This document shows positions 1-64,000 of a stretch of 64,000 nucleotides of DNA, piece after piece. The DNA lies in the NCBI GenBank assembly GCA_025602905.1, contig JAHLKI010000041.1, positions 115,683 to 179,682 on the forward strand. Direction: 5' to 3'. The notes under the pieces were generated by a model. That model was not told where the DNA came from. It searched no databases and was given only the letters and a program-made list of their open reading frames with translations. The DNA is from Phlyctochytrium arcticum. Lineage: Eukaryota > Chytridiomycota > Chytridiomycetes > Chytridiales > Chytridiaceae. The translations under genes and the position numbers were made by a program. How positions within the stretch are numbered: position 1 is the stretch's first letter; every line of letters begins with the position of its first letter.

Positions 1-423
1 CATGAGCGTGAATCTTACCGATATCCCTTCTCTTGACTCTGTTCCATCTCCTTTTGGACGGATTCAAACCAATTGAAGAATTTTTGGGAGGTTTCCACAG
101 GTCTCGACAGACCAAAAATCTCGGATAGATCGGTGGTTGTGGCCACTGGGGCAACGGGAAAGGCATCGTCTTTGTCTTCATCCGTATCATCAAGCTATAT
201 GCGAACCAGAATGAGTCGAAATCGTTCCGGTAAAAGACATAGAGAGAAGCTAAAGTACTTCTATTGGCAGTGGTGGTTGTGCGCATATATCTTGCAGTAG
301 GTTTATGACTCGCTTTTGTGCTTCATCCAGTACGATTGTTGCATCCCAATCTTCGACACTCGCCGCCGTCTTGTTTATGTTGGACAAGGCTGTATATGTA
401 GGTACCGCAGTGACAGCAGCCAT
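1..423 (-). CDS. COG3: COG3, conserved oligomeric Golgi complex subunit 3 (5' exons, partial)
   Basis: Subunit of the COG tethering complex that captures vesicles recycling within the Golgi. Two exons are readable: 423-259 (55 codons, starting at the ATG at 423) and 194-19. They are joined by a 64-nt GT-AG intron (258-195), and a further donor (GTAAG) begins at 18, so the rest lies left of the window. Exon 2 carries the hydrophobic-aromatic segment with FFNWFESVQKEMEQ followed by EKGYR, which resembles the start of the COG3/Sec34 coiled-coil region (known pattern QFxxWFxxLxxxM...YR). Exon 1 has a WD-containing stretch and a PLPIE segment, also like COG3 N termini. The match is from memory of the family; no alignment was run. 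Confidence 0.72.
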
Positions 424-851
424 TTTCCGCACACTCCTTTATCCTCGTTCCAAGCACCACCAGATCTGCAGACTGCAGCCAGCACCTCCACCACTCTGCT
501 TTGTCACTGGAGCTCTGGAGCTTGGAGGACAGCACCTGGCGACAATTGGTCACTACTGCGCCACACGACTTAACCAGATACCGCTACTATATTCGCAAAG
601 ATTCGAACCATTATTACATAATCACGATTACAGTGAAGCAGTGAAGGGACGTTATGAGGGAGGTAATATCCGGTTCCAATCGCCGGGAGACAAGCCGACC
701 TCTCGGTCAGATCTAAACAAACGAAAATTTCAAAGTGCGCGAATTTCAAAGTGCGCGAAGCGACTCCGACACACATTGCCAAGATCTCACGATACATCGC
801 AATTGTACAATTCGCCAATAGTCCTGTGCATAGGTAACTTTACAGCAACAC
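424..851. other. Intergenic region between COG3 and the left MULE
   Basis: No convincing gene. The open frames here overlap in opposite directions and have no recognisable motifs. It should hold the COG3 promoter (transcribed leftward). A short direct repeat (about 15 nt, AAATTTCAAAGTGCGCGAA-like) lies at about 725-758. Confidence 0.5.
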
Positions 852-2954
852 ATGCCTTTGGTCTGTTATTTAACCAATTGTTTCAAGAAAATGACCCAGT
901 CCAGTTTACTCCTCAAAGAAGTCCGAGAACGACTTTACCAACCCGCTGCAAAGTTTACACTGACCAAGAAAGAGTTTGATGAGCAGTGGCAAGTGGCGGA
1001 TAACATGTGGACTAGACTCAACAAGAAAGCATCAGCCGGCACGAGAAGGTCCGTTAAAGTCACGACAATATACACCTGTCGAATGGCAGCGAAACGACAG
1101 CCTCATTCTTCGGGACCCCGTGAAGATGATACTGGCTCAATCAAGAGACGAGTAACTTCGACTCACATTCCTATAGATTGTCCCGTTAGATTGCGCGTTG
1201 TGGAGGATACTCAGACCGCCATGGTTTCGGTCGACCTTCAGCCGCAGTATGGAACAAAGCACTTACACCATACATTGGAAGACGTCGATCGACGCAAAAT
1301 ATGCGCTGCTGCACAGGAGATCATCAATAGCGAGGCTTTCAAGCCCTACCAGTCCAAGGAAATCGCAGGCGTCTTACCTGTAATGGTTGCCAAGGAATTT
1401 GACCCACAATATTTCGCGACACTGGGTGTCGATCTTTTGACAGCTAAAACTGTCTGGAATGCCAAAAGAAGAGACCCTGAATTCAAAACAAACCCCGAAT
1501 CGCAAATTCAGGATCCAGATGTAGTTGAGGCAGAACAAGAACTACAAAAGGCTGGATATGTCACCCAGCGCTTTCTTGTTGCCCCTACTGACGAAATTGG
1601 TGCCACTGAAGGATTAGCATTTGGCAGAAAAGAAGAATTGAAGGTACTGCAGGAATGTAGTTATCTTGTGTTGATGGATTCCACCCACAAGACGAACCGC
1701 TGGGACTGGAGGCTATTTACGTGCATGGTGCGGAATAAAACAGGGTCTTGGGTTCCAGCCGGACAATTTTTTGCTCAGCGTGAAAACGGCGAGGGTGTGT
1801 ACTCTGGGCTTAATGCCTTGCGAAATCTTGTTCTCGCTGAAACTGGAAAGAAGTGGATTCCAAACAATGTGATGATTGACCAATCTCATATTGAGAACCT
1901 TGGCATCCGGAAGGCTTTTCCAGGCATGGCAGCTGGTGAAGAAACACCCCGTATTTATTATTGCAAGGTTTGGCATGCTGTTTCCTTGTTTAATGTGGCA
2001 TTCAGGAAAGAGGCTAACGAGGAGAGAGACTGACGCTCACTATTCCAGGTTCACGTCATGCGTACGTTTATGAAGCATTTGACCAGTCACCGTGCGACAT
2101 ACGCCAAGATGATGCATGCTCTTAATAAGAGGACCCGCCTCGGTTGCCGTCAATTGGTCGACGAAGCAATCGCCGGAGCTCCTGCACATATGGCGACATA
2201 TCTTAAAAGAAACTGGACCAACACGGATCATCTTGAATGTTGGTCGATGGGTGCAAGGCAGCATTCGCCAGTGCTCCTGCAGATAACGTCGACCAACGCT
2301 CTCGAGTCCTACCACAAGCAATTAAAGGATGTTGGCAAGCCAACTGCTACACTTTGTGGGGCGGTCAAAACTATTGTGAATGTCAACGAGCGCTACGCTA
2401 AAAACGCGGCACAGCAAGATTACACGTTCCGCCGTAAGCGCTTGACTCACACTGCCCAGTATCCTGCTCTAGCAAAGTTACCGCATCCATTACAACGTCT
2501 TGTGGTCGATCAGATTATGATGGTCGCCGTTCGCATCGAAAAGGGTAAGCCAGTGCCCCAAATCGACAACCTCGACTGCAATTGCATGTTTGCCCGCCAG
2601 TATATGCTCCCGTGTGTCCATCTCTTTCACCAAGACATGTGCGCGGAGGAGACCATTTTCACCGACGCCGCGTGGGAAAGGTTTATTGGAGATTTTGAAG
2701 AATCGGGATTTGAGCTTTATTGGGGCCGAGGAACGGCGCCTGTCAGGGAAATTGTGGTGACTCCGGCGCAGGTCAAGAAGAACCACCGCAAAACCCGCGT
2801 AAAGGCAGCTGTGGAGCAACTTCAAAGCTTCCATTTCAAGCTCGAGGACCACCTTGAAGCAAACCCCATTTTTGAAGCGATGATGGAACGATTCTTAGCT
2901 CAATTAGAAGGCTATACTAGTCAGACTACAACCCAAGTTTGGAAATGGCACTAG
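852..2954 (+). CDS. MULE (Mutator-like) transposase, left copy, spliced
   Basis: DDE transposase of the Mutator-like superfamily. Two in-frame ORFs (852-2033 and 2058-2954) join cleanly across a 69-nt intron (1980-2048) with a GT start, a CTGAC branch-like motif and CAG end, which removes the TGA at 2031. Catalytic-type motifs appear in order: first Asp in LVLMDSTHKTN (about 1660), second Asp in VMIDQSHIENLG (about 1870), the WH of the following helix, and Glu in NALESYHKQLK (about 2295). A SWIM zinc finger (CNCMFARQYMLPCVH, about 2575-2622) lies near the C terminus, as is usual for MULEs. The N-terminal start is uncertain; the ATG at 891 is an alternative. I did not find MULE terminal inverted repeats. 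Confidence 0.85.
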
Positions 2955-3228
2955 AAATAGAAGATAGAAGAGCGAATAGATAGTTTAAACTTTTTTGGTT
3001 GGCAATATATGTTGTGAACTTGTATTTCGAATTCCTTGGTCTGGACGTTGTTACCGAGCTGTCGGTCCGGAGGTGGCTTGGTTGTCTCCCCCCGGCGAGC
3101 GATTGGAACCGGATATTACCTCGCCCGAGACGCTCCCCGTTATGAGCAGGGAATTTAGAAAGTGTGCGGTCTTCGAAAGTGGTAGACTAAAACATAGAGC
3201 AATAACTAGTGACTAGACTGAATGATTA
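2955..3228. other. Flank between left MULE and the viral element
   Basis: No gene seen. This is the left junction sequence of the 33-kb element, probably the 3' UTR or outer part of the left MULE. Confidence 0.4.
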
Positions 3229-3233
3229 GACAT
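3229..3233. repeat. Target-site duplication, left copy (GACAT)
   Basis: GACAT directly precedes the left terminus (TGACACGG...) and is repeated directly after the right terminus at 36269-36273. A 5-bp duplication is the footprint of a staggered cut made by an RVE-type (retroviral-like) integrase. Counting the terminal A at 36268 as target gives AGACAT (6 bp), the length usual for Polintons. Confidence 0.85.
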
Positions 3234-3294
3234 TGACACGGTGCATAGACCCGAATTCCCTCTTAGAGGGAATTCGGGTCTATGCACCGTGTCA
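3234..3294. repeat. Terminal 61-nt palindrome (left tip)
   Basis: Two perfect 30-bp arms (starting TGACACGGTGCATAGACC) around a single unpaired T at 3264. It can fold into a long hairpin at the extreme end of the element. Possible roles are integrase recognition, replication initiation or a hairpin telomere; the sequence does not decide among them. Confidence 0.9.
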
Positions 3295-3486
3295 GTGACT
3301 GGGTTCCTATATAGATTTGACCTGGTCAAGCGCTTAAGATGCCGCCCGAGCTAATAGTATATATACATAGTTATATGGTTACATAATACAGATCTATCCT
3401 ATTAATAGAACTTTGACCAGATCCTGACCAGATCCAAGATCGAGTCAAATCCGAGGGCAACCGCCCATCTTGCCTTGAATCTCACA

Positions 3487-3825
3487 CTAATCTATCTGTA
3501 TCACTTCTGACTCGATGACGTCATCCGCCGTCTCTATTATATCGATATTCCGAACCCACACTTCATTCGTCGTCAGATACAATTCTCTGACTTCCTCTGG
3601 CATATTCGTCGCGTCTACGCGGCGGGATGTCAAGATCTTGAACTTTAACTTCTTCAAAATTGTCCCTCGCTTGATTTGATGGCTTGTTATATTCCGCAGC
3701 TTCATTGTCTTCTTGATTGTCGCTAACAAGTCTGTATGTTCCTTTATCAGCTTCTGCGCTTTCTTAAACTCTTCCGATTGATCCAAGTCTATCAGACGTT
3801 CCATCTTCTTCTCCAGGTAATCCAT
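3487..3825 (-). CDS. TIR-encoded 112-aa protein, left copy
   Basis: Not recognised. A lysine-rich, predicted mostly helical N-terminal half starting MDYLEKKMERLIDLDQ is followed by a basic stretch (KRGTILKKLKFK, about residues 52-64) and an acidic C-terminal tail ending in EVIQID. No membrane segment or cysteine cluster. The gene lies wholly inside the TIR, so the element carries two copies transcribed toward the two tips; this copy has Ala where the right copy has Val (RVDATNMPEE versus RVDVTNMPEE). A TATA-like stretch (TTTATATACTCG, read on the minus strand) lies about 70 nt upstream. The basic patch and terminal location would fit a DNA-end or replication-associated protein, which is speculation. 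Confidence 0.75.
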   Translation of the reverse strand: MDYLEKKMERLIDLDQSEEFKKAQKLIKEHTDLLATIKKTMKLRNITSHQIKRGTILKKLKFKILTSRRVDATNMPEEVRELYLTTNEVWVRNIDIIETADDVIESEVIQID

Positions 3826-3996
3826 TGATGCTAACTTGATGCTATTTGGCGCTAACTTGATTCTAACTGTGGATATCTGAGGCAGGACCGTCGCTTTATA
3901 TACTCGTGATTGTATCGATACCTTTTCTTTCTATGGATCGGAAAGACTCTCTTGCTCCTTCACTGCCGCTTATTCGCCCCGAGGTCCCATGCTACA

Positions 3997-4026
3997 TGTC
4001 GCCACTTGTCGCTACTTGTCGCTACA
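3997..4026. repeat. Three 10-bp tandem repeats in left TIR
   Basis: Units TGTCGCCACT, TGTCGCTACT and TGTCGCTACA follow each other directly upstream of the TIR gene; the mirrored set is at 35476-35505. Iterated short units beside an inverted repeat suggest a protein-binding array (replication or promoter), by inference. Confidence 0.7.
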
Positions 4027-4051
4027 CTTTTAGCAAAAAGTAGGAAAAATA

Positions 4052-4093
4052 CCACAAACGTAATAAACGTTTAAGTGTGTTTTACGTTTGTGG
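4052..4093. repeat. Nested inverted repeat in left TIR
   Basis: Arms CCACAAACGTAA (4052-4063) and TTACGTTTGTGG (4082-4093) are perfect 12-bp inverses. Between them is the inner palindrome TAAACGTTTA (4064-4073). Mirrored at 35409-35450. Candidate replication origin or operator; no functional proof. Confidence 0.7.
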
Positions 4094-4332
4094 AAAAATC
4101 ACGACTTCTTCAAATTGCTGAATATGATGAAGTATGTGGAAAAGTGATTAGATGACCCTCACCGCAACAAAACGCAACGGGGAAAATCTTGGACATATGA
4201 CTCACACTCTTGGTCAGACAATACCATCTCTATTCTTTATTGATTCGGGGATGATTCTTTAGCTATTCGAACATTGCATTATTTGAAGCTTTTATATTAC
4301 AAAGTCTTTTTCGAAAATATTCAATTGGTCAT

Positions 4333-5583
4333 CTAGATTACATCAACCAAGTCTGAAACACTGAGGGTAACGTTCTCTTGGTATGTCAACAACAAGCGAC
4401 AGTTGCTACTAGGTTTGTTGTTGGGGTCGTGTTCTGTAGTGAGTTTGAATACTGCATCTGTACCAGTAAAGTTCAATGCAGCCGGAACACCTTCTTCTAG
4501 AGATTGGAAAGCCCAGCCTGCGCTAAAGTACTTGTTGTTATAATCAGCCAAACTAGGAAGTGACAATTCACCCATAGAGTAAAAGTCATTCTGCTGCAAT
4601 TGAGTGACCAATAGAGTCTGAGGATTCGTTAGTGAATTCTGGAAGCCTCTGCCTGTATTATTCGGAATAACAATACCACCGATATTCATCCACCACTGGC
4701 GCAAGCCCTTCGAAGAACTAATGGCGTTCTTGTCCTTGGAAAGATCTTGCATTTGGTCGTCGTCAATCCATGAGAAATCAATAGATCGTAAAGAGCGCAC
4801 ACCAGAAAAGTTTGTAGAGTAGATTTGTCGACTAGCACCGTTACAATTAATTTCAACTTGAGTCGTTCGGACGTAATCGTAATTGATTGCTTTGCCAGCA
4901 CTAATCGACTTCTCCACTTGGAATACGTATTCAGGAGGAGGAGTAACACATGGGACCAAGAATTCAACGTTTCTGAATATAACTTCATCAACTGTATCAT
5001 TCAAGTAAAACTGTTTGGGATCGACTATAGTCAAGTATATATCAATATTCTGTGAGGGGTGAGCCCATATATGGAGGGGTCGTTCGTCATCACAGTGGAA
5101 AAATCCTATCGGCATGTGACTAGTGTAAGATACAGTAGGTGATGATTCAAATATATCCGTTGCGCCATAGCCGTTCATACTTCGAATCGTTTTCTTCAAC
5201 GTTTCAGGAATATACTTGTAGTTGTGAGTTAGATAATGAGGATAGTTGGGAATTTCCTGAATAACCTTGTTACCAATTTGAACACGCACACTTTGAATAA
5301 GACCATCGAGCCCCAATTCGGTATTCACAATACTATTCCCTGAAACGGGAACACCGTTTTTCATGGCAGTTACGTCAAATGAAAGAAGCAACTTTTGCAA
5401 TATCAAGGATCGAGAAGAATCATTTAAGGTAATCTTGATAGGGGTAGTTGTTCGAGTTTTCGACGTAAAGACATCTTGGCCTAAAGGGTTAAAAAACAAC
5501 CAAGATTCACCACGAGGGTCAGAATAGGGCTTACTATAGCGATTCGAATTAATTAGCCAGTTGCGCGGAATATTTTCAGACAT
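4333..5583 (-). CDS. Double jelly-roll major capsid protein (MCP)
   Basis: Putative main capsid shell protein (416 aa) of a PLV-type virion. The protein is beta-rich with few charged helices. N-terminal strands include TPIKITLNDSSRSLILQKLL; a QSVRVQIGNKVIQEIPNYPHY segment (about residues 95-115) follows; the linker region has a PPPEYVFQVEKSI segment; and a second barrel carries FSGVRSLRSIDFSWIDDD. This order resembles double jelly-roll MCPs of Polinton-like viruses, and the length lies in their range. It sits at the start of a minus-strand block with coiled-coil proteins and the penton-like protein, the usual morphogenesis neighbourhood. The ATG at 5583 follows an AT-rich TATATA-containing gap of 28 nt. 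The assignment rests on pattern and context, not alignment; a structure prediction should show two stacked eight-stranded barrels. Confidence 0.82.
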   Translation of the reverse strand: MSENIPRNWLINSNRYSKPYSDPRGESWLFFNPLGQDVFTSKTRTTTPIKITLNDSSRSLILQKLLLSFDVTAMKNGVPVSGNSIVNTELGLDGLIQSVRVQIGNKVIQEIPNYPHYLTHNYKYIPETLKKTIRSMNGYGATDIFESSPTVSYTSHMPIGFFHCDDERPLHIWAHPSQNIDIYLTIVDPKQFYLNDTVDEVIFRNVEFLVPCVTPPPEYVFQVEKSISAGKAINYDYVRTTQVEINCNGASRQIYSTNFSGVRSLRSIDFSWIDDDQMQDLSKDKNAISSSKGLRQWWMNIGGIVIPNNTGRGFQNSLTNPQTLLVTQLQQNDFYSMGELSLPSLADYNNKYFSAGWAFQSLEEGVPAALNFTGTDAVFKLTTEHDPNNKPSSNCRLLLTYQENVTLSVSDLVDVI

Positions 5584-5611
5584 GGTTTACTTAATGAATA
5601 TATAAAAAAAA

Positions 5612-6094
5612 TCAATACCCGAATATTCCGCCAAAGTTTTCTTCTTCAACTACTTTTTTTTCAACTTGTTTAGTTTTTTCAACTTGTTGTTTCTTTTGGG
5701 CCTTTGGTTTGACTTGCGTATTCTTCTGTTCTCTCAATTGTTTCTTTTGTAACCTTTCGAGACGTTTCTGTTCTTTTTCTTGTCGTTTACGTTCTTCTAA
5801 TTGATTCACCAAGTTGTAGGCCTCTTCAATTTTCCTCTGATATTCCAATTGTTCTCTTTCTTCATCCCGTTGTTTCTGCATAGTATTCAATTGAAGCTTC
5901 CTCGACTCTTGCGCTTTGCGTAGAGCTTCCTTTTGCTTCTCAGACATCTGCCTCTTTTTCTTGGGTGCTTCTTCAATTACAGTAGCTGTTGGTTCTTCTT
6001 CTTGTTGTACTGCTTCCCGTACAGGTTCTTGTACAACATCTTGTACCGGACTAGTTTCTTGTGGTTCAAGTAAAGCGTCTTCTTCAGTATTCAT
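5612..6094 (-). CDS. Glu/Lys/Gln-rich coiled-coil protein
   Basis: 160 aa. The acidic N-terminal 45 residues (many Glu, Val, Gln) are followed by a basic patch APKKKRQMSEKQKEALRKA. A long charged helix, about residues 55-130, is dominated by E, K, Q and R and almost certainly forms a coiled coil. The C terminus is Lys-rich and ends in a glycine/aromatic tag NFGGIFGY. No enzyme motif. It lies 28 nt upstream of the capsid gene on the same strand and may be co-expressed. A scaffold, core or DNA-condensing virion role is possible but inferred from position and composition only. Confidence 0.75.
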   Translation of the reverse strand: MNTEEDALLEPQETSPVQDVVQEPVREAVQQEEEPTATVIEEAPKKKRQMSEKQKEALRKAQESRKLQLNTMQKQRDEEREQLEYQRKIEEAYNLVNQLEERKRQEKEQKRLERLQKKQLREQKNTQVKPKAQKKQQVEKTKQVEKKVVEEENFGGIFGY

Positions 6095-6120
6095 TTTATC
6101 ATGTACAAAACAAAAAAAAA

Positions 6121-6291
6121 TTAGAGTAATTTGTTTAAAGTCTTGAGTGCTTTCTCTAGTTGTGTCAGTACTTTGTCTAATTTTTCTTTTTGTGACTTTT
6201 CAATTCTTTTTTGTGTCTTTTCCTTCTTGTTTCGTTTTTCGATCTCGTTTAATATTTTGTATGTCTCAAAAAATTCTTCTTCATTATCCAT
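6121..6291 (-). CDS. Small 56-aa coiled-coil protein
   Basis: Short ORF, ATG at 6291 and stop at 6121, between the 160-aa coiled-coil gene and the penton-like gene. The product begins MDNEEEFFETYKILNEIEKR and continues as an uninterrupted Lys/Glu/Gln/Leu-rich helix ending KTLNKLL. The composition matches the middle of the neighbouring 160-aa protein (both carry EKR..KEK..KR-type repeats), so it may be a truncated paralogue. Spacing (29 nt to the 160-aa gene, 25 nt to the penton-like gene) fits a compact viral block. Confidence 0.6.
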   Translation of the reverse strand: MDNEEEFFETYKILNEIEKRNKKEKTQKRIEKSQKEKLDKVLTQLEKALKTLNKLL

Positions 6292-6316
6292 TTTATCCTA
6301 ACAACAAAAAAAAATC

Positions 6317-7036
6317 TTATATTCTCACATCTTGGACGTCGTCGGCAAGGAGAAAGCGTACACTGAGAGGTGATTCTAGTGCCAATTCTTCGTTCGTCAT
6401 GCTATCTACAAGATGAAACTCTATTTTGCTAATAGTTTGATCCACAGTGAGCCACTCACTGTCGTTGGTAAAATTGATGACATCTCCGAAACTGTCTGGT
6501 ATTATTGTTGCTACTACACTGCTACCAATGTCATTGTAATCGGAAAGAAAACGAACTGAAGGTACGTTGATGTTGCTAGTAAGAAGTATGGGGTAAGAAC
6601 CACTGAGATTCACAGTATTCTTAAATGTGGCAGATTTGCCTAAAGGTGTCGCTGTGCGATTCGACATGCCACTGACACTGTACATCTTTGTTCCTTCTTT
6701 GCCAGGCAGAATACTGAAATCCTTATCAACACAAGTCAATGTAATGCGACGTGTAATTTGGTTGTAGGTTGCAGAATACGATTGGGAACCTGCAATAGTC
6801 ATGGCTGAGGCAATAGATTGTCCAAAGTTGGCAACGGTATAGTTCCCTGGTGGAACAGTTGCAACGATTGGATCGTCATTGCCGCTTTCTTTGAATACAA
6901 TGGTGTTGTTGGTTGAATTAATAAGATCGTAGTCTTGGATGAATGAGACACTGAGAATCTTGATGTAACTGACATTGCGACGACCTATCGGAAAGCTACG
7001 GCCTTTCAAGCTACAGAATGTCAACTCGTTGATCAT
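6317..7036 (-). CDS. Penton-like minor capsid protein
   Basis: 239 aa starting at the ATG at 7036 (MINELTFCSLKGRSFP); a longer open frame upstream overlaps the divergent ATPase gene and is not used. The protein is beta-rich. An N-terminal strand pair ends in TIVFKESG, then comes the signature-like ATVPPGNYTVANFGQSIASAM and the paired strands YSATYNQITRRITLTC. The C-terminal part has KIEFHLVDSMTNEELALE and a final strand SVRFLLADD. The PPGNYT/helix/YSATYN arrangement is what I associate with penton-like (single jelly-roll) minor capsid proteins of PLVs and Polintons. Location next to the packaging ATPase and MCP supports this. Confidence 0.8.
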   Translation of the reverse strand: MINELTFCSLKGRSFPIGRRNVSYIKILSVSFIQDYDLINSTNNTIVFKESGNDDPIVATVPPGNYTVANFGQSIASAMTIAGSQSYSATYNQITRRITLTCVDKDFSILPGKEGTKMYSVSGMSNRTATPLGKSATFKNTVNLSGSYPILLTSNINVPSVRFLSDYNDIGSSVVATIIPDSFGDVINFTNDSEWLTVDQTISKIEFHLVDSMTNEELALESPLSVRFLLADDVQDVRI

Positions 7037-7073
7037 CGTACTTGTTTCTTCTCTTATATAATAGAAAAGAAAC
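7037..7073. promoter_or_regulatory. Divergent promoter gap, penton-like / ATPase
   Basis: Only 37 nt separate the two divergent ATGs; the gap contains CTTATATAATAG, a TATA-like element usable in either direction. Confidence 0.5.
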
Positions 7074-7781
7074 ATGTATCGAGTGAAACCTATATACAAC
7101 AGTAAATCGGTAGCACCAGACAAAAGAGTACCCTTTCCCCTAGCATCTCCGGAGCTATGCTCGACGTTATGCGCGCCCAGAAAATCGGGCAAAACTAGTT
7201 ACGTGTGCGGAGTAATAAACGATGTCTATGCGCCAGTGGTTGACAAGGTGATTATCATGTCTGATACAGTAGAATACGATTTATGTATACAAGAATTGGC
7301 CAAAGTCACAAAGCATCAGAATATATTTTTTGCCGATGTAGTCTCTAATGAAAGTATCAAGAGTATTGTTGATTCGCAAATTGCAGGGGATTGTAAAGAC
7401 AAGATCCTATTATACATTGATGACGCGGGCGATTCGGCACGAAGTAAAGACTTGTCGCGTGAATTGGACAAACTCTTTACGAAGGGAAGACACTACAATA
7501 TCTCTATAATTGTGACATGTCAAAGCATCACCAGTCAGCTCTCTCGAAAACAAAAAAATTGCACAACTGAGTGGATCATATTCCGCAATAACAGAAAAGA
7601 TATGGAAACTCTGGCCGAGACTTTGGTGACAGCTTTTGCTGACAAGAAGGAAATATTAGACTATTTGGTTCAATGTACGACAAAGCCGTATTCGTTTTGT
7701 TATATAAATTTAGCTAATGATAATGCAAAGGAAATCTACACATACTGTGAAGACAATGTATTCAAATATTACTTTACTTGA
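7074..7781 (+). CDS. FtsK/HerA-type genome-packaging ATPase
   Basis: Motor that drives viral DNA into the capsid. 235 aa. Walker A is APRKSGKTSY (residues about 34-43), preceded by the typical strand TLC; Walker B is KILLYIDDAG (about 109-118), with the acidic pair DD. A sensor-like IIVTCQS segment follows, about residues 144-150. The length and motif spacing match the A32-like packaging ATPases of PLVs, virophages and Polintons. It starts 37 nt from the divergent penton-like gene. Its 3' end overlaps the convergent amphipathic-protein gene by 8 nt. Intact, with no missing catalytic residue. Confidence 0.9.
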   Translation: MYRVKPIYNSKSVAPDKRVPFPLASPELCSTLCAPRKSGKTSYVCGVINDVYAPVVDKVIIMSDTVEYDLCIQELAKVTKHQNIFFADVVSNESIKSIVDSQIAGDCKDKILLYIDDAGDSARSKDLSRELDKLFTKGRHYNISIIVTCQSITSQLSRKQKNCTTEWIIFRNNRKDMETLAETLVTAFADKKEILDYLVQCTTKPYSFCYINLANDNAKEIYTYCEDNVFKYYFT

Positions 7782-8079
7782 GGTTCGCTTCAAGTCTATC
7801 GGCAAATGCTTCTGAATTCTTATGCAGGTCGGATAGCTTCTTCACGCCGCTTTCTGCTTTGGAATTGAGGTCATTTGCTTTTCCTCTAATTTTCTCATTA
7901 AACAGATCGGGACTCTCTTGAATACTCTGGTTAACACCTTTTAGTAACTTCTGTCCTTTATTCGCGATTCCTACCGCTTGTGATGCAAACGATCGAGCTT
8001 TGTGGGCAAAGAGCGGTGCGTTTGTCCATGCTGTACGCAATCCTTGTTTTCCCTTATTGAAAAGGTTACGGAAACTCAT
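7774..8079 (-). CDS. Small amphipathic basic virion protein (protein VI/X-like candidate)
   Basis: 101 aa from the ATG at 8079 (MSFRNLFNKGKQGLRTAW); the in-frame ATG at 8118 is less likely because it falls in the AT-rich promoter gap. The N-terminal ~45 residues alternate basic and hydrophobic positions (RNLFNKGKQ, AHKARSFASQAV) and can form an amphipathic helix; the rest is a charged helical region. No cysteines or enzyme motif. Adenoviruses and PLVs carry small amphipathic minor proteins involved in capsid interior or membrane disruption; the analogy is inferred from size, charge and position between ATPase and other structural genes. Confidence 0.65.
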   Translation of the reverse strand: MSFRNLFNKGKQGLRTAWTNAPLFAHKARSFASQAVGIANKGQKLLKGVNQSIQESPDLFNEKIRGKANDLNSKAESGVKKLSDLHKNSEAFADRLEANLK

Positions 8080-8136
8080 GGTTTTGTTATATATTACATA
8101 GATTTTATATTCTCTCATGCATAGAGAAAAGAAAGA
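8080..8136. promoter_or_regulatory. Divergent promoter gap
   Basis: 57-nt AT-rich gap between divergent ATGs, with TTATATATTACA and TTTTATATTC TATA-like stretches. Confidence 0.45.
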
Positions 8137-9639
8137 ATGGTATATCGGACCAATCTATTAGAATTCGATGGTTCACTAAGAACACCAGAACCTAATCCTC
8201 AGAGTAACCTGAAGACAGTAGGTGTCGATGTAAATCACGGAAGACCTCGTGTAGTCGGCACATTTAACAAAAGGTTGAGACGTATGAATACGCGAAACGT
8301 TTCTCATATTGATCACCATGTTCAAGATGTCTCTGCTACAGATTTAAAGACAAGTGATTCTCGGTATGCCACTAAAGCATATAAGGACTTTGAAGAATAT
8401 AAAAATCTCGAACTGATGTATCGAGAGAAACAGCAATTCATTGATTCAATCACGCCGCAAAAGTCAGTCAGTGGAACAAATGCGTCACGTTTACCCATTC
8501 CGTCGCAGAATGGAGTGATCTTTCATTACCCCCCAGAAGTCACTGCGAATACTGGAATGATGTTTTCCAAGCCGCAAAATACACCAGAACGTGAGAGACC
8601 ATTACAGGGGCAAACTGTATCCCGTCCTGTCATTGAAGTGTCTGATACAGTTGTGCGAAAAGATGCAGAAACTGGTCTTGGGTTTCTCAGTGAACCATCG
8701 ACTGTAGTTAATCCGTTGCCAATTAGACGGGTACCTGAAGAAATTGAAATCAGTATTCCAGGTGGTTTCCCAAGAGTACCAAGTCCCGAACCTTCGCCTC
8801 GAAATGTGACTCCAGTTGAGACATATGTTCCTCAGAGTTTCCCTCCTTCCGACATTGTTGCATCAGGTCGAGCTAATGTTCAAGAAGTTCTTGATGACAA
8901 TTTTGTCAATAATAATGTTTCAGAATATAACATGCGAGGTACAATTAGACGAGGGAGAACAACAACAAACCGTACTAATCCATACAACAAAAAGGACAAG
9001 GTACGTCTTGCGAATGGACAATTGTCGAATCCTGTAGTAACCGATTCAGAGATTCAAAACAATGTTGTCACTGATCCGGCGTCAGGTTCTGCTGTATTCG
9101 TTCCTCAAACTGAAGGTGTAGAAACCCGTCAAAGGCGTCGACCTTCGACACCGATCCCTCGCCCGTCTCCAATACCTGAAGCAAATGTTGGTCGTGAGAT
9201 TCAATACGATTATTTGGCAGCAGATGCAACGACAAATGTCGCTCAAGTTCCAGAACCGCCGCAACCTGTTAACGTTTCTGTCATTCGTCCACTAAGTGCG
9301 TTGCCCACTCAATTGACTGATTCGGCGATCATCAATCCGAAAAGAGCACAACGACAAGAAGTAGATTTGGAACAGGCTGCACCTAAGCGACGAAAGAAAA
9401 ATCCTCGACTTGAGCCTCCAGGATTCGTTAAGTTGCCCAAAGCATCGGCTACCTCATATAAGGATTTCGAGAAACCTTTTGAATATCCAAAGAAACCGGC
9501 TGTAACTGGTACCGCAATCTTGAATCCACCAAGGGCTGTAACTGGTACCGCCATTCTAAACCCTGGCAGAGCGAATAGGTTACGTGATGAAGAACGAGAA
9601 TCTTTGGCGCCTCCGGCAAAGCGTCGTAAGAGAAAATAA
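8137..9639 (+). CDS. Long proline/asparagine-rich disordered protein with C-terminal NLS
   Basis: 500 aa, not recognised. Mostly low in hydrophobic runs and rich in P, N, R, S, T and V, so probably disordered. YKDFE occurs twice (KAYKDFEEYKN near residue 85, SYKDFEKPFEY near residue 445). VTGTAILNP occurs twice close together near residues 455-475. The tail PPAKRRKRK is a strong candidate nuclear localisation signal, with a second basic cluster PKRRKKNPR near residue 415. The repeated short linear motifs and its place in the structural block suggest a capsid-internal cement or core protein with several docking sites, which is inference. Stop at 9639 is only 14 nt before the integrase ATG. Confidence 0.75.
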   Translation: MVYRTNLLEFDGSLRTPEPNPQSNLKTVGVDVNHGRPRVVGTFNKRLRRMNTRNVSHIDHHVQDVSATDLKTSDSRYATKAYKDFEEYKNLELMYREKQQFIDSITPQKSVSGTNASRLPIPSQNGVIFHYPPEVTANTGMMFSKPQNTPERERPLQGQTVSRPVIEVSDTVVRKDAETGLGFLSEPSTVVNPLPIRRVPEEIEISIPGGFPRVPSPEPSPRNVTPVETYVPQSFPPSDIVASGRANVQEVLDDNFVNNNVSEYNMRGTIRRGRTTTNRTNPYNKKDKVRLANGQLSNPVVTDSEIQNNVVTDPASGSAVFVPQTEGVETRQRRRPSTPIPRPSPIPEANVGREIQYDYLAADATTNVAQVPEPPQPVNVSVIRPLSALPTQLTDSAIINPKRAQRQEVDLEQAAPKRRKKNPRLEPPGFVKLPKASATSYKDFEKPFEYPKKPAVTGTAILNPPRAVTGTAILNPGRANRLRDEERESLAPPAKRRKRK

Positions 9640-9653
9640 ATGATTAATAGTAA

Positions 9654-10912
9654 ATGGAAGAAGTACCGGTCATTAAATCGAGGAGTCTACAATATTCGAA
9701 AGAGCTATCAGATCTAGATGCCCGTCAATTGAAAGAGTTTTACTATAAGGACCTCCATATGTATGGTAGGGATAGACTCTATTATGCATATAAACAGAGG
9801 TATCCTGATTCTAAAGTGTCTCAGAGAGCGGTGTTAAAATGGCTCAAGAAACAAGAAATCTATCAAAGAAGTAGTCGCCCTATCGGAAGTAAGGGTAGTA
9901 TTCGCCCTATACTCTCATCCAAACCAGGGACTTTCCAAATTGATACTGTGAATATGAGGTCACATTCATATAATGGGTTTAATTATATTGTAAATTTAAT
10001 CGACATCTTCAGTAAAAAACTGCTCTGAAACGGAATACACAAGAAGAGGTCAAAACATTTCTAGAAGATCTATTAGAAGACGGTGTCGAGATAGTATATG
10101 TGAACAGCGACCAAGGTCAGGAATTCAAACATCTGGTTCAAGGCTTAGCTGAAGAATACGGTATTAAATGGACATTTTCAAAACCTCACACACCGACTTC
10201 AAATTCACATGTAGAAAGGGTCAATGGCTCACTTAAAAATATTCTGTTCAAATCGATTCAATTGGGTGATCCAAATTGGCCAGCAGCATTACCAAAGATT
10301 GTGGAAAATTTAAATACTAGCGCTATTCATTTTGGTAGTGGCAATATGACCACTCAACAGATATTAGATAATCCTGAAGCAGCTTATAGGACGCAATTGT
10401 TGCAAAGAACGAAAGGAAGGGGAAACAAATTACTACCCGACCTTTCGGTGGGAAACAAGGTGAGAAAACTAACAACTATCTCTAAACTGGAGAAAAGGAG
10501 TAAAAAATTGTACTTTTCAAAGGAGATTTATACGATATCAAAAATAGTTAAAACGACACGGTCTAGTGCTTATCAAGATTCTTACAAGATAAAAAACTCG
10601 TTAGATAAAGAAATGTACGGGCTGTACCCTGCCTATATGCTAAGAAAAATCGATGATGTAGAAAATGTATTGCCTGAACCTGCAAATGTGAATACTGAAA
10701 CTGAAGAAGAAGAAGATGAAGAAGATGATGGTATTGAGAAATACGAAGTAGAAGCTATTTTGGACAAGAAAATTACACGACGAAAGATTTTTTACTTAAT
10801 TCTATGGAAGGGGTACGATATAGAAGATTCTACTTGGGAACCTAGGAGTAACCTAATAGAAGACGGATTTCAAGATGAGATAGAAGACTATGAAAGAGAA
10901 CACTCTAATTAG
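9654..10912 (+). CDS. RVE-type integrase with C-terminal chromodomain (frameshifted)
   Basis: Retrovirus/Polinton-type DDE integrase. The N-terminal part (residues about 20-75) is helical with an HTH-like segment. The catalytic core has Asp in GTFQIDTVNM, Asp in VNSDQGQEF and Glu in SNSHVERVNG, with 34 residues between the last two (family D35E). An acidic linker leads to a chromodomain (YEVEAILDKK...YLILWKGYDIEDSTWEPRSNL). The frame breaks after FSKK at 10013-10018: six A residues where seven would keep frame, so translation would stop at 10026-10028 in the first frame. The downstream frame is fully conserved, suggesting a recent indel or sequence error. Its stop overlaps the convergent tyrosine recombinase stop. 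The 5-bp duplication around the element fits this enzyme. Confidence 0.88.
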
Positions 10913-12381
10913 TTCGTTGCCTGCTCGCGTCTACGTTTGCATTTTAGTGCAACTTTCTCTATTGTCAAGTCTGGAGGCAATCGTTTACTGGCCATGATGT
11001 ATTTTTGTACGGTTCGAAAAGGTTTGATTTCCATTGCTTCGTATTCGTCCATGAGTGCAAATGCTATCTCTTTTTCTTCATCGGACCACTTGCGTGTCCA
11101 CTTGCGTTTATTAGAACTGCTGCTACTGCTGGTGGCCGTATTCTGTTCCACAGCTTCAACTTGTTCGACTTGTTCCATGTCTTCTTCAATTCGAAACGTA
11201 TAGTTCAGCGCTTGTAAATTGATACTATGTCCCATTTCATATGCCATTTTCTTTCTCTCTGGGAGATATTTCAAATTACCCAAGGCAGTTTGATATGACA
11301 CATACAATTTTCTCATATCAGTGGAAGTCAATGGTTTACCCACTACACGCTGCATGATTGATGCGACCTTTTCACTCCATCTGTTCTCCCATCCAGTGAA
11401 TAAATTCTGATCCTCGTCTGTAGCAAACCTGGTGCGATATGCCTCAATCATTTTTCGCTCGTGTCGGGTTACATGAAAAACGTATTCGCCATAAGCGTTT
11501 ACGGTCTTGTAATCATTTAGAACAATGTCAAAATTTTCATCATCATAATGGTTTGGCGCGTCTTTGTTTAGTGACATCGTCGAGAAGTCTTTACTACGTC
11601 TTGGCGGGCGGTTTGTATAGAACGAAACAATGATTGCAGCACGCAGCTCATCTTTGGTGCAATTGTCAAGGTCAAGATTTTGCAAGTGTTCGGCAGACCT
11701 TTCCTTAACATAGACCCATGGGATGTACTTGTTTCTCATAAACGCTTCACTGGCTCGTTGTTCTTGTCGAATTAAATTGATTTGTTGGTTATAATATGTT
11801 TGATGGGAAGAAAACATTTCCTTTAATCCTTCATAGTTTTCCACCCGCTGTTTCTCTTCATTGTTTAATATTCGAAACAGAACAGCAAATCCTTTGCATG
11901 CATTAGCCAGTAGTTGCATCTTTTCTTTCACTTCAGTTTCATTCTCTAGAATTTCCTCCAATTTAGCATCTAGTAAATTTTTGATATAATGTTTCTTGAG
12001 AATATAATCAGTCGTTTCTAATTGAAACAAAGTCATGCCATTTCTGGCGTCTAATTTGCGCTTGGTTAAAGTATTTCTTTGTATGGAAATGTTTGGGTCT
12101 TCTTTGGCTCGTTCAAAGACCATGTCAACAAACTCGGGCGTAAACTCTAAAGGTTCAATTTCCCTAATCTCTTGTGCCATTTCCATGTGCACTGGTTGTT
12201 CAACTGATTCGGGAAGTTGAGGCAAAAGATTAACGATATATTCGGCAAACTCGGGGGAAACATTGTTTGCAAGGAGAAAATATCCTAGAGTCTGCTTCGT
12301 TAAATTCTTGTCCATGATATGCGCAACACCATTAGGTGTCATGTACTGGGAGAATACAAAGTTTCTCATATAGTCGTCCAT
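10909..12381 (-). CDS. Tyrosine recombinase with C-terminal Myb/SANT-like tail
   Basis: 490 aa. The catalytic domain carries the family set in order: Arg in TNRPPRRSKDF (R261 or R262), Lys in VLNDYKTVNAYG (K292), Arg in TDMRKLYVSYQ (R357), His in MGHS (H385) and the nucleophile candidate Tyr in LQALNY (Y394). The PPRR...D and NDYKT...YG patterns are those of viral/PLV tyrosine recombinases. Residues about 1-220 would form the core-binding and arm domain. After an Glu/Val/Ser-rich linker, KRKWTRKWSDEEKEIAFAL begins a Myb-like helical segment (about 425-488). It could excise or circularise the element, or resolve replication products; the integration footprint does not require it. Intact frame, unlike the neighbouring RVE integrase. 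Confidence 0.82.
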   Translation of the reverse strand: MDDYMRNFVFSQYMTPNGVAHIMDKNLTKQTLGYFLLANNVSPEFAEYIVNLLPQLPESVEQPVHMEMAQEIREIEPLEFTPEFVDMVFERAKEDPNISIQRNTLTKRKLDARNGMTLFQLETTDYILKKHYIKNLLDAKLEEILENETEVKEKMQLLANACKGFAVLFRILNNEEKQRVENYEGLKEMFSSHQTYYNQQINLIRQEQRASEAFMRNKYIPWVYVKERSAEHLQNLDLDNCTKDELRAAIIVSFYTNRPPRRSKDFSTMSLNKDAPNHYDDENFDIVLNDYKTVNAYGEYVFHVTRHERKMIEAYRTRFATDEDQNLFTGWENRWSEKVASIMQRVVGKPLTSTDMRKLYVSYQTALGNLKYLPERKKMAYEMGHSINLQALNYTFRIEEDMEQVEQVEAVEQNTATSSSSSSNKRKWTRKWSDEEKEIAFALMDEYEAMEIKPFRTVQKYIMASKRLPPDLTIEKVALKCKRRREQATN

Positions 12382-12502
12382 GATGATTGTTATAAAAAGT
12401 AAGATATTTTATTTTGACTCGATTTTTGACTCGAAACCGCAGCTTTTATGTACAACAATACTATCGATACAAAACTATGGATTGATACAATATGATGCAA
12501 GA

Positions 12503-12934
12503 TTACTTGGAATATTGGGGCGGTTGTTCAACCTCACTGATTATATGTTCTAAAGCCCTTAATTCAACAATCATTCTAACCTCTTCACATGTAAAAAGAT
12601 TTAAATCTTTAAATCTCATGAAGAACAATGACGCTCTACTCCAATCTACCCACCTAAGTGAATTGAACACTTGTCTGATTTCTTCTTTTAGGTCGTCTTC
12701 GTTTAATGAAAAATCAAAAGATTCCCATGAATCGTTCATACATCTTTTTAGATCAGCCTTTAATTCCGCAATGACCGTTTTAATCTGTTCTGCTCGTGTA
12801 CGAATAGGTAGATCGATTTTAAAGGTTTCTTTTATAAGTCTCTTGTAATTCTCTGTCGCTTTTGTCTCGCCTTCTGTGATATATCTCTCATATTTGGAAA
12901 TAATCGCAATATAGACAGAAGGATCAACAATCAT
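12503..12934 (-). CDS. Unknown 143-aa protein
   Basis: Not recognised. Predicted mostly helical: an N-terminal KYERYITEGETKATENYKR region, a central acidic/basic helix and a C-terminal half with LRWVDWSRASLFFMRF. No cysteine pairs or NTPase motif. Same strand as the next two genes (YR to the left, 108-aa gene to the right) and separated from them by 80-120 nt AT-rich gaps. The downstream 108-aa product shares its size class and acidic/aromatic character, but I cannot show homology. Confidence 0.6.
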   Translation of the reverse strand: MIVDPSVYIAIISKYERYITEGETKATENYKRLIKETFKIDLPIRTRAEQIKTVIAELKADLKRCMNDSWESFDFSLNEDDLKEEIRQVFNSLRWVDWSRASLFFMRFKDLNLFTCEEVRMIVELRALEHIISEVEQPPQYSK

Positions 12935-13013
12935 TCTTATTTCTCAATAATACAAAAATATGTCACTGACTTGAAACGCAGTTTATTACAGATTGATACA
13001 ATATGATGCTAGG

Positions 13014-13340
13014 TTACAACAGTTTGTGGGTCATGATCTCGTTTTCGAACCAACCGGAAAAAGACTCAAAACCCATACTATTACACTTATCCCTCATGAA
13101 ATCAATTGCGCCCTTCTTTTCAAAAAAGTCCCAAGCTCGTCTCTCTACATCAGTCCCAAATTCAAAAATGTCCCAGTTTGGAAACATTGGTCGTATTTGA
13201 TTGACATATTCCGGTGAAAGACATCCCAATTTGTAGCAAAATGCATTGATAAAGCACCATACAAACATTAGATGTTCCTCTTCTTCACTAGTAGTGTTGT
13301 TTTCTGCCGCTCTGTTCTTGCTTTGACGTGTGTTGACCAT
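13014..13340 (-). CDS. Unknown 108-aa acidic/aromatic protein
   Basis: Not recognised. Begins MVNTRQSKNRAAENNTTSEEEE, a disordered acidic start, followed by a compact region rich in F, W and C (VWCFINAFCYKLGC, FPNWDIFEFG, AWDFFEKKG). The ATG at 13340 is preceded by an AT-rich leader. No known motif; probably an accessory protein of the element. Confidence 0.6.
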   Translation of the reverse strand: MVNTRQSKNRAAENNTTSEEEEHLMFVWCFINAFCYKLGCLSPEYVNQIRPMFPNWDIFEFGTDVERRAWDFFEKKGAIDFMRDKCNSMGFESFSGWFENEIMTHKLL

Positions 13341-13663
13341 GTTGTTGGGTGTGTATTGTAGTGAGTAAGATAATTTAGTACTGCATGATGGAGAATGCGC
13401 GTCGTCTTTTTATAGAAGAAAATCTATCCATAGAAATGGAAAGAGTGCAATAAAGTTTATCCTTTCAAACAAAAGAAAGCGGCAGTACTACTGATTCACA
13501 AACAAAACCCGTATCAATTCGGTGCGGGTATTGCGGGTGTGATCCTCAGTGTTCCATATGAAAAAATCCTAGCTTTCCTATCCAAATTCTATCCAGATCC
13601 TAGCTTTTTCATATTCGTACAGGGAACGCTTTTTGATGAAAAAACTCTCTTCCCCTTCTCTTT
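13341..13663. other. Intergenic region left of direct repeat
   Basis: No gene seen. It contains short repeated phrases AATCCTAGCTTT and ATCCTAGCTTTTTCATATTCG that recur near 17341-17380, so the similarity of the two intergenic regions extends, more diverged, beyond the 136-bp repeat. Confidence 0.5.
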
Positions 13664-13799
13664 TATATTCTACCTAGCGTTCTAGCCCAAATAATACAAA
13701 CTTTTTTACAGAAATGAAAAATAAAAATTTTTAAAAATAAATTTGAATTGGTTTTCAATATTAGAACTACTTTTTTGAAAAATTGGGCTAGGAATTTAG
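13664..13799 (+). repeat. 136-bp intergenic direct repeat, copy A
   Basis: Matches 17426-17561 with a single visible difference (TTGG versus TTAG). It is AT-rich inside, with 9-bp inverted ends CTAGCCCAA (13682-13690) and TTGGGCTAG (13783-13791). Both copies lie just beyond the 3' ends of genes and together bracket the replication genes. Confidence 0.9.
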
Positions 13800-13865
13800 A
13801 GCTTTTGAGAATCAGAACGGGAAGCTTTCTTTTCCTTCCCGTTGCGAAAAAGTAACAATAGGATT

Positions 13866-14483
13866 CTAGCTGGAATTATAGAGATTCTCCATATAGCATA
13901 TTTTACAATGAGTCTTCCATGTCTCTTCTTTCTTAATTGTGCCGCGACATTTCTGCGTCGGACATGGTTTTGTTTTACGTCTTGAATAAAGATCAGGTGT
14001 TGTAACTTGTGTCACTGGAATATTATTTAATATCTGCCAGCATGGAGTACACATCTTCTTCCACTGGGTTGCCGCTGTCACCCCAAAGTACTTTTTACAT
14101 CGAGAACACTGATTGTTGCACTTTTTACAATGAAGACATATCTCACCAGGTTGAGACTTGTCGAAACGAATATGACAAATAAGACATGGTTTGGTCTTTG
14201 CTTTCAACTCATTGAATTTTTTCTGACAATCTGTCGCCTGTGATGCAGTCATGCATTTGTGGACGCAACAATTTCCCACAATCAACACTTTATCAGTCTC
14301 GTGGTTCTGTATTCGACAAATCTCACTAATTGGATGAGTACAGATACATTTTGTTAAACCTCGCTCACAAGCCACGTCGAGAATCATCCACTCATTAAGA
14401 GCTTCTTCATATTCACTTGCTACAGAATGGTACACTAATGCTTGTTTGAACTTTTCCTCGTATGATCCATGTAATACTAGCAT
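13866..14483 (-). CDS. Cys/His-rich zinc-ribbon protein
   Basis: 205 aa. Cysteine pairs recur throughout: CICTH...C near residue 47, NCCVHKC near 70, CLICH near 98, CLHCKKC..CSRCKK (about 115-130), CTPC near 145, and CPTQKC...HCKIC at the C terminus, so several zinc ribbons or fingers are likely. The N-terminal segment EWMILDVACERGLTKCIC, followed by an HP-I...I-N-HETD..LIVGNCC pattern, resembles a zinc domain found in several large and PLV-type dsDNA virus proteins; I cannot name it with certainty. It is divergent from the primase-helicase and next to an HTH protein, which suggests a role in replication or transcription. Confidence 0.7.
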   Translation of the reverse strand: MLVLHGSYEEKFKQALVYHSVASEYEEALNEWMILDVACERGLTKCICTHPISEICRIQNHETDKVLIVGNCCVHKCMTASQATDCQKKFNELKAKTKPCLICHIRFDKSQPGEICLHCKKCNNQCSRCKKYFGVTAATQWKKMCTPCWQILNNIPVTQVTTPDLYSRRKTKPCPTQKCRGTIKKEETWKTHCKICYMENLYNSS

Positions 14484-14499
14484 TTCTGGTGACCTTAAC

Positions 14500-14736
14500 T
14501 TAGGACACCAGAGTTTTTTGTCGCAAATTTGGTGGTGCGTTTGACAAACGCATTTTTGGTTCCTTCTGAATCGTAATGTAGGGTGTCCATACTGAACGTT
14601 TGCCGTGTACGAGCTTCATAGCCGTATCTTTGCTGATATTCAACAATTTGGTCAACTGCCTAATTGATGGTGCCGTAAACTCCTTTTCCAAATCAAAACG
14701 CCGCAATGTGGCAAAATACACAAATTCAGAATGCAT
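14500..14736 (-). CDS. Small helix-turn-helix protein
   Basis: 78 aa. Residues about 20-48 (FTAPSIRQLTKLLNISKDTA, then MKLVHGK) read as a helix-turn-helix: a short helix, a turn at LNIS and a recognition helix. The tail is basic. It is the first gene on the minus strand from the divergent gap shared with the primase-helicase, where a small regulator would sit. Stop is 16 nt from the zinc-ribbon gene start, so the two are probably co-transcribed. Function inferred from the HTH pattern only. Confidence 0.6.
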   Translation of the reverse strand: MHSEFVYFATLRRFDLEKEFTAPSIRQLTKLLNISKDTAMKLVHGKRSVWTPYITIQKEPKMRLSNAPPNLRQKTLVS

Positions 14737-14861
14737 GGTTGTGTCTTATTACTTCATATATCAATAATTTTTTATGTACTGCGTTTGGGACATCTATCTT
14801 TATTTTTTTTATATAAACTTCAAGTAAAGTCCGGCGTCCTAATCTTCGTACACCCCAAAAA
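14737..14861. promoter_or_regulatory. Divergent intergenic region, HTH protein / primase-helicase
   Basis: 125 nt of AT-rich sequence with TTTTATATAAAC about 45 nt before the primase-helicase ATG; candidate bidirectional promoter. Confidence 0.45.
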
Positions 14862-17318
14862 ATGGCTCAAACTCAACTCTTCAAATACGCCAAAAAGATG
14901 CATGCTCATAACCGGGCCTTTATCCCGATTCCCGCCTCGATTCAAAATAAATGCCCTATTGGCAAATGGAGCAACGGGAGTTATATTTTTGAAAAAGACT
15001 TTAAGAAACGAGAACAGGCCGATTGCAACCTTTCACTTATCATCAATGACCAGTACATGGTGATTGACGTGGATAACCGGGCACCGTCTATTAAAAATAA
15101 GAGTGACAAGTATTCTGAGCGGACCGGAATTGAGGATTTTCAGGAATTAGTGGAACAAAATGAACATCTCCCGTCAACTCTCAGCGTCACGACTCCCTCT
15201 GGTGGCAAACATTACTATTTTAGTCTTTCTGGTTCCGATGAAGAAGCTCAATTGAAAAACTGGGCTGTGTGCATGACGCTAAATGATAAACTCATTGCCG
15301 TGGATGTTAGGAAACAGGGCGGGTGTATTATGTGTCCGCCTTCCAAGAAAAAGGCCAAACTCTACACCTGGGATGATACAAATCTCGAATACAAGAAGGA
15401 AATGGCGCCCCTTCCGAAATGGATTCTAGATAATATTCTGACTACGATGAAGAAGACTAAGAAACATTTTGAACTGCAACAATTTACGGCCAATCCCGTG
15501 GACAATACGATTCTAAATGATGAAGATGTGATTCTGTTCAAGGAAAGTGAATACTATCAGGACCACTTTCAGATTGACAAGAGTGCAAATCGAAACAATA
15601 TCTTTCTAATTACGGCCACGAAACCTTATGAATGCAAAGTGTGTAAACGGAAGCACGTCAAAAATAGCAACCATCCTTTTCTAGTGAGGCACAATGGCGT
15701 GCTCCGATTTGTATGCCGTTCCGGGAAAGGCAATAACGTGGTTGTCGATAAAGATTATCTTGCGATGTGGAATGCATTTGATGACAAGGTTGCCAAGAAA
15801 ATAGTAGAGGATTGTGATTGCAGCAACAAGGCGATATCTGAAGCGTTATTTGCCCTATGTCAAGATACAGTCTATCCGTGTACCGTTCGAGGGAAATGGC
15901 AGCATTTCAATCCCAAGATTGGTATTTGGCAAGAACAGTATCATACGTATATATTACGCCCATACTTTGACAAGCTGGCTCAGAGTCTTAATAAACTTTC
16001 CTTCATCTGCCACAAAATTCACGAGGAGTGTGTGGATGATACAAACAAGGCAATTTGGTCAGCAAGAGGGAGATGTGCAAAGGTATCGGAATCCGATGTA
16101 AAAACGACACGAGAGAAGGGCAACATCATTCAGGCATTATATGAACTGATTGGTGATATGAATGTCGCAAACAAGTTTAATAGTTTCCCCCAAAATCTTC
16201 ATTTCACCAATTGTGTGTTTGACTTGAAGGAAGGTGTATTCCGCGATTCTGTGCCGTCTGATTATTCAACCATGTCTACAAACTTGGAATATATTCCTTA
16301 CAAAGATCATCCACAAGAAAAGAAGGACATTATCCACAAGTTTCTCAATGACTTCACTTGCCACCGAAGCGAGTTGAAGCATTTTTTACTTAAAGCGTTG
16401 GCCTCCGGCTTGGATAGGCTCAGTGTCGATCAATTGCTTTTTCTGTTTCATGGATATGGTAGTAATGCAAAATCGTTGCTGGCAAAGCTCATACGAAAGG
16501 CATGTGGTGACTATTCTGCTCCTATTTCAAGTGCGTTGGTTGCTCGTCCAACCGTGAATGCCCAAGCGGCTACTCCCGCGTTACTTGCCATGAAACATAT
16601 TCGAAGCGGAATATTGACTGAATTAGAGCAAAAGTCGCTCTATACAGAATTCCTCAAGTTGATTTGTAGCGGTGATGAGACTAGTGCCCGAGGGTTATAC
16701 GAAGGGAGGATGGAGGCCATCAAACTAGCCGTGGTTCCATTTATCATGTTAAACAGTCTTCCTGTTATTCATGATAATACCAAGGGTTTCTGGCGACGTG
16801 TAGTGGTGATTCCCTGTGAAGCGCAATTTGAAATGGAACCAGATCCAAAGAATGCCAAACAAATGAAAATTGTCAATGGATTCGAAGAGAAAGTGTTGGA
16901 ATGTGCCGATACATTTGTCGCATTACTTGTCGATGTCTATTTGAATGACTATCAGAAGGAAGGGATCAAGGTTAATGTCCAACCTCAGATCGTCCGTGAC
17001 GCTCATGACAAGTATCAAATGTCGCAAAATATTTCACTGGCATTCGAGCAAAATGCATTGATTAAGGTGGATGGTCACCATATTCTTGTCAGTCACGTTA
17101 ATACCTTGTTTCGATCGTACTGCAAGAATATTGGAGCAGATTGTAATCGAACAACACTTGGTATGCTGCATGATCACCTCGATCGAATATCACCACCCAA
17201 CAACCAAACCAGACAGATTTGGGTTGCAGCAGATAGCGATAATGAAGATGATGACGATGGCAAAAATGTCAAAGGATGGAAGGGCTTCAAGTTTAACCCG
17301 GATTTTGTGACAGAGTAG
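14862..17318 (+). CDS. Primase-polymerase / superfamily 3 (D5-like) helicase
   Basis: Replicative primase-helicase of 818 aa. The N-terminal AEP-type prim-pol region (about 1-200) has the acidic motif MVIDVDNR (about 66-72) and the SGGKHYYF motif (about 112-120). A Cys/His cluster (ECKVCKRKH...CRSG, about 257-285) may bind zinc. The helicase has Walker A HGYGSNAKS (about 530), Walker B-like ILTELEQK (about 585), SF3 motif C-like IMLNSLPVI (about 628) and Arg-finger FWRRVVVIP (about 645). An acidic tail ends the protein. The element encodes no recognisable DNA polymerase B, so this protein is the obvious core of its replication. The ATG at 14862 (MAQTQLFKYAKKMHAHNR) is the first in a long uninterrupted frame. 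Confidence 0.9.
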   Translation: MAQTQLFKYAKKMHAHNRAFIPIPASIQNKCPIGKWSNGSYIFEKDFKKREQADCNLSLIINDQYMVIDVDNRAPSIKNKSDKYSERTGIEDFQELVEQNEHLPSTLSVTTPSGGKHYYFSLSGSDEEAQLKNWAVCMTLNDKLIAVDVRKQGGCIMCPPSKKKAKLYTWDDTNLEYKKEMAPLPKWILDNILTTMKKTKKHFELQQFTANPVDNTILNDEDVILFKESEYYQDHFQIDKSANRNNIFLITATKPYECKVCKRKHVKNSNHPFLVRHNGVLRFVCRSGKGNNVVVDKDYLAMWNAFDDKVAKKIVEDCDCSNKAISEALFALCQDTVYPCTVRGKWQHFNPKIGIWQEQYHTYILRPYFDKLAQSLNKLSFICHKIHEECVDDTNKAIWSARGRCAKVSESDVKTTREKGNIIQALYELIGDMNVANKFNSFPQNLHFTNCVFDLKEGVFRDSVPSDYSTMSTNLEYIPYKDHPQEKKDIIHKFLNDFTCHRSELKHFLLKALASGLDRLSVDQLLFLFHGYGSNAKSLLAKLIRKACGDYSAPISSALVARPTVNAQAATPALLAMKHIRSGILTELEQKSLYTEFLKLICSGDETSARGLYEGRMEAIKLAVVPFIMLNSLPVIHDNTKGFWRRVVVIPCEAQFEMEPDPKNAKQMKIVNGFEEKVLECADTFVALLVDVYLNDYQKEGIKVNVQPQIVRDAHDKYQMSQNISLAFEQNALIKVDGHHILVSHVNTLFRSYCKNIGADCNRTTLGMLHDHLDRISPPNNQTRQIWVAADSDNEDDDDGKNVKGWKGFKFNPDFVTE

Positions 17319-17425
17319 ATAAAAAAATGAAAAAAAAAGATTCTAGCTTTTCTAGCGAAATCCTAGCTTTTTCATATTCGCACAGGGAGCAAAAACAGCT
17401 ACTTTTTAAGGCTTCCCCTTCTCTT
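17319..17425. other. Intergenic sequence before repeat copy B
   Basis: Short AT-rich 3' region after the primase-helicase. It repeats the phrase ATCCTAGCTTTTTCATATTCG seen near 13597. Confidence 0.45.
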
Positions 17426-17561
17426 TATATTCTACCTAGCGTTCTAGCCCAAATAATACAAACTTTTTTACAGAAATGAAAAATAAAAATTTTTAAAAAT
17501 AAATTTGAATTAGTTTTCAATATTAGAACTACTTTTTTGAAAAATTGGGCTAGGAATTTAG
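17426..17561 (+). repeat. 136-bp intergenic direct repeat, copy B
   Basis: Second copy of 13664-13799, same orientation, one visible mismatch, same inverted ends. It lies between the primase-helicase stop and the methyltransferase start. Confidence 0.9.
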
Positions 17562-17673
17562 CTTACCTATCAAATGAGGATCTACCCGCAAAAAACCCGT
17601 CCCGACTTGATGGGGATCTGTTCGTTTCAGTACTCTTGAAAAAAAATTTAAATATTGCAAAAGGACATACATA

Positions 17674-18840
17674 ATGAGCGACGAACTTGCAACTCAAGAA
17701 TCATTGATACACCTAGAGTATTTGCAAATCAACCCAGTATTCAAAGTCGAGTGGTTAGAGACATGCAAGGCACTCAATACGATAATCAGCAACAAGTTGT
17801 ACCGACCCCGATATGCTTCACTGGAGATTTATCTATTTGAGCGCTGGAATCAATCTACCTCTAACGGATATCGAGTTTCGAATACTGGAAAAGTGTTGAA
17901 AGAGTTGGAGCAAGTATTTTCGCACGATCAACTTCCGACTTCAATTCAATTATGTCTGGCAGTGAAGAAGCAAGCTGCAAGTCGTAGTTTACCAGTTACA
18001 GACGTATGGCAAAGAATACTAGCTCATTTTCGAACAAGAGACAATGTAGTCACATCAGAGTTGAATGTCGTATTCTCCGAGACTGAAGTTCTAATTCGAC
18101 TTTCACCTGTTGAACAAGAACCGCTTCCGCCGACACCCGTGTCACCGCCATCGTCCCCTTCATCATCAACTCGCTCGTCTACCCCTACTGATGGATCTCA
18201 ATCACCGACCATATCACTGAAAAAAAGATTAGGATGTGAGAACGAATTTAATTCTCCTGCGTGGCTCATTGAAGCAATCGAACGTTTCACGGCACCGGAT
18301 GGGATAGACTTGGACCCATGTACGAATACTGAGAGTATTCTGAGGGCAAAACGGACATACGGGAATCAAGCAGACGGAACATTTATCAATGCGTTGACAT
18401 TAGAGGATTGGGACGAGTCAAATTGGGTATATTTGAATCCACCCGGGAGCGCATTGTTTGATCATGAACGTGGACCGAAAAACTGTTCCAATTTGATATC
18501 GGCTTTCCTCAACAAATCATATGAGGAGTTGGAGAAGGGGAATATAAAACGTATTATCGGCATAGTACCAGCAGGATCAGCTCGAGGCTGGGGAAGTTTA
18601 GTTTATGAGAAGTCACTGACATGCTCAGTGGGCAAAAAGGTCAACTGGCAACGGACTGCCGCAAGTATGTCAAGAGCGACTAGCAATCCTAAATCACGCA
18701 ATGCAGGCGATATTCTCTCGCGTGTGATATTCTACATGGATAGTGATCCGTCTTTCCCGTATTCGGAAAGATTTGTTGAAGTATTCGGTGAACATGGATT
18801 CATTCCCGGCTACAATATGAAATGTTACCATGTAGAATAA
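17674..18840 (+). CDS. DNA N6-adenine methyltransferase (phage Dam-type) with N-terminal extension
   Basis: 388 aa. The C-terminal half (about 188-388) is a phage-type Dam domain: NEFNSPAWLIEAIERF opening, GIDLDPCTNTES (SAM-binding region, about 210) and the catalytic NPP motif in VYLNPPGS (about 254). A later IIGIVPAGSARGWG strand and the LSRVIFYM segment fit the same fold. Residues 1-145 are helical and unassigned (WLETCKALNTII, WNQSTSNGYRVSNTGK), then a Pro/Ser-rich linker (about 148-178). It would methylate adenines, possibly marking viral DNA or countering host nucleases; the element carries no recognisable cognate restriction enzyme. The ATG at 17674 follows an AT-rich leader. Confidence 0.85.
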   Translation: MSDELATQESLIHLEYLQINPVFKVEWLETCKALNTIISNKLYRPRYASLEIYLFERWNQSTSNGYRVSNTGKVLKELEQVFSHDQLPTSIQLCLAVKKQAASRSLPVTDVWQRILAHFRTRDNVVTSELNVVFSETEVLIRLSPVEQEPLPPTPVSPPSSPSSSTRSSTPTDGSQSPTISLKKRLGCENEFNSPAWLIEAIERFTAPDGIDLDPCTNTESILRAKRTYGNQADGTFINALTLEDWDESNWVYLNPPGSALFDHERGPKNCSNLISAFLNKSYEELEKGNIKRIIGIVPAGSARGWGSLVYEKSLTCSVGKKVNWQRTAASMSRATSNPKSRNAGDILSRVIFYMDSDPSFPYSERFVEVFGEHGFIPGYNMKCYHVE

Positions 18841-18942
18841 TTTGTTATCTTTTTTCCGAAAGGATGAAAGGAACGGTAATTCATTTTATTATAAATAAGA
18901 GACGAGTACAGATTTCCCCTCCACAGAAAACCAACACACATC

Positions 18943-19137
18943 ATGTCTCTCCAAAACAACGACGTCGCCAATTCAACCCAGGAGGTCACAGTCCTGAAAC
19001 GAGAACTAGCCCAACTACACCGCAAATACAGCAAATTGAGAGCTCGACTTAGCGACGTATCTAGAGTCCTAAGCGACATGTGTATCGATTCGGAGCCTGA
19101 GGAATCCACACCAAAGAAGAGAAGACGGCTGGTGTGA
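18943..19137 (+). CDS. Small coiled-coil protein with C-terminal NLS
   Basis: 64 aa. A leucine-rich helix VLKRELAQLHRKYSKLRARL, continuing to SRVLSDM, has heptad spacing. A short acidic segment (SEPEEST) leads to a terminal basic cluster PKKRRRLV that would act as a nuclear localisation signal. The pattern suggests a dimeric nuclear protein, like a minimal bZIP without a clear basic DNA-binding region. It is plus strand, 100 nt after the methyltransferase stop. Composition is slightly richer in GC than neighbouring viral genes. Real coding status is likely but unproven. Confidence 0.55.
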   Translation: MSLQNNDVANSTQEVTVLKRELAQLHRKYSKLRARLSDVSRVLSDMCIDSEPEESTPKKRRRLV

Positions 19138-19541
19138 GTCGCACATGCAGTTGTATTACAATTTCTCTTGTAAATATAGGAAGAATTTTTTACTATAAGG
19201 ATGATGTGTTTTTGGAATAGATATGTCCTCTGAAAGCTTCGCAATTAAAACGATGTTGCCATATTGCACTCTGTCGCTTTCACTAGATAAAAAGAAGAGA
19301 AAACGTCTCTTATACCTCAAAAATTCTGAAATGCCCCTCTTTCTCCAAAAATCCTAATATGCCCCTGTTTTGCAAACAGTTTCATACGGATCTAATCATC
19401 TTTGACAAAGACCTCCCCAAAAGACTTGCGCGCAACATCTCTTCCGGGAAGTATACTATCGAGCTCGTCGCACTTTGGTTATCGCGGCCGTTTAGGATTC
19501 GGACTGTTATAGTGCAGATCCTAATTGAAAATATTTTTGTA
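19138..19541. other. Intergenic region left of the tandem array
   Basis: No supportable gene; a 69-codon frame at 19359-19568 has no motif and runs into the array. It contains the phrase AAAAATTCTGAAATGCCCCT followed by a near-copy (AAAAATCCTAATATGCCCCT) at about 19318-19365. Confidence 0.45.
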
Positions 19542-19564
19542 CATATATACATGCGTGCACTACG

Positions 19565-20443
19565 CTAAACATCTCCACCAAAGATGGTCTTGAACACATC
19601 TTTGGCCGCCTCCCTCCCCACTGTGTGCATGGAGTCAGCCAGACTCGCCAGTCTCCATTCTTCAACATGAGGATATTTTGCCTTGAGAAGTACTGCAGTT
19701 GCTGCGGGGGTGATAGCCAAGTTACTTGCGGTGGTCGGGGTGGTGCGGATCAAAGAGCCAGATGGGGCTGATGCGGTAGATGTCGCTGATGGGTTTCCTT
19801 GGTTTTGGGCCTCAGGTCCGCCAATCCAGGGATTGGTTTGGAAGAACTTCTCTGCCTTCCCATACTTCTTTCTCTCTACGAAGCTTTTGGTGAAATTGAC
19901 AGCATCCTGGGCGAAGTCCCAGTGGAACACGGCGCGTGTCTTCTCTCCTTTTGTCCTTGATTCGACTCTGGCAATGGGTAGGTTGTGTGCAGATGCTATC
20001 AGCCTGGCGGCGGCATTCATAAAAATGGGGCCAGCTTTTGACAAATCCAGGCCAGTGACGCGATGCTGAATGGAACCTTGAATATCAGACGCAAGGTGGT
20101 CAAGATCGAGAATCGTTGTTCTGGACCGAGGGCAGGAACAGGATACGCGTTCGGTGTAGAGGTTTGGGTTTTGGCCGATATGTTGAATCAGATTCTTCCA
20201 GAAGTCGTCAGTTTGGGGGGGGAGAGTCGCTGCAGCTGATAGAGTGCTGACAAAGTCATACGCCTGAAATCTCGCAGTTTTTGAAGTGCAGGACATGTCG
20301 AGCTCTCGAACTGGAAGATGCGTAAGATTTTTGCGTGGGAAGGTCTGAGGGTATGAGTGATAGTGTGCTGTGCCTCCCTTGTTACTATAGCATCCACATT
20401 CCCCCTGCTTGCCTCGCGTCGCGCTGCTGCAGACACGGGCCAT
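19565..20443 (-). CDS. Orphan 292-aa ORF in GC-rich insert, copy 1
   Basis: Not recognised. The middle part looks like a folded domain (FVSTLSAAATLPPQTDDFWK, then LIQHIGQNPNLYTERVSC, VTGLDLSKAGPIFMNAAARL, KTRAVFHWDFAQDAVNFTKS). A Ser/Thr/Ala/Pro-rich linker and a C-terminal helix ending FKTIFGGDV follow. The first ~50 residues are Cys/Gly/His-rich (CGCYSNKGG). Upstream on the same strand, 20385-20723 and 20783-21016 are further open frames, so this may be the last exon or a frameshifted end of a longer gene. GC content by eye is clearly above the surrounding viral DNA, suggesting capture from another source. This copy has Pro in AITPAATAV; the others have Ser. Confidence 0.5.
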   Translation of the reverse strand: MARVCSSATRGKQGECGCYSNKGGTAHYHSYPQTFPRKNLTHLPVRELDMSCTSKTARFQAYDFVSTLSAAATLPPQTDDFWKNLIQHIGQNPNLYTERVSCSCPRSRTTILDLDHLASDIQGSIQHRVTGLDLSKAGPIFMNAAARLIASAHNLPIARVESRTKGEKTRAVFHWDFAQDAVNFTKSFVERKKYGKAEKFFQTNPWIGGPEAQNQGNPSATSTASAPSGSLIRTTPTTASNLAITPAATAVLLKAKYPHVEEWRLASLADSMHTVGREAAKDVFKTIFGGDV

Positions 20444-21349
20444 ACAATCTTGCCCCGGATTCGCGGGATTCTTGCTCTGACTCTTGTTTTCCGGAGCTGG
20501 ACAGCTTGGCGCGCAACACAGACTGCGAAAAAGGTGGGTGTGCGTTGGCTAGCTTAGGTCTGTTTCTTGCCTGCGGTTCTGCTGGGGCTGTTGCCCGCTG
20601 CTTCATCTTTGGTTCCTGTGGCATCTCACGGGGCACGTAAAAGTGCTCGCTGCGGCCTACGGCGCTTGGAAGCTGATAGTGACGGTATCTCCGGGCACCG
20701 CAGGAACTGTCCCGCGATCTCATTCAAAGATGTGGACGTATGAGTGGGATGTGTACTTTATCTAGGAACGGACGCCGGGTATCTATCGAGGGGCTTCGTT
20801 GAAGGACCTGCTGGGGCCTGGTGTCTTTTCGGGAAGTGCCTGGCCCACCGACGCTGAATGAGGGAGCAGGATGGGTATTCGCATCTCTCGTCCTGCTGGA
20901 GCAGCTGCTTGCTGGTTCGCCGATGAAACTGGATGGTTGCTGTGTTTACGGGGACGAGAGGTGCTTAGAGTTGGAGTGAGTTGGGGTCGCTTGGTCGTAC
21001 CTTCTTCTGAGCGCACAGCGGTATCTATCGGGGCACGTTATGCCTGCTGGGGCTTCTGGACGTCGGGAGGCAATACTTTGCGGCGTGGCCGATGAACATT
21101 TGACTTTGACTGAACACATTCCGCCTGCTCGCTGATTGCTAACTCCCTCAAAGCTTCTTTTTTTTCACTTCTTTTCGCCGTCTTCTATCTTCCGATCGAC
21201 CGACAACCGAGACCATCAATCGGCCAAGTACCATCGAATCTGAGAAACCATGGATGTCAAATTTGTCGTTGATTCGCTATTGCCTGTTAACGCAATTGTG
21301 TTAAGAGACAGAGCTTTTATTTCATTTGATTTCTTATAAGTAAATAGTG

Positions 21350-22210
21350 ATGTCAGGTATTAACTCGCGCAATGCCTCGGGTATTCGCACCCTTGACAAT
21401 ACAAATATTCAAAACAGCTTCATAAGCGGCGAATTGAAAGGAGACGAATATTCCAGTATCGATGTCGCCACTGTTAAGAATAAACATGGAATACTTAAAA
21501 TAAACTCTTTATCCTCAGAAGCGCCAATTGAAACCACTCTGACACAGGGTAACGCACACGTCTCTCTTGCTTACGATGATAGTCGTCTCGTTCTAGATTC
21601 CGAAGGAAATCTTTCAACCATTGAGGCAGACGTTCGTCTACCTCTTCAGTATTCAAGCGACGACCATCAGGTGTCTCTTCAGTATGACAATGATTCATTA
21701 TTTATTAACGATGAAAATCAATTAGCAGCCAAGAAACAGGATCCACCTGAATTGAACAGTCCGCTCTTCTACAATGACGACGATGAAATTGAATTAAGGT
21801 ATGCATCTCATATGGAAGACGCAGAATCTATACTTGACGGTGATTTGAATCTATTTGCAAAAGGGTTGAGTCTCAAAATCTCTGATCCGTTCTATTACAA
21901 TGTTCTAAATAGTCACAAATTGTCACTCAAGATTGATGATGATACCATGGATATAGACGGTGGAAAGTTGAAGGCTCTTATTCCCGACAAGTTGGTATTC
22001 GAATACCCATTAGATGAAATCGACGGTCAAGTCTCCTTACGAATTGATGAAGATACACTTGAAGTAGATTATAACAAATTAAAAGCAAAAACACAGGATG
22101 TTTCCAAGAGTCTCAAGGGAGCCGGCGCCATATCAGTATATCGAGATATTACCGAATCCATATATACATGCGTGCACTACGCTAAACATCTCCACCAAAG
22201 ATGGTCTTGA
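21350..22210 (+). pseudogene. Truncated fiber N terminus, copy 1
   Basis: Starts at the ATG at 21350 and is identical to the full fiber (29201-34228) for about 270 codons up to RDITESI. It then crosses the unit junction and reads 16 foreign residues (YTCVHYAKHLHQRWS) to a stop. It retains the complete upstream region of the real gene, so it could be transcribed and yield a shaft fragment without the distal domains. Confidence 0.85.
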
Positions 22211-23060
22211 ACACATCTTTGGCCGCCTCCCTCCCCACTGTGTGCATGGAGTCAGCCAGACTCGCCAGTCTCCATTCTTCAACATGAGGATATTTTGCCT
22301 TGAGAAGTACTGCAGTTGCTGCGGAGGTGATAGCCAAGTTACTTGCGGTGGTCGGGGTGGTGCGGATCAAAGAGCCAGATGGGGCTGATGCGGTAGATGT
22401 CGCTGATGGGTTTCCTTGGTTTTGGGCCTCAGGTCCGCCAATCCAGGGATTGGTTTGGAAGAACTTCTCTGCCTTCCCATACTTCTTTCTCTCTACGAAG
22501 CTTTTGGTGAAATTGACAGCATCCTGGGCGAAGTCCCAGTGGAACACGGCGCGTGTCTTCTCTCCTTTTGTCCTTGATTCGACTCTGGCAATGGGTAGGT
22601 TGTGTGCAGATGCTATCAGCCTGGCGGCGGCATTCATAAAAATGGGGCCAGCTTTTGACAAATCCAGGCCAGTGACGCGATGCTGAATGGAACCTTGAAT
22701 ATCAGACGCAAGGTGGTCAAGATCGAGAATCGTTGTTCTGGACCGAGGGCAGGAACAGGATACGCGTTCGGTGTAGAGGTTTGGGTTTTGGCCGATATGT
22801 TGAATCAGATTCTTCCAGAAGTCGTCAGTTTGGGGGGGGAGAGTCGCTGCAGCTGATAGAGTGCTGACAAAGTCATACGCCTGAAATCTCGCAGTTTTTG
22901 AAGTGCAGGACATGTCGAGCTCTCGAACTGGAAGATGCGTAAGATTTTTGCGTGGGAAGGTCTGAGGGTATGAGTGATAGTGTGCTGTGCCTCCCTTGTT
23001 ACTATAGCATCCACATTCCCCCTGCTTGCCTCGCGTCGCGCTGCTGCAGACACGGGCCAT
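22182..23060 (-). CDS. Orphan 292-aa ORF, copy 2
   Basis: Same as the copy at 19565-20443 except Ser for Pro in AITSAATAV. Its stop codon overlaps the end of the truncated fiber ORF copy 1, which reads antisense across it. Confidence 0.5.
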   Translation of the reverse strand: MARVCSSATRGKQGECGCYSNKGGTAHYHSYPQTFPRKNLTHLPVRELDMSCTSKTARFQAYDFVSTLSAAATLPPQTDDFWKNLIQHIGQNPNLYTERVSCSCPRSRTTILDLDHLASDIQGSIQHRVTGLDLSKAGPIFMNAAARLIASAHNLPIARVESRTKGEKTRAVFHWDFAQDAVNFTKSFVERKKYGKAEKFFQTNPWIGGPEAQNQGNPSATSTASAPSGSLIRTTPTTASNLAITSAATAVLLKAKYPHVEEWRLASLADSMHTVGREAAKDVFKTIFGGDV

Positions 23061-23966
23061 ACAATCTTGCCCCGGATTCGCGGGATTCTTGCTCTGACTC
23101 TTGTTTTCCGGAGCTGGACAGCTTGGCGCGCAACACAGACTGCGAAAAAGGTGGGTGTGCGTTGGCTAGCTTAGGTCTGTTTCTTGCCTGCGGTTCTGCT
23201 GGGGCTGTTGCCCGCTGCTTCATCTTTGGTTCCTGTGGCATCTCACGGGGCACGTAAAAGTGCTCGCTGCGGCCTACGGCGCTTGGAAGCTGATAGTGAC
23301 GGTATCTCCGGGCACCGCAGGAACTGTCCCGCGATCTCATTCAAAGATGTGGACGTATGAGTGGGATGTGTACTTTATCTAGGAACGGACGCCGGGTATC
23401 TATCGAGGGGCTTCGTTGAAGGACCTGCTGGGGCCTGGTGTCTTTTCGGGAAGTGCCTGGCCCACCGACGCTGAATGAGGGAGCAGGATGGGTATTCGCA
23501 TCTCTCGTCCTGCTGGAGCAGCTGCTTGCTGGTTCGCCGATGAAACTGGATGGTTGCTGTGTTTACGGGGACGAGAGGTGCTTAGAGTTGGAGTGAGTTG
23601 GGGTCGCTTGGTCGTACCTTCTTCTGAGCGCACAGCGGTATCTATCGGGGCACGTTATGCCTGCTGGGGCTTCTGGACGTCGGGAGGCAATACTTTGCGG
23701 CGTGGCCGATGAACATTTGACTTTGACTGAACACATTCCGCCTGCTCGCTGATTGCTAACTCCCTCAAAGCTTCTTTTTTTTCACTTCTTTTCGCCGTCT
23801 TCTATCTTCCGATCGACCGACAACCGAGACCATCAATCGGCCAAGTACCATCGAATCTGAGAAACCATGGATGTCAAATTTGTCGTTGATTCGCTATTGC
23901 CTGTTAACGCAATTGTGTTAAGAGACAGAGCTTTTATTTCATTTGATTTCTTATAAGTAAATAGTG

Positions 23967-24827
23967 ATGTCAGGTATTAACTCGCGCAATGCCTCGGGTA
24001 TTCGCACCCTTGACAATACAAATATTCAAAACAGCTTCATAAGCGGCGAATTGAAAGGAGACGAATATTCCAGTATCGATGTCGCCACTGTTAAGAATAA
24101 ACATGGAATACTTAAAATAAACTCTTTATCCTCAGAAGCGCCAATTGAAACCACTCTGACACAGGGTAACGCACACGTCTCTCTTGCTTACGATGATAGT
24201 CGTCTCGTTCTAGATTCCGAAGGAAATCTTTCAACCATTGAGGCAGACGTTCGTCTACCTCTTCAGTATTCAAGCGACGACCATCAGGTGTCTCTTCAGT
24301 ATGACAATGATTCATTATTTATTAACGATGAAAATCAATTAGCAGCCAAGAAACAGGATCCACCTGAATTGAACAGTCCGCTCTTCTACAATGACGACGA
24401 TGAAATTGAATTAAGGTATGCATCTCATATGGAAGACGCAGAATCTATACTTGACGGTGATTTGAATCTATTTGCAAAAGGGTTGAGTCTCAAAATCTCT
24501 GATCCGTTCTATTACAATGTTCTAAATAGTCACAAATTGTCACTCAAGATTGATGATGATACCATGGATATAGACGGTGGAAAGTTGAAGGCTCTTATTC
24601 CCGACAAGTTGGTATTCGAATACCCATTAGATGAAATCGACGGTCAAGTCTCCTTACGAATTGATGAAGATACACTTGAAGTAGATTATAACAAATTAAA
24701 AGCAAAAACACAGGATGTTTCCAAGAGTCTCAAGGGAGCCGGCGCCATATCAGTATATCGAGATATTACCGAATCCATATATACATGCGTGCACTACGCT
24801 AAACATCTCCACCAAAGATGGTCTTGA
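23967..24827 (+). pseudogene. Truncated fiber N terminus, copy 2
   Basis: Second copy of the truncated fiber start, with the same 16-residue junction tail as copy 1. Confidence 0.85.
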
Positions 24828-25677
24828 ACACATCTTTGGCCGCCTCCCTCCCCACTGTGTGCATGGAGTCAGCCAGACTCGCCAGTCTCCATTCTTCAAC
24901 ATGAGGATATTTTGCCTTGAGAAGTACTGCAGTTGCTGCGGAGGTGATAGCCAAGTTACTTGCGGTGGTCGGGGTGGTGCGGATCAAAGAGCCAGATGGG
25001 GCTGATGCGGTAGATGTCGCTGATGGGTTTCCTTGGTTTTGGGCCTCAGGTCCGCCAATCCAGGGATTGGTTTGGAAGAACTTCTCTGCCTTCCCATACT
25101 TCTTTCTCTCTACGAAGCTTTTGGTGAAATTGACAGCATCCTGGGCGAAGTCCCAGTGGAACACGGCGCGTGTCTTCTCTCCTTTTGTCCTTGATTCGAC
25201 TCTGGCAATGGGTAGGTTGTGTGCAGATGCTATCAGCCTGGCGGCGGCATTCATAAAAATGGGGCCAGCTTTTGACAAATCCAGGCCAGTGACGCGATGC
25301 TGAATGGAACCTTGAATATCAGACGCAAGGTGGTCAAGATCGAGAATCGTTGTTCTGGACCGAGGGCAGGAACAGGATACGCGTTCGGTGTAGAGGTTTG
25401 GGTTTTGGCCGATATGTTGAATCAGATTCTTCCAGAAGTCGTCAGTTTGGGGGGGGAGAGTCGCTGCAGCTGATAGAGTGCTGACAAAGTCATACGCCTG
25501 AAATCTCGCAGTTTTTGAAGTGCAGGACATGTCGAGCTCTCGAACTGGAAGATGCGTAAGATTTTTGCGTGGGAAGGTCTGAGGGTATGAGTGATAGTGT
25601 GCTGTGCCTCCCTTGTTACTATAGCATCCACATTCCCCCTGCTTGCCTCGCGTCGCGCTGCTGCAGACACGGGCCAT
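24799..25677 (-). CDS. Orphan 292-aa ORF, copy 3
   Basis: Identical in protein sequence to copy 2. Confidence 0.5.
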   Translation of the reverse strand: MARVCSSATRGKQGECGCYSNKGGTAHYHSYPQTFPRKNLTHLPVRELDMSCTSKTARFQAYDFVSTLSAAATLPPQTDDFWKNLIQHIGQNPNLYTERVSCSCPRSRTTILDLDHLASDIQGSIQHRVTGLDLSKAGPIFMNAAARLIASAHNLPIARVESRTKGEKTRAVFHWDFAQDAVNFTKSFVERKKYGKAEKFFQTNPWIGGPEAQNQGNPSATSTASAPSGSLIRTTPTTASNLAITSAATAVLLKAKYPHVEEWRLASLADSMHTVGREAAKDVFKTIFGGDV

Positions 25678-26583
25678 ACAATCTTGCCCCGGATTCGCGG
25701 GATTCTTGCTCTGACTCTTGTTTTCCGGAGCTGGACAGCTTGGCGCGCAACACAGACTGCGAAAAAGGTGGGTGTGCGTTGGCTAGCTTAGGTCTGTTTC
25801 TTGCCTGCGGTTCTGCTGGGGCTGTTGCCCGCTGCTTCATCTTTGGTTCCTGTGGCATCTCACGGGGCACGTAAAAGTGCTCGCTGCGGCCTACGGCGCT
25901 TGGAAGCTGATAGTGACGGTATCTCCGGGCACCGCAGGAACTGTCCCGCGATCTCATTCAAAGATGTGGACGTATGAGTGGGATGTGTACTTTATCTAGG
26001 AACGGACGCCGGGTATCTATCGAGGGGCTTCGTTGAAGGACCTGCTGGGGCCTGGTGTCTTTTCGGGAAGTGCCTGGCCCACCGACGCTGAATGAGGGAG
26101 CAGGATGGGTATTCGCATCTCTCGTCCTGCTGGAGCAGCTGCTTGCTGGTTCGCCGATGAAACTGGATGGTTGCTGTGTTTACGGGGACGAGAGGTGCTT
26201 AGAGTTGGAGTGAGTTGGGGTCGCTTGGTCGTACCTTCTTCTGAGCGCACAGCGGTATCTATCGGGGCACGTTATGCCTGCTGGGGCTTCTGGACGTCGG
26301 GAGGCAATACTTTGCGGCGTGGCCGATGAACATTTGACTTTGACTGAACACATTCCGCCTGCTCGCTGATTGCTAACTCCCTCAAAGCTTCTTTTTTTTC
26401 ACTTCTTTTCGCCGTCTTCTATCTTCCGATCGACCGACAACCGAGACCATCAATCGGCCAAGTACCATCGAATCTGAGAAACCATGGATGTCAAATTTGT
26501 CGTTGATTCGCTATTGCCTGTTAACGCAATTGTGTTAAGAGACAGAGCTTTTATTTCATTTGATTTCTTATAAGTAAATAGTG

Positions 26584-27444
26584 ATGTCAGGTATTAACTC
26601 GCGCAATGCCTCGGGTATTCGCACCCTTGACAATACAAATATTCAAAACAGCTTCATAAGCGGCGAATTGAAAGGAGACGAATATTCCAGTATCGATGTC
26701 GCCACTGTTAAGAATAAACATGGAATACTTAAAATAAACTCTTTATCCTCAGAAGCGCCAATTGAAACCACTCTGACACAGGGTAACGCACACGTCTCTC
26801 TTGCTTACGATGATAGTCGTCTCGTTCTAGATTCCGAAGGAAATCTTTCAACCATTGAGGCAGACGTTCGTCTACCTCTTCAGTATTCAAGCGACGACCA
26901 TCAGGTGTCTCTTCAGTATGACAATGATTCATTATTTATTAACGATGAAAATCAATTAGCAGCCAAGAAACAGGATCCACCTGAATTGAACAGTCCGCTC
27001 TTCTACAATGACGACGATGAAATTGAATTAAGGTATGCATCTCATATGGAAGACGCAGAATCTATACTTGACGGTGATTTGAATCTATTTGCAAAAGGGT
27101 TGAGTCTCAAAATCTCTGATCCGTTCTATTACAATGTTCTAAATAGTCACAAATTGTCACTCAAGATTGATGATGATACCATGGATATAGACGGTGGAAA
27201 GTTGAAGGCTCTTATTCCCGACAAGTTGGTATTCGAATACCCATTAGATGAAATCGACGGTCAAGTCTCCTTACGAATTGATGAAGATACACTTGAAGTA
27301 GATTATAACAAATTAAAAGCAAAAACACAGGATGTTTCCAAGAGTCTCAAGGGAGCCGGCGCCATATCAGTATATCGAGATATTACCGAATCCATATATA
27401 CATGCGTGCACTACGCTAAACATCTCCACCAAAGATGGTCTTGA
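26584..27444 (+). pseudogene. Truncated fiber N terminus, copy 3
   Basis: Third copy of the truncated fiber start with the same junction tail. Confidence 0.85.
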
Positions 27445-28294
27445 ACACATCTTTGGCCGCCTCCCTCCCCACTGTGTGCATGGAGTCAGCCAGACTCGCC
27501 AGTCTCCATTCTTCAACATGAGGATATTTTGCCTTGAGAAGTACTGCAGTTGCTGCGGAGGTGATAGCCAAGTTACTTGCGGTGGTCGGGGTGGTGCGGA
27601 TCAAAGAGCCAGATGGGGCTGATGCGGTAGATGTCGCTGATGGGTTTCCTTGGTTTTGGGCCTCAGGTCCGCCAATCCAGGGATTGGTTTGGAAGAACTT
27701 CTCTGCCTTCCCATACTTCTTTCTCTCTACGAAGCTTTTGGTGAAATTGACAGCATCCTGGGCGAAGTCCCAGTGGAACACGGCGCGTGTCTTCTCTCCT
27801 TTTGTCCTTGATTCGACTCTGGCAATGGGTAGGTTGTGTGCAGATGCTATCAGCCTGGCGGCGGCATTCATAAAAATGGGGCCAGCTTTTGACAAATCCA
27901 GGCCAGTGACGCGATGCTGAATGGAACCTTGAATATCAGACGCAAGGTGGTCAAGATCGAGAATCGTTGTTCTGGACCGAGGGCAGGAACAGGATACGCG
28001 TTCGGTGTAGAGGTTTGGGTTTTGGCCGATATGTTGAATCAGATTCTTCCAGAAGTCGTCAGTTTGGGGGGGGAGAGTCGCTGCAGCTGATAGAGTGCTG
28101 ACAAAGTCATACGCCTGAAATCTCGCAGTTTTTGAAGTGCAGGACATGTCGAGCTCTCGAACTGGAAGATGCGTAAGATTTTTGCGTGGGAAGGTCTGAG
28201 GGTATGAGTGATAGTGTGCTGTGCCTCCCTTGTTACTATAGCATCCACATTCCCCCTGCTTGCCTCGCGTCGCGCTGCTGCAGACACGGGCCAT
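27416..28294 (-). CDS. Orphan 292-aa ORF, copy 4
   Basis: Identical in protein sequence to copies 2 and 3. This is the copy directly upstream of the intact fiber gene. Confidence 0.5.
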   Translation of the reverse strand: MARVCSSATRGKQGECGCYSNKGGTAHYHSYPQTFPRKNLTHLPVRELDMSCTSKTARFQAYDFVSTLSAAATLPPQTDDFWKNLIQHIGQNPNLYTERVSCSCPRSRTTILDLDHLASDIQGSIQHRVTGLDLSKAGPIFMNAAARLIASAHNLPIARVESRTKGEKTRAVFHWDFAQDAVNFTKSFVERKKYGKAEKFFQTNPWIGGPEAQNQGNPSATSTASAPSGSLIRTTPTTASNLAITSAATAVLLKAKYPHVEEWRLASLADSMHTVGREAAKDVFKTIFGGDV

Positions 28295-29200
28295 ACAATC
28301 TTGCCCCGGATTCGCGGGATTCTTGCTCTGACTCTTGTTTTCCGGAGCTGGACAGCTTGGCGCGCAACACAGACTGCGAAAAAGGTGGGTGTGCGTTGGC
28401 TAGCTTAGGTCTGTTTCTTGCCTGCGGTTCTGCTGGGGCTGTTGCCCGCTGCTTCATCTTTGGTTCCTGTGGCATCTCACGGGGCACGTAAAAGTGCTCG
28501 CTGCGGCCTACGGCGCTTGGAAGCTGATAGTGACGGTATCTCCGGGCACCGCAGGAACTGTCCCGCGATCTCATTCAAAGATGTGGACGTATGAGTGGGA
28601 TGTGTACTTTATCTAGGAACGGACGCCGGGTATCTATCGAGGGGCTTCGTTGAAGGACCTGCTGGGGCCTGGTGTCTTTTCGGGAAGTGCCTGGCCCACC
28701 GACGCTGAATGAGGGAGCAGGATGGGTATTCGCATCTCTCGTCCTGCTGGAGCAGCTGCTTGCTGGTTCGCCGATGAAACTGGATGGTTGCTGTGTTTAC
28801 GGGGACGAGAGGTGCTTAGAGTTGGAGTGAGTTGGGGTCGCTTGGTCGTACCTTCTTCTGAGCGCACAGCGGTATCTATCGGGGCACGTTATGCCTGCTG
28901 GGGCTTCTGGACGTCGGGAGGCAATACTTTGCGGCGTGGCCGATGAACATTTGACTTTGACTGAACACATTCCGCCTGCTCGCTGATTGCTAACTCCCTC
29001 AAAGCTTCTTTTTTTTCACTTCTTTTCGCCGTCTTCTATCTTCCGATCGACCGACAACCGAGACCATCAATCGGCCAAGTACCATCGAATCTGAGAAACC
29101 ATGGATGTCAAATTTGTCGTTGATTCGCTATTGCCTGTTAACGCAATTGTGTTAAGAGACAGAGCTTTTATTTCATTTGATTTCTTATAAGTAAATAGTG

Positions 29201-32200
29201 ATGTCAGGTATTAACTCGCGCAATGCCTCGGGTATTCGCACCCTTGACAATACAAATATTCAAAACAGCTTCATAAGCGGCGAATTGAAAGGAGACGAAT
29301 ATTCCAGTATCGATGTCGCCACTGTTAAGAATAAACATGGAATACTTAAAATAAACTCTTTATCCTCAGAAGCGCCAATTGAAACCACTCTGACACAGGG
29401 TAACGCACACGTCTCTCTTGCTTACGATGATAGTCGTCTCGTTCTAGATTCCGAAGGAAATCTTTCAACCATTGAGGCAGACGTTCGTCTACCTCTTCAG
29501 TATTCAAGCGACGACCATCAGGTGTCTCTTCAGTATGACAATGATTCATTATTTATTAACGATGAAAATCAATTAGCAGCCAAGAAACAGGATCCACCTG
29601 AATTGAACAGTCCGCTCTTCTACAATGACGACGATGAAATTGAATTAAGGTATGCATCTCATATGGAAGACGCAGAATCTATACTTGACGGTGATTTGAA
29701 TCTATTTGCAAAAGGGTTGAGTCTCAAAATCTCTGATCCGTTCTATTACAATGTTCTAAATAGTCACAAATTGTCACTCAAGATTGATGATGATACCATG
29801 GATATAGACGGTGGAAAGTTGAAGGCTCTTATTCCCGACAAGTTGGTATTCGAATACCCATTAGATGAAATCGACGGTCAAGTCTCCTTACGAATTGATG
29901 AAGATACACTTGAAGTAGATTATAACAAATTAAAAGCAAAAACACAGGATGTTTCCAAGAGTCTCAAGGGAGCCGGCGCCATATCAGTATATCGAGATAT
30001 TACCGAATCCATTGACGGATCACTTGTCAAACTCGAGGTGGACCATGAAAATTTTCAGCAGACGGGTAACAAGCTGGCGTTTAGAAGTCAGGGATTAGGG
30101 CAGATTCCTTATGACAACGGGATTGCAGGTTTGAATAGAACTAGTGACTTTACGTATTCAGAGACACTGAATGAACTTAGTGTGGGACATGTGAATCTAT
30201 CACCAAATAGCAATCCAAGTGACTATGAGGCAACAACTGCCGAATACGTGAAGGGTGTGTACCAGGGGAGTGGAGCAGTTGTGATTCGAGACCAAATAGT
30301 TGAATTGAATACTGATGCGAGTTTAGCGGTTGACACGAATATGAATCTTTCAGTAAACCCAAGTCCCTTGGTAGACAACTCGTCTATACGAGTCGATTCT
30401 CAAGGTAAGATTTCATCCGGGCTCTCTTTCAGCAATGGTCTTTATCAGAATTCCTCACATGAGGTCAGTCTGGATCTTACAGTATCAGGTGGGCTTCAAA
30501 TGGATAGCACCAAGACTCACATTGAAGAAAATTTGTCAGCGTCTAATGGAGTCAAGCGTATAGGAAATACGTTCCAAGGCGACTACCAAGCAGGAAATAA
30601 TATTCAGATCACTGGCAACACCATCTCCTGTTCCTATGAATACGAGGCACCTGATGAATCACCATATGTTGGTGGTAATGGGATTACGGTAGCGGGAAAG
30701 ACAATCTCTAATTCATTTTCCTTGACGGCAGGTAGTGGCGTGATATTGGTTGGTTCCCCTGGCATCGGTTATACAATTTCAACCATAGACACTTTCAAAA
30801 CAGAAAGAACAGCTGAAGATCCCATTCAAGAGCAAACAGGAGAAGGTGCGAATCAAGTCCTGAAATCGGGAGGAGGCGAGGTCGTTTCAGTCAGTGGAGG
30901 TTTGAGCGGTATTGTAGGGCCATTAAATGGTTTATTTGGCGCGGGTGGTAGTGTAATAGGGTCAGCTAGTTCGGCTATTTCTGCCATAGGCTCTGGAATG
31001 CTAGGCGGTGCCCTTACCGGCCTTGGTGCCGGATTCATCACTATTCTAGGGAGAGAAAGGAAACGCGAGGAGGATGTGAATGGAAATCCCATATTGGATT
31101 CAAACGGCAATATTCAAATGAAGCCAGGTAGTAATGTCATAACCGTGACTCTACCTGATTCAAACGGCTGCGATGTCACAAGGTTGCTCTTCGATACGCC
31201 GCCTCAATGTGGATGGTTAGGTATTGCTACTGAATACCCACAACAAGCGGTGAATTTAGACATGTTGCGCCAGTATGACTCCCAAATAATTCAGCCTAGT
31301 ACCGTGAGCCTCGTGAGTCAATTGATTGATCCAATTATACAAAATCTAGAAATTGTAAATTCCGTAATTGAAGGTGTTGAAACCGATATTGCAACCAATT
31401 ATCAACCAAAGATCACTAGTACCAACAAAATTCCATATTCGAATATTTCAACACCGCCTGATTTGTCTGTTTTTCTAAATCGGAATATAGACTTGGGAAA
31501 CATCAACTCTTCAATCGCCACAAAACAGAATATAATATCAGCATCGAATCGTCTCGATTACGGTTTTTTGTCGAATATTCCGAATCTCGCGTTGAAACAG
31601 GATCTCATTACAAGTTCTGCAAAATTACCATATAGTCTTGTGAGTGGTACACCAGATTTGACACCTTATGCCTTGAATACATCATTAACAAGCGGACTTG
31701 CATTGAAACAAAATGTAATAGATTCAAATAACAAACTACCATATGCCAACGTATCTGGCGCACCTGATTTGAGTGTATATGCTTTGAATATATCATTAAC
31801 AAGCGGACTTGCTTCAAAAGTGTCGCAATCTGTTTATGATACGCGACAAATTGCCATTGATGCTTCAATTGCAACAAAGGTTTCCCAGAGCATTTACGAT
31901 ACACGACAAACTGCTATTGATTCAGCCATTACTTTGAAGCAAAATCTCATCAAAGATGCAATTTCCCTAATTGGTGTTGATAATACTACAACTACTATTC
32001 TTACGGATAATTTCACAAGCACTCCGACAGGTACGTTGTCCGGGAATGCAACTTATGACACTACAAACAAATATGTAATTCTTCAACAAAACAACCAAAC
32101 GTATTCCAATGGGAACATTGCCTATACAATCCCGAATCTAGGAAGATACTGGACGGTTCAATGTGATCTGCTATATTCTTCCTTTCGGCAAGATGAGGGT

Positions 32201-34228
32201 ATTACAATAAACTGTGGTGGTTATGCAGCATCGTTTTCCGGATATTTTAACTACACTCGCTTGCATACTCCAGACGGAACATACAAAGAAGTCGCTGCAT
32301 CATTGCCTCGAGACGTTTTTGCAACGGTAAGGATGAAGGTCGTTTACGATACCGCATTTCTCTATGTCAATAATATTCTGGTAACGAGTTGGACAAATGC
32401 TTCGAGCAATGTCCCTCTATCCACGAATATAACACTTGTGATTTATGGTCAGAGCGGAGGATTTGGAGCAGCGAAATATTTAGACAATTTGTCTCTTGTT
32501 CAAGACAGTAATGCCACAGAAAGTATTAAGTTTGCTCCATTGAATGGGAAAGTTACGAGTCAAATTTCTACAATAGATGATGGAACTTATGGCTCGTCAA
32601 TGGTTATTTCTGCTTCAACAGGGTCGAGCGGAACATTACAAGAATTGATGCGATTGGGAACAAGTGCTGTAACGGTCAGCAAAAAACTTTATGCCACTGA
32701 TGATATATTTACAAAGACTTTAAAGGTTGCAACAGAATCTTTCGTAAATACATCAATCAGTGCAATCCCCCTCTCAAATTACACATTGACATCGACCTAC
32801 AATACGAGACAAACTGCGATAGACAACCGCTTTACACCCATTGAGACACGCATAGGTCAGTTGAAAGCATTATCAAATCTTGACACAATCGACTTGTCGA
32901 CTTCACTAGTCACCGGTATTCTCCCAATTAGTAAAATTGATACAAGTACACTTCAACCTTTGATCACCTCGGGAAATGCAGCATCATTCAAGACAACTTT
33001 GGGATTATCGAGTACGGCATCTAGCGGTAATATTGATTGGGGGAATGTCACAGGTAAGCCAGTATTCGGTTCGTTGTCCTTGAAGAATTCTATCGACCTT
33101 TCAACAACCGAGGTAACCGGTATTCTCCCAATTACTAAAATTGATACAAGTACACTTCAACCTTTAATAGCAGATTATAACGCTGATGATATAAAATTTA
33201 CTTTAGATATTCAATGGAGCACATTACCTGGTAAACCTGTATTTGGCACATTGGCGAACAAGTCAATGATAGACCTTGCCTCAAGTGATGTCAGTGGTAT
33301 TCTACCCTTTGCAAAACTAGATACTACCATGCTCACTACGAGTTCATATCTCTATGTCAAGGGACATTCCAGTCCTTTCACAACTTCTATAACTACACCT
33401 GGTCTCTTCATGGTGTATGACACATCACAAGGTTTCGGTGTTATCCAATCAACCATTAAGAGTAACGGTACTTTTCTTCCATTAAGGATTGAAGCATCAA
33501 TTGTCAATATACCGACCACAACAGATGCAACTGCAATCAATACTGGGGCATTCCAAATTGCAGGTGGTGCTAGTATTGCCAAAAAACTGTATGTCGGTAC
33601 TGAATTGACGGTAGGAACGAATATCAATCTTTCTTCATCAGCTAGTAGTTCCTTGTATTGGGGTGCTTCAACTGCTCTAATCGGGAGAGCAGCAACGAAT
33701 ACACATTTTTGTTCCAATTCACTTGCGGGTGATATAGTATTACGCTCTAATGGTTCTGGAACATCAACAGGCAATATTCGGTTTGCTACTGGCGGTCTCG
33801 CATCGTCGCTCGATATTCTTCAAAATGGAAATGTAAATGTTGCGAATAGTCTCACTGTGGGAAATTCACTTACTGTAAATGGGGTCAATCTGAAATTGCC
33901 TGTTGCAACTACAGTATTCAGTGATAGCTCATATTCATCTGATCTTGTTAACTTTACTACTACAAGAGGGACCCAGGTTTGGACTGGGTGTATATCACCC
34001 TTTGCAACGACAACACAACAGAACATCACATTTGCCATCAAAATCGATAACATATTGGTAAAATCATTCGTGGTCTTTTTCAACCTAGCCGATGTTCATA
34101 TACCAATCCCTTTCCAATTTATTTCTCGAAATTTAACACCCGGGAACCATACATTTCAACTCTATGCTGCCGGTAACGTTTCCATGGATGTCAATTCGCG
34201 AATTGATGTTCAATTTCTAGAATTTTAG
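29201..34228 (+). CDS. Giant fiber / attachment protein (1,675 aa)
   Basis: Probable virion surface fiber. Start at the ATG at 29201 (MSGINSRNASGIRTLDNTN). Residues about 60-300 consist of short beta repeats of the form hydrophobic-D-x-D-x-x-L-x-h-x-x-x-x-L (VSLQYDNDSLFINDENQLA, SLKIDDDTMDIDGGKLKAL, VSLRIDEDTLEVDYNKLKA), reminiscent of adenovirus fiber-shaft repeats. A Gly/Ala/Ser hydrophobic segment lies at about 564-620 (GAGGSVIGSASSAISAIGSG). Repeats with LALKQN...LPY and VYDTRQ(T)AID fill about 720-910. About 930-1105 looks like a LamG/ConA-type lectin sandwich (RYWTVQCDLLYSS, RDVFATVRMKVVYD, FLYVNNILVTSW). Repeats with TGILPISKIDTSTLQPLI follow, then a C-terminal beta domain. The first 270 codons are amplified upstream. 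Confidence 0.8.
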   Translation: MSGINSRNASGIRTLDNTNIQNSFISGELKGDEYSSIDVATVKNKHGILKINSLSSEAPIETTLTQGNAHVSLAYDDSRLVLDSEGNLSTIEADVRLPLQYSSDDHQVSLQYDNDSLFINDENQLAAKKQDPPELNSPLFYNDDDEIELRYASHMEDAESILDGDLNLFAKGLSLKISDPFYYNVLNSHKLSLKIDDDTMDIDGGKLKALIPDKLVFEYPLDEIDGQVSLRIDEDTLEVDYNKLKAKTQDVSKSLKGAGAISVYRDITESIDGSLVKLEVDHENFQQTGNKLAFRSQGLGQIPYDNGIAGLNRTSDFTYSETLNELSVGHVNLSPNSNPSDYEATTAEYVKGVYQGSGAVVIRDQIVELNTDASLAVDTNMNLSVNPSPLVDNSSIRVDSQGKISSGLSFSNGLYQNSSHEVSLDLTVSGGLQMDSTKTHIEENLSASNGVKRIGNTFQGDYQAGNNIQITGNTISCSYEYEAPDESPYVGGNGITVAGKTISNSFSLTAGSGVILVGSPGIGYTISTIDTFKTERTAEDPIQEQTGEGANQVLKSGGGEVVSVSGGLSGIVGPLNGLFGAGGSVIGSASSAISAIGSGMLGGALTGLGAGFITILGRERKREEDVNGNPILDSNGNIQMKPGSNVITVTLPDSNGCDVTRLLFDTPPQCGWLGIATEYPQQAVNLDMLRQYDSQIIQPSTVSLVSQLIDPIIQNLEIVNSVIEGVETDIATNYQPKITSTNKIPYSNISTPPDLSVFLNRNIDLGNINSSIATKQNIISASNRLDYGFLSNIPNLALKQDLITSSAKLPYSLVSGTPDLTPYALNTSLTSGLALKQNVIDSNNKLPYANVSGAPDLSVYALNISLTSGLASKVSQSVYDTRQIAIDASIATKVSQSIYDTRQTAIDSAITLKQNLIKDAISLIGVDNTTTTILTDNFTSTPTGTLSGNATYDTTNKYVILQQNNQTYSNGNIAYTIPNLGRYWTVQCDLLYSSFRQDEGITINCGGYAASFSGYFNYTRLHTPDGTYKEVAASLPRDVFATVRMKVVYDTAFLYVNNILVTSWTNASSNVPLSTNITLVIYGQSGGFGAAKYLDNLSLVQDSNATESIKFAPLNGKVTSQISTIDDGTYGSSMVISASTGSSGTLQELMRLGTSAVTVSKKLYATDDIFTKTLKVATESFVNTSISAIPLSNYTLTSTYNTRQTAIDNRFTPIETRIGQLKALSNLDTIDLSTSLVTGILPISKIDTSTLQPLITSGNAASFKTTLGLSSTASSGNIDWGNVTGKPVFGSLSLKNSIDLSTTEVTGILPITKIDTSTLQPLIADYNADDIKFTLDIQWSTLPGKPVFGTLANKSMIDLASSDVSGILPFAKLDTTMLTTSSYLYVKGHSSPFTTSITTPGLFMVYDTSQGFGVIQSTIKSNGTFLPLRIEASIVNIPTTTDATAINTGAFQIAGGASIAKKLYVGTELTVGTNINLSSSASSSLYWGASTALIGRAATNTHFCSNSLAGDIVLRSNGSGTSTGNIRFATGGLASSLDILQNGNVNVANSLTVGNSLTVNGVNLKLPVATTVFSDSSYSSDLVNFTTTRGTQVWTGCISPFATTTQQNITFAIKIDNILVKSFVVFFNLADVHIPIPFQFISRNLTPGNHTFQLYAAGNVSMDVNSRIDVQFLEF

Positions 34229-34554
34229 AATATCAATTCGAGCAACTCAATTGAATTGTCTTTGTCGCAACCCAACGCAACACATTTTTCACAAATATTC
34301 AAGTATCCTGATTCCAGGAATTCACGTCTAAGCTGCTTATTCTTACGGGGGGTCAGTACGCTTGATATTGAAATAATCTTTTCGAATAAATTTCGATTAA
34401 GTACATTAATTGGCACGAATATGAAAAAATGTTCGCCTTTGCCTTTCAAGTTGTATATAATCCTAAACAACTGATCTTCATTAAAAATGACCATTCGACA
34501 AACAAGAATCTCCACGCCGGATTCTGAAACGATTCTAAATTTATTTTTTCTCAT
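34225..34554 (-). CDS. Unknown 109-aa protein
   Basis: Not recognised. It begins with a basic strand (MRKNKFRIVSESGVEILVCR) and has an alternating hydrophobic middle (IIYNLKGKGEHFFIFVPINV). A C-terminal Cys pair sits in NICEKCVALGCDKD. It overlaps the fiber stop by 4 nt on the opposite strand, as other convergent genes of the element do, and lies 45 nt from the receiver-domain gene on the same strand. Possibly a small partner of that gene; no evidence beyond adjacency. Confidence 0.6.
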   Translation of the reverse strand: MRKNKFRIVSESGVEILVCRMVIFNEDQLFRIIYNLKGKGEHFFIFVPINVLNRNLFEKIISISSVLTPRKNKQLRREFLESGYLNICEKCVALGCDKDNSIELLELIF

Positions 34555-34599
34555 GACCAGAATACCTTAAAGAAAGAAAAAAGCTTATTTGTTTTGCGT

Positions 34600-34995
34600 C
34601 TATGATTCTGGTTTTAGAATATCGATAATATCTTTTTTTGTGATGGGCTTGGTGTAGAACAGGTCCGCTCCGGCAGCTAATGCTTTGTGCTTCAATGTTG
34701 CATCAGAAGAGAATGCTATAATTTTCACTCCTTCAGAGACCATGTTATCCTTTTCTGCCTGGCGAATCCACGCTATCAGGTTCAGCCCTTCCTGTTTATA
34801 CGTGAAGGTTGGATCCTGAATATGTTCATTGAGTAACATATCAGTAAAGACATAAGTTATATCATCGTAATTATCATTGAATACGTCGAAAAGCATCATG
34901 GTAGATGATAGCAAGACTTGTTCTTGAGTAATGCTATTAATCATTTTCTTCATAAGTTTCCTAGTGAAATTATTGTCGTCGACTACGATGATCAT
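34600..34995 (-). CDS. Stand-alone response-regulator receiver (REC) domain protein
   Basis: 131 aa, the size of one receiver domain and no more. All phosphorelay landmarks are present: acidic pair D6-D7 in MIIVVDDNN, phospho-acceptor Asp D52 in YVFTDMLL, switch Ser (S96/S97) in IIAFSSDA, and Lys-Pro K116-P117 in YTKPI. The alternation of hydrophobic strands and helices fits the CheY-like fold. Fungi use histidine-to-aspartate phosphorelays in stress and development; a viral receiver domain could siphon phosphate from a host HPt protein or sense it. That role is inference. No kinase or output domain is encoded nearby. It lies next to the right TIR. Confidence 0.88.
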   Translation of the reverse strand: MIIVVDDNNFTRKLMKKMINSITQEQVLLSSTMMLFDVFNDNYDDITYVFTDMLLNEHIQDPTFTYKQEGLNLIAWIRQAEKDNMVSEGVKIIAFSSDATLKHKALAAGADLFYTKPITKKDIIDILKPES

Positions 34996-35230
34996 TTACA
35001 TGGCGTGTTTTACTATTAGAGGCGAAAAGAAACGTGGACAGTCATGTACAGAAAAAAATAATATTGGAAAGTAAAGAATGTTGCAACTGGACACTAATAA
35101 TATCTCACAGTGTATCTCAAAGAAAAAAGAGTTCTTTGACTTATAACTACATGATTGTTCGAGTCGACGAGTTGAAAGAATACATAATATTCTGTTCTTG
35201 TTCTTCTTCCAGTCAAAGGAGAGGAATAGA
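34996..35230. other. Gap between REC gene and right TIR
   Basis: AT-rich, 235 nt. A 69-codon frame crosses into the TIR but has no recognisable feature and is not called. It should hold the promoter of the REC gene. Confidence 0.4.
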
Positions 35231-35408
35231 TTCGAATAGCTAAAGAATCATCCCCGAATCAATAAAGAATAGAGATGGTATTGTCTGACCAAGAGTGTGA
35301 GTCATATGTCCAAGATTTTCCCCGTTGCGTTTTGTTGCGGTGAGGGTCATCTAATCACTTTTCCACATACTTCATCATATTCAGCAATTTGAAGAAGTCG
35401 TGATTTTT

Positions 35409-35450
35409 CCACAAACGTAAAACACACTTAAACGTTTATTACGTTTGTGG
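35409..35450. repeat. Nested inverted repeat in right TIR
   Basis: Mirror of 4052-4093, with 12-bp arms and an inner TAAACGTTTA palindrome. Confidence 0.7.
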
Positions 35451-35475
35451 TATTTTTCCTACTTTTTGCTAAAAG

Positions 35476-35505
35476 TGTAGCGACAAGTAGCGACAAGTGG
35501 CGACA
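35476..35505. repeat. Three 10-bp tandem repeats in right TIR
   Basis: Mirror of 3997-4026. Confidence 0.7.
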
Positions 35506-35676
35506 TGTAGCATGGGACCTCGGGGCGAATAAGCGGCAGTGAAGGAGCAAGAGAGTCTTTCCGATCCATAGAAAGAAAAGGTATCGATACAATCACGAGT
35601 ATATAAAGCGACGGTCCTGCCTCAGATATCCACAGTTAGAATCAAGTTAGCGCCAAATAGCATCAAGTTAGCATCA

Positions 35677-36015
35677 ATGGATTACCTGGAGAAGAAGATG
35701 GAACGTCTGATAGACTTGGATCAATCGGAAGAGTTTAAGAAAGCGCAGAAGCTGATAAAGGAACATACAGACTTGTTAGCGACAATCAAGAAGACAATGA
35801 AGCTGCGGAATATAACAAGCCATCAAATCAAGCGAGGGACAATTTTGAAGAAGTTAAAGTTCAAGATCTTGACATCCCGCCGCGTAGACGTGACGAATAT
35901 GCCAGAGGAAGTCAGAGAATTGTATCTGACGACGAATGAAGTGTGGGTTCGGAATATCGATATAATAGAGACGGCGGATGACGTCATCGAGTCAGAAGTG
36001 ATACAGATAGATTAG
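35677..36015 (+). CDS. TIR-encoded 112-aa protein, right copy
   Basis: Identical to the left TIR product except Val for Ala in RVDVTNMPEE. The only coding change between the two TIRs is therefore conservative, and both copies remain open. A TATA-like ACGAGTATATAAAGCG lies about 70-80 nt upstream of the ATG (35596-35611), the same as in the left copy. Function unknown; see the left copy for the sequence features. Confidence 0.75.
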   Translation: MDYLEKKMERLIDLDQSEEFKKAQKLIKEHTDLLATIKKTMKLRNITSHQIKRGTILKKLKFKILTSRRVDVTNMPEEVRELYLTTNEVWVRNIDIIETADDVIESEVIQID

Positions 36016-36207
36016 TGTGAGATTCAAGGCAAGATGGGCGGTTGCCCTCGGATTTGACTCGATCTTGGATCTGGTCAGGATCTGGTCAAAGTTCTATTAA
36101 TAGGATAGATCTGTATTATGTAACCATATAACTATGTATATATACTATTAGCTCGGGCGGCATCTTAAGCGCTTGACCAGGTCAAATCTATATAGGAACC
36201 CAGTCAC

Positions 36208-36268
36208 TGACACGGTGCATAGACCCGAATTCCCTCTTAGAGGGAATTCGGGTCTATGCACCGTGTCA
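36208..36268. repeat. Terminal 61-nt palindrome (right tip)
   Basis: 30-bp arms identical to the left tip. The central unpaired base is T at 36238 on the plus strand, also T on the plus strand at the left tip (3264), so the centre is inverted relative to the rest of the TIR. Confidence 0.9.
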
Positions 36269-36273
36269 GACAT
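36269..36273. repeat. Target-site duplication, right copy (GACAT)
   Basis: Direct copy of 3229-3233, adjoining the terminal CA of the element. Confidence 0.85.
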
Positions 36274-36377
36274 AACAGAGAGAACAAACAGACTAAAGAA
36301 AAAACAACTAAGATGAGAAAATAGCACGCCGGTGACCAAAGATGCTATATAGAAGGTGAATGCTAACAAACAGACAA

Positions 36378-38966
36378 TCATGTGTTTTGATCGATCACCG
36401 CGGGCCGAGCGCGATAGAACATAACGCCGTTCGTTGAGGACGATTCCCAGGTTGTTGCATTTTGGCCGCGCGTTCCCCGCAACCGGCTCTCCTTCTTCAA
36501 TGCCCCCCTTGCCATCCTCAAAAAACACGATCCCTCTCGCTTTAATGCATGCAGAAAGCGGTGGTCTCGGAACTGGACTTGGAACTCAAGTCCGCGGGCA
36601 AATTCCGATACCACGCTACGAATCTCTGCCATCTCTTCTTCGAACGTTTGCAATTCGTCGTCGCCGGCACCCTCCTCTTGCTCGTCATCCTCTTCTTGGT
36701 CGTCATCCTCCTCTTGGAACTCCGACACCTCGTCGTGTTCTTCTCCATCCACGAGGTCTGGTGCACCCGGGACACAGCCCCCTATTTCCGCCACCTCTCC
36801 CAGATCACTTGAAGCATCCTCGTCATCATTGTCGTCTTCGTCACCATCATGGATGACACCTAGTGACGGGTGCTGCCAGTAGGGAGCTGTGCGCCGGCGC
36901 TTGACCTCCCAGAAAAACACGACAGGTACCCGGTGCACTTGTTGAACAAGATGCTTGCAAATAAGGAACCTGTTAATGGCAAATGATGGGCAGGTACATT
37001 TCCATTCTTTCGCGTCCGACCGGTACTTATCGTTGACAGGCTGCGGAACTGCCGCTGTCTCGAGCTTCCGCCACATCTTCTTAAAAGCCTTTCTCCACGC
37101 CGACGGCTCTCGGTACCGGCTCCGGTCCTGCTCTCGACACAAGAGCCTGTCCAACTTCCTGTGATATGTTGGTCCGAGCTTGGTTACCAGGATCCAGATC
37201 AGCAAGTCACATCGCGGCATGTGAAATTGGTGAAGGAAACCCTGCTTGAGACGACTCCAACTGCGGTGGTAGGTGAGGTTGATGCGTTGAAATTATAATG
37301 AGTACTACTCACTGGGATTCGACCATCATTGTCGTTCTCATCACGGGTATCTCCTCATGCACGCATCGCGCCCACAACTCCCATCTTCCTGCTCTATACC
37401 AGTTCTCCCATAAGTACGCCCAGACCTCCGGAAGATCGTTCTCTTCGCAGTAGTTGTACATTCTGTGAACAGCCCACTTACGTATCGTTGCAGGTTCCGG
37501 GGCAGCGTACCCCGGGATCATCGGATGAGCGCAGTAGTGCTGCTCCATCATCAATATGATCTCTTCTCTAAGATCGCCTGGGCAAAAAGTTCGCTTATCT
37601 CTGGTGGGTACCTCGTCGCCCTCAGTTTCCTCCTCCGTCTCCGGCTGTTGCGCCACGGGAGAGTTCGTGATGCGGTCAGAGTGGGTCGAAGATACTGTTC
37701 GCATCGGCAGCCGGATGCGGATCACGTAAGGATCAGGTTGTGCGGTCGGTTCTAACTCTGGCGGGTCGATTTCGGGTATACCACCCTCGTAATCGTCCGC
37801 ATCCGTCAGTGATCCCGCTGGCACGAACGTACGCTTTATGAAACCAAACTCTGCGTGAGCGCGGTTGACATTGTATGGCGTTGTGGCAAGCTTTGCTTTT
37901 GCTAGCCTGGTCTTCACTGCCCGTTTAAGATGCCAGATACACAAACTGATCTTGGCCTGTGGCCAGACCTTTTTGCAAGCGGTAATCTCCGCCATGTCTT
38001 TATCAATGTGAATAAATGTAGGGCGGATATCGTACTCATTCCGGACCCGGCTGTACCATTTCGCAAGTGCCATGGTTCGTTTACCTTGATCGATGGCCGT
38101 TGATGTGGTAAGTATACAGTAGCTTAGCGGGAAGCCAGCACCGTCGGCTTCTGTCATGATTGTGTAAAGCTCCAGATGTTTGGAATTGGTGTTATCTGAG
38201 ATTGCTCGGATGTCAGATGGCCATTTGAAGAACACGTAGGTAACTTACACGTTGCGTCCGTAGCAATCTCGGTCGCTTGGCCTTTTAGTCTCCCTGCTAC
38301 ATCCTGCATGCCCCAAGCCAGCATTTCCACACCCTCTGGCAGTCCGTCGATCCTAAAAATGTCCGCGGCATCGCTGTATTCGGCAAGGAGTGTTTCTGCG
38401 GACAACATTTGCAGTTCGTGTCTTTTCCAATGGACCTGACTGACCTAGCGCCAAGCGGTATGGATTTGCGTGGATGTGATTGTGGGAAAGGCAAGTTGCA
38501 CCTTTGCCACTAAAGCGGTGGGCTTTAGCCACCCTGCATGCTCTTTAATCATATCCAATGCTGCCTGGGGCATTGATACATCCGTGTAACGAGGATGCTT
38601 GTGGACGTGGCGAAGTTTGATACACATTTCAGAGCCATTCTCAAGGCGTCGATAGCTAATAGTCAGAGAGCTTTCGCATGGAAATCTTTTCATACCAACG
38701 TGCTCTCGGTGTTTAACACCTGGCTTTTGGGAAGGTTTTGCCTTCTTCTTTCTGGCTTCATCTTGGCTGCAAAAGTACCGAGTGCGGTGTCCAGCTGCCA
38801 GCTTTTTGTTGTCACGTACGCTGAAACTATTCTCAACATGTGAGTTCTTCGGACCCAAGTAGATAGAACTCACGTGAAGCGGAACCCTGTTACATCCCAG
38901 AGGTCTTTTGCCATCATCTGCACGCGCTGTCGATCTGCGATATTGTCCTCTGCTGGCAGTGGACAC
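36378..38966 (-). CDS. MULE transposase, right copy, multi-exon
   Basis: Mutator-like transposase on the minus strand, distinct from the left copy. The N-terminal zinc/FAR1-like part (38445-38966) has RTRYFCSQDEARKKK and H/Cys spacing, then LRHVHKHPRYTDVSMP. The next segment ends in EIATDATC (first Asp). A GT-AG intron joins it to DNTNSKHLELYTIMTEADG. Then come FIHIDKDMAEI (second Asp), the SLCIWHLKRAV helix and, across another likely intron, the Glu in MMVES plus the HW...LK context. A SWIM finger (WKCTCPSFAINRFLICKH, about 36970) and an acidic tail (runs of Glu/Asp at 36650-36860) end the protein. Exon ends were not all fixed, but the parts line up in order and look intact. Confidence 0.8.
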
Positions 38967-40167
38967 TTTCTCTGAAAGACAATGGACTCCGATTGTTTTA
39001 CAACCTCCCTAAAGCATAATTTGAGCAGAGGCATAAGCTGTAGGGACCTTCACATAAACTTAGAAAAGAGAGTTTGTCATCACCCAAGAGTTAACTGACC
39101 GCCCCATCTTCATCATTCTCAGCAACGGTGTTACTGGATGTTCCGTCTGAATCGAGTCTTCGGCGTTTCTCGGGTATGGTTTCTTTAGTCCGCTGTCGTC
39201 GCTTCTTTGCCCTTTCCAGATCACGGCATCGGTTGCATAGTCGGAACTTTGAGCCCGCGGGAATGGATACACGGCAGTGCGAGACAGAGCACTCTTTCGC
39301 AGGTTGCAGTGATATGGAGGTTCGAAGATTTCACAAGTATGTTTTGTCTAGAGTATACGCGGCGAGAAGTCCAGATCAGAAATCTCAAAATCGGACTTGA
39401 GCACTTGTGCCAGCACTTGTGCTTTGCCGACAACACGCGTATTAACCCTATCTATTTTCGCAATCTATATCTTTTAGTCGAAATAGACAATGTCCCGGGG
39501 GTGGGGGAGAGCAGGGTTCGACAGCTCGCGAGATCCTAAGATCACTGCCAGGCATTTCCAGACAACTTGAGCAGCACATAACTTCTAGTCTAACAGTTCC
39601 AGACGCCCGCAGCGCCAGACACTATAGAGCAGCATATACCGCTCGCAGATATATCAACCCCAAAAGTCTGACCATACTCACACATATATATACATAGACT
39701 ACACTCGTTACCAAAGTGGGAGAGCAGCGGAGAGCATGCATTTTGACATTCCAAATACTAGCAGAAACCGGTATAGAGAACGTCGGTTTGCCGCAAGTGA
39801 AGTTTTTCGAACAGATTTCATCATGTTAAGGGAGGAAAGGTGTGCAGATCCGATCCGGAAGTCTGCGAGGAAAGGTGCATCATGAACGCCTCAACGCCTC
39901 CAAGTTTACCTTGGAAGTTGGACTAGCCGTGCCCTTCATATCGGAGGTACTGTACCTCCCTCCCTTTAGTCCCTTACTTCCCTCCCTATATATCATATAT
40001 CATATTGAAATTGGTACTGCCTGAGATTTGCGTGCCCCATGCATAGTCGTAACCCGGCGTATGCCCCGAAGTGTTCTCGCTGTGCAGCCCGTGTGGAGGT
40101 CATGCATATTGTTGCCGGAGAAGCAGTCCCGACCATGCCTGAAGTTGGATCCGATGCCTGAAAGAAG
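38967..40167. other. TE-rich gap without supportable gene
   Basis: No convincing coding region. Several open frames overlap without motifs. It probably contains the 5' region of the right MULE and remains of the gypsy element that follows. Confidence 0.4.
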
Positions 40168-41321
40168 ATGCTCGCGAGTGACGACCATGCCCGTGAGGTG
40201 GCCAAGAAGTTGACACAGACAGACAAATCCCAGCAAACGATGTCGAGTCGCCGCTACAGTCTTCGTGATGGTGTGTTGTATCACGAAGATCGATATGTCC
40301 CGGAAGTTTGCCGTGGATCTGTGTTGAATATCCACCATGATGCTTTGGTCACAGGCGGTCACTCCGGTCAATCCAGGACTCTACGGAAATTGCTTGCTCG
40401 ATGATACTGGCCACAGCTAGTGGACGATGTTTTCCACTACGTACGTTCCTGTGACAAATGTCAGCGTACCAAGAACCCGAAGACGAAACTGTGATTTTTG
40501 CGATCATTACCGATACCGGAGCACCGATGGGCGCATATCGGAATGGACATTGCTTTTCTCCCACCGACGACGTCTTGGGGTGGGCGAGATGATAGGAGCG
40601 CTGAAGAGTTGAAAGACGCCGTCCTGGTGGTAGTGGATTATCTGTCGTCGAGAGTAGTATTGATTCCGACGACCCGCACTGCCGATACCAAGGAATGCCC
40701 ATTTGCAACGTTGTCAAGAACTTTGGCTTACCAGAAATGATCGTGAGCGACAGAGATCCGAAATGGACATCGAAATTCTGGCGAGAATTGATGAAGATGA
40801 CGACGGTGGAAAGTGCAATCAGTACCGCCCGGCATCAACAAACGGACGGAAAGTGCGAACGGATGATTCGGACAGTGAAGGTCCTGATGAGGCCATATCT
40901 GGATTATGCCGGCACGAATTGGGTCGATCTGCTGCCAATCCTGGAGTTCAACATCAACCAGACACCGACGGTGACCGGTCTTTCGCCGTTCGAGATTGAT
41001 ATGTTGAGAATCCCAAGATTTGGGCCGATGACGATGAAGGACACCAGCAAGGGTCGATCCAAGGAGAAGTTGTGTCAAGAGGATGCAGCACAGTTCCAGT
41101 TGCTGAAAGACGGTTACGATGTCGTTGGCAAACTACACAAGGTTTACTACACCTGTACAATATCACACATTCGCGAATACACTTTGCCTGTTTTACAATA
41201 CAAACATCGTAAAAATATTCTTACTTGGATCTCGCCTGCTTTGGATTTGGACTTTTTTCAAGGTGCAACTCTTGCCATAACCCCAGGACATGACAACAAA
41301 TGGAATGGGCGACCCACTTGA
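40168..41321 (+). pseudogene. Ty3/gypsy retrotransposon integrase fragment (degraded)
   Basis: Remnant of a pol polyprotein. The zinc-binding H2C2 region reads HHDALVTGGHSGQSRTLRK, then a stop at 40402, then YWPQLVDDVFHYVRSCDKCQ (HHCC pattern). The catalytic core is split over frames: MDIAFLPP and VVVDYLSSRVVLIP early, MIVSDRDPKW with the second Asp (about 40740) and HQQTDGKCERM with Glu (about 40850). NWVDLLPILEFNINQTPT is the usual downstream gypsy segment. At least one stop and two frame changes make it non-functional. No LTRs, RT or RNase H were recognised nearby, so only the 3' part of pol is present. Confidence 0.85.
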
Positions 41322-41765
41322 GAGTCACCCTACTGAGCTCAAGCAGTTGAACAGACGATTGACGATCCAAATTAGACTCGACTATACACCACGCGTAACA
41401 AGTGCCAAATTGAGTGCCAATCAATATGGGGATATCTGGCCTTGAGACTGAACGGGACTCGTGGAACCAACATTCGGCCAGCCTAAGCAGGTTCTCTTCT
41501 GGTAGACGCTCCAGCGCTTCCAATATCCTGAGACAGTGCAAGAAACCCTCCTTCATTGAGCCTCATTCAGCGAGCGAGAGCGGTACAGGATGTAACAAAC
41601 GCATGATACAATAGAAAGGAGTGAGTAGAGAAGTATATTTCGATTCAGAAAATGGATAATCCCAAAAACAACAAGGGCACAAATTATCGTCCGGATACAT
41701 CTTGAACGCTATCAATGAGTTTTGCCTTCAGCGGTTTTATTTGACCACCTATTACGCTGTTAACA
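41322..41765. other. Gap between gypsy remnant and YME1
   Basis: No gene seen; it includes the YME1 3' region. Confidence 0.4.
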
Positions 41766-44591
41766 TTATGTCCTGATTGGGAATATCGAGATGTAAGTAC
41801 CTTTGATGACGGTTCGGATTTCGTCCACATTGAGGGTCTCATGTTCCATCAGCGCGCGAGCGAGACGGTGCAGTTCTTCCTTATGCGTCTTCAACAGATT
41901 TGTGGCACGGCTGTAAGCACCCTAAGAAACGCGGAAAATGCTAAATTAGCGCTTTTCAAATATAGACAGGCGGAAAGCTCAAAACTTACATCCAACAAAC
42001 TCTTGACTTCAGTCTCAATCAGATTTTTGGTGGCAGGACTCATGTTTTCCCAGCCTTCCTCACCATAGCCCACCACTCCAACTTTGTCACTCATCCCGTA
42101 TACCAGAACCATTTCTCGGGCGACAGCCGTAGCCTTTTCCAGATCCGAGCTAGCACCCGTCGTGACTTCTTCTGGCCCAAAAATCATTTCTTCGGCTACC
42201 CGGCCTCCCATGCAGACGTCCAGCATAGCATGGAGCTCACGTTTGGTATGGTTGGTCTTGTCGGCTTCGGGGAGTTGGACGGTGACGCCGAGCGCATTTC
42301 CGCGGGGTATGACAGTCACTTTATGTAAAGGGGTGGCGCCGGGGGTAAAGTGCGCAACGAGGGTATGTCCACCTTCGTGGTAAGCCGTTAAACGCTTGTT
42401 TTGTTCGGAGATGACGGCACTCTTGCGTTCGCTGCCCATGATAATCTTATCCTTGGCCCATTCCATGTCTTCCATACGAACGGTTTTAGCGCCGTCCTTG
42501 GATGCTCGGATCGCGGCTTGGTTGATCAAATTGGCCAAATCAGCACCCGAGAATCCGGGTGTGCCCCGGGCAATGATGTGGGTATCGACACTTTTGGCAA
42601 CCGTGACGCCCTTCATATGTACTTGCAAAATCTTGGCACGTCCCTTCACGTCCGGGAGTGTGACGGGCACAAGACGATCAAACCGACCAGGCCGCACGAG
42701 AGCCTTGTCCAAAGCCTCAGGCGTGTTGGTGGCTGCAATAAATATGACACCTTCTGATGTCGAGAACCCGTCCAATTCGACCAAAAGCTGGTTAAGCGTT
42801 TGGCGCATGTAGCTTTGGTCTTTGGCACTTCGCTTGCTACCAACAGCGTCCAATTCATCAATGAAAACAATGCATGGGGCCTTCTTTTTCGCGGCCGCAA
42901 ACAGCTCCCGGACTCGCCGAGCGCCTACACCGACATAGAGCTCATCAAACTCACTACCACTCATTTGGAAGAAGGGTACATTCGCTTCCCCTGCCACCGC
43001 TCGTGCCAAGTGTGTTTTTCCCGTTCCAGGTGGCCCGTACAGTAGAATTCCCTTGGGTAGTTTTCCGCCAATCTCCATAAACTTTTTAGGCTCCTTGAGA
43101 AATGCGACAATCTCTTCCAATTCATGTTTGGCCTCGTCTACACCCTGAACATCCGCAAAAGTAATGGGGGGCTGCATAGCACTTGGTTCAACTTCGGCCC
43201 CAGACATTCCAGACTTTAAAATGCCTTGTTGGTCCAGCAAAACACTCAACCCCGTCATGAGGAGTAAACCGTAGATCAGTTTTGACCCCAGCTTTCGTGC
43301 AAACTTGCTCCACGACCACGCTTCACTGATGATGACCTGAATTGGATCAGATTTGGGATCGTATCCTGGTGGTGGCATGGGTGAATGCCCATATATTGAA
43401 GATGATGGTCGGGAACTCTTATAGCCACGGCTAGTCAATGCTCGATCCCACTCGCCCATATCGGTGCGAACCCAATGCTCCCTCGCTTCTCCCACTACCT
43501 GCCGCGAATTCGAATCACCACTAGATGCTCCAGACATGCCGGGCATACCATTGGGAGAGTACCCAGTGACAGCCATGGCAGCTAGAAACCGATCGGTGAT
43601 CTTATCCAGTTTGTCCTCGCGTTTTAGAGCTGTAACGTACGCCCGCGCACATTCAGGGTCACGCTGAATGCGAACAACGTCGGACTGCCGGCCTGCTGCA
43701 GAAAATCTCGAATTTGGCAAACCAAGTTGTGGCTGGTTTTCGTACCGATCAATAACTGCGTTAAAATTGCCAGATTTAATCAGTTCCTAAGCAAGAAAGC
43801 AACCGTCAGTTCTTTCATACTTTGAGAAAACATTGCTTTCGAAAAAATTACCTTGTAAAGCTCCGCTTGCTTTCTGGGGTCCGACCGGTATTGTGGGTCA
43901 TCTGCTTCAGATTCGACTTGCTGCAAGCGGCGGTCAGACCAGAATGATCGAGTTTGTGACCGCATGTGCGTTGGTATGCGGGATCGTAATGTGGATGAAC
44001 TTTGAGAAAAGGGAAGGTGTGTTCCGCTGAACCGGAGGGAATTGATGCGCGATGGATACCGTCCTACACCGGGGGAACTTGCAGTTTTTGGATGGCTTAC
44101 AGCATTATTTGAGGTGCCTGGTGTTTGAAGTAACAAGAGTTCCGCAATCAATGCCTGAAGCCGAGTAAGTTGGCCATCTGGTGTATCATGAAGGAATGAA
44201 GGTGGCCCCCTCGGCAGTTCAAGGGACCTTGATAAGGCGTTGACAAGTGGCGTTGGGAAATAGGAGTGTAGTAAATCGGATATGGTAGGAGCTGGGTCTT
44301 CCAGTGTCGAGTTCAAGCCAAGTGAGGAGACTTCTGCCTCGGTCTTTTTGGAAGTTTGTAGATCATGGCGGATGTTTGCCAATCGATTCGTCAGGAGCGA
44401 GACAGCGGATAATTTAAGTTCGCCTAGTAAAACGGCCGTTTCTGCTAAAGCGGCCTGAAGCTATCAAGTCCAAAGCAAATACAAGAAAGTTAGATAGAGT
44501 TTCGTTGAGGTAAAAACAAACTGGATCAGCCAATTTCGCAGGGAAATTGTCAACATACGGGCGCTGCCACGGACGGAGCTGCAGAAGCCAT
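41766..44591 (-). CDS. YME1: YME1-type i-AAA mitochondrial metalloprotease
   Basis: ATP-dependent protease of the mitochondrial inner membrane with catalytic sites facing the intermembrane space. Four exons: 44591-44559 ([11 protein letters not shown]), 44460-43852, 43786-41990 and 41921-41766, with GT-AG introns that keep frame. Features: a transmembrane segment before the AAA module ([19 protein letters not shown]), Walker [12 protein letters not shown], Walker [13 protein letters not shown], the SRH region ending RPGRFDRL, and the zinc-protease motif HEGGH (HExxH) with the downstream acidic ligand region. The C-terminal exon ([20 protein letters not shown]...HETLNVDEI) matches the family end. 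An N-terminal Ser/Arg-rich part could contain the mitochondrial presequence, although the first 11 residues lack basic ones. Confidence 0.92.
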
Positions 44592-45079
44592 TGCTTGAGC
44601 GCTTTTGCGATTGTTTAAAGTAAGAAGAGCTGGATTGACAAGGATTTAGGCCTCTCCTCTGTTGTCAATGCCTGCGCTCGTCGTCGTTGTCGTTCCCGTC
44701 GGGATTATTGATGGGGTCCAGGATGGGGTCATTCCGCCGGAACACGTGGACCACGATTTTGGGCTGCGCACATTGACTGCGTGAGACATTTTCGGGATGA
44801 GCAACTGCCAAACGAACAACTTCTGGCGACAATTAATCCCGATGAGTGATTGAGTGTCGGGGGGAAAGTTCAACTGAATTATTTTAATTGGAAACTATTA
44901 CTACGGCAAATGTGCTCTGGGGTCATGTCAAATATCCCATCGGATATAGTAGACGTTGACTTCCAACATGAATTTCAGGCTGGGAAGGAAGGTATATTGC
45001 ATCTCGTTACAATGGCCAGAAATGACAACGCGCGCGATGAGATGTGTCTCCAAGCTCAACTATTTAAAAGCAAGCAGCG
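44592..45079. other. Intergenic region YME1 / COG6
   Basis: No supportable gene; it holds the YME1 promoter and the COG6 3' end. Confidence 0.4.
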
Positions 45080-47934
45080 TTAGTCGTCTTGTTCCAGCGA
45101 AAGCAGCGTCTCTACTTCTTCCACACTGCGCGGTGTAGGTAATGGCGGGTCATGCTGCAAATGATCGCATCATAAGCAAAACGAATTCGATAAAATTCAC
45201 TTGAGTGTAGTTGGAAGCATACCTGATCTGCAACAGAGGCAATCCGCTCATAGACCTGTGCATACGCCTGCACAAACAATCTGAATGCGCGCTGGGTAAT
45301 AATGGAAGCCAGCGCGCGTCGGGTAAGTTTGCCCAACAGATGGGAGACCTCCATATTTGCCTCGTACAAGAATTTGTCAAGGTAAGAAAAGGCCTCTTGT
45401 AGAGCGGCCGCCGTGTAGTCTTTAGGGTCTAGTTGCGTCAAGGGGTGGAGTCCCGATATATTCAATACGTTTGCGTACTGTCAATGGGTGTAAGCTAAAT
45501 GTTATGTAGGGCAGGGCAAGAAAACACACATACCTCCTCGCTAACGAGTACATCCACCTGAGAGTCAATTTGGCGGTCGATGGCAAGGGATTGAGTTTCG
45601 GTAAATGAATACAGATTAAGCGCAGACTATACGCATCCCACAAAGTTCAATATCACGAAAAGAATACACATCACATCTGCAGACTGACCTGAATATGATG
45701 AAGGCAATTGATAATGTAAATGGCATTGTCGAATGTGGGTAAACTTGCAGCGCCCAGGACACACATTTGCATCAGCGGGTCGAGGAGAGCCGACAGAATG
45801 GCCGCAAAGTCTGTTTCACTTTTTTCCGTGCTGACAATCGACTCATCGTAAATGGCCATAATCTCCCTCTGTTTTTGACAAGTTTTTAAACATGTATGGC
45901 CAATGGTCTCTTGGAAAAGACTTACCAGCTGTAATACTGTATCCCGGACAGCCTGTGGAGGTAAGAGATCGGCCCCTGGAGTCTTTTGTACGAATATAGG
46001 AGCATAAGTGCCAGCTTAGATGGTCATTTTGAGAACAGATAATACCTGAACAAACCGCAGCAGTTGCGAGGCATTCGTGTTTAATGTTTCGAAAAAGTAC
46101 TTGTATGCCGTCTCTGTCAGGCTAAACTTTGATTGTTAGCATAGACGAATTGCTAGTCACACAGGTATGCTTACTCATTCACTGTGCGAGTCAATTGTGC
46201 GTCCGGGCCCAAAACACCTCGGATGGTACTTTCATAAAAGCGGATGAGATTGGCTATCCGGTAGGCTATGAGCGAGTCTTCCTGTGTAGCCAAAACTTGT
46301 TCTACCCGCATCTTAGCAAGAATGTTAACATGGCTGCTCAGAAGGGTGCACATGGCGTTTACTTACTTTGAGCGGACGGCATGTTCCTTCCAGATTACGA
46401 TCCAAGACATGCATGATGGCCTCTTCATCCGCACTGTGCGGACCCGGTACTTGACTGATAGTGGAAGGCTCTTGCTTTTGCATTCCCATGATCCGTCGTT
46501 TAAGTGCTGATGACAACATCAACCGATGAACGACTACCTGACTCAGAAAATGAAAGCTCACCTGCACCCTTGACATCAAATACAGCCTCCAAAATTTCCC
46601 GCTCTTCAGTCACAGCTTGGTGGAGCCATGCGAGCATATCGCCGACGTATCGCTGCGGATCTGGTGCGTGCAACTCTATTGGACGGGGAAACCCTCCAGG
46701 TCCCCCCCGCGTCAATGCATCTAGAAACGAGCGGACCATTGCTGTACATCGAATATTTGAAATCTCGTCTATGCATGTTCTGTCAAGACACTTTGATCAG
46801 TGATATTGCGCACGCCAGACAGGATAAAGACACATACTGGAACAACACGGGTCGCTCTTTCAGGGCTCGCATGGCATCCCGCAACGCCCGCGTTACTTCA
46901 GGAGACTCGCGATTTAAAGACCGGCATTCTAGTTGCGCCCAGCGAAACAGTTTCTCAAACGCAGCCTCCTGATATGATGCCATTTTTTCCATTATCCCCA
47001 AGCTGTAAAAAAAACATAGGGTGGTTAGGTCACAATTAAAGCACCCAGGTCCACCTCGAAACGAACCCTGCTTCTTGATGTTCGGTCACCAACAACACTT
47101 TGCAATCGTCACTAATCTTTTGCAAATGATTGAGGCCTTCAAAGAACGCAGGGCCAACAGCCTCATTCGGAGCCGTCAAGGTATGAACTTGGGCGTCCGA
47201 CAGAGTAAACCGTTCCAGGAACACTTCGACAATACTGTGGCGAACCGCGCATCGTTGACTAAATAAAGTGGGGACAAACGTTAAGGAACATCAAATTGGG
47301 ATCCTAACACGGGCCTCGCACCTCTCAATGCGTAATTCCTGGGTCTGCTTCATCAAATGAGCCGTTTCCTGACTTGTTGATTGAAGTTTAATCTCCATTT
47401 CCTGATAGCAGTCGTTCATAACTGCCAATTCCTCGGCCATGGCATTAACGCGCTGCCGAAAGCAACCAATCAATCTTTTGCATCGGGGGCGTACATCAAT
47501 AGGTCATAGCCCACCTCGCCAACGACATCAAAAGCCTGCAAGAACCGCTCGTTGGTGATCATGACCCGCCGCTCAATATCTCCACGCAGGTTGCGTCGGG
47601 TCGCGAGGGTATTCTCCTTGTAGAATTCGGCCAAGGCATCCAGCGCCTCTCGCGTCTCTGCATCTTCCAGCGACTACCGTAACGAAGATTGGGTCAAATT
47701 CAGGAGCACGTTGACAGTTGGATCGAGTCATTCTCTTACAATGTCCAAGGTTTTAGAAAGTTTTCGTGAGAGTGGGTTGCTTTTTGTCAGCTTGTTGGTC
47801 AGAGAAAGGGCAGCCGCTGCTGCTGAAGTGGGACCTGCTCCAGTGCTCTGAGTTCCGGGTGTTGTGGTGGGTAGCGGCGGCCGATTGCTAGCAGCAACGA
47901 CCGCCGGCGTATTTGAAGGTCTAGCCGCTGCCAT
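45080..47934 (-). CDS. COG6: COG6, conserved oligomeric Golgi complex subunit 6
   Basis: Subunit of lobe B of the COG vesicle-tethering complex. Many short exons. The first (from ATG 47934) has a Pro/Ala/Thr-rich start, then [20 protein letters not shown], the diagnostic COG6 opening. The next exon reads [20 protein letters not shown], then [10 protein letters not shown], the strongest family signature. Further exons give [20 protein letters not shown] and the helical rods typical of COG subunits. The last exon ends [14 protein letters not shown] with stop at 45080-45082. The internal exons (46,000-47,200) were recognised by helical content and splice signals rather than mapped one by one. 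With COG3 at the left edge, the window contains two COG subunits, one per lobe. Confidence 0.88.
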
Positions 47935-48661
47935 ATATACCCTTCCTTAACTTCCACCTTGTCCGTCTACTCCAATGCACCTCTCGTGAGTCTCTGCGTG
48001 AGTCTCGTTGGACCGTTGGAACTTGGAAATTTAGACATGACAATTTCCGATTATTTCGAGATCCAGTGGCTGTGTAGCAGCTAATGCCCCGATTGGGAAA
48101 GGCTCCCGCAACCGCTGAGGATCCGGCGCGGCCTGGCATAAGAAGCGCCGGAAGATGCAACCCTAATAGCTGGGCGTGGTTGTGCGCGCCTGTCAGCCCA
48201 AATTTATGGGGCGGCCAGGAGTGCGGGAATGGCAGCTTGTGCGGAGTCACAGATGTGGTCTGGCACAGTCATGCAGCTGGTCCATCGAGAGCACGGCGTC
48301 AGCAGCCTGTGCCACTGCAGGGTGGCGCAGACGGGTGTTAAAGAGGGGGACAAAGCCCGAGGCTGGCAACAGAGCAGGGAAAACTCGCCGCGCTGTGTGG
48401 CTTGGTGGGTCGCCGGCTGCGCATAACGTCCAGGTTGCATCTGCCGTCGGGTTGTGAGACCCGCATTCCGTTTTGTCGTTTTTGATGCAGCCAGGGAGCG
48501 TTGCTGTATGTATTATTTTTGGATGTGGGGACGGACACATATGGTCCTTTGGTGTGTGTGAAATGGTCTATTATTGGACAGTCAAAAGTCCTTTTCTCAA
48601 AGCCAGATCTATGATACATGGGAAGGGTCTACGCGTGCTTACAGAAAAGAAGTAAGTCTCA
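47935..48661. other. GC-rich intergenic region upstream of COG6
   Basis: About 730 nt with overlapping frames in both directions but no conserved motif; expected to contain the COG6 promoter. Confidence 0.4.
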
Positions 48662-49042
48662 TCAAGTCCAATTATCGTTACGGCCATCCACCTTCTTTTC
48701 CTTGACTTGCGAGATATCAAAGTCGTCAAGGAGCAAGGCATTGATGGAGATTCTCTTTTTATCCGTCAGTTTCATGTCCGTAAAGACGGCCACGTTCGAG
48801 TAGGTCCCACATCCACATTTCTGGCAGTGGTGATGTTGGGCATACGGATTCCCGCTCTCATACACGGCATCGTAGTTCCCGTCTTCCTCACGAGTCAGGG
48901 TGACCTGCTCCGCTGGGAAATAGGCCCAGAGGACGCCGCGTTTGTAGCAGAACGTGCAGTTGCAACGCGTGATTTCGGTGGGTGGATTGGGGATCGTAAA
49001 CTTGAATGCACCGCAGTGGCATTTGCCGGAGATGGGAGCCAT
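48662..49042 (-). CDS. GFA / CENP-V domain protein
   Basis: 126 aa, a single domain of the glutathione-dependent formaldehyde-activating (GFA/CENP-V) family. Cysteine motifs are in the expected order: GKCHCGA (about residues 6-12), TRCNCTFCYKRG (about 26-37) and HCQKCGCGTYS (about 73-83). These bind zinc in the beta-tent fold. The family name comes from a proposed S-(hydroxymethyl)glutathione synthase activity, which is not general, so substrate is unassigned. ATG at 49042 gives the usual family start (MAPISGKCHCG). No intron is needed. Its 5' end is 195 nt from the divergent RAD51D start. Confidence 0.9.
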   Translation of the reverse strand: MAPISGKCHCGAFKFTIPNPPTEITRCNCTFCYKRGVLWAYFPAEQVTLTREEDGNYDAVYESGNPYAQHHHCQKCGCGTYSNVAVFTDMKLTDKKRISINALLLDDFDISQVKEKKVDGRNDNWT

Positions 49043-49236
49043 GTTGCGAATGGGATCCTCTTGGTGGTGGCAAAAGTTGCTGTCGAAATCTTGGCCTGGA
49101 TGGGTCTAACTTTTGAACTTTTGAGATCACCGTGAATTTTAAGTGAAAGAGACATGCCAGCCACTTGAGTCATGGACTGGACAAAAGCGTTCGTTCAACC
49201 GAGGAGCTTTTTCCAGACCGCCGAAATGCAAAGGTA

Positions 49237-50890
49237 ATGGCTCTGGCGGCGGCGCTACAGCTAGAGGATCCAGAGCTGGTGGACGCCGCAACCCGACTGG
49301 GCTATCAAGGCGCGCGCACAGGTACTTTTGTTGACTCGAGGGGCTTCACAAACAAAAGCATTGCTAACCGTTTCGACCCACATAGTCCGCGAGCTCTTGA
49401 CCTTGGACAAACAGGCCTTGTCAACCAAGAGCCGGGTCTCAGAGACTGTACGGTTTCCTAATCTGTGATTGTGCCTTCTCTCATGCTTACTGACTAGATA
49501 TTCAGACGATTGACCATCTGATTGATCTTGCGATCCAAAGTTCCCTCTGCGAAAACATCTCTGGCGACGAGCTGTTGACGGATGAGGAAGATCATGGACG
49601 CACTCTATCGTCGGGCTGTCCCGAGTAAGCTTTCAACTAGTTGTCTTGCCCCACATCAAGTCTTACGTATAAATTCCAGCCTCGATGAGCTCCTTGAAGG
49701 GGGATTTCAAACAGGGGAGATGGTAGAGGTGGCGGGTCCATCCTCAACCGGCAAAACCCAGGTGACATAAACTGACTATCCCTTTCCAAACAAAACCAGT
49801 TTTCTGACTTGGTCTTTAGCTCATGTTCTTTTCCGCCATCACCTGCACAGCCAGTAACCCAAGTGCATCCGTTCTCTACATCGATTCCGGCAACGCCTTT
49901 TCTGCCGCTCGAATCTCCCAATTGTTTCTGGCTAGTGACCGGTTCGAGAGTTTTCGATTGACTGGGATGGTACGTACCACATGACCCGAATGTATGTTTT
50001 GTAGTATTGACTTTGATTTCCTCCAGGACGTGGAACATGTTCTAGGCCGAATCACACATGTCCCATGCTATGATGCTTACGCCCTGATCGATATATTGGA
50101 ACAGTTGGACGTGAATCTACGGCTCAAAGTGAGTTTTCGAAAGCCTCGCTATCCTTACATTTACAAAAACTCAAATCAAAAGTTTAGGCCGAATCGTTTT
50201 ATCAGGGCCTGCAAATGATGGTTATCGACTCGATCGGATCTGTTCTTGGACCCATCGTCGGATATGGACAACCCCATGGTAAACAAACACCTTCCTACAT
50301 CACATTCACGGCATTTTCTCAAACCAGTACTTTGAAGGGTACGCCATCATGACAACGATTGGTCAAATGATTAAACATATTGCAACCAAATATCATATTG
50401 CCGTCATGGTAAGTCACCTGCCTTTTCCAATCTCGTTCATGATACCAACAGTTTTTTTTTCAGGTGGTCAATTCGGCCGTGTCTACTGATTTTGGGGCAG
50501 GACCAGTCGATCCCAGCCTTGTCCGTACTAAACCTGCGCTGGGCACATTTTGGGGCACAGTCCCATCTATCCGACTCTACCTCTCTCCCTACATCGACAC
50601 TTCATCAGCTTTAAACAAGCGCAGTGGTAGTGGCACCAGCAGCAGCAGCGACAGTGCTACTCAAAGTACCAGCAGCTCTTCAGAAGATGAAGTCTTCACA
50701 TATGAAAACCGGCATGGCGTGGTGATACCTCTTAGGGCCATGAACTGTCGTGTTACATCTTCACATCGCACGGTAGGACCTCTCTCACATTTTGGCAATT
50801 ATTCGAGTTCTTAATTTTGGAGGGTTGTAGGTTCCGGACCGTGAGTGCAAGATTTACCTTGGTGGATCCGAAGTCATTAGTGGTCCTTAA
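49237..50890 (+). CDS. RAD51D: RAD51D-like recombinase paralogue
   Basis: RAD51 paralogue acting in homologous recombination, known to form part of the BCDX2 complex in animals. About seven or more exons with short introns. The N-terminal helical part begins MALAAALQLEDPELVDAATR. The ATPase core starts SSGCPDLDELLEGGFQTGE and continues with Walker A AGPSSTGKTQ. The next exons give SVLYIDSGNAFSAARI and the Walker B-type strand MMVIDSIGSVLGPIVGYGQP. The end has PALGTFWGTVPSIRLYL, which resembles the RAD51D C-terminal ALGxxWxxxPSxRxxL pattern rather than RAD51B or XRCC3. A Ser-rich low-complexity insert lies near 50600-50690. Stop at 50888-50890. Start taken at the ATG at 49237; an upstream ATG at 49171 is out of frame. 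Confidence 0.8.
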
Positions 50891-53800
50891 TATGTTGTCT
50901 GACCCTTTTACATACATTTGTACATTTGGTGCATAATACACACATGAATCAAACTGATTATGGATGCGGCGGGTTTAACCTATACGAGAGGAGAGAAATG
51001 ATTGTTGATCTCACAAAGGCAAGGCAACTACTATAGGCCAGAGGCACTACTAGACCAGTGACAGGAGGCCATCGATATTTGGTTATCATGACTGTGCCAC
51101 ACGCCATCACGTGTCTTTGGATTCTCGCCTGGGAATTTCCCGCCTTGCTCAGACAATCTAGCCGCCTGGAGGGGCGAACGTGGAGACAATGTTCCACCAC
51201 TCCTCAACCAACCTATGCTCAAGACCCAGATCACCCTCGCTCAGAACCTCTCTCCACTACTGAGATCCCGTCAATCGCGGGATCGCCTGACACCCGCAAA
51301 AGTTACCTCGCCCACTTTCCTCTCTCTCCGGGAACTCTTTGAATGGGTAGCGGCCTTTGCACGCGCCAGGTTGACTCGCAAATCACAAAAGGTAGTAACA
51401 TTTTTGTAACATGCAATAGTAGAGACCGCATTCACTGACAGTTTGGCAAAGATAAAAAAAATGATATATCGCGGATTCGTCTCATTTAAAAACAACAACA
51501 TAAACGAATACGTCGTTGGCATCATTTCCACCGCTCTGTTGTCTACAGCCAGTTGCATGTACGTCAAGTGCGTTCACCAGGTCGAATTTGATTATTTGCT
51601 TATAAGAGTGAACGGCATAAGCGTAGGTTGCGTAAATTATTTGGGGTACGCCCTGAGAGGGGTGCAGTAGAAGTCAGCAAGTAATGACATAGATGGCGTC
51701 CATGATATGTTGAAGATCGCAAAGAAAAAGTAGTCCGTAAGTAACACCATGGCCGTTGTTGAAATGGATGGTGACAATAGGATGGACGGTGATGGATAGC
51801 ATTGCAATTAGGTATTGTGAGTGGAGAAAAGGCGCTGCAAATCAGCCTCTTACCTTTCGAAAACCACCCTTTCCAGACCTTCTCCGTTTTGAGAGCGGAT
51901 CGACTGCCAAAGTTCAACTCAATCAATCCCATGGCGCGGGGGGCCCATGTCGAGCACACGAACTGAAGTCATGACTATGAGCTAGCAAAGAAAGTAGTGG
52001 GTACGGCCGTATGGAGGTGGGAAAGTTTTTTTTCTGGAGGCGGTTTGGTATAGGCGAGGAGTTTTGACGGCTGTCAAAATCGAGTGACAGTTCTGTGCTG
52101 CGTGGGAACGAATATCCCGCCTGACTGTGCCACTGTGGCGTGCTGGAAGCTGACTCAACTGAGTCTCAGAGAAAAGCGGATGGAGAACCTTGAGGATCCG
52201 GAGGAGAACGGACGGGTACGAAAGGATATGTGCAATAATATTGAAGTATTTTGTGCAGAAATTTACTGGAAGAAAAGAGAAATGGAAGATATATGGCAGC
52301 CAGCCAGCAGGGCTATAGGCAACCTCAAACTCTGCAATATCTGATTATCAATTAGGCTGATTCGCATGATGTTTTGTAAAGCAGTTCTTTCTTCTGCACA
52401 AGACAGAAACATCTCCAAAGGTGAACAACCAGGTTCTGATATGGATTTTACAGAGAATGTTTGTCCCCTTCCGCCCTTTTACGCCATCGGTACCCCAATT
52501 TAAGTCCAGAAATTAATTCCCCTGGTCAACATATCTTCCGAAATTCCACCCAGTCCCTACAGTCCATTTGGAGGATACATGAAGGTTGTTTCTCGTCAGG
52601 TGCATGTACGTGCACCAAGCGCATAGTACACGAGATGTTTCTGTTTGAAAATTTGACACTTGGGTTGACCGCTGGCATGTTGTCATCGATACAACGCCCG
52701 CCGTGGAGGATACACGAAGGTTGTTCCACTTGAAACGCACGAATGTGCACTAGGCGCATAGTATACGAGATCTTTCTGTTTGAAAATTGCCCCTTAGTCA
52801 TTGAATATCTGTACGTGGAACGTAAGTAAATGTTGAGATGATTGAAGAGAATAGAAAATAGAAGCGAGAGCATATGCAGCAGTCGGCGGACCCCAAACTG
52901 TTGTGGAAACGCGAGCCAATGGTGTAGGAAGCTAACGAGCAAACCTAGACCCCGAGATGCCATAGTTCTCTTCCCACGGAGGGCATCTCGTCCTATACAG
53001 CCGCAAACAGCTTGGACGTTGGATGGTGTCCTGGAACGGACGACCCATTCTGTTTTTTTCCGGTGAGGTGCAAGCAGGGTCCTGGACATATTTGGACAAC
53101 ACCCAGAGCGATTATGGGAAAGCCGGTTGCCGGAGACGAGCAACTAGTCACACCGACGCACTGTAACGCTCTCACAATACCTTCACAGCGTCTGCGCGCT
53201 CGACATTGCACTGCATGATCGACCGAGCGCGTAGAGGACGCGTCGCCCGCCAGCCACTCCCGGAGCCACTCGTCGCGAACTCTCCCCCGACACATTGAAG
53301 CAGCTGTTCGGGTCTCGAAATAGTTATACCATTCAAATTTCTTGGGATCTCCGCGTCCATCTCGATTGGTGAAATCTCTCGGAGTATACCATTTAGACTT
53401 GCTCATAGGTCGCTACCGGCCACCCCTACTGTGTTCTGTGTGCATCTTTTGACGATGGGGGGAGAACCTCGCTTGACGAAGTGGTGAAATCTCCAGGAAC
53501 TGGTCTCAGCTGCAAGTTGGGGCACTTGTCCAGACAGAGTGGAACTGGTCACTAGTTTCTGCCCTAGTGCACTGCAGTCCATAGTACATGTGGACTGTGG
53601 TGAAAGTTCCATATCTGTACCCATAGTATATATTATATACAGAGATATTGCTCTCGGGATACAGACGACGCTAAAGAAGAGAGTCTTGTCGGAGTCTGGA
53701 AACTTGAAGACGGTTTTGCCAGTTGCCATCACTTCTAATCCAATGTCCCATTATCCAACTGTGAAAGAGCGACAGAGCACTTCAACTTCAACTGCTTTAA

Positions 53801-54154
53801 ACAGATTGAACAAAGTCCGAGTGCGTTCATGACTTCACGGCACCGTTTGTTTAGTGGAGAGCCCATCTGCTTTCCCGGACATTAACGGCTTCATTGAGCA
53901 AATGTTCCTCATGATGGCTGCGGACTGTTGGCCTTTCTACTATAGCTTAGAATTCCTTGTACCCACTCTCTTCCCCTTCGACCTCTCTTTGGCTTGTTAT
54001 TTCGCTTGTTTGTATAAGTTTTGCTCAAAATAAAATTGTCTTTACACTCATCATTTGATTTCGGATTTCAACTTCAAGTCCGATTCGCGATTTCCGCTCG
54101 CATTTCGCGTGGCAAATCCTAAGATCGAGGAAGAAATCCCAAGCAACTCTCGCA
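50891..54154. other. Gene-poor region between RAD51D and condensin
   Basis: 3.3 kb without a gene I can support. A plus-strand stretch at about 51200-51390 (TPTFLSLRELFEWVAAFARA) and a minus-strand one at 53290-53406 (KWYTPRDFTNRDGRGDPKKF) look protein-like and may be exons of unrecognised or decayed genes. The remainder has overlapping random frames. Confidence 0.4.
52570..52788 (+). repeat. Diverged direct repeat pair (~75-85 bp units)
   Basis: Units at about 52570-52653 and 52715-52788 share GGAGGATACA, GAAGGTTGTT, GCGCATAGTA and CTGTTTGAAAATT with scattered differences. Offset is about 140-145 bp. Probably an old local duplication or TE fragment. Confidence 0.65.
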
Positions 54155-57100
54155 ATGACAACAGTGGCCCATGTCTTTCAGGATGCCGTACGAACCGCTT
54201 CAAGTCATCGAAAGAATATCGTCGTCCTCCGCAAACTCCATCTTAAACAAGGCACGCTTATCGAAAGCGACTTTTGGCAATGCCTTCTTCATATAATGCC
54301 AGTCCAGAAGGGGAACGCAGAGGCCGAACGAGCAGTCAAGTTTCTAGCGGCTTACCTAGAGGCAATGGACCAGGATGTCAATGGAAAAGGAGGTTCGTTC
54401 TGTTGTTGTGTGGGGAAAGGCATATGGAACTGTAATTGCTCACGCCTTTGTTTATAGTTCCAGCAAATGCGACCGAACTCAAAAGTAGTCTTGTTCATAA
54501 GCTGCTGTTTCAAACTCTCCGTGGAGCACGAGCAAAGGACAAGGTGGTTCGATACCGTGTATGTCAAATAGTTGCCGTCCTACTCAATCAGGTCGATGAA
54601 CTAGAGTATGGCCATCATGTGTACTTGATGAAATCAATTTCGCTGATAGATTGTGTGTTGTAGGAGTGATGAGGCGTACTTTATGATTCGAGACCATCTG
54701 ATGGAGCGAACTCGCGACAAGGAGGCCACTGTCCGCGTTCAGGCTGCCACGAGCTCTTTCCCGGCTTCAGGTATCTTTCTGCTACCTTAGTACTCGCAAG
54801 GCCTATACTGAATAGATTGACGTTCAAAGGAGGGTCGGAACGATGATGAAGAGGATCCCATCCGTGACTGCCTTCTCAACCATGCTCCAACACGATCCAA
54901 ATGCGTAAGTTGCCCGCGCTCAGAATTTACCTGTAGCAAAACGATGATATCTAAAATGACAACCCAATAGAGATGTTCGCAAAGCCGTTCTCTGGAATAT
55001 CGAGGTCAACTCCATTTCCCTCCCCTATATGCTTCAACGCGCGCGTGATGTGGATGCGCAAGTCAGAAAGCTGGCATTCATGAAGGTTGGAGAAGACGTT
55101 AAGAAAATGACATTGTTGACCGTGCCAGAGCGAGATGCACTCATGAACAGCGGCCTTTCAGACCGGTAAGCTAGCTCGCTTACGGCGCATTTTTAGCCGC
55201 TCATCCTTTTTGTTGTCCGTTAGTGATAGCAATGTACAAAAGAGTTGTGTGAAATTGATGTGTGAGAAGTGGCTTCCTCAGTGCGACGGCGACATGATGA
55301 CTGTGGGTTTGAGATGGCTTCATTTGACTATTGGTCTGAGCTCAAAAAAAACCTGTAGTTTCTACGAAAGATGGACGTCATTGACGGCAAAGCTGCTGAA
55401 TCCGCCGTGCGGGCATTCCTATTGGCCAATCCATCACTCGACATCCCTTATAATGCAGAGACTTGGAACAACCTGGACGTTGAAGAGGCTGCATTTTTGC
55501 GATCCGCCATCGTACACTTTGCCGAGGATGGGGTAAAATCGTTCAATGTTTATGCTGTATGTAAATTTTTGTCTTAACTAGTTGTGTGTCCGCAGATGGA
55601 AGATGAGCTGGAAGCGGCTCTTCCACCACTGATTGAGCATTCGGATATACTCAAAAGATATTCTCTCCTCATGGCGCAAACGGAGGACCAAGCCGAGAAA
55701 ATTGCCTTTGGGTTCATTTTGAAACAGTTGCTGTTGACTGCCGAACAACAAGACTTTACGGATGAAATGGGCCGAAGAGAAATGCTCATCTCACTGCGTA
55801 AGTCTAAATTTTGGATCATCGTGGTCCACATCGTGGCCAAGCTATCTTCAATTGACCCGCCGAACTCCTTTAGGTGATATTTTGAGTTCCGTAGACCTTT
55901 CCAAGGAAAATATCCTGATTGCGGTGGGCATACTGAAAAAACTCTCTTTAAATGAGGGTGACTTTACAAGGTTTTCTTTGCTTTCCAATAGTTGCATTTA
56001 AAGATACCATCACTCATTCGTTGTACTCTTAGAGTCATTATTGAGATTCTGTACACAATCTACGATCCGGAGACAATGGAGTCGGGGGAGATGGATGAGG
56101 AACTAGACGAAATCGAAAAGAGCATGCTGTTGCTCAAATGCCTGGATCTGACTGCTTGTGTACTGGAATGTACCGAAGAGGTAATGCTCTCTCACGATGA
56201 TTACCAAGGGTCATCGCCTGTTAATCACATTTTTATCCTAGAACCTGCGCGAAAACTCTGCCATGAATGGCATTCTGACCACCTTTATCCTGCCGGCACT
56301 TAAAAACGAGCATGGGGCAATTCAATACGCCGGGCTCCAGAACTTGGGCCTGATGTGTTTGCTGGATAAGGTGGGTACTGCGTTTGCATCTTCAGTTACA
56401 TAAAGTCGCTCATCCTTTACCCTCAAGGATTTGGCAAAATCACATTTGCCCATTTTCACAAGCGCGTTCGTGGATAATCGGCAGGCCATTTCGCTGCTTG
56501 CTTTGAAGGTATGTGTTTGCAAAGACTGAGTGGTGCAATGCAATTCAGGTCTTACAACCACATCCCCTTAGGAATTTTTCGATTTGACGATTCTTTTTGG
56601 CCCAAGCCTTCTGGCTGACAGCGGGGTATGTGCACGTCGTATCTCCCACATCGTATTCCCAAATAATGACACATTCTATATCCACAGGCTCTCTCAGAAG
56701 TCATTAGTGAGACCTTACAGTGTGACGACGAGGAATTGTTGGCACTTGCTGTCGAAGGCGCCGCAAAGCTCATGATCCTCGGATACCTAAGCGACCCCAC
56801 AGTAAGAATTTTGCTCCTGTTTGTTAGTTCTTTTTCGCAAGATGAATTAGACCTTCTGTAGATCTTACAACAAATCATCATTCTCTACTTCCACCCGCTC
56901 ACCAAAGACATGAACCGTCTTCGTCAATGTCTGAGTTACTTTCTTCCCGTGTATTCGCACGCGTCATGCAAACATCAAAAGTTGCTCCGCACGGTTTGTG
57001 AATTACTTTGAAATCACTATAGGACTTTGTATGCTGAACTTATGAAACGTCAGGTCATTGTTCCGTGTTTGCAAATTCTTATTCAGGAACATGTGGTCAG

Positions 57101-57864
57101 CAAAGACGCCATGATTCAGCCGTTACAAATTGGACAGCAGTTGGTCGATTGGACGGATGTCCGCAAAGTTGTAGGGTAATGAATTTCTCACTGTCCACGT
57201 TCCGGAAGGAGGCAAATGTGCTAATCAGTGATCAAATAGGTTTGAGCGCGGGTCGGCAGATGTAGATGAAGGGCTCCACGCCGACCTCGCCATTGATTTG
57301 CTTGAGGCAAGCATTTTGGATGAAGATTTGGGTATGTAAAGCAGTTTTCCGACCATTTATATTCACGCAGGACTAATAACAACAAATCACTTTGATAGCA
57401 ACCCAAAAATTATTTTGCCAGCTGTTGAACCGGCTCTATTTCGGATCGTTTGCCGGCCTCGAGCGAATCGCGCGGGTAGCGGAATTAATTAATACTCTGA
57501 AAGAGGCAGTACCTTCCAATTCGCCCATTCTGCCCAACCTTCGCAAGTAAGTGTCGATAGTTGTGTAATCTCGCCCTGCATTCATTCTGAGCATCTCTCC
57601 TTTAGGTTTGCCAAGACGATCTCGGATATGAATGAAGCTTCATTCACGCAAGAGACAGAGACCGAGTTCCTCGCTCTTCAAACGCTCACGACAGCTCTGA
57701 GCGAATTGCGGATCGAACTGGGCGGCCCGGCTGCTGCAGCCGCTGTCGATATGGGGTCCACTGACACTGTGGGCGGGCTTGTAAGGGGAAGTGGTGAACC
57801 TGAGCCCGAGGCTGATGCCCAGGATGGCGAGGAGGATGATGAGGAGGAGGAGGACTCCTCTTAG
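54155..57864 (+). CDS. YCG1: Condensin subunit G (CAP-G / YCG1 / Cnd3)
   Basis: Non-SMC HEAT-repeat subunit of condensin, which binds DNA and compacts chromosomes in mitosis. Multi-exon. It begins MTTVAHVFQDAVRTASSHRK, then has KGNAEAERAVKFLAAYLEAM, the N-terminal HEAT repeat pattern of the family. KDKVVRYRVCQIVAVLLNQV, YEVRKAVLWN-like segments (about 54970-55020) and GRREMLISLRKS follow as successive HEAT repeats. LYFHPLTKDMNRLRQCLSYF (about 56884-56945) is a recognisable CAP-G motif. The C terminus is acidic (Glu/Asp run at 57800-57860). At least 12 short introns. Exon borders were followed approximately; the gene appears intact. Confidence 0.88.
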
Positions 57865-57897
57865 TGGTTGCAGGAATTGCAATATACCAGCCAATTT

Positions 57898-58530
57898 CAT
57901 GCATTGTGCCGGAAGAACTTGAGTCCCAACCAGTTGAAAAATATGAAATAGATGAAGGCTGGCCCGAGCTGCGGGATCAATAGTGCATAATATGACTCTT
58001 TTGGTACACGCCTGGTATTCTGTCAAGAGATCCAAGGGGGTTCAAAAGCCTAGCAGTGGGGATGCTTGATTTTAATCAACGGTCCTTACCTTTTCGCTCA
58101 GCAATTGTACGAGCTGCTCAGAATCTCGGAGCACTGGTGTTCGGAATAGGTACCACATTCCCACACAAAAATAGAAAATCGTCACGCTCAAGAGAACCCA
58201 TCCGTAGATCCAGGTGTTGTCTCCAATCTGATCCGAATAATCATCCCCATCCAATCTAAAGTCTCCGTCGTCCGAGTCGGTAAAGGGCAATGACCAGGTC
58301 AGCTTTGAGCGTGGGGAAGGGGGTAAGCGTAGGGCCTTGGTAGAGCTGGAAAACGCAGCAGAAGAGGAAAAGAAGCGGCGACGGCGGCTGCGGGTGATTG
58401 GTTCTGCTTCATTGTCGGAGAGGGAGACGGTGGAGGGCGGATCCGGCGTACCGCCCCGCGGAATGTAGAGCAAAGGAAGGGAGGCAGAGTGCGGGATTCG
58501 AGCGGAAAGCGTCGAGCGCTCTTCTTCCAT
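57898..58530 (-). CDS. PIG-Y-like subunit of GPI-GlcNAc transferase
   Basis: Small membrane protein of the complex that starts GPI-anchor synthesis at the ER. Two exons: from an ATG (58530 chosen, giving MEEERSTLSARIPHS; 58587 and 58647 are alternatives) to 58090, and 58019-57898, joined in phase across a 70-nt GT-AG intron. A Ser/Arg-rich cytosolic N terminus leads to transmembrane helix 1 (WIYGWVLLSVTIFYFCVGMW). Exon 2 encodes SYYALLIPQLGPAFIYFIFF followed by NWLGLKFFRHN. The helix with the closing W-x-G-x-K-x-F-R-H-N is what I know from PIG-Y. The intron had hidden the C terminus. The 5' region overlaps the divergent PPTase start. Confidence 0.72.
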
Positions 58531-58645
58531 GTAAATCAGAAACTTGCGTGATGATGATCTTGGGTATTTTACCTCTGGCGACGGCATCTGGCCGCTATTA
58601 TTATGATCGTCGGAGTTGATAAGTTGACTGTGCCACTTGAAAGTC

Positions 58646-59713
58646 ATGGCGAGCACCCAAGACCACCTTGCCAATTTTCCTCCATCTCAAGATTCTCAAC
58701 GCTACAGTTATAAACCCTGGCGTGAACCAATGTCCCCGCGACTCATCAAGTGGGCGTTCAATGTCTCAAATTGGGATCCGGACCCTGTTGTAAGAACTTT
58801 CTGCGCGCTCGTAAACATCCAACAAATGTCATCCTGAACAAATTTCCCAGCTTCTAAGCATGTTGACCAGCAAGCTACCCCCAACGGAACGCAGTCGAAT
58901 AAAAGAATTTCGATTTCCCATTGACGGTTGCCGTGCGCTCCTGGGTCAGATCTTGATCCGCGTAGCGATCCTCGTACTGTTGGACGACCAGCACTTGCAG
59001 TGGGACGACATTGATGTGCAAAGAACCGAATTTGGAAAGCCATACCTGGTGCGATCGGATACAATCTTTGAGGGATAGGCCATTCGCGCTGAAAAAAACC
59101 TTCATCCAGGCTCGGCCGGAAGGGACCAATGTTCAATTTAACCTGTCACATCACGGAGACTGGATCATCATTGCTGCCGGGTTTGGTGCACCGCTCGGGG
59201 TGGACGTAGCCAAAGTTGAGCTGGCTCCTTCGGATACGATCACTTCCTTTTTCGACATGTTTGACGAGTATTTTACCCGAACTGAGTGGGCATATATTCG
59301 GGGACGGGGGTGGCATCCGAGGATACCACCAATTGGGTGGAAGACGCGCGTTTGCATCGCTTTTACCACTTGTGGTCTCTGAAAGAGAGTTATGTCAAAG
59401 CCCTCGGGTTGGGTTTAGGACTGGAGCTCAGGAGAATTGAGTTTACGATAGCAGGGCCAGACGAGAGTGGAGGCGCAGGAGACACATTTGAACAGGTGCG
59501 GCGGCCTAGTTGTGTGAAATCCTTGGGAAAGCAGTAACTTAAAGCCCATTAACCTAGATCACTGAGAACTTGGCCAAGACAATGGTGACAGTGTCACAGG
59601 ATGGTATACCCCAATCCGGCTTTTACTTTGCTATTTCCTACTTGGACTCGGTGCATCCGGCTGCCTTATGCCGACAGGAACCTTCTTCTCCCGGCAAACA
59701 AACCGCTTTTTGA
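58646..59713 (+). CDS. 4'-phosphopantetheinyl transferase (Lys5/AASDHPPT type), one frame break
   Basis: Transfers phosphopantetheine from CoA to carrier proteins (alpha-aminoadipate reductase in fungal lysine synthesis, and fatty acid or polyketide carriers). Exon 1 (MASTQDHLANFPPSQ) ends IKWAFNVSNWDPDP. Exon 2 contains RIKEFRFPIDGCRALLGQIL. Exon 3 has FNLSHHGDWIIIAA, then LGVDVAKVE (metal-binding Asp), and ends FTRTEWAYI. The conserved FYHLWSLKESYVKALGLGLG (WxxKES motif) then follows in a different frame; the break falls in the G-rich run at 59301-59310. A last exon ends at 59711-59713. The frame break may be a homopolymer error. The ATG overlaps, on the opposite strand, an alternative start of the PIG-Y-like gene. 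Confidence 0.82.
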
Positions 59714-60259
59714 GACAGTACAGTGGGATTTCATCAGTCCCTTTGTTCTACTAACATAGCATAGGACGAAAGCAAATGGCGTGTTTATCATGCGCAAGTA
59801 GATTGATCGACCTGCAATCGACCACGCCGCTCAGAGTACAGTCGGTATATAGAAGATGCAGTACAGACGTAGCGAGAGAATTGTCTGGGATTTTACGAAA
59901 AATCTCATCAGATAGGATAATGAATCTGTTCTACAATTTAATCCTGGAAACTGGTTACACTCCGCAGCTCACATGGGTGTGTAATAACCTCTAGATGGAT
60001 ATTTCCCACTTATCGGTGATACCACATTCGTCAATGTTGGGTTGGACGTCTTCGTTGGGATACAAGAGGGAAAATGCTGCAGGACAAGGACGTATTTTTG
60101 CACAAGCTACGCCATAGATCTATTAGTAAAAGAGGCTCGAGGGTTGTCGAAGAAAGCTAATTATTGCCAAAATTGCATGGAAAGCACGATCATGCGATTG
60201 AAAAAATATACAAGGGGGGATGTAGTGATGGAGACAGTATACGGGGGAAGTCAACTTTC
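59714..60259. other. Intergenic region PPTase / YIP1
   Basis: No supportable gene; it holds the 3' ends of two convergent genes. Confidence 0.4.
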
Positions 60260-61289
60260 CTAAAAGATGGCAAGCAACGCGAACGCGCTGTATAATAGTC
60301 CGACGGGTATGCTACGAGCAAGCGTTGCTCATTCATGGAGAGGACGGTAGTAAACATGACTGATGCCGAATAGGTGCACCATAAGACAGATAGCGCGCCA
60401 AGGATCAGACCGATGACATGTCCACTGTAATACAATAGGTCAGATACATGAAGAGCGAGAGACTACCGATGAGCACTTGCCTTAACTGCAGGAGCGTTGA
60501 GAACGAACTCAGCACGACCATCGGCAGTAAACAGTATCCCAGGACACTAGCAGTCCGATAACCATCAATTCCAGACTCGCTCATCAAATTCAAGATCGCA
60601 TAAACCGATGCGACCCCAAGCATTGCTACACCGTAAACGTATCCAAAGTGGACCTTTCCCGACTGTTACAGATAAATGATTAATCATTCGTACTTGCTTT
60701 GAGGTGAAAAGGGATGCCAAACTTACCAGCAGCAAGAAGCCACCAAAGGCTAGGCAAAACAATATTGGTCCTGCCAAATCAGTGTCGTCCATAATGTTCT
60801 TGTCGACCGCCCTCAGAGGATTCAGCACAGTGAGACCCTCCAAGCCAATGTGAGCTTTCGGCAAGCCTCGATGTATACAGAAGCCATCTCATACCTTCTT
60901 TTTTATATGACCAAAATTTATACCAAGCTCTAGAAATGTAAGACTTAGCTTACGTCTCTTCCCAAAGCAGACTTTGACGCAAACTTACCTTGCAGCAATG
61001 ATGGTTCTTCTGCAAATCCTGCGGTTGTGAACGCTGCACGGATACTGCTCCATGTCACTGGTCCCGCCACTGCTGGATACGCGTATCCCGGCCCGCTCGC
61101 CGCCCCGACCCCATACTGCCCTGCAGAACCTGCCGCCCCAAATCCACCACCGGCTCCTCCACCGTAAGCCTGTGGAGCATTTGTGCCCTTGTCGTTATAC
61201 GAAAATTGCTGGAATTCGAGGTTGGGACTGGGTGCATAGCCGGCCGCAGCGGGAGCGCCGGACTGACCGTACAGGTAGTTGCTTTGCAT
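60260..61289 (-). CDS. YIP1: YIP1/YIPF5-family Golgi membrane protein
   Basis: Multispanning ER/Golgi membrane protein that binds Rab/Ypt GTPases and acts in vesicle transport. Exon 1 (ATG 61289) encodes a Gly/Ala/Tyr/Pro-rich cytosolic region (QSNYLYGQSGAPAAAGYAPS), then WSSIRAAFTTAGFAEEPSLL. A short exon gives the conserved ELGINFGHI. Next comes VLNPLRAVDKNIMDDTDLAG, and DLAGP(I) is the family signature. Transmembrane exons include LLSGKVHFGYVYGVAMLG and SVLWCTYSASVMFTTVLSM. Near the end, LLVAYP is followed by the expected hydrophobic C terminus only after a one-base frame change at the C run (GGG on plus strand, 60305-60307). Stop in the corrected frame is at 60260-60262. Confidence 0.85.
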
Positions 61290-61617
61290 AGCTATCCCGG
61301 GGTCTTCTAGAGATCTGGCAGTAGTGGTGTTCCCTGCCTTTTACTGATAGGTATTGAGTAATTGTTGTACGATCTTGGTCGTTTGGATTTGGAGATTTGT
61401 TTTGCCAAAAACCCACGACTCATCCGCTCAAATTTAACACCAGCGGGGCATATCCTGAGTGGCTGTGCATTTGGCCAAGCGCGAAATCATTGACAGCATT
61501 CATCTTGGAATCAGTGGAATCATTGCCGGAAACTCGAAAACTCAGACTCCCAATACCCATCGTATTCCATAGTAATCAAGGAGGGTTCCCAGGCTGCCCA
61601 TATTGCCGATTTGCACC

Positions 61618-62930
61618 ATGTTTGGACGGTCAAAACGAACGCCGGAAGGGTCGTCGGCGCAGAGCTCGTCGCTCCAGGAAATGTACGTTATATGTCTCTT
61701 TTCCTTCATGAAAGTAGCCCAAGCTGATAGTTTTTTGAATGGCTATAGGCGACGGAAACAGGTTACTACTTTACACACGCATCACCTGGCGATCCGGGAA
61801 CTCGATCCCGACTCTTATGAAGTTACCACCACAGTTGAAGGCAACCTGACTCTCCAATTAACCATCACCCTTCCTCCCTCATTTCCTGAATCTCCACCCA
61901 CCATCCATGTATCTCCGCTAGTACAGCACGCATGGGTGGATCGTTCTGGATTCGTGGTGGGACATGAGCGGCTGGCGCGGTGGGATGGCGGACGCGGAGT
62001 AGTATTGGGGAAACTGGTCAAGGAGATTGTGCAAGAGTTTACATTGCGGCCACCATCACGAAGTCTGGCGCAGGGTCCCCTATCTGGCTCATCAGGCTCA
62101 TCGTCACCACAGCACTATCAGCTTCGGTATCAAACACCTCCGCCAGTCACATCCAATAACCACCAGCAATACCAACAACCGCAATTCGCACCTCCTCAAT
62201 ATACCTCCCCCACTTTCCGCGTCATCATCCAACCCCCCTTCGTCCTCTTCCCACTTCCCTCCACCAGCAGCGTCGTCATCATCTTCGTCAATAGCCGCCG
62301 ACTTTCCCGAATTGGACACGCCCCCTTGAAGCCATTGAAGACATGGCAAGGAACTCGATAGCACTTGACTCGTATTTCGAAGAATTGGAACACGTCCGGA
62401 ATATGCGGGCAGTGCACGCGGATCTAGTTCGCAATAATGAACAGCTAGCGCGTACGTTTAGGTTTATACACGCGCAATCAAATCATTCACTCACATTTGT
62501 CTTCACTTTTCAGGACGTACATTAGCGCGAGAATCAGAGTTGAATACTTTACAGAGTACTCTTGCCGATCAGCTTGCACTCTATCGAACTCAACATCAAA
62601 AGTTCTTGGAAACTGCACATCTTCGTGAAGATGCAGTAACGGTACGCCCTCTTACTCCATGTTGCCATTAAAAGCTTCTTTTTTTCTTACGTTTTCCGTT
62701 GTTCAAAATAGCGATTTAATCCCGACTACATTACTTCGACACTGCGGGCACTTATCTCCCGCACGGATGCCGAGTGCGATGCATTAGCCGCCTCCCTGGT
62801 TCGCGGCGATGGGAGCTCGGTAGAAGAATTCAGTCGTCAATATCGGGAGCTGCGCAAAACGTACCATCTGCGAGCGGCCAAGCTGGAGCGATGGGAGCGC
62901 TATGGGGCTGCAGATCTTGGCGTTTCATAA
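61618..62930 (+). CDS. VPS37: VPS37 (ESCRT-I subunit), UEV-like plus Mod(r) domain
   Basis: ESCRT-I component for multivesicular-body sorting. Exon 1 is MFGRSKRTPEGSSAQSSS (ATG 61618). Exon 2, spliced in phase, has a UEV-like fold (YEVTTTVEGNLTLQLTITLP, SPPTIHVSPLVQHAWVD), as in VPS37A. A Pro/Gln/Ser linker follows, then FPELD. The C-terminal Mod(r) coiled coil reads IALDSYFEELEHVRNMRAVH, RTLARESELNTLQSTLADQL, and QYRELRKTYHLRAAKLERWE. Two frame changes (somewhere in 62190-62290, and at the C5 run 62321-62325) separate the linker from the coiled coil. An unmapped intron or homopolymer errors could explain them. Stop at 62928-62930. Confidence 0.82.
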
Positions 62931-63011
62931 AAACACTGTGACCGTGTATGTTGGTTATGTGCTCAACATCTTACTTAAATACACATGATAAATTACAATG
63001 GATACATGCTG

Positions 63012-64000
63012 CTAAGTACCCCCCATCCAATTCTCCTCTTCTTCTTCATCACTAGATGCTAGATTAATGGCAGGTATTTCCATGTCATCATCGTCGTCAT
63101 CTTCAACACTATTGATCAGCGCTTCTGCTGGAGGTTTCACCGAAATGCCTGGAGTATCATTCACACTGGGGTTCACCTCTGCTGGTACTGGGAGGTGTGA
63201 TGATGGTGGCTTGGCATCACTAGATGCTGGGTCAACGGCAGGGAAGTCCATCAGAAAATCCTCGCTGTTCTCTTCAGGAAAGTCGATCATCTCTTCTGCT
63301 GGACGTTTCACTGAAGCGCGTTGCACATTCTCCACAACAGGTTGCGCCTCTGCTACTGGAAGAGTTAGTTTTGGGGACGGTGGGAGGGGAGATGCTGGTG
63401 GCTTGGCGGGAGAAGGAGGGACGTCCATAGGTGAGGTCTGCGACAAAGGGTTGACTGCATCATTCGGTGCGGGGGAATCATTCCAAGCACTAAAGAGGGG
63501 AGCAGACGTTGCTGTTGAAGTAGCCGGATCGATAGAAAGAGGGGTGTAGTCAAAGCGAGGTAAGCGCGGATGTATAATCAAATCAGTCACGATGAGCGCC
63601 TTGGTGCAAAGTTTTTGGATTTGAAGATCGGAGTGGTGCAGAAACCCTTCAAATAGCCGAATGGCCAGTACTACCACATCCGCTACGCGGTTAATGCCAC
63701 ATTGGGCTTCAACAGAGGCGAGCAGACATTCTAGCGCGGCGTACTGATATGAATGGATCGGGCTCGCAAAGGTGGGACCTTTCCGAAGTGCACTCAGGGG
63801 AGAAATGGTTGGCGGTAATGCAGGTATGACAAAAGTGTCCAGCAGATTACGCAAAAGCGCTTGAACCAGGCGGAGGTGAATGGAGGTAGGGGTGGGCGTT
63901 GCGGAAGTGTACAAAAGAATGGTGTTTGTCAAATCCAGGGCAGCCAAACGGGTATCCCAGACAACCGCACTGTTATCAAGGTCGTTTTCACTATTACGGG
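63012..64000 (-). CDS. RIX1/PELP1-like protein, 3' part (partial)
   Basis: The frame is open to the right edge, so the 5' part lies outside the window. The visible ~330 residues begin with helical repeats (DTRLAALDLTNTILLYTS, SIHLRLVQALLRNLLDTFVI, YQYAALECLLASVEAQCGIN), then LQIQKLCTKALIVTDLIIHP. A long Pro/Ser/Glu/Asp-rich tail ends in acidic runs (EDDDDDDMEIP, SSDEEEEENWMGG). HEAT-like repeats followed by an acidic, proline-rich tail is the PELP1/Rix1 layout (pre-60S ribosome maturation). The family match is weak, and other HEAT-repeat proteins are possible. Confidence 0.4.
   Translation of the reverse strand, partial: RNSENDLDNSAVVWDTRLAALDLTNTILLYTSATPTPTSIHLRLVQALLRNLLDTFVIPALPPTISPLSALRKGPTFASPIHSYQYAALECLLASVEAQCGINRVADVVVLAIRLFEGFLHHSDLQIQKLCTKALIVTDLIIHPRLPRFDYTPLSIDPATSTATSAPLFSAWNDSPAPNDAVNPLSQTSPMDVPPSPAKPPASPLPPSPKLTLPVAEAQPVVENVQRASVKRPAEEMIDFPEENSEDFLMDFPAVDPASSDAKPPSSHLPVPAEVNPSVNDTPGISVKPPAEALINSVEDDDDDDMEIPAINLASSDEEEEENWMGGT

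Follow-up and report, generated by a model that had tools for sequence, protein, structure and literature searches.

Results

Boundaries and gene content of the element

The window (the whole analysed stretch of 64,000 nt from the genome of the chytrid Phlyctochytrium arcticum) carries a 33-kb insert (3234..36268), bounded by terminal inverted repeats (TIRs) of 1,038 bp each (3234..4271 and 35231..36268) and flanked on both sides by a GACAT target-site duplication (3229..3233 and 36269..36273). The ends read TG...CA, and the TIRs of equal length, these termini and the 5-bp duplication listed in the initial annotation were all recovered, with a single mismatch in 1,038 bp between arms that had at first been scored as 100% complementary. 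This mismatch lies at the centre of a 61-nt terminal palindrome with which the element begins (3234..3294; mismatch at the central base only, loop TTA read inward) and ends (36208..36268; here the inward-read loop is TAA, the reverse of the orientation at the left end).

The major capsid protein (MCP, 416 aa; 4333..5583, − strand) matched Pfam Capsid_N under the cut-off (E 5.7e-4, 19.9 bits vs. 24). Structure prediction, which the initial annotation had proposed as a check, gave an AF2 model (pLDDT 83.8) with a double jelly roll (DJR), for which Foldseek retrieved PBCV-1 Vp54 (E 4.2e-17); on its predicted fold, the protein is thus a DJR capsid protein. The neighbouring genes code for a 160-aa charged protein (5612..6094, −), a candidate minor capsid protein of 252 aa (6317..7075, −) and an A32-type packaging ATPase (7074..7781, +; Pox_A32 E 7.8e-10). 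A stretch resembling the charged protein precedes the MCP in P. arcticum P0004, a fusion judged by eye. We took the 252-aa ORF to be the protein given earlier as 239 aa; its best match among PDB sequences, an LPMO (E 0.21), is not meaningful. At the other end lies the gene for a 1,675-aa fibre protein (29201..34228, +; Av_adeno_fibre E 1.9e-4, 21.7 bits, cut-off 22.7). PDB sequence searches with the MCP, the minor capsid candidate, the fibre and the tyrosine-recombinase-like protein described below returned nothing useful. The virion gene set proposed for the element therefore stands, with the capsid identified by fold, the ATPase by Pox_A32, the fibre by its adenovirus-like match and the minor capsid protein as a candidate by position.

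Genes for replication and integration had also been proposed, and were found in the form of a primase-polymerase/D5 superfamily 3 helicase (14862..17318, +; Prim-Pol E 2.7e-15, D5_N 2.1e-7), which also matches ASFV C962R (E 1.3e-7), an RVE integrase recognized by its chromodomain and weak rve pieces (9654..10912, +), and a 490-aa tyrosine-recombinase-like (YR-like) protein (10909..12381, −). A phage-type (Dam-like) DNA methyltransferase (17674..18840, +; phrog_111 E 4.1e-8, TIGR01712 only E 0.03, no match in Pfam) and a response-regulator receiver (REC) protein of 131 aa (34600..34995, −; Response_reg E 1.1e-7) are also encoded. The integrase of the window copy is, however, split by a frameshift, while its frames are open in five other copies (C18, C26, C15, C1:1308, and C23), of which C18 has DD34E; in tblastn both halves were collinear, with a similar gap. 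A programmed frameshift or an intron was considered and rejected, as the other copies except C17 read open across this point. In the YR-like protein, R262, K292, R357, H385, and Y394 are invariant across seven sequences, some of them nearly identical, and the protein occurs in both capsid lineages; its low-confidence predicted fold lends weak support, the top VIA rows all being tyrosine recombinases.

The remaining open reading frames comprise a 112-aa protein encoded in the TIR (3487..3825, −), three proteins with no assigned function (500 aa, 8137..9639, +; 205 aa and cysteine-rich, 13866..14483, −; 109 aa, 34225..34554, −) and a 143-aa protein (12503..12934, −) that opens the segment common to copy C15. 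A protein resembling the 112-aa one, as judged by eye, is encoded by the 1.75-kb element C25. Among the 20 ORFs scanned, many of which match nothing, there was no match to an HUH nickase (Rep/NS1), a Ulp1-type protease or, at E ≤ 1, a protein-primed PolB.

A tandem array of four 2,617-bp units (19542..30012) was found, each unit comprising a 292-aa gene together with the 5′ portion of the gene for the fibre. Units 2–4 are identical, unit 1 differs from them by one base, and the junction shares a 3-bp CAT. Since copies C18 and C15 have a single unit where the window copy has four, the length of 33 kb is inflated, with 7.9 kb contributed by tandem amplification.

Copy number and mosaicism

A search for further copies, which the initial annotation had suggested for related strains, recovered many of them in the same genome: the capsid gene gave 58 match pieces, 30 of them near full length. 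The window carries one integrated member of a multi-copy Polinton-like virus (PLV) family of P. arcticum, and the earlier view that a PLV-type virus has inserted into a fungal genome is supported by the capsid fold, the ATPase, the primase-helicase, and the duplicated target. The family as a whole may well fit the description of a complete, still active virus; the window copy, with its broken integrase frame, does not.

The window copy (C41) differs from C18 by 13 mismatches and 2 gaps across about 18.6 kb, and many 400-bp windows are 100% identical between C41 and C15, giving a mosaic profile; the fibre shaft is common to C15 and the window copy, while the distal ~300 aa differ in C15. Sequence comparison shows the elements to be mosaics, recently assembled from segments for the capsid, replication and the fibre tip. 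The ends of C18 are unlike, with about 89% and 99.5% identity to those of the window copy, yet the 5-bp duplication around them is intact; ends can thus differ already at insertion. Near-identical TIRs, previously read as a sign of recent integration, are accordingly a weak clock, and recency is better shown by the identity of C41 to C18 and C15. Two elements have unlike ends enclosed by an intact target duplication, and recombination therefore preceded integration. Inverted-duplicate copies are also present in the genome. Short derivatives were found as well: C8:569 is a lone palindrome flanked by two copies of AGCTG, and C25 (1,747 bp) has ends that are alike through the palindrome and, in an ungapped comparison, diverge soon after.

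Terminal palindromes across the genome

The initial annotation made no mention of terminal palindromes, copy number, mosaicism or the tandem array. The tip pattern used to search the whole genome fixes seven complementary bases per side, hence only pairs inside these count as evidence. It gave 45 forward matches and none in the reversed control, and 44 of the 45 were palindromic. In their inner stems, 15 mismatches occurred in 706 pair positions, 11 of them innermost, beside the loop, and 31 of the 44 sites had none. About 20 different stems exist among the tips, each still self-complementary. When tips were re-read with their flanks (43, i.e., the 45 minus C4:361613 and the non-palindromic C36), 41 had no mismatch outside the loop. 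Palindromes are 51–69 nt long, with asymmetric loops of 3–6 nt, and each palindrome has the same outermost 14 nt, TGNNRCRGTGCATA, at its two borders. Perfect 5-bp target duplications surround all 12 elements that could be paired by two palindromic tips.

Asymmetric loops were found in both orientations, although few independent sites have multi-base loops. Compared between left and right ends, orientation was opposite in five elements (C41, C18, C26, C1:1308, and C3), the same in two (C23 and C25) and uninformative in four, with unequal centres in one (C6); on one stem, 5-nt loops occur both ways round (C23 vs. C45). No palindrome was present in 4 of 16 further end regions. In IMG/VR viral contigs the same tip pattern had 26 matches, none palindromic, and neither MCP nor ATPase scans found relatives there. 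Taken as a pattern in the sequence, paired-stem variation together with flipped loops would be the signature of hairpin-templated end replication, a mechanism that we infer.

Discussion

Replication of the ends

We consider it probable that this PLV family has a linear, hairpin-tipped genome whose ends are copied through the hairpin, and that this genome is inserted by the RVE integrase and recombines before integration. The extrachromosomal genome would be a linear molecule with terminal palindromes folding into hairpins; during copying of the tips each arm would template the other, yielding perfect palindromes and flip/flop loops, and a protein-primed PolB would thus not be needed. The integrase would then insert the extended-end duplex, and the hairpin may be nicked or resolved by the YR-like protein or by the integrase itself; the 5-bp duplications and TG...CA ends are the marks that an RVE (retroviral-type) integrase leaves. 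Co-replicating genomes would exchange capsid, replication/shaft, and fibre-tip segments and then integrate.

Fold-back artefacts occur in long reads, and the tandem array and inverted-duplicate copies could raise the suspicion that the palindromes stem from such reads and the mosaics from mis-assembly. This is very improbable, as fold-back would not halt at TG...CA inside a 5-bp duplication in 12 of 12 paired elements, and the same motif occurs at 44 sites on many contigs. It is also doubtful that the palindrome serves merely as a symmetric site to which the RVE integrase or another protein binds, with selection maintaining the symmetry and the ends copied in some other way (through circularisation, or primed by a protein that has escaped recognition). 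Such a site would explain why the outermost 14 nt are alike at both borders, and C25 suggests that a palindrome is enough to make an end. An inner stem that varies among copies and stays paired is, however, more than a binding site requires, and 5-nt loops lying both ways round on the same stem also speak against this reading.

Closed-hairpin telomeres, with the YR-like protein cutting and sealing palindromic junctions as a telomere resolvase, would be a form of the hairpin explanation, and an unlikely one. The length of the palindromes resembles the 56-bp N15 site, and the conserved R, K, R, H, and Y of a protein shared by both capsid lineages fit a role of this kind. Against this, the genome has no match to Pfam ResT-TelK_cat (PF16684), and hhalign of the YR-like protein with N15 TelN gave a probability of 1.4% over a thin alignment; the fold comparison is too weak to count against a resolvase. 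The centre of resolvase sites is typically perfect, unlike the asymmetric 3–6-nt loops here, and an RVE integrase could insert closed hairpins only once they had been opened. Within hairpin-templated replication, a more specific and rather improbable version is that a PLV lineage swapped protein priming for hairpin telomeres, in which fold-back palindromes would prime or close the ends. The integrase, whose terminal recognition motif is present in opposing orientations at both palindrome borders, would double as hairpin-resolving nickase and inserter. If so, such ends would be able to move independently, as in the 1.75-kb and solo-palindrome elements; these two derivatives point to a minimal mobile end.

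Comparison with known systems

Polintons/Mavericks share with the P. arcticum element a DJR capsid, an A32 ATPase, an RVE integrase, TIRs, and short target duplications. They replicate with a protein-primed PolB, while the element has a PrimPol-D5 helicase and palindromic tips, PolB and the Ulp1-type protease being unmatched in the 20 ORFs.

Among chytrids, named MCP matches outside P. arcticum came from Spizellomyces, Powellomyces, and Gaertneriomyces (38–44% identity in pairwise comparison). Spizellomyces SPPG_02195, 43–44% identical over its whole length, is probably the MCP of the PLV published as integrated in S. punctatus (Bellas and Sommaruga 2021, PMC7805220). That virus is similar in its chytrid host and integrated state, and probably in its MCP; it differs in being one element in that paper instead of a multi-copy family, and in that 52% of its metagenomic group have a chitinase (PMC7805220), an enzyme not encountered among the 20 ORFs of the present scan. 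Genome-wide expansion, TIRs, target duplications, and RVE or tyrosine integrases are shared with endogenous PLVs of cryptophytes and others (PMC12220804), and Dam-family methylases have been described from PLVs, as have tyrosine recombinases (PMC4642659). The gene combination that the initial annotation found unfamiliar is therefore only modestly so, given the methylase, tyrosine recombinase, RVE integrase and chytrid PLVs covered by these three papers. The terms "palindrom" and "hairpin" are absent from the main texts of PMC7805220, PMC12220804, PMC4642659, and PMC12721341; PMC10120064 lacks "palindrom", and in PMC11071308 "hairpin" occurs once, in a reference on a Neurospora plasmid.

For phaeoviruses, a telomere resolvase of the kind found in phage N15 has been proposed to form hairpin telomeres (PMC13236599); the P. 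arcticum tips resemble these systems in having self-complementary palindromes where a genome ends or is linearised. In the P. arcticum genome, integration has preserved a natural archive of exchanges among capsid, replication/shaft and fibre-tip segments, and the compensating palindromes and flipped loops make end replication by PLVs that lack PolB directly testable in a chytrid. Parvoviruses and poxviruses have hairpin genome ends with flip/flop loops, and self-complementary end palindromes with both flip and flop loops are also found in the P. arcticum tips. Compared with these viruses as well as with N15 and phaeoviruses, no related replication gene was seen, and both ends of the integrated duplex retain the palindrome in full, within the 5-bp duplication. 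In this way the family would connect PLVs with parvoviruses and poxviruses through a shared use of hairpin ends.

Genome context and gene content

The genome of P. arcticum (31.48 Mb in 91 contigs, G000; the window is G000:C41:115683-179682) carries the Polinton-like virus (PLV) of the window as one member of a multi-copy family, whose elements are named here after their contigs. In searches with the major capsid protein (MCP), this genome yielded 58 match pieces; 30 of them span almost the full protein, and 26 of these 30 lack an internal stop. Outside this genome, the named matches were from Spizellomyces, Powellomyces, and Gaertneriomyces (38–44% identity); P0003 and P0005 were two matches besides these named ones. 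An integrated PLV of S. punctatus has already been published (PMC7805220), and a broad survey of endogenous viruses across unicellular eukaryotes omitted Fungi (PMC10120064).

The C41 element (window 3234-36268) has the precise ends described in the initial annotation, with terminal inverted repeats (TIRs) of 1,038 bp each and GACAT on both outer sides. MULE-type transposase ORFs flank the insertion on both sides (PF10551, E 7.4e-7 for one and 5.9e-6, slightly short of the cut-off, for the other). The left part holds a capsid, packaging and integration block (MCP, 160-aa and 252-aa proteins, ATPase, RVE integrase, and a tyrosine-recombinase-like protein), followed on its right by a replication and fibre block (143-aa and 205-aa proteins, primase-helicase, methylase, a 292-aa protein, fibre, and a response-regulator receiver (REC) protein). 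The ATPase, primase-helicase, chromodomain/rve, REC, and methylase assignments were backed by family matches in Pfam, PHROGs, and NCBIfam, while the fibre match to these profiles was below the cut-off. The jelly-roll fold proposed for the 416-aa capsid candidate (4333-5583, minus strand) agrees with its predicted model (pLDDT 83.8), which matches PBCV-1 Vp54 (E 4.2e-17, TM about 0.6) and further double jelly roll capsids in BFVD. The element is a real and rich, in part new, form of an established type of virus. The REC protein (window 34600-34995), to our knowledge unusual in a small virus, has relatives in C18, C26, C23, C15, and C16. A 138-bp direct repeat (window 13662-13799 and 17424-17561), with cross-matches in C18, C15, C26, and C23, flanks the primase-helicase gene and possibly marks recombination points.

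Terminal palindromes and target duplications

Both tips of the C41 element are 61-nt palindromes, each folding into a stem of 29 pairs with a 3-nt loop (z -15.7 relative to 200 shuffles). A pattern in which just GTGCATA...TATGCACYGNNNCA was constant and the 23–41 bases between were left unspecified occurred at 45 forward sites in the genome (reversed control: 0), and 44 of these were palindromic over the unspecified bases. Only 15 mismatches were counted over their 706 pair positions (31 sites were mismatch-free) in about 20 differing stem sequences, hence both arms change together. When 43 of the palindromes were re-read with their flanks (C4:361613 left out), they measured 51–69 nt, and 41 had no mismatch outside the loop. 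The same pattern had 26 matches in a viral contig collection, the most symmetric being mismatched at 62% of stem positions. The sole non-palindromic genomic match, C36:185260-185318, is possibly a decayed tip or a chance occurrence, and the slightly imperfect palindrome C4:361613-361667, lying within the C4:348968-373844 element, is perhaps a nested insertion.

A perfect 5-bp duplication bordered all 12 elements paired by two palindromic tips, or 10 of 10 when C2, paired partly by the duplication itself, is left out and C1:1308 and C3 are counted once. The duplications were GACAT (C41 and C15), GTCAG (C18), GTAAC (C26), GTTAC (C23), CCCTG (C40), CCGTT (C4), GAGAG (C25), AACGT (C6), AGCTC (C2), and TGCCG (C1:1308 and C3, with shared flanks). 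The tips of C1:1308 and C3:1361 are near-identical and their outer flanks the same (TCGTGCCG / TGCCGCTC), reflecting either a segmental duplication or insertion into an identical repeat-borne target. No partner was identified for 19 of the 44 palindromes; in addition to these, a lone 61-bp one between two AGCTG copies (C8:569203-569263) resembles a solo LTR. The 1,747-bp C25 element codes for a protein resembling the 112-aa one of the TIRs. Its two ends match over the palindrome and differ beyond it (ungapped, 20 mismatches within the first 100 bases), so the palindrome seems to be the end required by the enzyme.

Loop orientation and origin of the ends

The readings weighed for the tips include that the ends are copied from a hairpin template, and that the palindrome is only a symmetric site for the integrase or another protein. 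A loop centre like TGGAG is not self-complementary, hence its orientation can be read. Read inward, the left and right loops of the 12 two-tip elements were opposite in five, equal in two, of unequal length in one, and uninformative in four; a fixed inverted repeat would always give equal loops. C23 and C45 have a common stem with opposite loop orientation at the capsid-side end. We read these orientations as flip/flop through copying of a hairpin, which is probably how the ends are maintained, and consider a mere binding site unlikely. Our confidence in hairpin copying would be slightly higher were it not for end regions without a palindrome: it was absent in 4 of 16 short end regions with positions extrapolated from TIR matches, and the elements C1:1324 and C17:452 had no tip motif in the stretches examined on their right side. 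One of these regions was misplaced, the actual C3 tip lying 2.6 kb away, and the remaining ones may be truncated.

Oppositely oriented MCP gene pairs, about 16–21 kb apart, were seen at C1:1325439/1341265, C40:8384/29668, and C4:889540/909451, pointing outward in C1 and C40 (both copies of equal score) and inward in C4; in the C1 pair, a stretch of about 3 kb that contains the MCP gene matches the left end of C41 at both sides. Copy-back forms of this sort would be expected from hairpin replication.

Mosaic structure among copies

Identity to C41 was profiled in 400-bp windows over 3.2–19.5 and 27.4–36.3 kb. From 9.6 kb on, every window of C18 was 99–100% identical, with patches of 86–98% further left, and C15 stayed at 99–100% between about 12.8 and 33.0 kb, with 72–96% or no match elsewhere. 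The left part of C26 was mostly at 93–100%, the integrase region at 76–83%. Each compared with C41, C26 and C23 were nearly equal in identity over 12.4–17.6 kb, and their fibre shafts reached 58.6% and 71.6%, respectively, over about the first 775 residues. MCP identity to C41 was 51.9% in C15 and 50.7% in C23. The C15 fibre shaft was 97.9% identical to that of C41 up to residue 1378, and its tip 94–98% to the C23/C26 tips and 37% (over 92 aa) to the C41 tip.

The two ends of C18 and of C2 carry unlike palindromes inside an intact duplication, therefore these recombinants predate integration and TIR identity is a poor clock; the near-identical TIRs previously taken as a sign of recent integration are a weak indicator of it. 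The family stands out for its palindromic ends that flip and for mosaics formed before integration, not for the gene combination.

State of the C41 copy

The reading frame of the integrase is broken in C41 and, at a different point, in C17; it is open in C18 (residues D97, D156, and E191), C26, C15, C1:1308, and C23. A 2,617-bp unit, made up of the 292-aa gene (no family match) and the 5' part of the fibre gene, is present fourfold in C41 (window 19542-30012) and singly in C18 and C15. Units 2–4 are identical and one base apart from unit 1, which equals the single copies; an element lacking the additional units would measure about 25.2 kb, equal to C18. Poxviruses show gene accordions, of which this fourfold array is reminiscent.
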